Below the pieces are notes generated by a model, which had not been told where the DNA came from, ran no database searches, and saw only the letters and a program-made list of their open reading frames with translations. Below are positions 1 to 64,000 of a stretch of DNA of 64,000 nucleotides, one piece after another. The DNA lies in contig JAHBMJ010000366.1 in the NCBI GenBank assembly GCA_018398765.1, positions 1 to 64,000 on the forward strand, written 5' to 3'. The stretch's first letter is position 1. Each line of letters begins with the position of its first letter. The stretch comes from Chromera velia (Eukaryota > Sar > Chromeraceae). Both the position numbers and the translations under genes were made by a program.

Positions 1-132
1 GGGGGGGAGCAAAAGGAAAAAGAGAGACAAAAAGAGAAAGAGAGACAAAAAAAGAGAAAGAGAGACAAAAAAAGAGGCAGAGAGACTCGCTCCCTCCCAT
101 GGTTGTGTTCACACACGTACAGCTCCACTCAC

Positions 133-987
133 CCCGCATCGAGGGCCTCAAATAATTTCTCCGTCACGTAATCTTTTGTGATCGAATTCTCAAACACCAG
201 ACAAAACTTGTATCTGCATGTATCAAAAAAGTCAGACAGAAGGCAGGAAAAGCAGGAATTAAAGAGAAAGAGGGGGCAGAGAGAGGGAGAAGAAAATTCG
301 GAGAATCGATCCGTCAAGTACATTCTTTTTATCTCCATGAGAGAAAGAAGAAAAGGGAGAAGGACTTGCAGACACACAGGCAGACAGGAAGGACAGGGAG
401 GAGAAAAAAAGACACAACAAAAACAAGAAGGGAAAGGAAGAAAGAAAAGGGGAGATGAATGAAGAGTCAGGAGAAAGCAACGCCCAGCGTTGGGATGCTG
501 CTTTTTTGTTCACGCAATTACTTTCATACAATTCTGTATGGAGTATTCTGTATAAAAAAGAATTCTGTATGAAAGTAAATGCAAACGCCCACGTACCGTT
601 GGAACGTTGCTCTTTTGTTCACGGGTCCTTTTTTCTTCGGATCCGTCTCACGAACAAAGTCGGCGTTGTGGAGGCATCTGCAGAGAAGAGACCGACAGGG
701 TGTGAAGACAGATAGACAGACAGGCAGACAGACCGACAAACACAAACGCAGACACACAATCTGTATAGGCAAACAGGCAGATGCAGTGAAAGAAAGGCGT
801 TTTGTGTTTCTGCACGAATGGGAACGCAGAGATCAAGAGCGTAGGCAGAAACTCCGAAAGGAAACAAAGGACAAAGTCGGAAAAAGGAGAACACAAGAAC
901 GAAGAAGATGCACATGCAAGCAGACAGAAAGAGGAGCAGGCAGAAAGTTGGACACGTACAAGCGAGGAATGTTCACGTGCATAGATT

Positions 988-1027
<40 letters not shown>

Positions 1028-1730
1028 GTGAAAACAAAAGCAGTTGCGGTGTTCTGCCAGAGGAGAAAAAGAAGACAGGAGGACAAAAAAAAGAGCCCCA
1101 CGACGCACGTGCCTACAGCGTCCACCTTCACTTTGCGCCTTTTCATCAGCTCCTGCACAGACAGACAGACAGACAGACAGACAGATAGACAGGGAGACAG
1201 GGAGACAGGGAGACAGACAGACAGACAGACAGGGAGACAGGCAGACAGACACACAGACAGACAGACAGATAGACAAGGAGACAGGGAGACAGGGAGACAG
1301 GCAGGCAGACAGACAGACAGACAGACAGACAGATAGACAGGGAGACAGGGAGACAGGGAGACAGACAGACAGGGAGACAGGCAGGCAGACAGACAGACAG
1401 ACAGGGAGACAGACAGACAGACAGATAGACAGGGAGACAGGGAGACAGGGAGACAGGGAGACAGACAGACAGACAGATAGACAGGGAGACAGGGAGACAG
1501 GGAGACAGGGAGACAGGGAGACAGACACACAGACAGACAGACAGACAGACAGACAGGGAGACAGACAGACAGACAGGGAGACAGACAGACAGACAAACAG
1601 GGAGACAGGGAGACAGGCAGACAGACAGACGGACAGACAGACAAACAGGGAGACAGGGAGACAGGCAGACAGGGAGACAGGGAGACAGACAGACAGACAG
1701 ACAGACAGACAGGGAGACAGGGAGACAGGG

Positions 1731-1762
<32 letters not shown>

Positions 1763-1893
1763 TATACAGACAGACAGACAGACAGACAGACATGAGAATT
1801 TGCAGAAAGACACTGGAAGCTCTGCACATTTGTCCCTCACGTTCCCTCTCGCTCTCTTCAGTTTCACCTTCTTTCCTCTTCTTTAGCTTTTTT

Positions 1894-1933
<40 letters not shown>

Positions 1934-4249
1934 TCCTGAAATTTTCGCGCTTTCCTCTGTCCCTGCCCTCTTCGGGAAACTTTTTTTTTGTCAGCCCGAC
2001 TGCTGCCTTACAGAGCTTCATGCATATGGCAGCAGGCAGAGAGACAGAGAGACATTCCGTCCGTTCACTCAGAGCATGATCTTAAATTCAAGGCGAGCTC
2101 TCAACAGAAAAGAGAGGGCCTCCAAGAGGCGACGGAGGAAGAAATTCAATAAGAAGAGAGAGCTGCAAGAAAAAAAAAGAACAAAACTCGACTTGCCCGG
2201 ACGTATTGCTCTCTCCTGCTGGCTGTGCCGCAGTTTTTGTTCAGAAACACAATAGAGTCTCTCTTCTCGGCGAACGGCGTTGGGGTGGACTGAAAGGATC
2301 GAAACACAAAAACACGCAGCAAGTAAGGAGGGCGAGAAGCTGCGAACGTCTGCGCTTGCTGAGAGATTTCCGGGAGGATGCAAAATCACAAATCGAAGAA
2401 AGACTCAATTAAAGCAAAGCAGGATATGGTGCTCAGGAACAGGGATACAAAGATCTTTGCGACTGAAGCATCAAAAGTGCTGCATGGGGAAGACTACAAA
2501 AAGAAAACCTCATCGTGATTCCTTCAGCAAAGAGAAGGACGAAATTGCACTGACGCCTCAGAGAGTAAACAAAACAAAAGGCACAGAGAATTAGGGGGAC
2601 ATGGATCAACGGGAGGGAGGGCAGATCATTTGCCAAACAGCTCAACAACTCGGCAGGTCGACACTGAAAGGATATCTTAAATAAGCAAACAGTTGGTCGG
2701 TCATCCAGTCACCAAACAGGCCGACAAGAAGTGGGACAAGGACAGCATGAAAAGGTGAGCAAGGAAAAAGCAAACGAAGGAAAAGCAGAAACACTAATTG
2801 AATGAAAGAAAGAAAGAAAGAAAGAAAACGAACTACATTGAGAAAAAGATGAATGGATGAAAGAACAAAAGGACGAATGAAGCTTCTGAAAACGAAAAAA
2901 AGGCATCGACTCACGTTCATACCCGCCACCATCCACGGCTCCAGATACGACATCCAGCTCTGCACTCACTCATTCAATCACTCATTCATTCACTCATTCA
3001 ATCAATTCAATCACTCATTCTGTTGCGGTAGAATTACTTGGGAAATTGTGCGGCATCGATCAGACTTTTTTCGGAGTCGAGCTGACGCACGAAATATTTT
3101 TGCTGGCTGCTTTTTCTGACACACTCACTCCACGCCAAAGAATTGATCCCGTCTTCCTCACAGGGGCAAGGCCAAGACCCATGAACTCAGCAGAAGAAAG
3201 GAGAGAGAGCTAGACAGACAAGAAGCGAGCAAGCGAGAGTGCGTGGAATGTCCATACAGATTTCGCCTTTGAGAAAGCGAAAAAAACGAGAGGGGGCCGA
3301 TGCTTTGATTTTGACAACTGACGCATGGTCAACTCCCGTGTTTTCCTTCACTCCTTCTTTTGTCTCTCTGTTTCTTTCTTCCTTTCTTCCTTTCTGCACT
3401 TCTTGCTTCGCTCTTTCTGGGGTCCGTCATTCCTTCCTTCCTTCCTTCCTTTATTCTGTCTTCTTTCCTTTCTTCTGTCTTCCTTCCTTCCTTCCTTCCT
3501 TCCCTCCTTCCTTCCTTCCTTCCTTCCTTCCTTTCTTCCTTCCTTCCTTCCTTTCAGACGTTTCTCATGTCTCTCTTTCTCTGTTTTTGTCTTGCACCCC
3601 CTTTGCTGGCCAGACTGCCTGCCTGCCTGTCTGCCTGCCTGCCTGCCTAACTGACTGACTGCCTGCCTGCCTGCCTGCCTGACTGACTGACGTCTCCATG
3701 GTGAATATAGGAGGAGCTCATGTTGAACCTGCAAGCGTGCAGTCAGCCCATTTGCCCCTCATGTGTTGTGCCATGCAGCGAGTAAACAGGAAGGAACATT
3801 TCATTTCTTGTTGAGAACCGATCAATCTGTAGGCGAAGGAAAACTCACAAGAAAAGCTAGGTGAATGAAACACTATGCCAGCAAGAAAGTCTATCCGCTA
3901 ACATGCCGGAAACGAAACAGTGACTGACTGACAGAAAGAATTCATCTACAAAAAACATCGAGCTAGAGCCGTGAGAGAGAGATGATGGACACGACAGAGA
4001 GAGAAGTCAAGGAGCAGCCAGCGAGCGTCGGAAAGGGTAACAAAAGAGAAAGAAGTCAACAAAGAAGCCGTTCTACGAACAGAACGATTGCTGAGTGCTT
4101 GGAAGAAGTCAATACAGAAGAACATTTTGGAGAACTAAATGAAGTGGCAGTAGCAGTAGCAGCAGCAAGAAAGAATTTTTCTGCTCATTTCTGCATTCAT
4201 CTGAATCACACACGTCGGACAGGAGAAACTCAGAAAAGAGAGATAGAGA

Positions 4250-4295
<46 letters not shown>

Positions 4296-4333
4296 GAGAG
4301 AGAGAGAGAAAGAGACAGAGAGACAGAGACACA

Positions 4334-4377
<44 letters not shown>

Positions 4378-5785
4378 CAAAAAAGCAGACACAGGCGAGA
4401 GGCCAAAAAATGACAGTGGAGAGGAGAGGAGATCTCCCTTCCATGGATGAAGAAGAATATGAATGCGGTTTGTTTTTGGTCACTTTGTCGGCACCTCGGG
4501 AACTTACTTCGTGATATTGCCAGATAGCCAGACAACCAGCCAAACGATAGACAGAAAAGCAGACAGACGACAAAGTAAATAGCAGAGAGAACGACCAAGC
4601 GACTGACAGAAAGACAGACAAACAGACAGACAGACAAATGAAGGCTGCGCGTATGAGTAGTACGCAAGAACACACACTGACTGACAGGTTGAAAAGCTTC
4701 TCATAGTCTTGCAAGACCGGGGTCCGAACAGCGGACTCCATTCCTGTGAAGGCCTTCGCCTGCCATGGTAATATCGGCTTCTCTAGACCCCAATTCTTCA
4801 CGTTCGACCACTTGCTGCCCACCACCCCGTGCCACATGAGAACCTCCGCGTTTTTGTCGTTGCGCTTTGGGCTCTTGGCTGAGTAGACGGCACATGGAAC
4901 GCTGCACCCAGGGAAGGGCCCGTCTGGATACTTTAAGTGACTTGAGGTCATAAACTGGACCGTCACCGTTCTGTTACTCCTGGGTCGGACTGACGGGGTG
5001 AAACCGAAATACTTGTCTGCTTCAGCTATTTCCGCGGCTGTGACATTGTCAGTGGATTGGCTGAGGAGAGTCCCTCCTGAGCTTGGTGCGGTTTGATTTG
5101 TTGTCTCAGACAAAACCGTCTGGTTTGTTGTGTTTCCGTTACTCGTTTGATCTGCCACCCCTTGATCAGAAAGAGCGGTTTGGTTGGGTGCACCAGATAG
5201 AGACGGGTCTGCGGGAGATGGTTTGTTCTCGTTGGCTCCACTTGTACCTGAGACGTTGCCGAGCAAGCTGGTGAGCCAACTAGATGCAGACGAAGGCGAA
5301 GCTTCGTCTGCTACAGCTGCTGTTTGTGTTTTTTCCGCAGGAGGGGCTGAGGGGGTGCCAGATGGAGAGGTAGACGGGGAGGCAATATTAACAGAAGGCG
5401 GAGTGGCAGATTGCGGTGTAACTGCGGTAGGGTCTTTTGGAGGCTCGATCGCTGCGGTTTGCGTTGATGCGTCGCTCTCCTCTGTCTTCTTGTCCGAGGA
5501 CAATTCACTTTGCCCATTCGCCTGCTGATCCACATTCTCTGTCGAGGCTGAAGCGGCAGTGAGTCCTTGTTCGCTCCCACGTATGGGTCCTTCAGCTTGT
5601 GTTGTTATTGTTGTTGTTGCGTTTGCATTTGCATTTGCGCCACCAAACCGATCCGGTGAGTAATAGTCGACCACTCTCCTCCAGAAAAGTGCCGAGCCAA
5701 GCACAATCACGTACACACCCAGTATCAGGAGAAAACGGCGTGATATGAAACCAGACATCCTTTCCACGTTTTTTGATCGAAACAC
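133..5785 (-). CDS. GT10 alpha-fucosyltransferase-like gene A (3' end outside window)
   Basis: Type II Golgi-style enzyme of the GT10 family, which moves fucose from GDP-fucose onto glycans. Exons in transcript order: 5785-4686, 3728-3692, 2959-2915, 2289-2197, 1152-1109, 677-597, 213-133; reading phases agree across every junction. A short cytosolic tail and one membrane helix (residues about 18-35) are followed by a Ser/Thr-rich stem, then the catalytic region: NAEVLMWHG, a TYR-DSDV-like segment (FNMSSSYIHHGD), the SNC-like block IVFLNKNCGTASRREQYVR, VDAVGTCLHNADF, and the family hallmark FCLVFENSITKDYVTEK. The C-terminal exons lie left of the window. The intron after 2197 starts with GC, not GT. 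An alternative start is the Met at 5758. Exon sizes 37, 45, 93 and 81 match gene B at 34403-41555. The family is secure; the acceptor and linkage cannot be told. Confidence 0.85.
477..623. repeat. Short TIR element A with long direct repeats
   Basis: About 66 bp (515-580) with inverted ends ATTACTTTCATACA / TGTATGAAAGTAAAT, flanked by diverged direct repeats 477-514 and 581-623 of about 38-43 bp. The right repeat overlaps the 3' end and donor of the exon at 597-677 of fucosyltransferase gene A; the left repeat is a decayed copy of that exon end lying in the intron. The element matches those at 19870-20090 and 55263-55357 in end sequence and arrangement. Confidence 0.6.
988..1025. repeat. (CA)n microsatellite
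   Basis: Uninterrupted CA dinucleotide run inside an intron of fucosyltransferase gene A. Confidence 0.95.
1154..1797. repeat. Degenerate AGAC/AGGG minisatellite, about 640 bp
   Basis: Array of AGAC units interspersed with GGGAGACAGG, GCAG and ATAG variants, with higher-order blocks repeated several times. It lies in the intron between the exons at 1109-1152 and 2197-2289 of fucosyltransferase gene A; its complementary CTGT strand runs directly into the 3' splice site of the 44-nt exon. The long open frames it creates on both strands are artefacts of a 4-base period. Confidence 0.95.
1899..1930. repeat. (CT)n microsatellite
   Basis: Pure CT run in an intron of fucosyltransferase gene A. Confidence 0.9.
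3430..3685. repeat. TTCC array followed by CTGC/CTGA array
   Basis: TTCC/TTCT repeats (about 3430-3555) and CTGCCTGC/CTGACTGA repeats (about 3616-3690). On the minus strand the second array lies just after the donor of the 37-nt exon at 3692-3728, so the exon is embedded in repeats. Confidence 0.9.
4244..4378. repeat. (GA)n / (CA)n compound microsatellite
   Basis: GA runs, a CA run and a second GA run in the first intron of fucosyltransferase gene A. The open frame of the first exon happens to run through it on the minus strand, but the splice donor at 4685 precedes it. Confidence 0.9.
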
Positions 5786-6595
5786 AATCCGGCCGGGTTG
5801 AAAAAAAAACGATGGGGGTTGAGAAATATCGATATGTATGCCCAGAAGGGTGGGAACACAGTCTCCTCTCCTTCACGAAGTCTGCATGGCTGAAGACCCT
5901 GGAGAGATCTTTCCTCAGCAGATGCATGGACTATCGTTTACATACACTCCGATAACACTCGTCGACTGCATATAAAACAGTACGTATGTATGTATATGTG
6001 TGTTCGTGCGCGCATGTATATATATATATATATATATACAGTTATTAATGTGCAATATTTTTCTTTGAGTGCGCGCGCATCGCGCGCCGAAAAATTTCGG
6101 ACTACGTATATAGTACTGACGAAGGAGTATAGGCGTACACAAACTTTGTGTTTTGTCAATTCTGGAAAATGACAAAACACAAAGTTTGTGTGTACGCCTC
6201 TATACTCCTTTCTTCAGTACTATATATATATATATATATCGATATTATTAATAATACATAGACGGGTATTTCTTCGGCGCGCGATGCGCGCCCACTCTCG
6301 TGTTTTAGCTAGCTAGTACATATATACATGCACATTTAAAATCTGTCAGAAATGAAAATACACATATCGTACGTTGTACGCGTAGCATTGTTGTACGTAT
6401 AGATACGTGTACACATGTCCTACATATATTATTATAGCTCCCTTATCCAGATTTGTAGAGTTCTGCATGGCCAGACCCTCAGGCTGATAGGGCAGCTTTG
6501 TATGTGATGGGGACATTTGAAGCCCGAGATTCAGCCCGGTGACAAAGAAACCAGACGGACTTATACAATTGCTTTTCCACGTCGGGAAAGACAGG
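5786..6595. promoter_or_regulatory. Head-to-head promoter region (GT10 gene A / sushi gene)
   Basis: Gap between the starts of two divergent genes. It contains TA runs (about 6017-6038 and 6221-6239) and the large palindrome described separately. No GCATGCATGC block was found here, unlike the other head-to-head gaps. Transcription starts cannot be placed by eye. Confidence 0.4.
6040..6310. repeat. Large inverted repeat (fold-back)
   Basis: Nearly perfect palindrome centred near 6164. Inner arms 6111-6158 and 6170-6221 (sharing GGCGTACACAAACTTTGTG) pair around a loop of about 11 bases. Outer GC-rich arms near 6067-6095 and 6272-6297 (GCGCGCATCGCGCGCCGAA) also pair, with TA runs between. It could be a MITE relic or a cruciform-forming regulatory region. 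No clear target-site duplication was identified. Confidence 0.75.
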
Positions 6596-9500
6596 ATGCA
6601 ACACTTTCCGATTCAGTCTCTGTTTTTGCACTTCTTCCTCGTTTGGGAGCTGTTCTCTTACGTCAGTGCTCTCTTCCTCAGGCGACTTCCTCGACCATCA
6701 GTCTACTTCCGAAACGCTCGGAATGCACCCCGGCCGACTGCATGGGTGAATCCTTTCTTTTTCCTTCCTCCGTCTGCTTGCATGCAGGTTGCTTCTCTTC
6801 CGACAACACAAACAACCGGAAGCCTAAAAGAACTCCCGATTGAGACACGCCACACAGGTAGGAAACGAAGATCTGTATCGGTCCATGTGCCTCTGCATTC
6901 GAACATACATGAACGTGACCGCAGCGACGTACCGCGCCTCACCGTTTTGTTACGCAACGAATCCCTCTCAGACTTCCCGTCTACCTTTTCCCTCTGACAT
7001 CGTATATGCACATTCTGTGCCAGTAAAACAAAAACACAGAAAAACATGTATGACTTGAGCAAAGAGCACAATAACCGTCCCTCCCGTCATTTGTGCAGCA
7101 GAAGTGGACCTTTCGCCCTCTTTCGAAAATTCTGACGGGGGCACAGCATTTGTTTTCACGTCGGAAAGCACACAGCGGCAAGGCGGCCTGTCGGACGAGA
7201 AAAGGGACCAGGACAGAGAGGCACAGGCACGAGCAGGAGGTTCGCGGTCTCTGAAATTAGTTCAAAGGAAGACAGGAACAGAAGGGGAGGCAGAAGAAGA
7301 ATGCACGGGGTTCGAGATTGTCGCGCCCATCGTTCTGGTCGTTGCCCCAAATTCTCCCGACGTGACGACGGTGTTAGGGCCAGAGGACAAAACGTTCCTG
7401 TCCGAGTGGAGGGACGATGAATTCTACGAGGCCGTCTTCTTCGCAGGACAGGCACAGCCCTGGTCTATGCCTGAAATTTCCGGAATGTCAGTCAGTGAAT
7501 CAGTTTTTCGGAGTGATCTTAGAACATGCAAGTACATATTGGTTTTCAATCTGATACGAGCGACCATTGAGACCTGCCGATCGTCTCTGTAACTGTTCAA
7601 TTGCGACTGGACTTGCTGTCGTCTTCGCTTCTCACGCTGCGCTTGCCGAAAAGAAGGGCGTGCCGTGTTCAATGGGTTTCTTCTTTTATCTGATTCCTTT
7701 TGAATGCTGATCTACATGCACATCTTCAGTAGAGCCTTCGGAGAAGGACTTCTCTAGATCCCGTGTGTGCGTTTTTCCTTTTTCACGCATCACTGACGGC
7801 ATTCATTGCCTTTTTTGCTCTTTGGGAAAATGCAGAAGAGATCCCTCCCAGTCGGGGTTTGCTTGGGCGAAGTTTAGGGGAGGTCCGGACACATTTCTGA
7901 GCTCTGCAGTACCCTGTTTTGCCTTGTTGGAACCAGGAGGCGCCTCTTTGAAGGGATTGACTCTCACTTTCTTTTTGAAGTTGAGAGGAGACTCGATCGC
8001 AAAGGGAGAGAAACAGGTGATCTTGGACAATGGGGCTGGGGCACAAATCGGATTTGTCGGTCAGGGCACAGAGGGCAAGGGGGGTGTCTGGTTTGGTTTT
8101 GTGAATGAGTGGGAGGAAGGGAGCGATGTGCCTCCCGAGAGTGTCGTGGACGTTTGCGGCCTTGCCGGGAACGAGGAAGGGAACTCTTTGGACGGAGTGC
8201 CGATGCTTCTCTCGGTCAGCGTGCGGGATGACAAGGTGCAATTCTTTCGAATGGGCAGACGGGTGGGCGGAGGGAAAGAGAGGAAAATTCGGGATTCAAC
8301 CATTCGCAGTTTGGAGAGCGTTGGGGAGGCCGTGCTTGGCTGTGGGGTCGTTAAAGAGACCGGAAGGAAGGGCGAATGCTTCGAGGGCGAGTTGGCGTAT
8401 GTAGGCATCAGTCGAGAGAACATGCCGATGACCCCTTCAGAGGAGGCAGACAAGAGCGTGATGACCGACGTGGAGAGAATCCTGTCAAAGGAAATCGGTC
8501 GGTCATTTCTTTCTTCTTTTCATTCTTCTCCGGTCTTTTTTGTGTGGATGCGAATCTGTTTGCCTCCCTGTACGTGTGTAAATGTGTGTGCATCTACAGT
8601 ATTAAGACATTCAGACATACAAGCCGAGGAGAGAGTGACGGAACAGCCGAAAAGGAATGTAGACATACGTGCAGCAAAGAATCAGACAGACGAAGAGATA
8701 TTATCTGTCTGCTGGATGCGTGGCATGACCAATGGATGGAGAGACCAACAGATGAGAAGGATGCGCTTGAAATCGCTTCCTTCTACACGAGCTCACGCAT
8801 GTCCGAAATGCTCTCTGGAGAATGCGCAAAAAACCAAACACGTCGCGTCTATTCTTTCTCTGGTTCGCTTTTCTTCTTTTGTGACTCACTTCCTGTGCTG
8901 CGAGAGCATGCCAGTGCATTTTTGTGCAGAGAATCCAGATCGAGGCGCAACTGCATAGAAAACGAATTCACACATCAATGAGTTGCAGATACACGCTCAA
9001 TTGAAATTCATTGACACCGTACACGTGTGTGTTCCTTTCATCTTTTTACCTCTTTACCTGTCTGCCTCCCTGCAGGGACGGACTTCAGATGCGGCAACGG
9101 GGAGAAGGACAGGCAGGAGAGCTGCGATCCGACAGCGTCTCCAACTTCTTTTGAGGGAAAGGGGAGGGAGTTGACGGGCGAAGAGAAGGAAAGGGAGGCA
9201 CGGGGAGGGCCTGCGAGGAACTGCGACTGTTTGTGCAGACGTCAGTAGACCAGCAGAGAGATTCTAGGAGCCTCGAAGAGAGATGTCGTCCTGCCTCTTC
9301 CCTTCCCCTTTCCTTGGTGATTCCTCGCCCTCTGTCTCCCCTCTTCCTATCTGTCCGTGCATCCGTTGTCTCTCCGCTCTCATTGGCGAGCCCCCCCCTA
9401 AGGAGCATATCGGTTGCTTACTTTTTTATCAGACCACTTGTTTACAGAAAACATTTGTCATTCAGTCGCAATGCAAAAACATTCGTCCGGGATGTTCCCT

Positions 9501-9753
9501 CCTCATGCGCCTGTCGAGAGTACCCGATCAATATATACTCTTGAGGACCAGATTTCATTTACTTTCAAATGAGGAGACGAGGGAGCAGACACGCCTCAAC
9601 GCACAGAGAGTACCGCAACACGACTCTATCTAGGTTGGATGCCTTGTGTGTGCCATTGGCTGGACTATGTGGCAACGCTCTCTTTAATTCCACCTGCTTG
9701 ATCCGAATGTAAACCCTTTTCTTTTTTCGACCTCTTCGTTCTTTCTTTCTTTG

Positions 9754-9785
<32 letters not shown>

Positions 9786-12587
9786 TTTTTTTCTGCCTTC
9801 CTGCCTGCCTGCGTGCAGCTGCATGCCCGGATTACCAGGATACCCTCAGAGGTCGGGAGAAGGAGGCCTTCGTTGTCGTGCAGGAGTCCGCATCTGCAGG
9901 CGATATCGCCCGCCTCTCTTGCAACAAAACGGGGGGGTTCTTTCCCTCAGTGGGCGCCCTGGAGACGGACGCTGTGGTGTGCGGACTTGAGAAGGACAGA
10001 GAGTACTCACAGCGCTCCCTCGACTGCAGAAGTGAGTCTGTCAGCCAGACGGACAAAAAAATCATGGGGTGTGTGCCGACATTTTTGCACATCCATCCAC
10101 CCTCACACCCACAGAGAGAGAGAGAGAGAGAGAGAGAGATCGGTTGAGTCTCTCTGATCTGATCTGAAGTTGTGAGAAGACGCGAAGTTTATGCATTATC
10201 TGCATGGTTTCGTCACCGTTTGCGTGACTGCATCTGTCCTGTCGACATGCACTTGCAGTCATACGCTGCTTCCTTGCGTGTGCACATGTGAATTCCTTGA
10301 TTACCTGATTGACCGAATTATGGAAAGCTGCATGGATGGATAATTAATTTCTGGTTGCAGAGGGGTGTCACGCGTCGAGAGCGCCATGGGCGAACATGAC
10401 GGAGATTCTCGTCGTGACTCCCCCTGACGTGCTGACTCCTGGCGAATGGATGAAGGACGGGGAGAGTGTGAAGATCGCGTGCAACGAGGAAGTCGGGATG
10501 TTGGCCTCCAAGCGACAGGAGAAGGAACAGCGTCTCACTTGTTTTGACGGGGTCATCGAGCCTCTGACCTTGCATTGCGCTTCTCTGTGCACACCTCCGC
10601 CGTTGTCGAAGGCGTACGAAGTTTCGGAAGGGGGAAGCGAGAACGGAGCCACGCGCACGATCAAATGCGCAGTCGGGTTTCATCCGGGGCCGGGTCAACC
10701 ATCAGAGCAGGTAGGTGGACAGCCGTTTTCTTTCCTGTTTGTACGACTCCCTCCCTTTCTTGCGTGAATCGGCATCGGTGAATTATAGACAGATTGCAGT
10801 GCCCTTCTGGAATCAGAAAAGCTCAACAAATCGTTTCTGTCGACAGGAATCTAGATGTTTTTGGGTGGCCGGATGCATTGAATGGTTTGGATTGATGCTA
10901 CGCGCATGGTGCTGCAGATGATCACGTGCGACGAGGGAAAGTTTACGCCTGTGTCTTTGGAGTGCTGGGGTCAGTCAGTCAGTCTGTCTGTGTCCCTCTT
11001 TCTCTCTCTCTGCCTCTCTGTCTTTCTCTCTCTCTGCCTCTCTGTCTGTCTACCTGTCTTCCTGTGTGTCGCTCTCTTCCTCTGTAGCAACGTTAGTGTG
11101 TCTGCATGAGTGCGTTATGTGTCCGAATTTTCTTTCCTTCTCCCTTTCGATCATGCCTTGGACACCCCATATGCGAAAGGAAGCTGGACGTTCCCATGCG
11201 TCTCTCTCTGGATGGCGCGCAGTCCTCATGCGTTTTCCCTACACGTCCATACATGGGTCATGAATGCGTGCATGCCTCTTCATCTGATATGAGTGCATTC
11301 ATCGATTTCTATCTATCCATTCACGACTGTTTCTTGCCTGCCTGCAGGTGACTGCACCCCTTTCAGACTTCCGGACGGAAAAGAGAAGGACTACGTGGTG
11401 TCGCCCGCCGAGTTTCTCTCCCAAGGCGCCAAGCATGGGGAGAGGGTGCGGCTCTCCTGCAGGCCGCCCAAAAAGGCCAGACCCCGGGCAGACGGCAGAG
11501 TACCCCCCTCTGAGATTGAATTGACGTGTGCAGAGAACCACTGGCCAGTCCCGGCACTCGACTGCGCTGGTCGGTCCGTAACTGCCTCTCTTCCCCTGTG
11601 CATCTCCCTCTCCCTCTCTCTCTCACACACACACGCACACACATATGTGTATGTATGTGCGTACAGAGTTTTCTTGCCAAAGAAAGTGGGGGATGATCGA
11701 GAGTCTCTTTTCCTTGTGACGTCTTGGGAGATGTGAGACCTTTTCTGCCTACCTGCCTGCCTGCTTGCTTGACTGCCCTCCTTCTTCACTTCTTCAAATG
11801 ACTCTTGCAAGTTTTCGCAGCCGCATATTTCTCTCCGCCTACCCTTTAGCCCGTCCGTCTTCCTGCATATTACCCTGCCTGTTTTTTGCAGGTTCCTGCC
11901 CCCCGCTGAAGGCGGCATCTCCTGGTTACGTTGTGAGCCCCCAGCCCCGGGAAGGAGAGGACGGGAGCGTCGCTTTTGGGGATTCTGTGCAGATCTCCTG
12001 TGACGCCGCTGCAGTGTTCTTCCCTGCCTCGGACTGGCAGGCGGCAGCCACGGACACTCTGAAATGCCTGGGGGACACTTACGGGGGCCGAAAGCTTCAC
12101 TGCTACAGTCAGTGTGTCAGTGAGTCATTCAGTCTGGCAATCAGTCAGTTGGAGGATGACTGACTGGTCGCGCTGCTTTCTCTCTCCATGCTGCTCAGTT
12201 CGTGAGCTGCTCTGACTCCTTGACAAATGGCTCGAAAGAAATGGCTGTGATCTGTTTTCCCTTTCATACATGGTAGTTTTTTTGTGAGGGCTCTCTCATA
12301 GCGTCGAATAGATGGCATTGATTGAGTGAAGTTGTTGATACAAGACGTTCTTCTCAGTGCAGAAGAGAAAGTCAGTCGATCCAGGAAAGTGAGGGGAGTT
12401 GTCCAAGAAACAAACTTTCGGTCGGGTTAAGTGGAAGCTAGGCAGCTGACTGGACCGGCAAAGAGAACAGATGGAGTTTCTCCAAGAGAGATTCCCGATT
12501 TTGAGCACACTTTTCCTCTGTGTCCAAGCATACCCACTGCCCTTTTTGCTAACAAGTCCTGATTCTTTCGTTTTACTTTCGGCTCTC

Positions 12588-12624
<37 letters not shown>

Positions 12625-14433
12625 TGTGTTTTGAATGATCCCTCTCTCTCTCTCTCTGCAGAGGGATGCGCCGATGATCCGCCCTTTCCAAAACGGCGCT
12701 TTGCAATCACACGCACGGAGACGGTCGGGGGGCCTAGCGGTGGCTCAGAGAAGCCCTACAGACACGGCAGCCGGATTTTCTACTCCTGCGCTCCCGGATT
12801 TTCTCCAGAGGACCCACGTGTTGTTGAGGACGCTTCTGTGTGCATGAGAGGGATGTGGACAGACATTGTCCTTGAGTGTCTCCGTGACTGTCCGCCCTTC
12901 CCGTTGGAGCTCTTGGACAGGAGAAAATTTTTCGTCAAGGGCATGACCACCTCGGAGCTTCTGTCTGATGAAAGAAACCGAAAACACGGGGCGAAGGTGT
13001 CCATCGTATGTCCTGCAGGGGCGTCTGTGGTATCCGGATCTGGAGAGGAGACGGTCACCTGCAGAGACGGGCAGTGGTCTCTCGTCACCCTGACGTGCGG
13101 ACGTGAGTAGAAAGAATGAACACCTGACTGACCCATCGCCGTGTCCTCTCTTGTTCTGCTGTGCAAAGATTCAAAATTGTACACGCAAGGTGCGAGTAAG
13201 TTTGAGGGTCGCAAATTTGGCTAGCACTGCAAAGCCGGTTTCTGATGCGCATGGTAACTACACGCAAGAAGAAACTACTGTCCCCCTCCCTGTCTCTTTT
13301 GTGCATGTCCGTGCGTATATATGTGTGCAGACAACTGTGGAACGTACACAGGAACTCAGGGAGACGCGTATGTCGTGGAGGGGGAGGAGACAGGCGTCGA
13401 CCTTGGGGCCTCCAGGACCGTCCGATGCGACAGGACGAAGGGGTTCGAGCCGATGGTGGGTGAGGAGCCTGAAACGATTTTGTGCAAAGACGGGTACTGG
13501 ACCATGAGGACACTACAATGCGGCAGTCAGTCTGTGAATTTGTTTCCTTCTCTCTCTCTTTCTTTCTCTTTCTTTTTTTTTTTTTCTTTCTTAGTTTTTT
13601 TTGTGGTCGATGGCACGCTTGTCCGTTTCCTTGACCTCTTTCCTTTCATGTGTATCCGGGATGACTTGGATCTTCTTCTCCCTTATTCATTCATTCATTC
13701 ATTCATTCATTCATTCACCTGCTCAATTGTTTCGCTACTGTGCACGTCTGTCTATGCTTGGTGACCAGTAATTCTGTCCGAGGCATGCAAATAAAGCATT
13801 GGAACACAGTCTTTAATTGTGTGTAGTCGCTTGTCCATTTCGATTCCTTCCAATTGCTGCGATCACTCCATGTGATGTGATGATCGCCTTACTTCCAAAA
13901 AGTGAGCAAGGGAAAACAGACAGAAAAGAGATGCTCAATAGTGCATTGGAGCGAATGAATTGAAACACGGCTGTGCTGTTTTCAGAGGACTGTCCGCCCT
14001 ACGAGCTTCCAGTGCCTTCGGAAAGATTTGAAATTCTGAACTCCTCCAAGCCCCTCGAAGAGATGACGTCCAACAAAAACCCACACGCGTCGACAGTGAC
14101 TGTAGGGTGCAAGGGTCCCGAGTTCGAATCGGATTTTGTCGCCAAGGGGGGAAAGGTCACGGAGACGCAAATTTGTGAAGCAGGAAGGTGGACGCCCCTC
14201 GAGATGAGCTGCATGGGTGAGTGACGCGCGCATTCGATCTAGTGCTGCACCATCCAATCTTATTCTGTTCTTTTCTGCGTGGAAAGAAGTTGACGCACGC
14301 AGTGTCCTCTAAGAGACAGAGGAATGGGTGGGCTCTCTCTTTCTCTGGATAAATGCACTCTAAGAGTCGCTTGGAAAGAACGACGCTTGTTCCCGATTGA
14401 AGGGTTCAGTGCATCACCTGTATTTTCTCGCGA

Positions 14434-14468
<35 letters not shown>

Positions 14469-17400
14469 GGTTGGGAGACAGAGCATCATGAAGAGACACA
14501 GCATGAAGGGCAGCAAAAGGATAACGGGCTTAATATTAGCATTGCTTCGTTCCCCCCCCCCGTCTTTCTCCTTGCCTGTGACGCACACTTTCTCTGTTTT
14601 GTCAGCCGGCATATTCATTCATGTCCCAAAATAGGTCTGTTTTCTTCCTTGAACTTCCCCCCCCGCTCTCTTTTTCTCTTTGTCCTCTTTTCATTTTGCG
14701 CATTGCCATCCGCTCTTTTCCATGCCACGATACCTACGTTCCTCCTTCTTCTCCTCCTCCTCCTCCTCATTCTTCTTCTTCTTCTTCTTCTCCTTCTTCT
14801 TCTTCTTCTTCTTCTCTTTCTGTTTTTGCGATGAATGACTGTCGCATGAATGCAGCACGATGCCCTGCCCTCCCTTTGTTGGACACCAAAAGATTTGCCA
14901 AACCGATTCCGAAAACGGATGACGGCAAAGACTCCACACGACACGGCACACGGTAGGCAGCTAGAAAGAAAGAAGTGTGGGTGAGTGAGTGAGTGAGTGA
15001 GTGAGTGAAAGAGTCCTTCTCTTCCCTCCCTGTGCAGTTCTTCTCCCTGTGCCTGCGTATGATGCATGTATGATACATAAATTTACTTGAAGAATTATTG
15101 TAATTGTTTTGCATACAGATTCAAGACACCTCCAAGCATGTCGACATTGGGTTGGAGGAAATTTGAGGGACTAGCTACGCTATGGGCTTGACTGCCTTCC
15201 GTTGATTGTCTGAAGAAGGCGAAGAGTCTGTTGCAACACCTCACAGCAGCGGCAACAGAGGGGAAGGGACGGACGGAATCATGAAACCATTTCTTCTCCT
15301 TACACGCAGACTGATGCATTTGTTTCCCATTTCCCCACCACTCATTCCTTCTTTTTCACGCCTAAAGACGTTTTGAGATCACAAAAAGACTGCTCCTGTA
15401 TGCATAGGCAAAAGTGCTCGGAGAATCAGCTGAACACGACTTAGACGCACAGTCTCTGTACATACATATGGAATGTAGGGGAATGTGCACATGTGATCGA
15501 GTGCAGGTACGAAATTCAATGCGCAGCTGCCCACAGCCCCATTCCAGCCACTCCGGGGAAGGACGTGATGGTGTGTGTGGACGGCCGATGGACTCAACCA
15601 TTGATCGAGTGCTTCGGTGAGTCTCCCCGTGCTGCAAATCTGGATTGCGCTCGCTCGTTTGGTACGATGTCAGCATTTTGTTTTCCTTCTGCGTTTTTGG
15701 AGACTTTTCGGATGACCGTTTCAGAGAGGTCCTGCGATCAAGCATGTATTCGCTCAACCAAATTCTTCTTCGTGCAGCCACATGCGGAGTTTACCCAAAC
15801 AACCACGGGGAGAACTTCAAGAGGCTTCCTCGGGGCCTCGCGCCCCCCCTGACCAAATCGGGAGAAACTGCCAGTGCCACCGGGACCTTTGCACACGGCA
15901 CCTCGGTCACCCTCAAATGTTCGGAGGGCTTCACGAGACTAGAGACGGGGGGGGAGCCAGGCACTGACTCGAGCGTCTGTGCGGATGGAAAGTGGAGTAT
16001 CGCGGAGGTTCACTGCAAACGTTGGTCGGGGGTGTCACAGGAATGTTCGTTTGTGGGTGAAAACAAACAGAGGCCGATGTTGAATTCAAGTCGATAAATG
16101 TGTATCCGTGAGGCATCAGAGCATACTCTAGCTCGAGATTTGATGCGCTTCAGGGTCGTGAAGAGTCACTCAAAGAATTGCTCCCGGCGGCTGTATTTGA
16201 TTGCATCCATGTGCTCTTTCAATTGTCTGTGTACCGCATGGAAATCAGGAAGATAGACAGAGAGACCCACAGACTGGAAAACCCTGACGGACAGTGGCCC
16301 ATTTCAGAGCCAGGCAGAAGACGCTTCAGAAGTCTTTCCGCGGTGTTTTGTCCACGCGTTTGTATTCGTTTCCTGGAACGCACATATCCCTGTTTACCGT
16401 GCTTAGGCTTGTCTTTCGCACACTGGCCGACACACGTGTACGGCATTCATGATCATATGCCTAATTGAAAATGAAATTACAAAAAATGTTCTATTGAGTG
16501 TAAATCTTCTCCTCGTCTCTTTCCTCTTGTTTTTTTTGTTTTGCTGCAGAGAACTGCGTTCCCTACGGGGAGGTTGTGGATCCCCGCAAGTACTCGATTG
16601 AGCGGGAGGGGGCGGGGGGAAGGATGTCGACGGAGGAGGGTGTGGAGGTTCCCTGGGTCCATGGCACGAGAGTGAAGGTGAGGTGCCACGAGGGACTCTC
16701 ACCTCTGATGGGAGGAGGGAAGACTGTGGCTTCGGGAGAAGAGAAAGAGGAAGGGGAAGGAGAGGGAGAAGCAGCAGAGAAAGCGCCAGACGGCACAAGA
16801 GGCGAGGAATGGGTAGAGTGCACAGACGGGTACTGGACCACGAGGACCCTCGAATGCGCCTGTGAGTCTGTCTGTCTGTCTGTCCATCTTTCCGTCTCTC
16901 TTTTTGTCTGCCTGTCTGTTTATTGATATCAAGCTACCTAGTCATTTCGTTCTGTCTTTCCGATATTGTATGCAAGACACAAGAGCTGAGCTCTTTTCTG
17001 CCTTTCTGTCTGCCTCTTCCCCTCCCCCCCCCACCCCGACCTCTCCTTCCTCCCAGTGCGGCTTTGCTTTACGCTTCTCTGCATAAATTTGCCGTCGTCC
17101 CGCTTCTGTGTGCTGATGGTCTGATGTACTGAAGTGAACGTTTGTTTTCGCTGACTGACACGAACCTTTAAGTGACCATCCCGCATTGTTTGTTCTCGTT
17201 CTGTTTGTGCGCGTGTCTTTTCGTACGCACAGCTTATGTGATGGACTACTCTTAAGAATGGGGGTCAGCTTGACCCAATCAACTCAGTCAGTGGGGATTG
17301 ATGGCCACCTCTTTCTTTTTCTTTCTGTCTTCTGTGCAGTCAACTGCGGCCCCTTCCCGCCGCCCCCCCCCGGCTACTTCGTCACCCCAGCGACTGGCCC

Positions 17401-17841
17401 CAACACCCACGGAGATACACGGACAGTAGAGTGTATCACGGACCCTGGTCGGAAGGGAAGGGAAGGGAAGGGAAGGCAGGAAGAGAAAAAAAGGGGGGAG
17501 GAGAAGAGTCGTTTAGAAAGGGAAGGAAAAGAACAACCATCTGTTGCTTGACTGTTGCAAAGCTTGAACGATCTAGACAGACGCTCTTACAGCCCTTGCA
17601 ATAAATCGTGTGTAAGTAAATTCTTTCTCCTTCCTTCCTTTCTACATTTTTCGGTGCAGACGACCTCAAGTGGGGCGGCCTGAAGGTCCCCTGGGAATTG
17701 GGGTATTCGGACGTTCTGGGTGTGAACAAAGAGGACGTGACGTGTGAGGACGGCCAGTGGACGCTGATGTCCCTCATCTGCTTCCAGAAGTGCCCGGCGT
17801 ATGAGCTCGACGCGCAGGCCTACATGGTCAACCCAGCACAG

Positions 17842-17877
<36 letters not shown>

Positions 17878-20703
17878 GTATGTTCAGGGAGGTTCATCTG
17901 TATTGTTGGAAGGAGAGAAGAAATTGGAGGCCACGCCTCACTCACCTGACATTTTGGTCCCTATGTCTGTCTGCCTGTCAATTTCACGCTCCAACGGGTC
18001 TGCGTGCATGCATTCTAACTGAGGGACTCTGCTCTTCTCTCTCTTTCGTGATCACTCTCTGCATGTGGGTGTTTGGGGGGTATGCGTCTGAGTGTGTGAG
18101 CCTGGTTGACTGACTGCCTACTCGGCTGTCTGATTGCAGAGTTGATTGAATGATTTGCTTGTTGCCTGCCTGCAGGAGATGATTGAGGGTCTGGAAAAGG
18201 AGCGTCAGGAGATTCACTTTCGTCACGCAGCGGAGAGGCACATCATGTGCGACTCGTTGTACTCGGACCCTGTGTCCAATCTGACGGAGGACGGGGTGAG
18301 GTGCAACAACGGGACCTGGACCTCCAAGCAGCTCCACTGCAGGGGTGGGTTCGTGGGTGTGCCTCTTTGTTTGGCCTTGAGAAGGGAAGGGAAGGGAAGG
18401 GAAGAGAAGGGAAGGGACGTACTCTCTTACGTTTTCATTTTAATTCTAGAGTGCATGCACAAGAGGAAAATGGATACCCCTGGACATGTGCCGCCGCATT
18501 GTTCTTTATTTGAATCTGCTGGGACAACCTTAGTGGGCAAAGAAAGAGTCACACTCAGATTCATAGAACCGATCGAGAGAGAGAGAAACTCATCAACGAA
18601 TGAAGAGCCATAGATAACACTTTCGCGTACTCGACACGAAAAGTTGTATAAAGATGCATATCCGTGCAGTTTTTGTATAAGTTTTACGCACGCAGCGTGC
18701 TGATGCATACAAATGGACCGCCCAGACAGAAACAAAAACACGTTTATTCTACAGTCGACCGGAATGCCCCCAAGAAATCAAATCCATTCTCACTGCCTCA
18801 CGGAAAGACGCCTGTATGTCCGGATCAATGCTTGCCTGCAGAGAAATGCCCCGGGAGGATGTTCTACCAGCTTCCGCCATCGTACGAGACCACCCCCGAG
18901 ATTAACAGAAACGGCCTGTACGACCACCAGGCGGAGATTCTGGTCACCTGCGGGAGAGGATACGATCAGATGCCGATGCCAGACCCAGAGGAAGACAGAC
19001 CGATGGAGAACTGGGTGCACTGTCTTGACGGAAATTGGACGGCGCTGTCTATCAGATGCGTTGGTAAGTCAGCCAGAAGTGGGGGGAGGGGTAGGGAGGC
19101 GTCGTCTCTTTTTTTTTCTTTTCTTTTCTATTCCCTTCTTTCAGAATTTGGAATCTGCGAAGTCGACAGTGAATACATTTGATTACCACTCAGATGCGAT
19201 CTCGCATAAGGCCTTCCATCCAAATGAAAATGCAGCCCGATGCCCTCTCTACCAAGACTTTGACCCCGAGACGGAGACCCTAGTGCCCTTCACGGATGAC
19301 CAGAGGGAACTATACTGGGACGAGGATACCAAGACCGTCTCCCACAACTACCACGTGACGGTGCAGTGCAAGAATCTGAACACCATGAGAGATGCAAGCA
19401 CGGCAAGCATCGATCCCCTCGCTCCTCGGAGACAGGCGGAGAACGTCACATGCTTTGACGGAGCATACATGGCTCAGACGCTCAGATGCAAAAGTGAGTG
19501 GGTGGGTGGCATTTGCTGACAATGCCAAGTAAAGGCACAGATAGAAACTTCGATGCCTCCGTGTCTTCCTCGCTCACCATCTGCGCACTTACTCTGTTTT
19601 TGTCTCCACGCATCCGTCAGTTTTTTTTTTCTTCTTTTGTCTCCATGCATCCGTCTGATTACATTTCGGCACCTTGTCATTCTTTAGTCCTCTTTCCAGG
19701 ACAGACAAAGACCTTCATATGCACGTATGTATGCATGCAATTATGTCAACCAAGGCCTGAAGGACCCCTTCCCCGTACGGCTGTGTGACGGAAGACTACA
19801 ATCTCAAGATGTTCTGCAGAATTGGCAGAGACGAATGCGAAATCCATGCTCTATCGGGACTCCTTGCTATTTGTACATTCTGCAGAGGATTGCGGAGACT
19901 CTCTGATCCATGCATTTATTTTCTGTATGAAATAAATCAATAAATTCTCTATGAAAATAAATGTTTCTTCTGCAGAGGATTGCGGAGAGTTTCTGATCCA
20001 TGCTTTTATTTTCTGTATGAAATAAATAAACTCTGTATGAAAATAAGTGTTTATTCTGCAGAGGATTGCGGAGACTTTCTGATCCCCGAAGTGTACCGCT
20101 ACCTGGTCTCGTACCCTGACTTCCCCAACGACACCTACCCCCTCGCAGAGGAACAGGAAAAACGGCTGAAATGGCACGGAGCAGTCAGGCTGATCATGTG
20201 CAACGAGACAAAAGGGTATATGCCCCTCCAGTTTCCAGACGGCACGGGCGGAATGTTCGTGTACGACAAGTTCACGGTCACCTGCATCAACGGGCTCTTC
20301 TCCCTGGTGCAGTTCGAGTGCAAGCGTGCGTCCGTCCTTTTCCTCCCTCTCGCTTGCTTGCTTGCTTTCCTGTGCTTTGCCCACAAGGGAACTCGACATC
20401 CGTTTGTGCTCCCTTGTCCGTACGCTGATATCACGTCATACATTCAAAATCCTTGCGTCATTATTTTTTCAATGCTTGATCGACACCGCATGCCGACAGC
20501 ATCTGGTCTCTCTCCCCTTTCTTTCGGCCTTTTCCAAGAGTCGAAAGGTCCCTCTCTAGTTAGAGTGCGTAAGTGCTCGGTCAGAGGTCGACTGGTGTTT
20601 TTCGTTTATTTCAATCGCTCTGCTGATCTCTTTATTTTTCTGTTCGTCTGTTCGTCTGTTTGTCTGTTCGTCTGTTCGTCTGTTCGTCTGTTCGTCTGTC
20701 TGC

Positions 20704-20756
<53 letters not shown>

Positions 20757-21420
20757 TGCGTGAGTGTGTGTGTCTGTGTCTGTGTCTGTCTCTGTCTCTG
20801 TCCGTGTCTCGGGAGACTTGGCTTTTTCCTCCTATGCATGCATGTGCGCATGTGCAGGAAACTGTCCGCCTGCATCCACAGTTGTGGCCGACACGACCCG
20901 CTACTTCTTTGCACCCGAAAACACCCACCATGCCAGCGGGGTGGCGGTGTCCTGTGCGGATGGGTACGGTCCCACAGTGGGTGCGTCCCCGGAAGAAATC
21001 AGATGCGTCGACGGGGAGTGGACCACTCTGGACCTCAGATGCGGGCGTTAGTCTTTCAGAAATGCATTTTGGTTTTTGTTGTTCTATTTCAGTCCGCTTT
21101 TTTGTTTTTAATATTCGCATCGGAGCAATAAAGAACTAGGCAGCGGTTTCTCCTGACCCTTTCAATTTTTACTCTCTGAAGAAAAGAGCTTTCTCGATGG
21201 GCGCCCGTCGTTTGTCTTTTTTCCCTTTTCGCCGAATGATTGTTTTCTTGTAACATTTTTTTGCTTTCAAGAAAAAAATCAAGAACAAGAAAAGCGGAAG
21301 TCATATGTTCTGTCGTCTGTCTGTCCGTCGGTCGGTCGGTCGGTCGGTTTATCTCTCTCTTTACTTATGAATATATTTCTGTGCGTCTGTGTATATGAAA
21401 CTGTGTGTATGTGTGTGAAA

Positions 21421-21461
<41 letters not shown>

Positions 21462-22312
21462 CGTGTGTGTGTGTGTGTGTGTGCAGCCCTGTGCGAGCCC
21501 TACCGAGACTTCACTGCGAGGACGGATCCGTTTGTGTCGACAGGGTGCAGATACCAGCAGGAGGAGGGGGAAGAACCACAGGACTGCCCCAGAAGGTTTG
21601 TGGTCACGGGAGATCAAATGTCCTCCAACCCCCTCGCGTACGTTCGACTCTCCTGCTCGCCAGGACATTCAGCGGTTCGTTGGTTCTCTTCTTCTTCTTC
21701 TTCTTCTTCTTCTTCGTCTTCTTCTTCTTCTTCTTCTTCTTCTTCTTCTTCCGTTTGGATTCGTTCTGAATGATCTATTGCCTTTTCATTTCGTTGCGAC
21801 AGATGGAAAGAGAACTCTCGTGTGGCGTTTGGGGTTTTCGCTTTATGCGGGGAGACAAACAGTGTCTCTAAAAAGGATGGACGTGGAGATTACACCGGCA
21901 TTGCACATGTTGAAACCACTCAAATGCCCAAAAAGAATTTTTCGTTTATACACACACAAGCGCAGATCAGTACCCCTTTCGCATCGCTTTTCCTTTTCCA
22001 CCCGAGACGTGGTGCACAAAGCAGATACAACTCTTCCTCTGCCATCAGGAAGTAAGAACACAAGAAGTCTTTTGGCCCCGCTCTCTCCTCTACTTATGGG
22101 ACAGAGCGCATGTCTATATGTATACGTATACGTGTATGATTATGTGTATGTGTGTATGTGTATGTGTATGTGTGCAGCCCATGATAGGACCCAACAGGAA
22201 CTCTCAAGAACAGACAGTGAGGTGTCTGAACGGCAAATGGGAGGAAAGAATACTAGACTGCCAGGGTCAGTCAGCAGGTCTCTATCTCTGTGCCTGTGCG
22301 TGTTTCTCTGTT

Positions 22313-22351
<39 letters not shown>

Positions 22352-23780
22352 GTTTGTTTCTTGCTTTCTTTGCTTTGCGTCAACCTCGCGTCTTTCCATC
22401 AGGTGGCCTGACAGGGTCGCTTCTCGTCGTTCCTCTCTTCCTTCTGTCATTCATTCATTCATTCATTCATTCATCCATTCATTCATTCATTCATTCATTC
22501 ATCCATTCATTCATTCATTCATCCATCCATTCATTCATTCATCCATTCATTCATTCATTCATTCCTTTCATGTTGTTGTTTGGTCTCTTTTTTGTGTTTT
22601 TGTTTTCGCGAAAAACGGAGGACAAGTTCGCCCCTTCCCTCTTTCGACCCGACTCGTTTTCTGAGTCCGCTATGTTTCTTTTCTCTTCTCCTTCCTCTTT
22701 CATTAATTGTCTGCGTGTTATCTTTCCATCTCCTTCCTCTCCCGTCCGACTCTGCTCTCATTTCGCTTTGTCGTGAACATTCTTTTTGCCCCACACATCC
22801 CTCTTTGGATGCTAATGTTTGCTTCTTATACCTCCTCACTCCAGGGAGCCTTCCTGAATAGTCAGCATCCATCCTATGCAGCTTGAATCTTATACTTTGC
22901 CTGTCTGCCCGCCTGAATACCATTTTCAGCCAATTGCCCGTCCATGTACGATCCTGGAGCCCCCACCGACTTCAAGTTGTCAGACTCCACACTGTATGGC
23001 AACGCGTACGTGACGGAAGCGCTCGATGTGATGCCGGTGATCGACGATCAGAACAGAACCGTCGGGTACCGGCCGCTCTCCAGAGTCAGAGTGCGCTGTG
23101 GCGAGTCAGTCTCTGTCTCTCTCTCTGTCGGTCTCTTTCTTTCCTAAGGTCCCCTTTTCCTTTCTAAGGTCCCCTTTTCCTCTCTGTCTCTCTTCCTCTC
23201 TCTGTCTATCTCTCTGTCTCTCTGTCGGTCTCTCTCTCTCTCTCTGCCTCTCTCTGTCTCTCTTTCTTTCTCTATCTATCTCTCTGTCTCTCTTTCTGTT
23301 TCTCTCTCTCTGTGTGTCTCTATCTGTCTTTCTATCCAGTCGAGGCCTTTTTTACGTGGAAATTGGAGGAAGCGAAGACCACAAAGAATGCACATTCGTG
23401 CCGTGGGAAGAAAGACGCAAAACGTGGGGACTCCCTACTTATTTCTCGGAGATAGATCTTAGAGTGTCCCAACCATCCTCAAGAATGAATCTGTGATCGT
23501 CTTACTGTTGCACTTTGTCATTCAAATCTCAGTGAACGTCAAAAGTCAATTTCCTCATCCATTTATCGTCCGTCTCATGGTACGACCGCACGCACGCACG
23601 CACACATGCAGGTACTGGACGTCGACGAACTCCGGGAAGACAGAAGACACCGTCGCGTGCATCGACGGGGAATGGGAGCCCCACGAGTTGGACTGCCAAC
23701 GTCAGTCTCTCTCTCTCTCTCTCTCTCTGCCTGCCTCTTCCTCCTCCTCGTCTGCGAAAGGGACGTGTGGATGCTTGTAT

Positions 23781-23820
<40 letters not shown>

Positions 23821-24431
23821 CTTGTGTTTGTATCGCAGTCTGTTTGCCGATGTGAATTCGTCTCATGAGCCGGGGGCCGTGGTTTCTTTTCACTTCTGAC
23901 TGACTCAATTGGTTGTATGCCTTTGTCGGACCTCCGTCTGTGGATGCATTGATGTGTTTCCTTCCATGTGCCTGGCTGATGGTGTATGCACCTTCTTCAC
24001 TGTCTGTCTGTCTGTCTGCCTGTCCATATTCCCTTTTTCTTTCTTGCTTGCTTGCTTGCATGAAATGCAGCAAAGTGTCAAGAGTTCCGTTCAGACTCCG
24101 ACAACGGCATGGTTGTGGGGGCGCCTGTGTACCCGGACTACCGCGCAGCCACAATCTACAACCTCGAGGGGAAATCGTTCGTCGACTACGGGGTGTTCAT
24201 GAAGGTGCACTGCAAGCAGGGGTATAAGCAGACGCCCAACGTGGGCACTCAGAGGGTCATGTGCGCAAGGGGGTCGTTCACACAACCGGAATTCCAGTGC
24301 ATTCGTCAGTTCTTGTCTGCCTGCCTGTCTGTCTGCTGCCTTGTGTCTGTTTCTGCGGTACACGAACAACAAAAAGGGACGATGTGTGGACAGAGCGATG
24401 AATAATTGAGAAGAAAGCAAACGAAGCATCG

Positions 24432-24463
<32 letters not shown>

Positions 24464-25260
24464 AACAAACAGACAGAAAACCAGCAGGCGATGTTTGTTT
24501 GAAGTTCTTTAGGATCCTGTCCCATTCCTCTTTCTGCTTGCAGGGGTCGGATGCTAACACGGAACTGTATATTAGACTCGCAAGCTGTTCGCAATTCATC
24601 ACATATGCACAGACGGAACGGAAAGAAGCAACGAATTCTCTCGATACACCCGCGGTACCGTGTTGCTTTTTGCGTGCAGCCATTTGTCCCGTGCCGATGC
24701 CGGGAGGAATTCCGTGGAACAACGAACGTCCGAATGACAAAGACAAGGCAGCCAGAATGCTGATCAACGGTGATCAAGCCCGCTCGTACACCACAGGAGG
24801 CGCTCTGGTTGCAGAGAATCCCTGGGTGGTGGAGCATGGGTCTGAGTTTCAGTTGATGTGTCTTGCAGGGAAGAATATGCAAAATGGGGTCCGAAGAGTC
24901 GGCACGCCCTATAGGAGGGAGATCGAAAAAACAAAATCCCGACAATTCTCCAAATCAACAGGATACGAAAACGCCAGCCCGTATGTAGGCAGTTGGATCA
25001 AATCCTACTACGGTTTCTACTGTGCCAATTGTGACCTGCAACGGTTGTCGAGAAAGAAGAGATCGACAATGTATGGACCATACAAACGAGTGCAGTGCTG
25101 GTTCGGGCAGTGGACAGACATGAGCTTCGAGTGCCGACAGATCTACACGTACAGATCCTACTCCAACAAAGGATGGTGGACATTCCGTACCTCCGTCGTC
25201 TGCTCGCACATGCACTCGCACGGGTTCATGAGTGGTGAGCACTCCTCTTCTTTCTTTCCC

Positions 25261-25292
<32 letters not shown>

Positions 25293-25702
25293 GTCTGTCT
25301 GTATTGCTGTTTGTCTGTCTGTCTGTCTGTGTGTCTATCTGTCTCTCTGTGTACACGAAGGAAAGAAGAACAAACATATAGTCTGTCTGTCTATCTATCT
25401 GTCTATCTGTCTCTCTGTTTGTCTCTTTGTCTGTGTGTAGTGAGTCTCTCTTTTTCCCCCCCCCAAATTTGAAGGGAGCAGCTTTCCGTGAATGAGTGAG
25501 AAGCTGCGCAACAAACGCAGCACAGCCTCCCCCCCCCCAATTTTGCGTGTATGTGTGTACATGCACGCCCTCCCCTTTAATTCTTGTTCATAAACTTCTG
25601 TGTGTGTGTTCATTCGTCAATTGGTGCAGAGGCACAGCTGCTGTCGGACGAGAGATTTGCCTCACGGGTGTCCCCCCTCTTGGTCAAGGTCTGTCTCTTA
25701 CC

Positions 25703-25734
<32 letters not shown>

Positions 25735-27300
25735 AACACACAGTCTCTCTCTCACTGTCTCTCTCTGCTGCTTCCTTCTTTTGTCGCACAATTCTTACTT
25801 CTTTTGTTGCACAGTTCTTATACTGAGACTTTGTGTCTCGTTGCTTTCATCAAGGTACTCCTTCAGTCTTCTTCGTTGGTCCATTCAATCCTTCGTCTCC
25901 TCTGGATGTCCGTCCATCCAGTGACGCGCCTTTCCATTCCTGTTTCTGCCCCCATACAGACGTTCGTTGTTTGTGTCAAGGACCCATGCAGCCTCGTGAT
26001 TCTATCTATATGCACGTTTGACGAGAATCAAACGCTCTGAGTCTGACTAGATGCCCTTTGTTCGTGCTTTCTGTTTTTGGTTTTGTTGGTTTGAGTTGAG
26101 TGGTCGAGTGGGTGGCTTACGCTTGCAAGGCATTGTCGTCATGTTGTCTCGATTGCCGGTTTCTTTGCTCTGAGTCGTTTTTTCTTCTTTTCTGTTTGCT
26201 TTTCTATTTCTGTGTCCCGATTTCTCACTCCGGTTGCAACAGAGAGGAGCCATGCACCACGAAGAAGTTTCAAAAAATGGATGTCTGCATGATCGATCCT
26301 TCCTTCCTTGTCTGTCGACCTGCCTGCCTGCCTGCCTGTCTGGCTGCAGGGGTACCACACGTGGGCCTTCTACCTTCTTCAGCTCCTGTCTGCGTCTCCG
26401 TTGGCGACTGCTATTGCGGAATCGCATTTTTTCGGCCCCTGGGCGGAGTTTATGCACTGGTCAGAGACCGCAGGAGAGGGAGAAGCAGAGCGAGAAGAAA
26501 TTCAGTTCTCTTCTCCCCGTCTCTCTCCGAGCAATGGGCTTGAGAAGGGGGGAAGGGGGGAAGAAGAAAAACAGAAGGAAAGGGAGATGCCGATGCTGAG
26601 AGTGGCTTGGGGCATGATTCTTCACTCTGTGTATGGCCCCCTGACGACTTTGTTGGGCGGTGTGGTGCAGCTTTGTGAGACCTCTTCCTCCCTCGTTCTG
26701 TCTCTGTTTGAGGGGGTCGGTCGAGGGGGTACGGAAGGCCTGGACGCGGCATTGCAATGGGGGTGGGGAGAAGGGAACATCGTGGAAGTGAAGAGGGGGA
26801 GGGGCAGGGAGTGGTTGAGGGATGCCAGCGAGGAGGAAAGAAGAGAGGCAGAAAGCCGGTGGGAGAGTCAGCGGAGAGGATGGAGAGGGACTGTTGGGGG
26901 AGTCTCGTGCGGCGTTCTGGCTGCTGCCCTGATCTATTTGGTGGGCCTCCTTGTTCTCTCCGTTGTCCTCCGATGCGTCACGGGGGCTGTTCGGTTCTTG
27001 TCTGTCGGTGCCCATTCTCTGCTCTCTTTTGGTCATGGCATCGGGAGGGAATCCGGCACTGCAGCAGAAAAGGAGGAGAAAGAAGATGCTTCTGCCAGTG
27101 TCGACGAATCGTCATTTACGTCAAGTTTGGCCGCGGCTCCATCAGAAAGACAAAGGCCAACTGCCCAACGGCCCATCTTTTCCCAAAAGGATCGGGCAAA
27201 GACGTACGAGTGGAAACCCGATCCCGTGACCCGATCTGAAGGCTCCAATGAGTTGAAAAAAATGATAATCAAATCAAAGATGGCCCCAAGTTTTGACTGA
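6596..27300 (+). CDS. Giant multi-sushi (CCP) membrane protein
   Basis: About 2,600 residues. Exons, all phase-compatible: 6596-6745, 6788-6857, 7099-7486, 7836-8497, 9076-9240, 9819-10031, 10361-10710, 10918-10969, 11348-11569, 11892-12107, 12662-13102, 13331-13525, 13986-14216, 14856-14952, 15507-15616, 15778-16020, 16550-16861, 17340-17447, 17660-17841, 18176-18344, 18842-19063, 19236-19493, 20062-20325, 20858-21046, 21487-21674, 22178-22265, 22930-23104, 23612-23700, 24071-24304, 24680-25234, 25630-25688, and the last 26350-27300; exon(s) between 25689 and 26349 are unresolved. Order: hydrophobic leader; lectin/LamG-like beta domain (exon 4); Cys-rich CGNGEKDRQESCD segment; about 22 modules with four Cys and a late G-x-W-x(n)-C, as in sushi domains; an R-K-K-R site in the last large module; a Glu-rich linker; membrane segment (about 26890-26990); basic tail. 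Likely a surface adhesin or receptor; ligand unknown. Confidence 0.85.
13683..13721. repeat. (ATTC)n microsatellite
   Basis: ATTC run in an intron of the sushi gene. A longer array of the same unit is at 22445-22565. Confidence 0.9.
14750..14820. repeat. (TTC/CTC)n microsatellite
   Basis: TTC/CTC trinucleotide run upstream of the sushi exon at 14856, forming its pyrimidine tract region. Confidence 0.9.
19870..20090. repeat. Triplicated splice acceptor with two TIR elements (B)
   Basis: The block TTCTGCAGAGGATTGCGGAG plus about 14 further bases occurs three times (starting near 19874, 19970 and 20054). Only the third copy continues into the full sushi exon at 20062-20325. Between copies lie two elements of about 50 bp with inverted ends ATTTATTTTC / GAAAATAAAT. 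The two upstream copies each keep a perfect-looking tgcag acceptor, but the reading frame beyond them closes inside the element. Confidence 0.75.
21686..21752. repeat. (TTC)n microsatellite
   Basis: TTC run just after the donor of the sushi exon ending at 21674. Confidence 0.9.
22445..22565. repeat. (ATTC)n array with ATCC variants
   Basis: Tandem ATTC with periodic ATCC, in the intron between the sushi exons at 22178-22265 and 22930-23104. Confidence 0.95.
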
Positions 27301-28190
27301 ATCGCTCCAGTAACGTGTTACAATATGAACAATCTGAAACTTTCAACTTTGTGTAGAATCTGGTGTAAATTTACAACTCGATCGAATCGTGTACGTATTC
27401 ATATTCTTTTATATTTAGTAACATTTACTTATTATTGCAAAAAAAAGATTATTATACTGCAGGTGTTAGGCTGACTTTGGCTGAATCATTTATGAATTAA
27501 TTGAAATTGAGTCTAACACAGGTCCAACATTACGATTTCAATGTATGAGATTTTAGAAAAACAATCAAAGTTTTACAAATTTTAACGAATTAAAGTTCAA
27601 TTGTCACATGCATCATTATTAGTCACATCATAGCATAATACTTGATCATCTTCAAATTAGTAAAGACTTTAATAAAAGTTTTAATTTGAAGTATAAACAA
27701 CATATTTTTATAGGCCGCTCATCATCATCATCATCATACGCCATCGCCATTGGCCTATAATGAGCGTCTACCGTTTTACAGGTCGTAACATGTAAGGCAG
27801 CTAGCAAGGCAGCTTGTTGGATAATTTAGATTTAATGGTGGAGTTTCGCTTTCTAATTCGCTTTGCAAATGGTGTTCACTCAACAATAATTATTTCCAAA
27901 TTCCTCTACCTCTGGCATTTATGATTAATCACTCCTCAACAATTCTTTGACATTTTAAAAAAATAATATATCAATATCAAATCTAGATAATAATAATCCC
28001 AGTAATATCCCTAACCAAAATAGGACTATGATTTCTTTAAATTTTGTTTATATATTATTGCAATATCTCACATATTATTTTTCAAGCTTTTCTCCACTTT
28101 TTTTGACAAACTTATTTTCTTAATTTATTTGTGGAAAATGAACTTCGTGCCAATAAGTCTCCTTTTTTTTATGTAAATTGCGTGCCAGCT
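27301..28190. other. AT-rich island in tail-to-tail gap 1
   Basis: Between the stop of the sushi gene (plus) and the stop region of the methyltransferase (minus). Base composition switches abruptly to strongly AT-rich, with no credible open frame or splice pattern. It carries an ATC run near 27722-27737. It is the first of five such islands, all in convergent gaps. Confidence 0.8.
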
Positions 28191-28656
28191 CTTTACCTTC
28201 CTCTGGAATCTCCGTCGCTCACGCGTTCCCCTCATTCTCGATTTTGAATGTGCAATCATTGTGAGTATCTCATTGAAACAAGGGAAGCAGCTGCAAGAAT
28301 GGGGTGGGGTGGGGTTCGGGAAGGCTGCAGCGAATGGGGTGGGGGGGGGCGGGGGTCGGGCCCACGGGGAGCAGTGAAGAGTAAACCAGCGCTCTCCGCA
28401 GACTCATAAATTTTAGTTTACCGATCAAACCACCGAGAAAGCCAGGGCGATAAATCAAATTCTTGAAAACTTGGGGAGTTAGGGTGGCGTGGGATAATGG
28501 GCTGTTGGTTCTGCTCTACTCACCGAGAAAGACTAATAAACTTACCAAACCACCGAGAAAGCCAATAGTCAGATCGCTGAAACTTCAGGAGGCTCGCTGT
28601 TAGCTCGGCTTGGCTCGCAAGGCCACACTGTCGTCCTAGCTGTCATTGCCGCCCCC
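28191..28656. other. Non-coding 3' flank with short repeated motif
   Basis: GC returns to average. A G-rich stretch lies at about 28298-28372, and the motif CACCGAGAAAG recurs three times (about 28431, 28521 and 28551) in related surroundings. I see no gene; it is probably 3' UTR or decayed repeat. Confidence 0.4.
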
Positions 28657-29991
28657 CTATTTGTCCCTCACTGGCATGCCAGTCCGCCGTGCGCTGCTTG
28701 CAGTGAAGTTGGGGATTGATGGAGCCATTGGATCCGATGCAACGACGGCCTGGTTTTGTACCAGCTGTGTGTGCGATTGAGTGCTGGCGGACGAAGCGCA
28801 GATGATGGTGGAGAGGCCATGGGTAGGGCTCTCGATATCGGACTTGAAGTAGGCTTGACTGTACCCGCACTCTACTTGAGGCAGCATACCTGTGCATGCA
28901 ATGAAGCGCTTGAGCTCGTCCTTCTGCCATAGTTGAACGTCCTTTCCATGTTTGGGGCGAGTGGACTTAGGTTGAAGCTTCTCCCTTTCAGGGGTGCTAA
29001 TGACAGACGCAAATCCACCTCGCTGAATGACCGACGCGTGGAATGCCAACAGATGCTCAGGCTCGATCACGTGCTCGATCACATCGGCGCTAATCACCAC
29101 TGCTCCCTGAACAATTGAATCCGGGATTGACGGCATGGCATCGAAGTCATTGATGTTCCACTCAATCGCTGCGAAACCCGCCAACGATTCGACGTTCTGG
29201 TTACGGTACCGCTCTGTGGCTTGGATTGCCTCTCTGGCAGCTTCTAAGTTGTCCTTGAAGTCTATGATGAAAAGGTTGAACCCCTTCCCGAACAGTGTGG
29301 CTGCCTTCCGCCCGTTTCCGCAGCCTAGATCTATGATCCACCCATTTGCTCCCTCCGCAAGCGAGTCGGCAAGCAGAGCGGCTGTATTGTAGATGTTGTA
29401 CTGGTGAATCTTCTCCGATCGTTTCTTTGTATCAAGGTCGTACTTCGGCTTCACGTTGCGCATGTAGTACTCTGGCAGGAACTTCCTTTCCTTCTCTTCA
29501 GCCGACACAGTCGCACAGAAGGAATCGAGGGGAGCGGCAGCTCCGCCCAACTGTGGCGCCTGTGCTGCTAGTGGTACCATCTGCGCGGTCTCCATGTTGC
29601 TCGGGCTGTGCAGTTCCGAGGCTGCGCTGGTTGAGGGCTCTGTGTTTGTGGGTGACAGGGGAGCAGCTGATTGTACAATGGGCGCTGCGATGCTTTTCCT
29701 GCGTGCGACATCCATTGCATCCGACCGAACTGTTCCTTCAAGCCTCGGCACAAGGTCTTCCCTTTGGAGAGGGACTGTCGACCGCTCTGGAGGGGGAAAC
29801 GGCGCAGTAACAATGCCTGCAGCAGTCATCCGAGATTCGTCAGACTCCGACGAATGAGGGCGAGAGGCCATTTGCATAAAGGTCAGAAAGCAGATAGTGG
29901 CCATGGCAACCAGGGCAAAAAGCTGCCACGAGAAGGGCCGGCGGAGGACGACTGCCATGTCGGTGATAGAGGTAAATTTCGGACTTTTCAA
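28657..29991 (-). CDS. Membrane-anchored class I SAM methyltransferase
   Basis: Single-exon frame of 444 residues ending in TAG. An N-terminal helix (about residues 20-42) preceded by Arg residues gives type II topology, so the enzyme should face the Golgi/ER lumen; a Ser/Pro/Ala-rich stem follows to about residue 160. The catalytic domain has SAM motif I DLGCGNG (221-227), an acidic motif II (IIDF, about 242-245) and the post-motif ADVIEHVIEPEHLL (302 onward), typical of UbiG/BioC-type O- or N-methyltransferases (Methyltransf_11/23 group). A second possible start is the Met about 11 residues in. Its place in a glycan cluster suggests methylation of a sugar, possibly the sialic acid, but the substrate is inferred from context only. 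It is divergently paired with the gene beginning near 30739. Confidence 0.8.
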   Translation of the reverse strand: MKSPKFTSITDMAVVLRRPFSWQLFALVAMATICFLTFMQMASRPHSSESDESRMTAAGIVTAPFPPPERSTVPLQREDLVPRLEGTVRSDAMDVARRKSIAAPIVQSAAPLSPTNTEPSTSAASELHSPSNMETAQMVPLAAQAPQLGGAAAPLDSFCATVSAEEKERKFLPEYYMRNVKPKYDLDTKKRSEKIHQYNIYNTAALLADSLAEGANGWIIDLGCGNGRKAATLFGKGFNLFIIDFKDNLEAAREAIQATERYRNQNVESLAGFAAIEWNINDFDAMPSIPDSIVQGAVVISADVIEHVIEPEHLLAFHASVIQRGGFASVISTPEREKLQPKSTRPKHGKDVQLWQKDELKRFIACTGMLPQVECGYSQAYFKSDIESPTHGLSTIICASSASTQSHTQLVQNQAVVASDPMAPSIPNFTASSARRTGMPVRDK

Positions 29992-30738
29992 TCAGACTCG
30001 CAGTAACTGTTGCCTATATGTGTTGCATGGGCCTCTTCGTTCAAAACATCAACCGTAAGAACTCACGTGTGAGATTGAGGCACGATTGACCCGTTTCAGC
30101 GACTACTTGCGCTACAAATAATCGGTTTGGTGCACACAACAGCACGAGAATCAATGTGAGGAGCTGTTCTATATATATTACGGGATACACGAGGCGACAG
30201 ATATATAGCAATACATATATATAGGTCAGTCATTTTCCTTTCTCGGCATGCATGCATGCATGGGGTTTTTGAGTTTGTCCAAATGCATGGGTGCATATTG
30301 GGGGAGACGCATGCGTGATCGCCGTGATCGACTCGCGATCTCTCTCATTTTTTTTTTTTTTTGCATTGTGTGGGGTCCATGCCTATACAGGCCGCCTGCA
30401 GTATATATACATATACACCTCTATGAAAGTCAAATCCACTGAGTGGATCCAACATTGAAGAGCACGCGGACAGGAAAGATCTGGCAGAGCCACAAGGCGG
30501 GAGACAGAACCATTCAATCCACTCGTCGAACAACTGCTGTTCATCGACGTGTTAATTGTCGGCATTGATCTGTACTGTCGTCCATTGATGTATATATATA
30601 TACTAGCTGCCGCGTATAATTGCGTTGACTTAATATTGATTCGACGTCCAACCCTGCTTTTGAGAGATCGCACATGGATTATTTCAACGAAAGAGAGCTG
30701 TTTCCGCTGTTCAGCAACGCTGGAGTACCTGAACTTGA
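29992..30738. promoter_or_regulatory. Head-to-head promoter region (methyltransferase / unknown gene)
   Basis: Contains GCATGCATGCATGCATGG at about 30246-30263, TATATA runs near 30170, 30205, 30405 and 30588, and a T-run at 30350-30361. The GCATGC palindrome is a known cis-motif class of apicomplexan AP2-regulated promoters; its role here is inferred. Confidence 0.45.
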
Positions 30739-32102
30739 GATCATATCGTGGTTCGTTCTCCGTCATGGGAAGAGCAAGAAGGATTTTTTGACCCCGTATA
30801 CGACGTCCAGATCAACCTCAAGTATATCAAAATCTTTTGTTTGGACGACAATAACAGGAGCAATACCAGGCGACCACCGCGTCAAATCTGGAAAATCTCC
30901 TACGACTCCTTGCGAACGATCCAGCTGTTCAAACATTCTTACGGACTGGTCGGTTGCGTGCGTCATGTAACTCTTCCTCCTGCGTCTGCAGACACCAGTG
31001 GGGTTCCTTTGCGTCTACCAATTTGGCTGTCAAAAGCTCTGGGGCGCAAAAGTTAAGATCAATTCACCGTTTTGCTCTGCAGACCTTGCATGTACCAAAA
31101 GGAAATGTGCACATGCATTGATGCATCCATCCATGTGTTGTTTGCCTGCAGATGTTTGTGTTTGAAGGACATGACGGGTGGGTTATAAAAATCGCCACCG
31201 CTGGAATCCAGCCCGAAAACCAACATTTGCTCTCCCCCTTTCTTGAGTTCTGGGGGAAAGTCTTGGGGGCCTGGAGGGCATCTCAGCCTTTCTGGAGTCC
31301 TGTGCGTTTTGGGGGGGGCAACCCTCCCCCCCTTTCTGAAGAGGGATTGCAGTTGATTCGGCAGATGGATGAGCATCAGTTCCAACGCATTCGAATGCAA
31401 CATGAGACCTTCGGGTGGCAGAGATTCCGACTTTCCGGTCATGATGCGGAGTTTTCTGTGTTGCACGTGTTGCACCTTCTCTGGGTTGAGAACGGAATAG
31501 GCCCCGAGAGAGGTCAGGAGATGATTCGGATGCTCCAAGAGCTCTCTGTGCACCTCCAAGATCCCCCCATAGGTCCATTTGAGATCAGCGCTTTCCTCAG
31601 GATGAACCAAACTCCTCGACGGAGCTCCGTATCCTTTGCCCAGCTGGAAAGCACATGCGATCGAGGCAATGACACCAGATCAGAGGGCGCCTCCGAGTGG
31701 TCCAACTCCCCGGAGTCTGACACCGACCTCCTTCCTGTCGCGCTCAAACCAGCTCCCCATAGAGAGGAAGGAAGTCAGAAGGTCGACGAGGCAGACGAAA
31801 GAGAGCGGATGACACCGCTCGACTGTCAGTTTTCCGATTCGCGTGGGCCCCTCACCGAGCTCCCTGCACTCGAAAAGACAGCCCACAGAGAGGACCGAAA
31901 TCAGGAACTCGGCAGTCACATGTCGCTGACCGCAACTGGTCCCCGGAGCTTGCAGAAACTGTCTAACCGTGTGCCCATTCTTCCATCGGGGGACACCGGC
32001 AGTGTTTCCGATGAGTGTGGGGACGCGCCCGACCGTGAGGCAGACGCAGAAGAGCAGCTAGATGACACCGCTCGACTAAGTTGCTCGGTCTCAGGGTTTT
32101 GA
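30739..32102 (+). CDS. Unknown protein, at least two exons (5' end unresolved)
   Basis: Exon about 30739-30957 ends TGC|GTGCGT in phase 0; exon 31152-32102 begins directly after a tgcag acceptor and ends in TGA, so the frame crosses cleanly (YGLVGC joined to MFVFEGHDGW). The second exon gives about 316 residues: a globular N-terminal half (WVIKIATAGIQPE, WQRFRLSGHDAEFSVLHVL) and an acidic, Ser-rich C-terminal half with an imperfect repeat (PAPHREEGSQ / KTAHREDRNQ). No in-frame ATG is seen in the first exon. An ATG at 30674 opens another frame across the same stretch, so the start needs transcripts. I do not recognise the family. Confidence 0.5.
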
Positions 32103-32460
32103 TTTCTTCTGACAGGAGCCTCACGAGAAGGGACAGAAGAGACAGTGGAGATCTTTTCTTCGTTCCTCCTCACAGGAAAGGCAATCAACAATCTAACGTG
32201 CCTTCTTGGAGGAAAAAGAAGAATCTTCAACTGCAACTTCAAAAGATCATTTCTTTCTGGATGCGTCCCTCTGCGTCTTTTTTCTTCCTTCCAACCCGCC
32301 TTGTGCTTGTTGTCTATCTGTCACAAGCTGAGTATACTACTTCAAAAGAAGATGGGGATCGAGTGGTTTGTAGTGGTTTGGCCTGGCCTTATCAATCAAA
32401 ATGCAAGACAATACGTTATGTATGCGTTTCCCGCTCTCGTTTCCGCTTTTCCGATTCATG
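32103..32460. other. 3' flank, nothing recognised
   Basis: Sequence after the stop of the unknown gene. Open frames here are short and lack motifs. Confidence 0.4.
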
Positions 32461-33060
32461 ATGTATTACTAATTAATATTATCTTAGTTTATCTATTAGT
32501 TAATAATCTTAATTTCTTTTAATCAATTCTATCCATTGGTAACGAATAATACTATAAGAATTACTATAGGAATAATAATGATGGCATGTGCATAGTGTAC
32601 AATGAAGTATTTCTCCATGCTTTATGTATACCAGTGTATTTAATCGACTCTTGAATATATTGAAACGAAGCCTAAGAAGGTTTTTTTTGACATATTAACG
32701 CTCTTCATTTACTAAATTTTCATATAGTCATCATCCACATTTTTATGAGACTCTGTCTCCTTTGAAGTTTAAATATAACAAATTTTAATATGTTATACAT
32801 CATCAAATATAATAATTTAAGAAGAAGAGATACAGACTCTAGTACAGACTATAAGATAGACTCGTCGAACTTGAAGCATTTTTGTCAGCTATCCTGAGAA
32901 TACCAAATAATACTAAATGTAATTCAAGTCAAACGGAGCCACCGGCCGCCGAATAAATTGGATATCATTAATTGCTTATAGCTATAGATAGCAGTGTATA
33001 TCATGACATAAAACTAACATACGATACCCTAGACGACTGCTAAATTTTCATTGGTCGATG
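32461..33060. other. AT-rich island in tail-to-tail gap 2
   Basis: Strongly AT-rich, without credible coding frames, between the unknown gene (plus) and fucosyltransferase gene B (minus). Confidence 0.75.
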
Positions 33061-34402
33061 ACAGTGGTGGTATCCGAGTCATTGTGCTCTACCTGCATCC
33101 GCTATTCACCCTCAGCTGCCATCTACTAGTGGTCTGTGATCCTTTACTCTAGCCTTCATTTACTAGTCAATTCAATGCTATCATTGCCGCAGCTCCTCCC
33201 TCAACCTCTACTTGTCTCACCTCACCCCTCGTGCTCCTCCGCCACCCGCTGGCTGCTTTGTATTGCCCTGCTGGCAACCTCGTTGTCATCGACAAATTTA
33301 CATATGGTGCCGTTCAACGACGTGCGTCCGTCCGGTTTGAATTCACGCTCAATCGGTGCACCTTTTTTTTAAAAAAACTCCACTGCATCCTTCTCTAAGG
33401 GCGTAAAGTCGCGGCCTTTGTCTCGGCACGGCTCTGTCGCGTACTCAATTTGCTCCTTCTTCTTCCCCCCCGCCGCCCTCCCTCGTGGGGACTCTGTTCC
33501 ATTATGATACAGTCGCTCTAGCTGTGCGCAGGTGGCGGCTTCCCAATGCATGGGTGTTCATCATCTGATCGTCAGTGGGATGGTGCACTGCCGCGCCGCC
33601 CTGGCCGTCTTTGGCTTTCGAGAAGAGAAGGCTCGAATTCTTCGGCATAGTGTTCGCAAAGTACGCACGGGAGATTGTTTCCATGGATCCCCTGCATTCA
33701 TTCAGAAAGGCAGAAAAGAAACGATGCATGAGTAAAAACCAATGATTGAGAAGTTAACACGCAGGGAGGAGCTCTCAATGACCGATGGCCGGACCCTCAT
33801 GCATGCAGAATTGAGGGGGACTCAGGGTATACTCTACTCTCAGTGGGGGTCTAGATTCTGTCTGAGGAGAGGGGAGAACGACACGTACACAGGCAGGGAG
33901 AGCAAACAGGGCAGAAACTGAAACACAGACAGAGTAAAACGAAACCAGGGCAATAAAGAGATTGAAGGATTGGAAACAAGAAAGGAAGACAGAGAAGGCC
34001 CATCAGTCAATTTGCACCTGTGAACATGTAAGACTTGGAACGCTCATTCATACTTGCCACGGTCGTATGTGAGAAAGAGAGCCTGGAAGACGAAGGAGGA
34101 AGAGCACGACGATCGAGCTAAGTGGGGAGGAGGGGAAGGAGCATCTTTGAGGAAACCATTTCAAGGAATTGAGTTTGCAGGGGCTCCGTCAGGGAGAGAC
34201 GATGCACGCATGCATGCGTATTCAAAAGAGTGTGTGTGCCGTAAGGCACGTGCAGACCTCACTCTGCCTGTTTGGTATACCCTGCTTTTACTTTGGTTTT
34301 TGCATCTTCACTATCGATGGGTATATCAAGCAGGTGCCTGCCAGTCGAATAGATTTACGAATATCCATATAAGTATATGCACATATCTTTATGCATGACT
34401 CT
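33061..34402. other. Intergenic stretch with weak coding-like signal on the minus strand
   Basis: Minus-strand frames at 33729-33502, 33551-33369 and about 33372-33210 have protein-like composition (for example FKPDGRTSLNGTICKFVDDN) and abut one another around a T8A7 run. No start, splice sites or family could be assigned; this may be a decayed gene. From 33730 to 34402 I see only purine-rich and simple sequence. Confidence 0.25.
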
Positions 34403-34652
34403 TCAAATGACGCCGACCCAGTAGGCCGACCCATGACGTACGTTGCGAATTTGGCCAAGAAGAGAGCGCCACTCTGGAGACAGCTCTGTTTCGTTCATGT
34501 CCTTCCACTTGAGCCTCTCGTTGTACGCAGTTTCGTTGTGCATCAGCTCAAGGATCATATCTTCAAACTTTCTCATGTCCCCTCCTGCATGCATCAGGCA
34601 TCACACACACTCACATACATACATACACATGTATTCGAATATTTTATGTGTA

Positions 34653-34691
<39 letters not shown>

Positions 34692-35737
34692 GTGAGTGAG
34701 TGAGTGTGTGTGTGTGTGTGTATGTATGTGTGTGTGTGAATTCCTTTCGGCAGAGTAGATCCTGAGAAAGAGGGCGTGGGAAGCGAAGGAGATCAGGAAG
34801 GAAGAAATGAGAGACAGAAATGATCGATCAACTAGGCAGCAGAACAAAAGAGAAAGAAGAAACGCCGTGCGGCCAGCGGCCTGCAGGGGCGGAGTGCCGG
34901 AGGGAGGACTGCTTAGATGGCAAGATCGATCGATCGATCGATCGATCAGGTTTGGAAAGCAAAAAAATTCAGGTGAGAATTTCTTTGTTTTTGCAACGTT
35001 TCACCTATCTATCTGCTTAATTGTCTGTTTTGGTCCCGCCATCTTCAGTCCATTTCCGTCAGTCTATTTCTTTCTCATTCCTCTCCGTCTCCGTCTATCT
35101 GTCCTCCCGTCTATCTGTCGGGTGTCTATTGAATTTCTCACCCGCATCCAGTGTAAAATCGAGGGCAGCATCCGGACGTGGAAGAAATTCTCGAATGTTC
35201 GCGGGGCCGTTTGTGAGCGGTAGGCATCTGGTGAGTGGATTGTTTTCGTCGTTCGTTTGTGACATTCAGGATGCAGGAGGGAGATAGGTTCCATGCATGC
35301 ATGTGTCTCCGCATAAACAAGCAGTCGACAAATATAAATGCAAGCAATTAATTTCTGAAATTCGCAAGAACGAGACAGAGTGCTGCTGCGATACGCCCAT
35401 GCACGCGATCGATTCAGAAGAAATCCGACACATGCACGGTCCGGCCGTGTGCAATTTGCAGACATGGAGGCAGGGGAGGAAGCAAGAAGGGGGGAACAAG
35501 AAAGGAAAGAAAGCTGGAAGGAATGAAGGAACCACAAAAGGTAAGAAGGGGGGAGAGCTGAAGGGGGCCGGCAGGAATGGAGAAAGAAAGAACGGAAAAG
35601 CGGAAGGACGAAAGCATGGAAATCAATGAGCAAGCGAGCAAGAGAAGCAGAGAGGAAGAAAAAAAAAGGGAAGAAGGGAAGAAAGCGACTCGAGAGGAGA
35701 GGGGGCAGTTTGTGTGTCTTCCTGCAAGCACCAATTT

Positions 35738-35770
<33 letters not shown>

Positions 35771-37575
35771 CTTACTCAACTAAGGAAAGGTCGAGGAGGA
35801 AAAGAGAAGCCAAAAGTGTCAGAATTAATTGTTCTCTTGCACCCGCATGAGAAAAGGAGAGCGAGGTAGACATGCACTCAGGACTACTAAAAAAAAGTTT
35901 GTATCGACTGGCAGGCACACCGACCGACTCACCCTGCTTGGAGGCCTTCAAAAACTTTTTCACACACATAATCTTTCGTGATCGAATTTTCAAACACCAG
36001 ACAGAATTTGGATCTGCAAACAAACAAACAAAGAAACAAGCCTTCATGGGCAAACAGACAAACAAAGAAAGAAAGATAGAAAGAGGCAGGCAGATGTGCT
36101 GAGGTCACAGGATCAGGCTCGGCTCTCTCTATCCATGCCCTTTGGAGTCCAATTCTAACGATTCACAACCCGAAAAACGTATACAGCGAGAACGGTTGCA
36201 TGAGGCCACTTGTTTTCATGCACAGGTAATTTGTCAAACTCATTTAAACTCATGCAATTTATTTCTATCGATCGTTCTTTCTCTCTCGCGAATCGAATCT
36301 TATTTAGAGTGCACGAAGAAAAATGATATGCAGGGAGCAGGTGGGAGAATGAGAGAGGATCAATGTTAACTAGGGACCGTGAGAAATTTATTCTTGCACA
36401 AAGATACATACACAGTGTCGCCAGAATAACAAACAAAAGGAACGGATCGAGCATACACTGATCAGCCGCAGCGGCGCTCGAAGCTAGCCAGACTTTGTGG
36501 ATGCAAGTGAGACTCTGCCTCTAATCTTAGTGCGTGCAGCTAAACGTTTGTGCGTGTACCATGCAATGGATAGCATCCATCCCGCCCTGCTCATATGAGG
36601 CGAACTCGAACTCACAGCAGCCCCCCGAAGAGAATTTGCATCCATAGCATGGCGGCATGCAGTCAGGCAAGGGGATTTCAGCACAAGGAACAAACAGACC
36701 CTTCTCCCCCTTCCTCTCTCTGCCAGGCAAGGGGGTTTCAGCTCAGTTAAGGAACAAACAGATCCTGCTGCTAAATTCTTCCTCTCTCTGCCTCCCTCCG
36801 CTCTCTCTGTATCACTCACTCACTCACTCACTCACTCACTCACCCACTCGCTCCTTTATTCACTGACCGCCGAAAAGTGGCGATTTTGTCCACCTTCCTG
36901 CCATTTTTGGGACTTCGATCTCTGACGTACTCCTCCGAATTATGAAGGCACCTGCGCAGTTTTCCAAAAGAATGAATGAGCATGCATGAACGTTGTGCCT
37001 CTCATTTTTCAACACACAGGACTATGAACAAAAACAAACAGTGTTCCACACAAAATCACCACCCAGACGCCCATCCGATGTCAAAAATCTAAATTCCGCA
37101 TTTGCCAGCCAGACATCTAGAGCAAGAAGGGCCATGCCTTCGTATGTCATGGTTTTCGTTCGCTCATTTCGTCCTTCCGTTCTGCCCTTCCCCAGCCCCT
37201 TCTCTCACATTTTCGACCCTTGAATGTCCTTTTTTCGTCGATCTTTTCCCCGGTCCCATTTTTTACACGTGCATTGGATCTTCCCCATGTTCGCCCGTTT
37301 CTCGCAACAATCAGCTGTCGCTCTTTTTGCATGCATTTAGACAGACAGGCAGACAGACAGACAGACAGACAGACAGATCGAAGTCAAGCGAGGAAGGGAG
37401 GATGATGCATCTGGGCGATTGATCATGTATCTATCCATCTTTCTGTCTGTCTGTCTCACTGACTGCATGATCAACCGACTTACGCTCCAACGGCATCCAC
37501 TTGAACTCTCTTGTTCTCGATCATTTGCAGCTTCCTCGCGCGATCAATTCGCCGGTTGGTTCATGCACACACATA

Positions 37576-37617
<42 letters not shown>

Positions 37618-40600
37618 CATCCAACCGTGTATCCCGGACAGACATGTTTTTCTGTTTTACGCGGAAATCAGTGCAGCGTAAGGCTTTGATTTGACTCCCC
37701 GTCCAACCTCCCTCCCCAACTTCCTGTAGGAGGGATGGCGTTGATTCTCTTGGCGAGCGGGATGGACTATCGATCGATCGATCGATCGCACAATGTTATG
37801 CAATCAGCCGGCCTGTTTGAAGAAAGACAAACAAAGAAAATGCATCGTGGCATCCTGAGAAAAGAAAGCTCTTGAGCAGAACAGCTGAAGCAGTGAGAGA
37901 GAAAGAAAGCCAGAAAGAAAAGAGACGGTCCGGGATCTAGAAGACGATCGATCGAACATGGAAAGCCTCCCTCGCGTGGGTGTGCGGCAAGATGATGAGG
38001 AGGCACTATTTTGCAGTTCGGTTGATTGATGTTTTCTTTTCTTGTTTTCCGTTTCTCCTTTCTCCCTCCTGCCTCCCCTTTTTCTCTCTGTCTGTCTGTC
38101 TGTCTGTCTGCAAGTCTTTTTGTCCCGCCGTTGGCTTCCTTCCAAACTCTCATGCATGCATGGGGGCACCCACCTTCACGTAGGTTTCGCGCTTGCTTGG
38201 AGTGTCACAGTTGCCGTTGAGGAACACGACGGCGTTTCTTTTTTCGCTGAAGGGCAGAATGGGGTCCTGCAGAACGACCAGAAGGTCAAACAAACAGGCA
38301 GGCAGGCAGGCAGGCAGGCAAGAGTGGAAACATATCGATCTGCAAAAGTACCCAGAATGCTCACGAATGCATCGACACATACTATCACATGCAGACCCTG
38401 GCTGCAGCTGGACTCACTCGAGCAGGCAGTCGATCGTTCAATCATAATTAAAAGAAAAGAAACTGTCACTGAGCTTATATTGCAGAAACCCTAAGCAGGC
38501 GAGAAGGGGTTGGTGAGAAGGGCTAGGGACACAGGTATTGATAGTGAAGCACAAAGCGCCCACTCTCGCCCTCTCTCTCTCTCTCTCTCACAGTCTGTTG
38601 CACACCTTGGAGAGAGGACGGAACGACGAGAGAGGACAGAAGGGCGGAGGAATCAGTGAGGGCTACAGAAAAGGAGACAAGGTAAAAGATGGGGGGTGGA
38701 AAGAGAGAGACAAAGAATCGAATACGAAGGCAAACAAACAGTTGATCAGACAGAAAGTCAGACAGTCAGGCAGAAAAAAAGCAAGATCAACAAATGGATA
38801 GACACACATCCAGGCAGCTCCAAAGGAATGCAAAAATGCAAACATGGGGACATATGCAAAAACCAAGAAAGGTGGGGGGTACAGACGGCCACAGTCACAA
38901 CATCATCGATCATTCTGTACATATGTTTGTATTTGCATATGTATATAGATGTATGCGGCACTGGCGCCCCCAACCATGCACAGTTTGCCCTCAGTATTTC
39001 TTTCATCAATCGATGCACACACAGGCGACCACACCCGCATGTTCTCATCGATACCATCGTGTTGGATCGATCGCTCGAAAGGAAAGAAAGAAAGACTGCA
39101 TGCATATGCGCATGCATGCATGACTAAGCCCTTCGATCTACACAACTCACGTAGACCCTCTCGACCATCTTTGTCGTCAAACACGGCATCCACTTCTGCA
39201 GGCAGGCAGACAGGCAGACAGGCAGGAAGACAGAATTCATCGACGTATATAATATCCCTTCGATGACTTGTTGATCCTTTCGGTCCATAAGGAAGACAGG
39301 AAACCTCGATATCCGCGTGCGCAAACATGCAAGATAGGTTTCTTTTCCATATGCACACATAAAAATCTTGAGTCTGTGCTTGAGAGTCGACAATTCGAAA
39401 TGTGAGAAGATGCACAGAAAACAAATGCATCATCCATGAACGTACAAACGGCAACTCACGCGCACAGGCAAACAAAATTCTCTCTCTACACGCATGCATG
39501 CATGCATGATCGTCTTCCCAGATCCCTCCCTGACTCCTAATGGATCGATCGATCGATCTGCATCAGCACCCAGAAGCACCCTTTTCTTTCTTTTCCTTTC
39601 CTCTCCTTCCCTTAATGACTTTGCGTCCACAGAGACAACGTACACATTTATGCGATACCAAAATGGATCTCTGTTTCATTCCATACCACCCCGACACCGA
39701 GCCAGACCGACCGACCGTACTCTCCTTGAGGTACGTGGACGACATGTCAAATCTGCAGGGAGGAGGCATGCCATCAGTATACAAGGGGAAAGGGAACAAA
39801 TAGAGGAGGCAAACCTTCACAACGAAATTAATTCAAGTGTATGGAAGGAAGCATCCAAATGTTGATATCATTCCAAACCAACACATACAACGTCATGCGG
39901 ATGTGCTTCACTACATGACAGACCATCAGAAAAGCTGAACAAATGACTGTGGGCGGAGGTGACAGACCGACAAACAGGCAGATAGGCAGGCAGGCAGGCA
40001 GGCAGGCAGACAAACAGACAAAGAGACAGACAGCCAAACAGACAAAAAAGGGCGGACAAACAGACAGACAGATAGACAAACTGGCAAACAAACAGATAAA
40101 AAGACAATTACAGAACAGACACTCATGCCTGCATGACCTCAATGACCGACAGGCGCAAAAAATCCGGATTTCTGAAAGCCGGTACGCGAACTGCCGACTC
40201 GATCCCGGTGAGAGCCGTCATCTGCCAAGGGAATGTCTTCTGGAAGATTGGCCTCAATTCCTCCGAAGATCCTTTCAACCCGACAAACCCATGCCACATC
40301 AGGACCTCAGCATTTTGGTTGTTCTTGTACTTGGGATGTGTCCTAGAATAAACTTCGCATGGAACCCGGCAGCCCTGAAACGGTCCGTCCGGGTACCTCA
40401 AATGCGACCTTGACATAAACTGGACGGTCACAGTTTTGTTACTTATTACAGGGGTGACCGAAGAAGGCTCTGGTGACACGTCAGGGGTGATTGCGCCTTT
40501 CGATGAGGTCTCATCAGTCAGTGCAGCCTCTTTCGTAATGTTACGTGCACCCGCCGTTCCTCCGAAAGGCCGGTCTTCTCTTTGAGGCGAAATACCAGCA

Positions 40601-41555
40601 GAGGGATGACCCACTCCTTCTTCTTTGGGGGCAGCAGAAGGCGGGGACGTCTGCAAATTCTCCCCCCCCCCGGTCGTTGCAACTAGCTCTGGTTCCGTTT
40701 TTTCGGAGGCGCGGTCACCAGCCAAAAAGACGGCCCCTGGACCGGGCATCGCACCCGTTTTCGCTTCTCCCTGTGGCCGAAGTGATTTTGCTTCATTCCC
40801 CCCATGACTCAAACCAGCACCCCCTCCATCTCCCTCCTGTTGAGTCTGCAGCAGCTCACTCTTCGACGCCGACTGCTGCACGCCGACTTTCGTCAGTCCA
40901 GCAGTCTGGAGTGAGTTGTTGCCGTCTGCTGAACTGCTGTTCGCGTCCATTGAGGAGGAGGGGGCTTCTGCGGTCCTGGGCTGGAGGAGACCCGACGCCG
41001 CCCTCTCCCCCTCAGCCTCGTCTTCTCCTCCCGAGTCGGGCAGTCGTGCTCCGTCCGTCTTCTCCTCTTTCAAGGAAGCAGGGAACAAAGAAGGAAAAAT
41101 ACACACATTTACATACACTTCAGGCAGGAAAACACCGTCCGTCTCGCTGCGCATGCAAGGCGGAACGCGTACTCGCTCAAACTCAGTACCGCTTGCCTTT
41201 CTATATATGTATACGTGCATCCGTGCATTTCACAGAGTGTCGATATCATTACCCTGGACGGCAGCAATGGAGCCGACGTACCTCTTTTCGCTTCTTCGAG
41301 CTCACATACGACCTTCAGCCAGCACTCCGCGCCTTCAGGCTCACACTCTTCCTGAACAATCCGGTGAGTGCCCTCGCAGTGACGCAATGGAGAAGGAAGA
41401 GTTCCCTCTGGACGGAAACACACGTCTTTTGCACTGGGAATCGATTTCTCTTCCCCCAAAACGAGAAATTTGCGGACTTGCACGAACTGTCGCCAGTACA
41501 TGACAGAAAGGAGAACCAAGATGCAGGCGGCGCCAATGACGAAGCAGCGCGTCAT
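34403..41555 (-). CDS. GT10 alpha-fucosyltransferase-like gene B
   Basis: Paralogue of the gene at 133-5785. Secure exons in transcript order: 41555-41282 (membrane helix, residues about 4-20), 41066-40151 (acidic Ser/Pro stem, then TVTVQFMSRSHLRYPDGPF and NAEVLMWHG), 39752-39716 (FDMSSTYLKEST), 39195-39151, 38266-38174 (VVFLNGNCDTPSKRETYVK), 36013-35933 (FCLVFENSITKDYVCEK), 35227-35142 (NGPANIREFLPRPDAALDF) and 34584-34403 (MHNETAYNERLKW, stop TGA). Phases agree where exons are contiguous. One or two exons between 36014 and 38173 are provisional; 36600-36550 (MDAIHCM, aligning with VDAVGTC of gene A) is the best candidate. The Thr of the family's TEK motif is Cys here. The last exon might instead splice at a GTACGT within it. 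The GT10 family is sure; activity is uncertain. Confidence 0.85.
35722..35771. repeat. (CTGC)n microsatellite
   Basis: CTGC run in an intron of fucosyltransferase gene B. Similar runs lie at about 38297-38322 and 39985-40016. Confidence 0.85.
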
Positions 41556-42266
41556 GGCGGCTGCACAGGTTGAGGGCTCGAAGCTGCACTCCTGTTGAAT
41601 TCAACGATCAATTAATCTACGCAGGGTGGGTGTGGTGAGGATGGATGACTCATGGGACGATCCGATAACGTGCATGCACACCCGACGGGTTCTTCGTCTG
41701 CATGCTTTTTTCTGCCTCCACTCCCGAGAGCTTCATAGTTCTCCGGCGCATCGCGACTTTATAGAGGCGTCACTGTCTTTCTCCCATTCTTTTTCCCAAG
41801 AGCTCTTCGTCTTTACTTAGATGTTTTTGGCGGTGCTTGCTACCAAACTTACAACCTATTTAAAGGTACGATTATTACGCTAATTGAATCTTCATGCAGC
41901 GCCTGACCTTTTTTTTCATGCATGGACAATACACGCCCGGAGAGGCGATAAGAAGAATGGACATGCATGCAGATTTGGAGAGATGGACAGATCCCATGCA
42001 TGGGCGCATGCATGCATGCTGGACCGCGACGGATACGGCATGCATGCATGGTTGACTTACCTATATATATATATATATATATAATCGTATCTGAACGAAC
42101 TTAAACTGCATCTGTCTTTGTACCCTCTTCAATGTCCTTTGTAAAGGTGAACTTCGTGTGCGTATAGAGAGATCTTCGTCTTTACCGCAAGCAAGGATTG
42201 TCTGGTCCTTTTCAATCTTTGTGAGTTTCGAGTTCAAAAGAGACACTCCGGCCGTCCCAGTCAGCC
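41556..42266. promoter_or_regulatory. Head-to-head promoter region (GT10 gene B / NeuA-NeuB)
   Basis: Dense GCATGC palindromes (41962-41971, 41994-42019, 42038-42051) next to a TA run at 42061-42083. This is the richest cluster of the motif among the five divergent gaps. Confidence 0.5.
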
Positions 42267-43372
42267 ATGATCGCTGTTATCCTTGCCCGCGGGGGCTCCA
42301 AGCGATTTCCTGGCAAGAACGTCACTCTGCTCTGTGGTAAGCCTCTGATAGCGTGGACAATCGAGGCAGCACTGGGCTCAGGCCTATTCTCTCAAGTGGT
42401 CGTTTCCACAGACTGCGAGAAGATCAAGGCAGTGGCCGAGCGCTACGGAGCTTCTGTGCCCTTTCTTCGTCCTGCCGATCTCGCCTCTGACGATGCCAGA
42501 GCTGTGGATGCTCTGGAGCACTGCTTGCAGACACTTGGAGTGTCCTCTGGGAAGTGCTGCCTGCTGCAGCCAACCAGTCCAGTACGTTCTGCAGAAGACG
42601 TGCGAAGGGCCGCAGAGGAATTTGAGAAGTGTCCTAAGGATGTTGTGCTCGTGTCAGTTATCCCTTCGAGCAGCAGTCCCTTCAAGACGCACACGGTCAC
42701 TACAGACAACCTCATGGCTCCCGTGACGTCTGCGCAGTTTTTTTCGACAAATGCACAGTCGCATCCACCGACATACTCCGAGAATGGGGCCATCTATTTC
42801 TTCCATGCGGACAGCTTCTTTGCCGCCAAGCCCCAGACCGCCTGCGGTGTTTACGGGTACAAAGCTGCCCCCTTCGTGATGAGCCCAGAGACAAGCGTGG
42901 ACATCGACAAGCCCGAAGACCTCGAGAGAGCGGTGAAGGCTCTCGCCCCCCGTCTCCGTCAGGCGAGGCCTCCCTTCCTTATTGGGAACAGAGTCATCGG
43001 CCCAGACCAGCCCCCACTGGTAATCGCAGAAATAGGGATCAACCATGAAGGCGACTTTCAAAAGGCCATCAAAATGGTTGACGACGCACACGCGGCCGGC
43101 TGCGAGATCGCGAAATTTCAGTGCCACGTCTGCAGCGATGAGATGACGAAGGACGCCGGTCAGTCCATTTCTGAAAAAAAAGCCCGGTCTGCGAAAACCC
43201 TATTAATGTCTGACCTTGATGCAGAGCGTGTACACATGTAGAAAGAGTCTTGTCACAACATCAGCAGCAAAGCACGTCGGCCGGTCAGTCTGTTTGAAGA
43301 GCCGAGCCGCTTCTGGTTCGTGAACTGTTGCAATTTGACGACTTAACGGTTCCTTTCTGTCTGTCTGTTTTT

Positions 43373-43412
<40 letters not shown>

Positions 43413-43990
43413 GCTCACTCTCTCTCTCTCTCTCACACACACACGCACAATCCCACGTGCATGCCGGCATGCAGGGAGCGTGATCCCCGGCAACGCGACG
43501 GAAAGCATCAAGACGATCATGGAACGGTCAGCTGGCATTTCTTCTTCCTCTTTCGATCAAGAGAACGTTCAGCTTTTCTTTTTTTTCGTTCCCCTCCTTT
43601 CCTTTCCTTTCCTCTTTCAAGGAAACGTACACGCTTGCTTTCTCTTCCTCTGTCTCTGTCTCTCACATGCCAGAAAGAAGCACAGCATCCCTTCACTCAC
43701 GTCTGCGTGCCTGGTCATCTCCTGACTCTCTCTCGCAGAGACTCCCATATCAGCCTGCCTGATCCACCCATGTACCCTTCATTTCCTCCCCCCCCCCTCA
43801 TTTGAGAGAGAGAGAGAGAGCCCTTCCACCAATTCCTATTCGCACATCCCCCTAGCTCTCTCCCGAGCCCACTACATAGTGCACAGTACCCATACAGCCC
43901 CCCCTCCGGCATTCATCGGTCTTCGCATTCTGTTTGAACGAAATCTCCGCTGAGTGCGCACATTTTTGTTTCTGTCTGTCAGTGTGTGTG

Positions 43991-44025
<35 letters not shown>

Positions 44026-46175
44026 CCCTGCATGGATGCTTTCATGCATGAATGCATGCAGGTGTGCGCTGACAGAGGAGGAGGATCGGAAGCTGAAGGA
44101 GTACGTCGAGGCCAAGGGCATGATCTACATGTCAACACCTTTCTCAAGGGCGGCAGCGGAGCGCCTGAAGAAAATGAACGTGGACTGCTACAAGATTGGG
44201 TGAGTGGGTGGGTGAGTGGGGAGGTGAGAGGGTGGGGGAAGGGGGATGGATGTGTTCCCTCTGCCACTGTTTGCCTTCTCATCTACACGATTGGTTAGTT
44301 GTCTCCTTCTCTCTCTACCTGTGTATCTGTTTGTCTGTTTGTCTGTCTGTCTGTCTGTCTCTCTGTCTGTCTGTCTGCCTGCCTGTCAGTCTTCTTGCCT
44401 GTCTGTCTGTCTGCCTGCCTGTCTGCCTGTCTGTCTGTCTGTCTGTGTCTCTGGTGCTCTCCGTCGCTGCCCCCTTTTCAAACCAGAACCCGGTTCCTGT
44501 CTTTTCTTCTCTGCCTGCCTCCTCGGGGTCTTCTCTGCTTTTGTTTGCACATGCGCTCTCTCTATTGTCCCCCGTCCTTGTGAATGTGTGTCTCCCCCTG
44601 CCCTCTGTTTGCACATGCGCTCTCTCTATTGTCCCCCGTCCTTGTGAATGTGTGTCTCCCCTCCTTTCCCCTCCTCTCCTCACGCATGCAGCTCCGGTGA
44701 GTGCAACAACTACCCTCTGATCTCTCATATCGCCAAGCTCGGTAAGCCGGTGATTCTGTCCACCGGCATGAACGACATCGCGTCTGTGGCCCCCGGAGTC
44801 GAAATTTTCAGAAAGCACAGGACCCCCTTCGCACTCCTTCACTGCACCTCCATGTACCCTACACCATATGAGCAGGTAGGGGGTGAGAGAGAAACGAAAA
44901 GAAGCCTCAGGCTGATAGCACACACCCCTTGGCGCGATCACCTGATCAATAGCAATGAAGGGAAAAGCCTGAATCTTGCATATTTGATCAGACAATAGGC
45001 CGTAGTCCTCACTAGTGGTGTATCTATGAGAGGAGTGAAATTTCAGAAAGAGTGGACTGTGTTTGAGGGGCTTTTTTTTTCATTCCGTCTGCTCTGTTCT
45101 ACTTTCTGTAAGATTGTTGGTCGCCTCCTTTTCATACAAATTCTGTCCGCATCTTTCTTTTGTCATGCCCCCCTTCCGTTTGGTTCTTTGGTCTGTTCAG
45201 ATTATGCAGTGTCTGTCCTTTTTCTTTCTGTTGTGCCCATTTGTATTTAGCGTGTTCACACGAGCCTTCTTTGTCAGCACTTCTTCTGGAGCCTTCCGTC
45301 CGTCCCCGCTTTCCAGGAAGGATAGAAGGAAGGAAGAGAGAAACGTCGATCGAGAAAAGAAGGGGACATGAGGAATCCTGCTGATAATACGACCATCCAC
45401 TTCCTTCCCACACTGCTGCTCTCTAGCTGACTGGCCCTCCAGGAGCTAGGAGGATCGATCCGCCCGTCCATTTCCTTCCACTCCACTCGGCTCCGCTGGG
45501 TTCCAGTTTGTGCTGCTGCCCCGATTTGGTTTGTCAAATCGATTGATTGGTTGATTGATTGATTGATTGGTTGATTGAATGGAATCATTATTTTTTGTTT
45601 GTGATTGATTGATAGATGGATGCATCATCATCATCATCATGTGGTGTGGTGTGGAGTACGTGATTGATACATCCATGATCCTCCATGCATCGATGATGCA
45701 GGTCCGATTGGGGGGCATTGCGGAATTGGAGCGCGCGTTCCCCGACGCCGTGTTGGGTCTGAGTGATCACTCCCTGGGCATTTGGACGTGCCTCGCGGCA
45801 GTCCCCCTGGGAGCATGTATCCTTGAGAAGCACTTCACGTCTGACAAGACCTGGCCGGGGCCGGACGTGCCGATCTCGATTGACCCCGACGAACTCCGTG
45901 ACCTCATTCAGGGAAGCAACATCATCTTCCGATCCCTGGGGGGAACTAAGGAGATCCTGAAGGAAGAGCAGCCGACGATCGACTTCGCCTATGCGTGTGT
46001 GGTGACCATCAAGCCCATCGCGAAGGGCGAGGTGTTCTCGATGGAGAACGTGTGGGTGAAAAGGCCTGGTACGGGGGAGATTTTCGCCAAGGATTTTGAA
46101 GTGGTGTTAGGAAAGATGTGCATGGCAGCGCTGGAGACCGACATGCAGCTGAAATGGGCCGACGTGCAGAAGTGA
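42267..46175 (+). CDS. Bifunctional CMP-sialate synthetase / sialate synthase (NeuA-NeuB fusion)
   Basis: Five exons, 42267-43158, 43475-43526, 44062-44199, 44692-44875 and 45702-46175, joining in phase to 579 residues. Residues 1 to about 225 are a CMP-sialate cytidylyltransferase: ARGGSKRFPGKN near the start, LQPTSPVRSAEDV, and DIDKPEDLERA at its end. From about residue 237 follows a complete NeuB: IAEIGINHEGD, STPFSRAAAERL, YKIGSGECNNYPLI, ILSTGMN, LHCTSMYPTPYEQ, LGLSDHSLG, and a C-terminal SAF/antifreeze-like domain (VKRPGTGEI). NeuB condenses ManNAc (or a related sugar) with PEP; NeuA then activates the acid with CTP. No signal peptide, so cytosolic or nuclear. The substrate could also be a legionaminate-type sugar or Kdn. 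Confidence 0.93.
43374..43443. repeat. (CT)n / (CA)n microsatellite at an acceptor
   Basis: CT run followed by a short CA run, about 30 bases before the acceptor of the NeuA-NeuB exon at 43475. Confidence 0.85.
44310..44455. repeat. CTGT/CTGC degenerate array
   Basis: Tetranucleotide array in the third intron of the NeuA-NeuB gene. Downstream of it, a block of about 60 bp containing TTTGCACATGCGCTCTCTCT is present in two tandem copies (about 44542-44655). Confidence 0.85.
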
Positions 46176-46600
46176 CGAATTCAAGGGAAATTGAGGACCA
46201 ATGTGAAAAGGGAGTGGGCTGGTCCGAGCCGCACTTTGCCAGTTTGCATTTCTCTTGCATGACTGCACTTGCTTCAATCAGACCCATGCCAGTGCATTGG
46301 GCATCCCTCATGCATTCACTTTGCACATCTCTCAAGAGCACATCTGCATGGCTACACCAGCCAGTCAATCGCCCATACAGGCGACTGCCGGTCCCTCTGT
46401 GCCGGCCAGTCTCTGAGCTCCCTGGTCCTTCAATCCGTCTAGCAATAGCAGTCCGCCTAGCAGTCCGCAAATCACTAAAGTACCACTCACTTGATATCCG
46501 CCTCGTTCTCAGTTCACCAACATCCCACATACCGACTCCATCTGGTTGTGTACTGTACCAAAGTAACCAAACATGGAAATTAACGTACTATGATGATAAA
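46176..46600. other. 3' flank of the NeuA-NeuB gene
   Basis: No gene recognised. It has GGCCAGTC/CAGTCCGC-type short repeats and average composition. Confidence 0.4.
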
Positions 46601-47150
46601 CACGTACGTGTTTGAACTCGGAGAATCGGATTCAATTTGAAAGTGAAAGTGAATAGAGAAGACTAAGCATATGTATATAAATATAACTATCAATATAGCT
46701 TTAAAATTAGTCATGACTAGTCACAGTATGACAATATTTACGACACTCAAAGTTTATTTAACTTAGTATTTTAAACTTCATATTTGTAGGTCTTTACGGA
46801 CTCTTTACCTTAGTTTTGGTGAATGTTTACTGTGACAAAACGGCATGTCACGGCGGTAACCTTTAAAAAGATGAACTCCTGATGAAACAAATTTAATTTT
46901 TTATAGGCTACTAGATTTCAAGCAGTACGTGCGTCTATAGACATGACAAATACAAATAAAACAAAAAGAAAATCCAGAAGAAAATACAAATCACTAATAA
47001 TGATTTTGTATCATGCAATGGCAGCATTGCCGCAGCAATGAACCACCCACTGGCACTTAATTTGTTTAATAGTTTGTAACTTATTGGAAAAGTTAACAAA
47101 GACGACTTAGAAAAAAAAAGAGCAATAATTTTTTTTTCGATCATCATTCA
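46601..47150. other. AT-rich island in tail-to-tail gap 3
   Basis: AT-rich stretch between the convergent NeuA-NeuB and NeuC genes; no coding signal. Confidence 0.75.
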
Positions 47151-47769
47151 TGCACTAACTTTGAAAGACTAGTTGAAAGAGCGGGAAAAAAGAATGACAA
47201 ATGGGCCCACCCGGTCTGGAGATAGACAAAGACTCGGAAGAAAGAGAGAGCAAAGAGATGGAGAAAGACGAAATAACGACACAGATGTGGGGAATGAATG
47301 ACAGAGAGGGCATCTAGCAACAACATACAGAGGAGCTCAGCGGAGATGCATGGGGGAAAAGGGGAGAGAAGGAGGACGGCACTTAAGAGAAAGGCAGAGA
47401 GAGGCGGACGAACAAGAGGGAGAGAGACTGCGGGAAGAAAGAAAGAGAAAGGCCCAGAGAGAAAACGAGAGGAGGAAGAGAACGAAATTCAATGAATGAA
47501 GAAGAAAGGGGTACATCTGGAGCAAAGAGTGCATGAGAGTTTGGGGCAGAGAGAGAGCAAGGCAGAGAGAGTTCAAAGAAACGACTGCCCCCCAAAAGGC
47601 ACGTGAGAGTGACATGTGAATAAAACACCGATCAACCTTTTGTTTGGTTCCATTGTCAACACACGTATGTGTACAAATTCATGCAGAGGCACATGCAAGC
47701 AATAGTAATAAACCTGAATGAATCAATTCAAACAACTTCGATCGTGGGGGGATGATCATCTCTCTGTGA
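47151..47769. other. Purine-rich 3' flank of NeuC
   Basis: GA-rich low-complexity sequence (about 47230-47580). The open frames reflect the repeat, and I see no gene. Confidence 0.4.
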
Positions 47770-48936
47770 TTAGAGCTGGCCCAGGACTCCCTCGAGGTGC
47801 TTCATCATCCTACTCACGGCATGACCGTCGCCGTAGGTGGTGTCCCTGTCAAATCTCTCCTTCGGGTGCTCAAGCAACGCCTGCAGCACCTCATCCGAAT
47901 TCTCCCCCTTCACGGAAAAGACGTTCGGCGGACAGGTGCGGCCCTGCTGGCGGGTCCCGACGTTGACTGCGGGTGTGCCGAAGAACGCAGCCTCCCTGAT
48001 GATCGCGCTGCTGTTGCCGACTATCGCCTTGCAGTTTTTCAGTAGAATGATGAACTCCTCGTGGGGGAGAGAGGTCATGCAGTTGACATTCTTGGAAAAT
48101 GTGGGGGAGGTTTTCTGAATTTCGTGGAGCGTCTGGATCATGTCTTTGCTCCCCGGGTCGATATTCGGGTAGAAGAGGATGGCACGTTCTCCCGTTCGGT
48201 CTACAGCCTCCAGGATCGACCTGTACTGTTTCACGGTGTCCTGGATACTGCAGGTGTCGGGATGGTACATGATGATGAAATATTCATGGGGGACTACTCG
48301 GTGAGTAACCAGCAGGTCTTCGGTCGAGTGTCCACTGCCGATATGTTCCATTTCGAGGAACACATCGTACGATGGACATCCGGTGCAGAAGACTGCGGAG
48401 TTTTCCTCACCCATTTCAATCACTCGCATCCTGGCTGCCTCCGTACATGTGAAATGAAGATCGGAGAGTTTCGATATCGAATGTCTCAGCTTTCCGTCAA
48501 TCGTTCCGGACAATTCCCCTCCCTCAAGGTGCACTGTGAAGATTTGCAACAAAGTGGAAGCAGATGCCACTCCGAAAGCGTCAAAACGGTCACCGTGCAC
48601 AATCACAATCTTTGGCTTAGCGAGGGCCAAAAACTGGGAGACCTTCAGGATGGTCAACGCCACCGAGTCGGCCATGTTGTTGGTATCATTCCCCGCCGCC
48701 ACGGTGGACACTTTGGTGGCACTCTTGGCGAAGTCCTTCTCCACAAGGCGGAAACTGTACCCGCTTTCAATCAGAAGATGACTGCCAATCACCAGTGGTA
48801 CAAGCTCAAACAGAGGAGACTTCTCAAGGGCAAGCATAAGGCCCCTCAACTTGGAATAGTCCGCTCGGGTGGAGGTAACAACACACACCTTGACGGGTTG
48901 CTCCATGGTGGTATTGTTCGCGCTCAAAGCGGCCAA
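47770..48936 (-). CDS. UDP-GlcNAc 2-epimerase, hydrolysing, NeuC/GNE type
   Basis: Single-exon frame of 388 residues. It follows the epimerase half of GNE/NeuC along its length: TSTRADYSKL near the N-terminus, VHGDRFDAFG (about 118), HLEGGELSGTIDGKLRHSI, CTGCPSYD, ILFYPNIDPGSKD, GNSSAIIREAAFFGTP and VGTRQQGR, ending with a YGDGHAVSRM segment as in GNE. The animal kinase domain is absent, so the likely product is free ManNAc, the substrate of a NeuB-type synthase, which lies next door. No signal peptide, so cytosolic. A second possible start is the Met about 10 residues in (MEQPVKVC). It is convergent with NeuA-NeuB and divergent from the oxidoreductase gene. A GDP-GlcNAc specificity (legionaminate route) cannot be excluded. 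Confidence 0.9.
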   Translation of the reverse strand: MAALSANNTTMEQPVKVCVVTSTRADYSKLRGLMLALEKSPLFELVPLVIGSHLLIESGYSFRLVEKDFAKSATKVSTVAAGNDTNNMADSVALTILKVSQFLALAKPKIVIVHGDRFDAFGVASASTLLQIFTVHLEGGELSGTIDGKLRHSISKLSDLHFTCTEAARMRVIEMGEENSAVFCTGCPSYDVFLEMEHIGSGHSTEDLLVTHRVVPHEYFIIMYHPDTCSIQDTVKQYRSILEAVDRTGERAILFYPNIDPGSKDMIQTLHEIQKTSPTFSKNVNCMTSLPHEEFIILLKNCKAIVGNSSAIIREAAFFGTPAVNVGTRQQGRTCPPNVFSVKGENSDEVLQALLEHPKERFDRDTTYGDGHAVSRMMKHLEGVLGQL

Positions 48937-49774
48937 GTGGAAGCAGACCTTTGACGTGAAAAGCTACCTTTCAATCTGAATTACCGGTCACGAAATTTTG
49001 TTGGTGCTTCGAGATTTCAGTTGGACGGTCTTTGTGCTGGAATCGGCTCCTAGATGAAGTTGTTGCATATACGTTGCATAGCCCGTCTGAGTGTTGCTGG
49101 AGGTGGCGATTCAAAGAGCAGGCCTGTGGGACGCGGGTAAGAAAGAAACAGACAATTCGGAGCGAAAACAAGGCAGTCTTCGTGAGAGGACAGAGGGACG
49201 AAACATATATATATATAGCTATATAGGTGGGCACGTATATATATATTTTTTAGTCGGGTGTTGTTTGCCTGACCTTTTTTTTGCAACATTTTACCGCCGG
49301 CCGGACAGTCGCATTATAGAGCCGATTAATTGTGCGATTGCATATATATTTAAGGGACAACAGCGTCCCCAACCGGCTCCTTAATTCTGCGGCGCAACGT
49401 ATACGTGCCCAACCTGCATCATTGCTTGCATGCATGTCCATGCACGGCGACTCCTCTCCATCTCCTCTCCTTCTTTCCTGTCTGCCTCTTTCTGTCCTCC
49501 CTGTCTCGATCCTTCATCCGTGCCGGCCACTTTGAAATTCCTTTCTGTCTGTCTCATGGTCCTGACCGGACCTATACATATATATGTATGGAATATGCAC
49601 ATCAGATAATTGACGGTTGTGGAGGTGTCGGACTGCATGTCTCGAACATCGTCGAAAATCCTTGTGCATGTGGGATTGAATTGGCCTTTCATCAATTGAA
49701 ATTTCTCTAGAGTTTCACGGACTCTTGCACCGCGAAAACGAAGGCAGGCGTTTCGGATCGGAATCCTGTCCGAT
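48937..49774. promoter_or_regulatory. Head-to-head promoter region (NeuC / oxidoreductase)
   Basis: TA runs at about 49204-49217, 49237-49248 and 49573-49586, and a TTGCATGCATG block at about 49426-49436. Confidence 0.45.
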
Positions 49775-50968
49775 ATGACCGACGTAGACGGGGTCTGGTT
49801 GATCGGGTGTGGGAAACATGCGATCCACTATGGCAAAATCTTGGGGCATCTGGGGAGAAGCTTTCTGGTCATTGGGCGTGGAGAGAACTCAGCCAATGAA
49901 TTCCTGAAGAAGTTCGAAGAGGCATGCCCAGACGTGAAGTCTCTGCCTGAAGTCAAATTGGGCGGACTCCAGCAGTTTCTCTCAACGAAGCCACCGATAT
50001 GCGGAAAGGCGATCCTTTGCCTGCCTGTCGAAAACCTGGCCTCCGCAACCTATCAACTGATCCGGTACGGTGTGAAAGACATTTTGGTGGAGAAACCCCT
50101 CGGGAAGAACAGCTCTGAGCTGGACCGACTGGTGAAGGTTTGTGAAGCGGAGGATCACAGGCCGCGGGTCTTTGTCGCGTACAACCGCCGTTTCTACGCA
50201 TCCGTCACTCAAGCAAAGGCTCTGATAGAGAAGGAAGGAATCCTCTCGGCAAAGCTGGACTTCAGCGAGAGGACAGACCAACAGGCGTTGAGAGTTCCTT
50301 ATCTTTTGGTTGGTCGGTTCCTGCAGAGAGCACAAAATTGTGTCCGTTTTCGTCATCTTGTGATATGCTTGCATCTATTCTTTTGGTAATTTCCCGGTCT
50401 GTTCCTTTCCCCTTCAAACTAACACTTGTAATTTATGCAGGGAGAAGTGCACAAGTAGTTTTGCCCTGCTCTTCTATGCAGATGGGCAACAGCTCACACA
50501 TGCTGGATGTCCTTTTTTTCCTCGCCGGCATGCCCGTGGAGCTGCACCCCAGCCACTCGCATAGCGGGGACCTCGATTTCTTCCCTGGGCCAAGCGTGTT
50601 TGTCGGTCACGGGAAAACAGACAAAGACGTGAGCTTCTCGTACCACGCAAACTGGAACTCTGCTGGGCGGTGGGCTGTCGAGGTCATAACCCGAGAGAGA
50701 AAACTTATCCTCAGTCCCGTGGAGAAGCTGCAGGAGGTGGGCAAGATAGATAGACCGTCTACGCTCGCTCTCATGATCTGCCTTCTAGTGCGTCCCTCTT
50801 CCTGCCACCCTGCATTCCTCTTTGCCAGACTCGCCGTCCACCCCACCTTTCTATGTCTGTCTCCCTGCTTTCCTGCCTGCCTGCTTCCGTGCCAGAGAGG
50901 CGAAGGCATGCGTGCCACCTCCGGGCCGTTAGTAAATTGCCTTGAGACTGCGCTCTCTTGTCCTGTTT

Positions 50969-51005
<37 letters not shown>

Positions 51006-51006
51006 C

Positions 51007-51042
<36 letters not shown>

Positions 51043-52972
51043 TATGTGCGTGTGTATGTGCGTGTGTGTGTGTGTGTGAGAGAGTGCAGATGCCGAAAGG
51101 AACGTTCAATCTCAGCGAGGTGGACCCGGGCGAGTTTGCAGGCGCGTACAAGAGAGACCAGGTCTTCAAACCGGGTCTCTTCGATCTCACGGAGGCCTTT
51201 TTGAAGTTGAAGGAGGGGGACTTGCCGCCTCCCTCTCTGCCTTCGGTTGAAGACCAGCTGGAGCTGGTTCGGTACTACGAGCGGATTGAGGGTCAGAGGA
51301 GCGACAGTCAGGTGTGGGTGGTCGGCTGTGGAAACATCGGTATGAGACATCTGCAGGGGATAGCAAAATTCAAGGGCGCGCCCTTCACCTTGAAAGTGGT
51401 GGAGAAAAGCGATGAAGCCCTGCAGAAGGCATCCAATGCCTTTCATGATGAGGCAAAGAAGGGGAGCGTGGATCACATCTTGGTCCCCTTCACCGACTGT
51501 GCCTCCCTTGTCGGGCAGCAGCCTGTCGATGCAAACGTGATTTTGATCGCAACAACAGCAGACGCAAGGTTTCAAGTCCTAAAAGAACTTTTCTCGGCCG
51601 AGGTGGGGGACCCTTCATCGTTCATGCCGACGAGGATCCTCATTCTTGAAAAGGTGAGCTGGGGGGGGAGGGAGGGAGGGAAAGTTTGCAAGACAGAGAG
51701 GGGACGAGAAGCCACGCAGACGGGGAGAGGCGGAAGGAAGGTATGAAGGACGTCCTCTTTGTGTGTTTAGATTGGGACGGAGAGCTAATTTGAGGAACTA
51801 CAGAGAAAAGACATGCAAAGTGTGAGAGGAAATAGAGGAGAAGAGGAAGCGCGTGCGAGACGGTGAGAAGAGTGAGGAGAAGGAAAGAAAAAAAGTCGAG
51901 AGGCGAAGAATGCAAGAAGAAAGAGCAAAACGGGGCAGGCAGATCAAGTGGAGGAGAAAAAAGAGACAGACAGGTGAGTAAGTTTAGCATGCAAGGAAGA
52001 GAAAGAGTGCGAGGGTGAAGAGAAAGGAAAGCTTTCGGGAAAAGAAAGGAACGTAAAAAGAATAAAAAATGGACACAAAAAAAAATAGAGAGGTTGAAAT
52101 GAGGACATCTTCCCTCCCTGTTTCTTTCACAACTGCATGCAGCCTCTGTTCCAGAGAGAGAGGGACTACGACGAAGCCCCCCATCTGTTCTCGCGTCTCG
52201 GTCTGGACGTCTACGTCCACCTCCCCCACCGCATCCACCCCCATATCCTCCAGTTCAAAGACAAACTTGCTGCTGCTGCTGCACAGGTACGAGACGAGAC
52301 GAAACGAAAAATGAAAAGCCACTAGATGCATTCATTGGAGAAGAGAGAAACAAAGAACATGGATAGATCGTGAGAATAGACCGCTGCATGCTGCTTGGTG
52401 TATGGGCTGTATCAAAGAGTGAAGAGGCAAGATGACACGTGTGGAGGCGTAACTTTCTCTCTCAAAAGCGTTTGATTCCTGCTCGTTTGTCTGTCCGTGA
52501 CATGCAAGCTTTAGATGTATGCGATACCTCATGCTTCACTGCCCTCACGGTCGGGTCTCTTTCCTTTTTGTACCTCAAACCGTCTCAATCGATCCATCGA
52601 TCCTGAATGTCTTCAGAAGAGAAACATCGATCTGCATGGTGTTCGCTGCTTATTTCTCTTCTCTCTGTCTCTCTCTCTCTGTCTCTCTCTCTCTCTCTTT
52701 TTTGTTTTTAATGCATGCATGCATGCATGCGCCTGCCTGCCTACCTGGGTGCCTGCAGGAGCCTGTGCACATGAGGTATGGGGGTTTCCACTGGGGTCTG
52801 GGTTGCAATGGCATCCACGGTCTGGACCTGTTTTTGATGATGAACGGCGAGGTGGGGCGACCGGACGACCTCCAGTTTGACAACTCAATGGTCAGAATGA
52901 AGCTCAAAAGAAAGAAAGCGCATAGATCCATGCGTAGTAAGGCTTTGATTCAAGACGCAACGCAAGTATTGA

Positions 52973-53009
<37 letters not shown>

Positions 53010-55477
53010 CGATTGATTGATTGATTCTGCCTAGACCCGGCCGGCACATGGGACAATCAGGGAGGCAGGCAGGCAGGCAGGCAGGCAGACAGACGGACAG
53101 GCAGGAGGCCGCAGGGGCAGGCGCAAAGGATTGAGTGGGGACTTTGGGACAAGCAGACAAGCAAGTCAGGGAGACAGACCGGCACTGCTACTTCGATTAT
53201 GAGCCTCAGAGGGACTTTCTGTCTCTCTCTCTCTGTCTGTCTGCCTGTCTGTCTGTCTGTCTGTCTATTTGTCTATCGCGTTGCGTTCTTCCCTGAATTC
53301 AGGTCAGAGAGGTCCTGCCTGCCAAGCGAAAGGGAGCCTGTGAGTTTCTCGGGGAGCTCAAGGTGACGCACCCTAACGGTGCTGCGTTGACACTCGTCAG
53401 TGGGTGGGTGGGAGGTGAAGGGGATAGCCTGGTCTGGCCTGGTCTGGTGGGGCTGGCTGGCTGGGTGCATGGGCTGTGTGGGCGGATCTGACTCTTCCTT
53501 GGAATGAAGTGAAGGAAAGAAAGAAAGAAAGAAAGACAGACAGACAGACAGAAAGAAAGAAAGAAAGAGACAAGGAGAGAAAGAAAGAAAGGAAGAAAGG
53601 AAGAACGAAAAAATTGATTCAGCCCTTTGGGAAATGCTGTGGACTTTCGCTTGATCGAGTGAACAACTGACTAGAAAAAAAAGAAGATCACGCCCTCTGT
53701 GGCTTACTGATTCTGTATCCCCAAAAAGAGATGGACATACACGTGTCTGCAGTCGTTTCTGTCGTGCTCTTCTTGTATCAGTATCAACAGTGCTGGATTG
53801 TGTGCCTGCGCGTCTGAAACGAAAAAGCCGTTCCTTTCCTTTCCTTTGCGACCTTTATGCACGTAAACCGACCGTCTCCGAATTAACGATTGAATTGCAG
53901 CTTGCTGCTCTGAACCTTGCCGTCAATTGAATTGAATTGGCATATAACCGTGCAGTGTTGTGCTCCATACAGCTCTACATGATCTGATATATCGATCCCC
54001 CCACCTCTCTCTCTCTTCCCCCTTTGCCTCAGTGGAACGACGTACCACCTGAAGAGGGGAAGCATAACGCGCTCGAATACGAGCTCGATTCTGCATCCTG
54101 GAAGGGGGTCTTCAAGAACGGCAAGTAAGTAAGGAAGTCGGTCGGGAGGGAGGGAGGGAGGGAGGTGTTCCTTTAAAGGCCCTTGCTGGTGGATGACCTC
54201 CGATCGAGGCCCTTCTTGTCTCTCATTCCTGCAAAAACTCCTTCAGAATTCTGCATGTAACCCCTTCCTTTCTTCCTTCCTTCCTTTCTTCTTTCCTTCC
54301 TTTCTTCCTCCCTTCTGTCTTTCTTCCTTCCTTTCTTCCTTCCTTGCTCCTTCATTTTCTGGTTGCTGCTTTGCTTCCTTTTTTTACTTCCCTCTTGCAG
54401 GTGGAAGGTTGGAAAAGACCTGAACAACCCCGAGCGTGAAGAAACACTGGGACACCCATACGTAAGTCGCATTTTTGTTCTTGTTCACGCTTTGCTCCTC
54501 CGAACGACGTCACGGCCTTTTCCTTGTCCCCTCCCTGTTTCTTCTGCTCCCTTCCCTTACCAGTGAACCCTAAATTTAAATTCACAACAAATCGCCTTCC
54601 CTCTCTCCCCTCCTACCCCCTTGCCCGAGGAGCCCGTGAGAGAGAGAGAGAGAGAAACAGACAGACAGACAGACAGACAGACAGATTGACAGATAAACAG
54701 AGAAATATGCAGATTCGAAATCCCCCCCCCAGCTTCCTCATGAGAAGGTCGCTTCCCTCCCTCCCTCCCTCGACCCAACCTCTTCATGGCCATCTCATGA
54801 ATTGTTCACAAAACGCATGCAGCAACGCGAATGGGTGCATGGTCTCTCCGACTGACTTTTTCTTTCTTGATTGTGCGCAGGTCTCCGAGTCAAGCCTCAT
54901 TTGGTTCTCGCAGTGCCTCAGAGACAAGAGGTGGGTGGGTGCATTGGCCGACAGTCTGCCTCTCGATCCACACACAAAAAAATGATTCGCATGCGTTGCT
55001 TTCATGAACCCTTTTGCTTGTGTTTGTTCGGTCCTCTCGACAAGTCCTCGATCTGTGAGGAAATTCATCTTGCTGCCCGTGAAGAAGTCTCTGCGGATCT
55101 ACTGAATGCATTCAGATCCTCTCCTCACACTCCCAACACGCAAGCGTGTCCATCCACTCCACTTGATTTCCTGTGTTGTCTACGAAGACCGCCGGAAGGA
55201 AGAATTTGATGTTGCATGGACTGTACGCAGCCATCAAACCGACGTGGTTGAGTGATTGTCGCACGCGCTTGCAGGTGCGCCCTCCCGACCTACATTTAAT
55301 TTCATAAAAAAGTAAATGCACGTACGCGCTTGCAGGTGTGCCCTCCCGACCTACGCACAGGTGGCGCCAGCGGCTGTCGGCCTTCACCGTTCGCTTCTAC
55401 AAGTCTTTAGAAAGAGCCCGAATCCAGAAGCAATCTCCGGGCCTGACCTCGAACCCGACTGTCTGCCGATCACTTAA
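49775..55477 (+). CDS. Double-domain Gfo/Idh/MocA-type oxidoreductase
   Basis: Ten exons, 49775-50308, 50482-50736, 51090-51653, 52143-52286, 52759-52890, 53303-53395, 54033-54124, 54401-54461, 54881-54930 and 55336-55477 (TAA), all in phase, giving 688 residues. Two complete NAD(P)-binding units lie in one chain. Unit 1 starts VWLIGCGKHAIHYG and has the family's EKP motif in ILVEKPLGKN, with YNRRFYAS after it. Unit 2 starts VWVVGCGNIGMRHL (about residue 313) and has ILILEKPLFQ, the EKP crossing an exon junction, then GGFHWGLGCNGIHGLDLF. Such enzymes oxidise or reduce sugars, and related genes accompany NeuB-type loci in bacteria, so a step in making or modifying a nonulosonic acid is likely but unproven. 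The C-terminal part after residue about 500 is less conserved to my eye. Confidence 0.88.
50970..51080. repeat. (TG)n microsatellite abutting an acceptor
   Basis: TG/TGTGCG run that ends about 10 bases before the splice acceptor at 51088-51089. Confidence 0.9.
52971..53026. repeat. (TGAT)n microsatellite
   Basis: GATT/TGAT run in an intron of the oxidoreductase gene, followed by a GGCA run at 53063-53088. Confidence 0.9.
53515..53608. repeat. (GAAA)n / (GACA)n microsatellite
   Basis: GAAA and GACA tetranucleotides in the intron after the exon ending at 53395. Confidence 0.9.
55262..55360. repeat. Short TIR element C with duplicated splice acceptor
   Basis: Two copies, differing at one base, of a 31-base block containing ACGCGCTTGCAGGTG (about 55262-55292 and 55324-55355). 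The second copy is the true acceptor and start of the last oxidoreductase exon. Between them is an insert of about 30 bases that begins ATTTAATTTCATA and ends AAGTAAATGC, echoing the ends of elements A and B. Confidence 0.65.
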
Positions 55478-55539
55478 TCCGCTGCTCTATGAAAACATTG
55501 AATTAAAAGGGGCTGGACACCGGCTTACAGATAAGTCAG

Positions 55540-56560
55540 GTGCCAGTGTGATAATTTAGTTAAGTGTAATTTCATTGAAAAACGTCAGAATTTTTATCAT
55601 AATTACCATTGTCTGATTCATTGATTGTGCGCGTGATTCAACAGTATTCAACGGAAATTGTCGTCACCTGGTTTTTATAGTTTAAATCACTTTTAAACGT
55701 AGTATATATGCGGTTTAAGCAGCGGTTACTACATTGCACTAATTATTATGAGTAATACTAGGAATAGTCTAGCATTAATAGTATTAGCTTTAAGCTTACT
55801 ACATTGAATACTATGCCAAACATTGCTAGTGATGTGTTTTACTACCCAACCTACCACTTAGGGGCCAGGAAGTTAATATAACTTAATTAGAGTCTGTATC
55901 TTAGAAATTAACTCCTTATACCTAGCCTCATACTTATAACTCTGCGGCATACTAGCTTACATGGTTAACAAGATAAAAGCAGCCTAGAAAGCAGGATTAT
56001 AATTTTGGCTCTGCACAGGCACGAGGCACTGGCACTTAATAAATAGTTTCCAATCTATCATGTTTCTTATATTTTCTTGTCCAGACTGTGGCAGTGTAGC
56101 GTGGCATCCTAGAAAATAACAACTTTTCCCTGCCTAACGTTACAAGCATCCAACTAGCTCTGGATATGGATAACGATGGCGCGTCATAGTCATAGTCATA
56201 CACACATAGTCACTGTAGACCGAACATACATGGGTAATTACTTCTATAATTGGAATATTAGCATGTTATGCCCCATGGTTGGCCAATTAAAGCCTATAAG
56301 TGGTGGTTCACCACGGCTTTAAGCGCCAGCTTCAATTCAATTCAATCTGTGTTTCAAATAAAGTACTTTTAATAATATTATATTGAATTCAAGAAAAAAT
56401 ATATTGGAACATTCATGCTACGCCAGGCTTGATACAAGGCTATTACAAGCTAGGATACAAGTACAACTGCTACCGGCGTCATTAACAATGTCCAACTCAT
56501 TTTATACTGTTGAAAAGCTTGTTTCCTGCGTTAACTAGGCTTATATGCTTGCATATTGAG
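55540..56560. other. AT-rich island in tail-to-tail gap 4
   Basis: About 1 kb of AT-rich sequence between the convergent oxidoreductase and GT2-like genes. No coding frame; scattered short motifs but no element I recognise. Confidence 0.8.
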
Positions 56561-56584
56561 TGTTGTGCCCTCTGAATACCGCTG

Positions 56585-58086
56585 TCACGAATAAGTCGGG
56601 CATCGCACGAGATATGGATGTGGTGCAAGGAAGAACGATTCAAGATTTGCTGCCACGACAGCCTCAGCAAAATCAGGGTCTATACATGAGTACTCCTTCG
56701 CGAGAGCCTCTGAAAGATACTTGGGGAACTCTGATCGAGAAAAAAGTGCCTTGGTCGTTTCGTCTCTTTGGCATGGTGACTGGCCTGCATCAGTTCCCTG
56801 CCAGTCCTTTCCGAGCTTTCTGTATAACTGTGCGTACTGCGAATCCGGTGACCCTTTCAAGTCATAATTCCCAGCCCCGAAATCCCTTTTGAGAGCTTTG
56901 AAATGGAACCACGCGTTCACGAACGTTCTCCCCACCTTCCCTTGTCCAGACAGTTTCTCACAGCGGCCCCCTTTGATGTAGACGGTCTTCTGGCTGATGC
57001 GGTGGAGAATGCAATCACCATTACCATTGGTCGGCCTCGTTGCCCACACACACGGGACGCCCTTTCCCCCCGGATCTCTTATCAGGTTGACTCCTTTGAA
57101 GCTCAGCGGTCTGAAATTGCTCTCTGGCAAATCAAGCAGTGTCTCCCGAGCATTCTGCATTGCTTCTCCAAAGACTATCGGGTTGAGAATCGTGTCGCCA
57201 TCCAACTTAATGGCATGCGAGAAGCGTGCACGACTCATGCAGAAGTTGTAGTAGTTCACCAGAGAGTGCGGGCTTGTTGGCGGTAGACTCAAGAACTCTT
57301 TTGTGCCTTGACCATAAACCTTAGCCATGTACTCGAAGACCTTTAGTTTTTTTTTGTCCTTCTCTTCAGGGGATGCCAAGAGTTCTCGTAGCCTGTCCTC
57401 TGTGCAGTCCGAGCAGTCGTTGAAGCAGACGACCACTTCATCGAGAAAATCAATCGCAGACATCACGGCACCGCTGATAAATTCACATTCATTCCTCACG
57501 CGAAAGTAACCGGTGATGCCCCTCTGTCGATCGGATTCTTTCAACATCGACGTCTTAAATTCGAAAGTCTGGACCCGCACAATGGGGTCGGTACTATTGG
57601 CGACATTAGCGGAATGTTGGAAAGGGAGAGCGGCTGCTCAGCCACGCTGCTCCCTGCTGGAAGCCCCACCGCTATGCTCTCTGTGCCCGTCCCCGTGTCT
57701 ACAGAAAGCAAACTAGTGAGGCTGCTGTTGATGCTGCTGGCACTGGTGGGGGCGACGGTGCTGCTGTTGGAGGCCGTGGCAGTGGTGCTACTGCTACTGC
57801 TATCGCTACTGCGCCGAATGCTACTGGTGGTGCTGCTGGCGTTATTGATTCTGACAGCAGGTTCCAGAAACGCCTCCCAAGGTTCCGACCCAGGGGGGGC
57901 AGCCTTGTGTCGGGCCACAAGCTCAGGGTCAACAAATGAGGACTCCTGCTTGCTCAATTGCGAGGGATCGAGCGTGCCTTTATCGTTCTCCACAAGCACG
58001 GACGAAAACCGCACAGTGGAGTGGAAGATGAAGAGGGAACAAAGGATGACAAATAGGAAGGGAAGCATGACAGACCGCCGCCTCAT
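56585..58086 (-). CDS. GT2-like glycosyltransferase, type II membrane protein
   Basis: Two overlapping minus frames form one probable gene. The upstream frame (58086 to about 57590) gives a basic start, a membrane helix (about residues 7-24) and a Ser/Thr-rich stem with polySer. The downstream frame (about 57625 to 56585) gives the catalytic domain: ITGYFRVRNECEFISGAV and DEVVVCFNDCSDCTEDRL, typical of a GT-A nucleotide-binding fold, and HAIKLDGDTIL with the DxD-type metal motif DGD. The frame change lies in the 57590-57640 overlap; no convincing intron fits there, so it is a short unusual intron, a sequence error or a real frameshift. Similar domains are found in bacterial GT2-like enzymes; donor and acceptor are unknown. 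It is divergently paired with the sialyltransferase gene. Confidence 0.75.
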
Positions 58087-59040
58087 TTTTCACCACCCAC
58101 AGAAGAAAATACAACAACAAAAAAGCCCGTGCAGTTAGACAGGGGGCGACTGCCTTCGGGCAGTCGGTCGATCTAAATCGATGAACCCGATCGAATTCTC
58201 GGCAAATGGCAAATCACGTTTTTGGTGCATGGATCACATCGTTCTTTCGATCGAGCATCTGAACGCTGGTCGCGGCTTCCAGCTAGACGAACGCCACCGG
58301 ACAGACAGAAATCCAGACGGGCAGCTATATATATATATATATATATATAGACATGCAGGCAAGTATTTTTGCAGTCGATCTTGCAATGTGCATGCATGCA
58401 TGAATGTATCGGTTTCTTCTTTTAGAATTATAGACTGACAGATGTGGCTAAAAATGTTACTATATTAAGGAGGCACACCCAACCTCAGGTGAGTGCCTTA
58501 TTGGGTGTTCTGACACTCATGCAGGCTCTGCGTGGCTCCGTCAAATCACGCGCGCGTCGATATATTTATATCCGCAATTATATATATATATATATATATA
58601 TAAGTAGAATTTTTATGCGAATTTCCGCTCATGCAGGGCCTCGGATTTACCCGAGCTGCCCTCCGAGGACGCACAAACTTAATTCTCATGCATGCACACT
58701 AGCTTGCCTTCGCGCGCGAATACGCGCGAACAAACTAAAAAAATAAATCGATATCGTGTCTCTCTCTCTCTATATATACATGCAGATGCAAAAATATATA
58801 TATAAATTAAAGAGAGACAGTCAGTGTCAGTCACTGCTTGAAAAACGATCCAGCAGCGGATTCTTCTGAACGCAAAACAATCCAGAAAGGTGTCGGAGCG
58901 CGACTGTCATCACTGGTGGAAGGCAGGAAGGAGTGGAAAAGTGGAAGTGGGAAGCAGTCTGTTGTACAAAAGGTTTGTACGGGCATGCAACCCGATGTCC
59001 CCGGGGACTGAGCCCTTTTTGTAGACCCGTCTTTCTAGCA
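58087..59040. promoter_or_regulatory. Head-to-head promoter region (GT2-like / GT29)
   Basis: TA runs at about 58324-58350, 58578-58604 and 58769-58805, with GCATGCATGC at 58390-58400 and CATGCATGC at about 58687-58696. Confidence 0.45.
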
Positions 59041-61583
59041 ATGATTAGACTGAATCGCTGCGGTTGCCGGTACTTGATCTGCATCGCGCTTTTCGTGGCC
59101 GTAGTCAACACATTAGTGGGTTTGCAGCTGTTGAACGGCACTGAAATTCCATTTTCAATCGTCCCCTACCAGACTGAGTGCAACTGCACTGCCGCAGTTG
59201 CAGAAGCAGTTGCAGCCGTTACAGCTGAAGCGGCAAGAGAGAGGGAAGAAATCTTGGCTCGTGTTGCAATGCAGGCACAGGCAGCAGCCGAGTCGACGCC
59301 GCCGGAGCCACCGATCCCAAACAAAGCAGCGGGGACGGGGAAGAAGACGCAGCGGCAGCCTGCTGCACAGAAAAAAAAGAAAGTAGTGCTAAATGAGGAG
59401 TTACTGCCAACAGGCCTAAGTATTTGGGAGGTTCCCACAATCTCACGGAGAATAGCCGATTTGCCCTGGTCGAATCTGACCGCTTTCCGTGCGGCTTTCC
59501 CCAACGATACAAGTAGCTCTACGATCAAGCGGGTTCGCGGTACGCACGACTACGGGGCCGAGGAGCAACTTCGCAGCTTCTTCATCCAGCACGGCCTCGC
59601 GAACTTGCGATTTCCGGGTGTGAACGCCACGCAGCGGGTGGAATGGGACCGCCCTCCGTTGTTAGGGCTCCTGGAAGGGGAATTGAAGGGTCCTGTGCTG
59701 GACCACGTGGCGGCGCCCAAAAACGGTCGCCTTCCCTTTTCGATCCCTTCTAAACTTTATGATCAGTGGAAAGGACTGGTGAAGGGCCTGCTGGAGAAGA
59801 GACCCAGATTCCATCTTGACTCCACAGTGCCGAAGGGATCTGAGTATCCCACCTGTGCTCTCGTGGCCAGTGGTCCGGATATGCTCAATGCGAAGTTTGG
59901 CGCAGAGATTGATGCTCATGATGTGATTTTTCGGATGAACTGCGCTCCTGTCAACGGCTTTGAGTCTCATGTAAGTTTGAGAAGGAAAGAACATTCTAAT
60001 CAATCTGTCAGTGACGCCTTTGAAGCTCAACGAGTGAGTGGGAGAGTCAGTCAGTCAATCCGTGAGTTAGTCATCAGTCAGTCAATTTGTGTATGTATTC
60101 ACGGACAGCGATTCTGCTCTTGGTGTTGTTCGTTTTTGAATCGTCGGCTTCCTTCCACATTCTCTCTCAATCGTCCTTTGAAAAGGTCGGTCTCCGTGCC
60201 TGCCTGCAGGTTGGCTCTCGCACCACCTTCCGCACAACATATCCGGAAAGTACGAGGCAACTGAAAAGGCACTGTGAGAGTGACTCGACCGATCTTAAGA
60301 ATGAAACAAAAACTGACATATGGTGTGAGGGTATCGTCGACCTTCCGTCAGAAGGGGGCACAGTCATTGGGATGGTATTTCACCCACAAAACCTGGAGTA
60401 TTACCACTGTGGGGCTCTGGGATGTCCAAAAAGTTCCAAATACAAATTCGCAACAGAGTACGTGCCCTACAGCGCGGACACGTTTACAGTCCTGAATCCA
60501 GAAGTAATCTGGATCGCACAGAGACTAGTCCCACGAAACGAGACGCAGGGATGGCCTTCTGCGGGGGGGATTCTGGTGGCGCTGACAGGATTGGTAGGTC
60601 ACTCAGCGCTTTCAACGGCCTCTCTCACTCTGTCTTCTTTCTTTATGTGTGCCTCTTTATTTTCATGTCACTTTCTTTTTGCATTCATGATTACCAGAAC
60701 CCTAGTCTATGCTCGTGACATCGTCTCTCTAGATTTTCTTCATCGCTTATCTCTCTCTGTCTAGATGCTCGTGGCAGTTGTTGTCTCTCCTCTTTTTTCC
60801 CCTTTTGACTTTTGTGTTTCTGTGCGTCTGTACCGACCTCTCTTTGTCTTCTCCTTTCCTTTTTCGCTCCCTCTCCCCCCCACCCCCCCNCCCCCCTCTC
60901 TCTCTCCCTCTCTCTCCCTCTCTGTTTCTCTCTCTGCCTCCCTGTGCCGCTCTGCATCTCTCCACGTCCGCGTCTGAGTCGGTCTTCTCATGCGATTTCT
61001 TTGAGCTTGTTTTCTCTCCATCTCTCCATCCGTCGACCCATCCATCCATCAATCCATCCATCCATCCGTCCGACTCTGTCTACCCGAATTTCCTTCTGGC
61101 TCTCTCCCCCTCTCCCTTTTCTTCTTCTGCTTGCGCACATTTTTGAGGGTCCAGCTGACGCCTGTTTTTTTTCGCTGGACTTGTGAATGAATTGGGTGTT
61201 TGCGTCGACTGATTTCTCTCCCTCCCTCCCTCCTTCTTTCTGCATGTACATACGTGTTACAGCGGTTTCACATTTATGATGCACTTTTCTTTTGTATCAG
61301 ATCGGAAAGAACAAAAACAAAAGTTCAAACGTTTACTGTGCCAAAGTTGTCGGATGACCAGTCTCTGAAGATTTATTGAATAAAAAAGGAGAAAAACGTG
61401 AATTGCTGTGTATGCATCCTTGATCTTTGTTTTTATTTGTGATATATGCAGGTGTGTCGGTCGACAACCCTCTATGGGTTTCCCAGCTCATATGCTGAGT
61501 ACTCACTTAAAGGACATGAAGCAATCAAAGAGTCTGACTTTGTTCGAAGGTGGCACTACTATGATTGTGGCGTGGCCACATAG
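59041..61583 (+). CDS. GT29 sialyltransferase
   Basis: Three exons, 59041-59970, 60210-60593 and 61452-61583 (TAG), giving 481 residues. A short N-tail and membrane helix (about 11-31) make it type II; an Ala/Glu-rich stem follows. The L-sialylmotif starts near residue 272 (CALVASGPDMLNAKFG, then EIDAHDVIFRMNCAPVNGFE) and crosses the first intron into VGSRTTF. The S-motif is GWPSAGGILVALTGL (about 424 on), continuing across the second intron to VCRSTTLYGF. Motif III is HYYD near residue 473, only eight residues from the stop. A VS-like H-x4-E (HEAIKE) lies before, not after, HYYD. It should transfer sialic acid from CMP-sialate in the Golgi, matching the CMP-sialate synthetase 13 kb away. One N lies in the second intron. 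Confidence 0.9.
60857..60935. repeat. C/CT-rich low-complexity tract with one N
   Basis: Poly-C and CT-rich sequence with an ambiguous base at 60890, in the second intron of the sialyltransferase gene. Confidence 0.85.
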
Positions 61584-61638
61584 CACAACAGTCTCTTTGG
61601 AGTCAAAAGTTTACGGTCTTCAATGACCCCCCCCCCCC

Positions 61639-61663
61639 NNNNNNNNNNNNNNNNNNNNNNNNN
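61639..61663. other. Assembly gap (run of N)
   Basis: Ns flanked by C runs just after the sialyltransferase stop. The real length is unknown. Confidence 0.98.
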
Positions 61664-61669
61664 CCCCCC

Positions 61670-61940
61670 AATTTAATAACACTTTAGTTTAACAAAGTGT
61701 CATGATATGCTGTCATTAAATGAAAGTCATCTTAATGAATTGTTTAATATGTATTGATATGTTATAATTCTAATAATCTGTGAACATGTGCTATATATAC
61801 TTAAATTTTGTGTCTACCGTTTCAAGTTGTAACCGTATGATGGTCTGTATGTTTCAAATAGTTTGATATAGAATAATTCAAAAATAAATACAAAAATTAA
61901 AAGGAAAAAAACTTGATATACTTAAAAAGCGATCTAAAGC
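61670..61940. other. AT-rich island in tail gap 5
   Basis: AT-rich stretch downstream of the sialyltransferase, cut into by the assembly gap. Another lies at about 62765-63095. No genes recognised. Confidence 0.7.
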
Positions 61941-61949
61941 TATTTCTAA

Positions 61950-62523
61950 GAAGGATAAAGAGGAAGACTGCCCACTGAGGCTCTGTTCAAATTTTTGATG
62001 AACGAAAGGCATAGTACGGTGGATGAGTTTCTGGGGAGGGTGGCGTTCAGAAGAAGAGTGTTCAAGGAAAGCCCAGGAAGGTACGCACCTGCCACCTGGA
62101 AACTCGTTATAGATGAAACAGTGTTGGCACCTAGGCACCGGCTAGAGAGAAAAAAAAAAGATCTCCCTGGATCGTCTACTTTTTTTTTTTTTGTCCAGTC
62201 AAACAACTGTTGTTCAACTATTGCACAAGTGTTGTTTATATATTGCACAACCGTTGTTATAAGTGTTGTTCAGGGTCAAAAAGTAAAAAAGAAAACAAAA
62301 AAAAAGATTTCCCGAGATCGTCTAATTTTTTTTTTCTCTCTAGCCGGCCGGCGCCTAGGTTGGCACAGAGATACGGAGTGATTACAAAAAGAAAGGGGGG
62401 AACGGAAAGAAGAAAAGAAGAATACAAGACCATCCTAGAAGCGATGGAAGCAGGAAGACAGCTGAGGAAGGGAGAAGGAGAAATTGCTGAGAGGAGAATG
62501 GAAAGAGGGCGTGCACAAAGTTA
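61950..62523 (+). pseudogene. Coding-like remnant interrupted by a MITE
   Basis: Plus-strand protein-like sequence on both sides of the element at 62131-62358: left side with EFLGRVAFRRRVFKESPGRY and WKLVIDETVL, right side with RYGVITKRKGG and TILEAMEAGRQLRKGEGEI, ending in TAA. The 8-base duplication flanking the element indicates insertion into the coding sequence. I do not recognise the family, and no start or splice sites were assigned. It may be an exon of an unknown gene or a piece of an old element. Confidence 0.35.
62131..62358. mobile_element. Non-autonomous hAT-like MITE, 228 bp
   Basis: Flanked by a perfect 8-bp target-site duplication GTTGGCAC (62123-62130 and 62359-62366). Inverted ends CTAGGCACCGGCTAGAGAGA on the left and, read from the other strand, CTAGGCGCCGG-CCGGCTAGAGAGA on the right, each running into an A-tract. 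Inside are ACAACYGTTGTT-type repeats. The 8-bp duplication points to the hAT superfamily. No coding capacity. Confidence 0.8.
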
Positions 62524-63254
62524 AAATGTCCTTTCGTCCTGTGTCATTGGATCAATTTTTGGAGTAGTCTCTTTTGAGCAGCCCATAGACCACAGCATGC
62601 AAAGCGCAGACAGATTGTTGTTTGTTAGTGGCCCGGGAAACCAGGCGGGCCACAGGGTATGGTCTGAGCCTCAGCGTCTGAGTCAGCGATGAGGTACACC
62701 CTCCTGCCGTTTGCGGGGGCGACCTTTATAAGACAAAACGGCGACAGTACACGTGCTTCGGGGCACCACTAAATCACTTTAATACTAGTATCACTTATCA
62801 CTTAACTTTCGTTTTATTATCATTTACAAACATAGTCATCCAGAATAATTCAGCTAGGATGCCACCAGGATGCTAATGCTACAAAAAAGTTTATAATTAA
62901 TATAATGGTACAAGACTACAAGTTGAGTACCAGCTTGAATATCAGTTTTTATGGTAAAATATCATAAGATTCAAATATGATAAGTAATGATAAGAAGTTA
63001 TTAAGAACTGACGAGATGATAAAAAGTAATAAGAACAAAGAAATTTGAAAAAATATATTTAAAATTATTGCGTTAATATTGCATCTTATTTAGATATATA
63101 CCAGGAGCTGCGTAGAGCTGCGCTCCGGTACGTATGTCCCACACACATGCAAGTACATGTATATACCTCTTTTTCTTGTCCGATTTCTATTCCGTCTCCT
63201 TAAGAGGAGAAAAGTGGAAGCTAAAAATAGGTGTGCATCCGTGTGCAACGCGCG

Positions 63255-63322
<68 letters not shown>

Positions 63323-63921
63323 GACACACAAACAGAGAGACAGACTACCTATATCGTCTTTTCGTTCCCTTTTTCTGTTTCTTCATTCTCTTTTCTGTTT
63401 AGACAGACAGACAGACAGACAGACGGATATTGACTCATTGTGAAAACGGACAGACGGAGACGGACATGGAGATTCTCTGAAAGGAAGGAAGGAAGGAAAC
63501 AAGGAAGGAATACATGCAGCGAATGGAATCCTTCGACATTGTCAAGCTAGGTAGGTACACTGACTGACAACCGCTGACGGCCCTCCCTCCACACCCACGC
63601 TGCTACTACTGCCAGTCATCGATCGATTGAATCGAACTCCCTCCCAACTGACGCAAAATTAAATTAATACACGCGGATCGCTGCCACACCCATGAATTTG
63701 TATGCGGCTTTCCCCCTATGCAGCGAAACCGGGACATGCCCCCCGATGCGGCCCCCTCACGCACCCCCCCAGTGCCACTTCGTTCTACCCCCCCCTCCTG
63801 TCTTGCAAGCTCCATGCACCCAGTGAAATGCATTGGGTGGGAAGTGCCCCCCCATCCATCCAGTCGTTCATGCATGCCTCTGGCATCACTCATTCGATTA
63901 CCAATCGTCAGGCTTGCTACC
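62524..63921. other. Intergenic, no gene seen
   Basis: Mixed region: average-GC sequence to about 62760, an AT-rich stretch at about 62765-63095, a CA/GA microsatellite at 63258-63318, CAGA and GGAA runs near 63402-63500, then C-rich sequence. A GCATGC palindrome lies near 63870, close to the start of the next gene. Confidence 0.5.
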
Positions 63922-64000
63922 ATGCTGCTTTGCATTGCCCTATTCAGTCTTCTTCTTGCTTCAACTGCTGCACCACTTTCTTCTCGTCTGAGCTCTCCTG
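63922..64000 (+). CDS. 5' end of a secreted or membrane protein (runs off window)
   Basis: The ATG at 63922 opens a 26-residue frame reaching the window end. It begins MLLCIALFSLLLASTAAP, a textbook signal peptide with a likely cleavage after the Ala-rich end. It is preceded by a GCATGC block about 50 bases upstream. Nothing can be said of the mature protein. Confidence 0.5.
   Translation, partial: MLLCIALFSLLLASTAAPLSSRLSSP

Follow-up and report, generated by a model that had tools for sequence, protein, structure and literature searches.

A probable gene cluster for making and attaching sialic acid in the nuclear genome of the alveolate alga Chromera velia

Introduction

The nuclear genome of Chromera velia probably carries, in a single cluster, genes for making a sialic acid of the Neu5Ac type and for attaching it to glycans, including proposed Gfo/Idh, decoration and transfer steps. 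The cluster lies at 28657..61583 of the window, by which we mean the whole stretch of 64,000 nucleotides that was analysed (contig JAHBMJ010000366.1), and on sequence grounds its core reads best as a complete route from UDP-GlcNAc, via ManNAc, Neu5Ac-type sialic acid and CMP-sialic acid, to a sialoglycan. The original prediction of such a cluster was correct in its coordinates and in its gene families, which are supported by profile or alignment matches, but it spoke of ten genes, while the count is eight when the outlying GT10-1 is included. Bacterial-type synthesis genes here stand beside an animal-type attaching enzyme, an arrangement expected of bacteria and not of eukaryotes.

Layout of the Locus

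Between 42.3 and 61.6 kb lie a NeuA-NeuB fusion, NeuC, a fused Gfo/Idh pair, a GT2-like gene, and GT29, with GT10-2 and a methyltransferase gene to their left, which makes seven genes at 28.6-61.6 kb. The boundaries are the stop-codon ends of the methyltransferase gene on the minus strand (28657) and of GT29 (61583). Six genes form three head-to-head pairs with alternating strands, namely GT10-2/NeuA-NeuB, NeuC/Gfo-Idh, and GT2-like/GT29, whose shared 5′ regions (41556..42266, 48907..49774, and 58087..59040) contain (TA)n tracts at 42062-42083, at 49206-49217, and at both 58326-58349 and 58579-58602, respectively. Three 8-mers and no 9-mer were common to the three regions, the last one being compared over 58090-58932, and these words are not beyond chance because 51 of 300 random triples had at least as many. 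The intergenic stretches are long and rich in repeats.

An operon has its genes on the same strand and without introns; here the strands alternate and introns are present, so that the locus reads as a eukaryotic cluster, not an operon. The gene models of NeuA-NeuB, Gfo, and GT29 contain four, five, and two introns; TGCAG stands at the 3′ end of 10 of the 11, a count that depends on splice sites picked by the analyst during modelling. The splice models of NeuA-NeuB and GT29 are in frame, as is that of Gfo over its first six exons.

The families PF00777, PF03102, PF02348, and PF02350 each gave one locus in searches of the 177.8-Mb genome, all inside the window. These four diagnostic families correspond to three genes, all within 20 kb, and the chance estimate counts three loci and not four because NeuA and NeuB are one gene: random placement of three single loci gives ∼(40 kb/177.8 Mb)^2, or roughly 5e-8. 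In addition, the Gfo pair, the methyltransferase and the GT2-like protein had no further match in their own genome at E ≤ 1e-3. Non-homologous pathway genes are co-located, and no copies of them turned up in the rest of the genome, the exception being GT10, with two further genes elsewhere. The assembly also gave no match to psaA or psaB, in which the plastid code (UGA as Trp in psaA) could have served to test the organism. The earlier suggestion of one pathway stands for the clustered nonulosonate route, for whose four diagnostic families no second locus turned up, while fucosylation and methylation of the same glycan are steps that we infer.

The Synthesis Genes

The NeuC-type hydrolysing UDP-GlcNAc 2-epimerase (47770..48906, minus strand, 378 aa, no intron) confirms the expected NeuC/GNE-like enzyme, with 343.6 bits to the hydrolysing-NeuC equivalog TIGR03568 (cut-off 235.9). 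Its top PDB match is the human GNE epimerase domain, with 272 bits versus 157.5 for the diacetylbacillosamine epimerase; the reading frame ends at the epimerase domain, without the fused kinase domain of animal GNE. In a tree that omits the long rows of loci L148, L053, and L071, the protein and the human GNE epimerase domain form one group (99/98); another tree drew on 63 of 97 bacterial NeuC rows (the best 45, then every third). When only one of these two rows was kept, the window NeuC belonged to no well-supported set, and GNE only to a 17-row set.

The expected NeuA and NeuB are both present (PF02348, PF03102), in one fused gene that encodes 579 aa on the plus strand (42267..46175; exons 42267-43158, 43475-43526, 44062-44199, 44692-44875, and 45702-46175), with GT-AG introns and 0 internal stops. 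The NeuA half scores 99.1 bits with PF02348 (cut-off 22.6), and its best profile is PseF, at 157.7 bits and under that profile's cut-off of 205.7. PF03102 matches three of the five exons, and a SAF domain was also matched. NeuB reaches 361.6 bits with the NnaB equivalog TIGR03569, below its cut-off of 399.65, as does a 67% identical Daviesbacteria NeuB (381.7 bits). Its top PDB match, Neisseria SiaC (1xuu, 417 bits), covers residues 235-577, a match of 343 residues that joins NeuB over its full length to a sialate synthase of known structure.

The nearest relatives of NeuB are Patescibacteria, three genomes of the Daviesbacteria phylum, at 64-69% identity. In a tree of 61 of 122 rows (the best 40, then every fourth), NeuB forms a clade with loci L011, L013, and L014, away from more distant bacterial NeuB; all three are annotated as sialic acid loci, and one adjoins a polysialyltransferase-family gene. 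NeuA immediately precedes NeuB in these three, as in 8 of the 11 loci picked by NeuB, and does not adjoin it in L202, L203, and L025, the closest NeuB relatives. In the alga's own genome, CTP_transf_3 gave one locus, the fusion, and hence neither a separate CMAS nor a Kdo enzyme. A viral origin was rejected: two IMG/VR scans with exact 8-residue patterns, of low sensitivity, returned no relatives of NeuC or NeuA-NeuB, and a set of 50,697 phage records gave 3 matches to NeuA-NeuB, including one on a contig of Moritella.

The Gfo/Idh Pair

The double Gfo/Idh oxidoreductase, A then B, occupies 49775..55300 on the plus strand, with six exons modelled to 53398 and later ones placed by eye to ∼55.3 kb. 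Exon 51090-51653 is common to the C-terminus of A and the N-terminus of B, and the uncertain border of exons 1 and 2 leaves the model ∼11 residues short of bacterial relatives (16 in one query). The domains score under the PF01408 cut-off (18.5 and 18.2 bits vs 24), but both align to bacterial pairs and retain the columns invariant in those, in agreement with the double oxidoreductase first proposed. The E-K and H..D positions, which we take to be catalytic, do not vary across the 23 rows of A or the 17 of B, the window row included. Profiles of bacterial relatives plus the window row match solved oxidoreductases, namely 9azo PmdC (6e-8) and 3gdo yvaA (8e-8) for A, and the Gfo/Idh/MocA protein 8qc2 (1e-7) for B.

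Among 80 bacterial loci picked by GfoA, 74 have GfoB and 58 have NeuB; the pair is typical of bacterial nonulosonate loci. Its link to the window's own type of NeuB is weak, because the pair occurs in only 1 of the 11 NeuB-picked loci and only 5 of those 58 loci have a NeuB at least 55% identical to it. We gave up the idea that the pair accompanies the nearest kin of the window's NeuB, given that it rested on loci fetched with GfoA (L025 and L066 had been retrieved this way) and that the NeuB-picked control gave 1/11. Regarding function, the fusion suggests that a sugar is modified, a step common among bacterial nonulosonate loci and one to which we found no function assigned. Passages of three papers on Acinetobacter epimer genes (PMC9676051, PMC5595891, PMC12053666) offer a precedent for redox epimerisation; as a Gfo/Idh match these enzymes were discarded, since the families named there are short-chain or aldo-keto types.

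Transferases and Methyltransferase

The GT29 sialyltransferase (59041..61583, plus strand, 481 aa; exons 59041-59970, 60210-60593, and 61452-61583) has an N-terminal hydrophobic segment and, once spliced, 95.2 bits to PF00777 (cut-off 23). Of its announced L and S motifs, the former aligns to a solved alpha-2,3-sialyltransferase and the latter appears only in a weak second domain. As to motifs III and VS, HYYD lies near the C-terminus, and no VS sialylmotif was recognised after it in the model. No GT29 match was found on plasmids.

An N-terminal hydrophobic segment is also found in each of the GT2-like, GT10, and methyltransferase proteins. The GT2-like gene (56588..58086, minus strand) shows a frame change at ∼57.54-57.64 kb that implies an intron; its protein had no match in Pfam, NCBIfam, PHROGs, or PDB, and its assignment is upheld by tblastn matches to glycosyltransferases of Brachyspira (E 4e-12 at best, over 36% of the query). 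Both GT10 fucosyltransferase genes, one in the cluster and one further left, were found as described. The multi-exon GT10-2 (35931..41555, minus strand) just passes the PF00852 cut-off of 23.9 with 24.2 bits at 35926-36015; its model is partial, with the 3′ end beyond 35931 and further exons by eye at ∼38270-38176, 37545-37484, and 36953-36870. GT10-1 (126..5758, minus strand), near or cut by the contig start, has 35.4 bits at 126-215 and an N-terminal exon ORF. The genome holds four GT10 genes, two of them on other contigs. The likewise expected methyltransferase (28657..29958, minus strand, 433 aa, no intron) is of the class I SAM type, with 24.9 bits to PF08241 (cut-off 21.2), and weakly matches Azospirillum sequences (E 4e-10, coverage 47%). 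It is separated from GT10-1 by a gene with Sushi repeats. At E ≤ 0.01, queries with GT29, GT2-like, methyltransferase, and a GT10 N-terminal exon had no match among the 80 bacterial loci.

Proposed Pathway and Alternatives

In the pathway that we propose, NeuC would hydrolyse UDP-GlcNAc to ManNAc, the NeuB half would condense ManNAc with PEP to free sialic acid, and the NeuA half of the same polypeptide would convert the latter to CMP-sialic acid. An SLC35A-type carrier encoded elsewhere may bring this donor into the Golgi (PF04142 matches over cut-off lie on six contigs, none being the window's), where GT29 would attach sialic acid to glycans. With low confidence, the Gfo/Idh pair probably oxidises and then re-reduces a side-chain or precursor carbon, altering its stereochemistry, while the GT2-like, GT10, and methyltransferase proteins may build or decorate the same glycan. 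Origins look mixed, with NeuB nearest Patescibacteria, NeuC with human GNE, and a bacterial-type Gfo pair. The bacterial-type genes could have been acquired by transfer, after which NeuA-NeuB and Gfo would have gained introns, and the genes would have ended up in head-to-head pairs, each possibly with a common promoter. A bolder version, rather unlikely to hold in full, has the whole programme of making a sialic acid, remodelling it by redox steps into a non-standard one (such as a side-chain epimer or O-methyl form), activating it, and transferring it in the Golgi united in one alveolate nuclear cluster of head-to-head pairs assembled from bacterial and eukaryotic parts, with an epimerase kin to the source of animal GNE.

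It is possible, though we lean against it, that NeuA, NeuB, NeuC, and GT29 form one pathway and that GT10, GT2-like, and the methyltransferase are accidental neighbours serving other glycans, as the repeat-rich spacing, the intervening Sushi-repeat gene, and the location of 2/4 GT10 genes on other contigs could suggest; GT10-2 is, however, head-to-head with NeuA-NeuB, and GT2-like with GT29, and no second copies were found of the methyltransferase and GT2-like genes. That the route makes a different nonulosonate, legionaminic-like or Kdn, which GT29 then transfers, seems unlikely. The PseF profile, the LegB and LegC genes of the annotated Gfo-pair locus L012, and the occurrence of Kdn in microalgae (PMC6200933, in part) speak for it, but the window NeuB stands apart from that of most Gfo loci and has 417 bits to Neisseria SiaC, NeuC is nearer GNE than the diacetylbacillosamine epimerase, and the Kdn-9-P synthase of Prymnesium parvum, as described there, takes Man-6-P and not ManNAc.

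Very little probability attaches to the idea that GT29 transfers Kdo, as has been suggested for land plants, and that NeuA-NeuB belongs to a Kdo route: passages of Petit 2018 (PMC5811610) put forward a change of this kind in streptophytes, whereas the sole CTP_transf_3 locus found here is fused to a sialate-type NeuB. Least credible is bacterial contamination or a chimeric contig. Despite the 64-69% identity of NeuB to three Daviesbacteria-phylum genomes, and the need, stated in passages of PMC4501334, to clear the published Chromera assembly of bacterial scaffolds, NeuA-NeuB, Gfo, and GT29 have 4, 5, and 2 modelled introns, nearly all with the TGCAG end, and the 129-kb contig also carries GT29, GT10, and Sushi-repeat genes.

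Relation to Known Systems

The favoured sialic acid cluster resembles bacterial neuABC loci (Moritella viscosa, an Alistipes plasmid, S. meliloti pSymA) in its NeuA, NeuB, and NeuC and in having NeuA directly before NeuB; it differs in the fusion and splicing of NeuA-NeuB, in having NeuC on the opposite strand, and in the linkage of GT29. Bacterial GfoB-GfoA nonulosonate loci (Sphingomonadaceae plasmid L012, Daviesbacteria L025, Sulfurovum L021) share both Gfo genes, NeuB, NeuC, and mostly NeuA, but as separate genes in the order B-A (reversed in L020 and L089) where the window has a fused A-B, and most have a different NeuB type. With the animal GNE-NANS-NANP-CMAS route the locus shares GT29 and the grouping of NeuC with the human GNE epimerase domain, whereas its epimerase lacks the kinase, its genes are linked, and its NeuB is nearest bacterial NeuB in a comparison made without NANS. 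De novo nonulosonate synthesis in a microalga is common to P. parvum (Wagstaff 2018), in whose Kdn route the Kdn-9-P synthase acts on Man-6-P; the main text of that paper nowhere uses the word "cluster".

Passages of Petit 2018 (PMC5811610) already report a C. velia GT29, perhaps the same one, and a bacterial-type sialic acid route in alveolates, the same idea of synthesis as here; they also derive the GNE epimerase of animals from alveolates, and place GT29 outside eukaryotes as well, which counts against our preferred explanation. In those main-text passages, section 10 included, we found no mention of gene clustering, the NeuA-NeuB fusion, or the Gfo pair.

Implications

With a single linked locus and no second copies found, a few knock-outs or enzyme assays could decide whether an alveolate alga produces sialic acid. 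Moreover, the locus would be a cluster in a eukaryote whose product can be predicted, and it is relevant to where the GNE epimerase of animals came from.

Gene structures

The synthase and the CMP-activating enzyme are encoded as a single NeuA-NeuB fusion, whose gene model comprises five exons with GT-AG introns and no internal stops; because its first exon holds NeuA together with the beginning of NeuB, the fusion is present in the DNA itself. The fused Gfo/Idh oxidoreductase gene (49775–55300) likewise has one exon that contains the end of part A and the start of part B, in the order A to B, while NeuC is a single open reading frame of 378 amino acids. Splicing of the GT29 sialyltransferase gene (59041–61583) gives a protein of 481 amino acids and raises its score from 44.8 bits, for the first exon alone, to 95.2 bits. 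The reading frame is kept across the introns in all three modelled genes, i.e., NeuA-NeuB, GT29, and Gfo exons 1–6, and TGCAG ends 10 of the 11 modelled 3' splice sites in the window. TGCATGCAG, noted along with these introns, is over-represented (8 found, 0.7 expected).

An assembly gap, consisting of a run of N inside poly-C, closely follows the GT29 stop at positions 61639–61663, and this protein may therefore lack part of its C-terminus. Type II Golgi enzymes have a hydrophobic stretch at the start of the protein, and the methyltransferase, GT2-like, GT10, and GT29 proteins resemble them in having such an N-terminal stretch, as judged by eye.

The window represents bases 1–64000 of a contig of 129,206 bases (C365), in an assembly of 177.8 Mb and 4040 contigs; its GC content is about 44–54% in 2-kb steps, and it is rich in simple repeats. 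No psaA or psaB match was obtained from the assembly. Between the first GT10 gene (126–5758) and the methyltransferase lies a long multi-exon gene on the forward strand (10348–25440), with Sushi/CCP-like repeats by reading of its ORFs. Pfam Sushi was found in one of the three exons tested (12553–13107, two stretches), and not in those at 16504–16923 and 18652–19179.

Head-to-head layout

Three gene pairs are arranged head to head, with start codons separated by 711 bases for GT10-2 (35931–41555) and NeuA-NeuB, 868 bases for NeuC and Gfo, and 954 bases for GT2-like and GT29. Each of the seven (TA)6 or longer tracts in the window is situated upstream of a glycan gene, a pattern noticed post hoc: two precede GT10-1 (6017–6038 and 6221–6239), one is about 630 bases upstream of the methyltransferase (30591–30602), and the others fall in the regions common to GT10-2 and NeuA-NeuB (42062–42083), NeuC and Gfo (49206–49217), and GT2-like and GT29 (58326–58349 and 58579–58602). 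Such tracts were absent from seven loci on other contigs of the same genome, which were not chosen for their 5' regions. In addition, two of these head-to-head regions share the 16-mer GCCTGACCTTTTTTTT (41901–41916 and 49267–49282), and these are the only sites in the window where its core, TGACCTTTTT, is matched exactly; with one mismatch, the core is not above chance in the window (12 found, 7.7 expected).

Copy number and previous reports

Searches of the whole genome were run exon by exon, which could miss genes with very short exons in a possibly incomplete assembly, and they found one locus each for GT29, NeuB, CTP_transf_3, and Epimerase_2, in every case inside the window. Matches to a joined Gfo, methyltransferase, and GT2-like query (E ≤ 1e-3) were also confined to it. 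The five GT10 matches correspond to four apparent genes, of which the window carries two, and SLC35A-family matches above the cut-off lie on six contigs, all other than that of the window. One locus elsewhere in the genome, L018 on contig C11, has a GC content of 36% against 46–53% in the other own-genome loci, and for this reason is possibly foreign DNA.

Earlier papers already describe a GT29 of C. velia, a route of bacterial type in alveolates, and a haptophyte that synthesizes Kdn (Petit 2018, PMC5811610; Wagstaff 2018, PMC6200933). The chromerid genome paper (Woo 2015, PMC4501334) uses neither "sialic" nor "glycosyltransferase" in its main text, and among the titles and abstract openings listed by our literature search none reports such a cluster in a eukaryote, nor the fusions or the Gfo pair there.

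Proposed pathway

As deduced from the named families, the route probably runs from NeuC, which would produce ManNAc, to NeuB, which would form free sialic acid without a phosphate step, then to NeuA, which would activate it, and to GT29, which would transfer it. The linkage of two oxidoreductases suggests that the Gfo pair would oxidize one carbon and then re-reduce it. In Acinetobacter, additional genes adjoining the legionaminic module are believed to determine the C7/C8 epimer (PMC5595891, PMC9676051), and 8-epipseudaminic acid is made by a cytidylyltransferase-reductase and a short-chain dehydrogenase (PMC12053666); none of the families named in the portions of these reports consulted is Gfo/Idh.

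Bacterial relatives

NeuA plus NeuB is 47% identical to its match in Alistipes, 48% in Moritella, and 42% in S. meliloti, with neuA, neuB, and neuC adjacent in each. A search of 72,556 plasmid records with the first Gfo exon gave three matches: a Sphingomonadaceae plasmid (L012), where the match is annotated among nonulosonate genes, a second (L015) with NeuB and NeuC ORFs nearby, by ORF reading, and a third (L020) with a gene of the NeuB family at a distance of about 9 kb. Among GTDB contigs, 400 stretches fitted the patterns and 215 of them were relatives, of which the best 80 were kept. In these 80 loci, which were fetched with GfoA as query, scored by tblastn, and in some cases cut by contig ends, GfoB was found in 74, NeuB in 58, NeuA in 56, NeuC in 55, and all five genes together in 47; only 5 of the 58 NeuB genes are at least 55% identical to that of the window. 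In a control set of 11 loci selected by NeuB alone, NeuA and NeuC were present in all, but the Gfo pair in only one. The GfoB-GfoA pair is widespread in bacterial nonulosonate loci, across many phyla (L021–L100), and no assigned function for it appeared among the titles and abstract openings listed by the literature search.

Ancestry of NeuB and NeuC

NeuB was searched in three sets of genomes: 395 from the phylum of L092 (Cytophagaceae), 398 from that of L033 (Colwellia), and 379 from that of L025 (Daviesbacteria); we take these phyla to be Bacteroidota, Pseudomonadota, and Patescibacteria, respectively. The top identities were 58%, 56%, and 69%, and three genomes of the last phylum, that of L025 among them, reached 64–69%. 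In a tree of 62 rows, the window NeuB groups with L025 and L066 (support 97/94). NeuC groups with the epimerase domain of human GNE, both in a tree of 65 rows (100/99) and in one of 50 rows with extra rows from the L025 phylum (99/98), and both branches are long. By a quick method, GNE is 41% identical to the bacterial row L175 when the window is removed, against 38% to the window, and the window takes no firm place among the NeuC rows when GNE is removed. The grouping agrees with the proposal that deuterostomes acquired their epimerase from alveolates (Petit 2018, PMC5811610). Given the placement of NeuB beside L025 and L066 and of NeuC beside GNE, the parts of the cluster do not seem to come from a single operon transferred intact, unless mixing occurred later.
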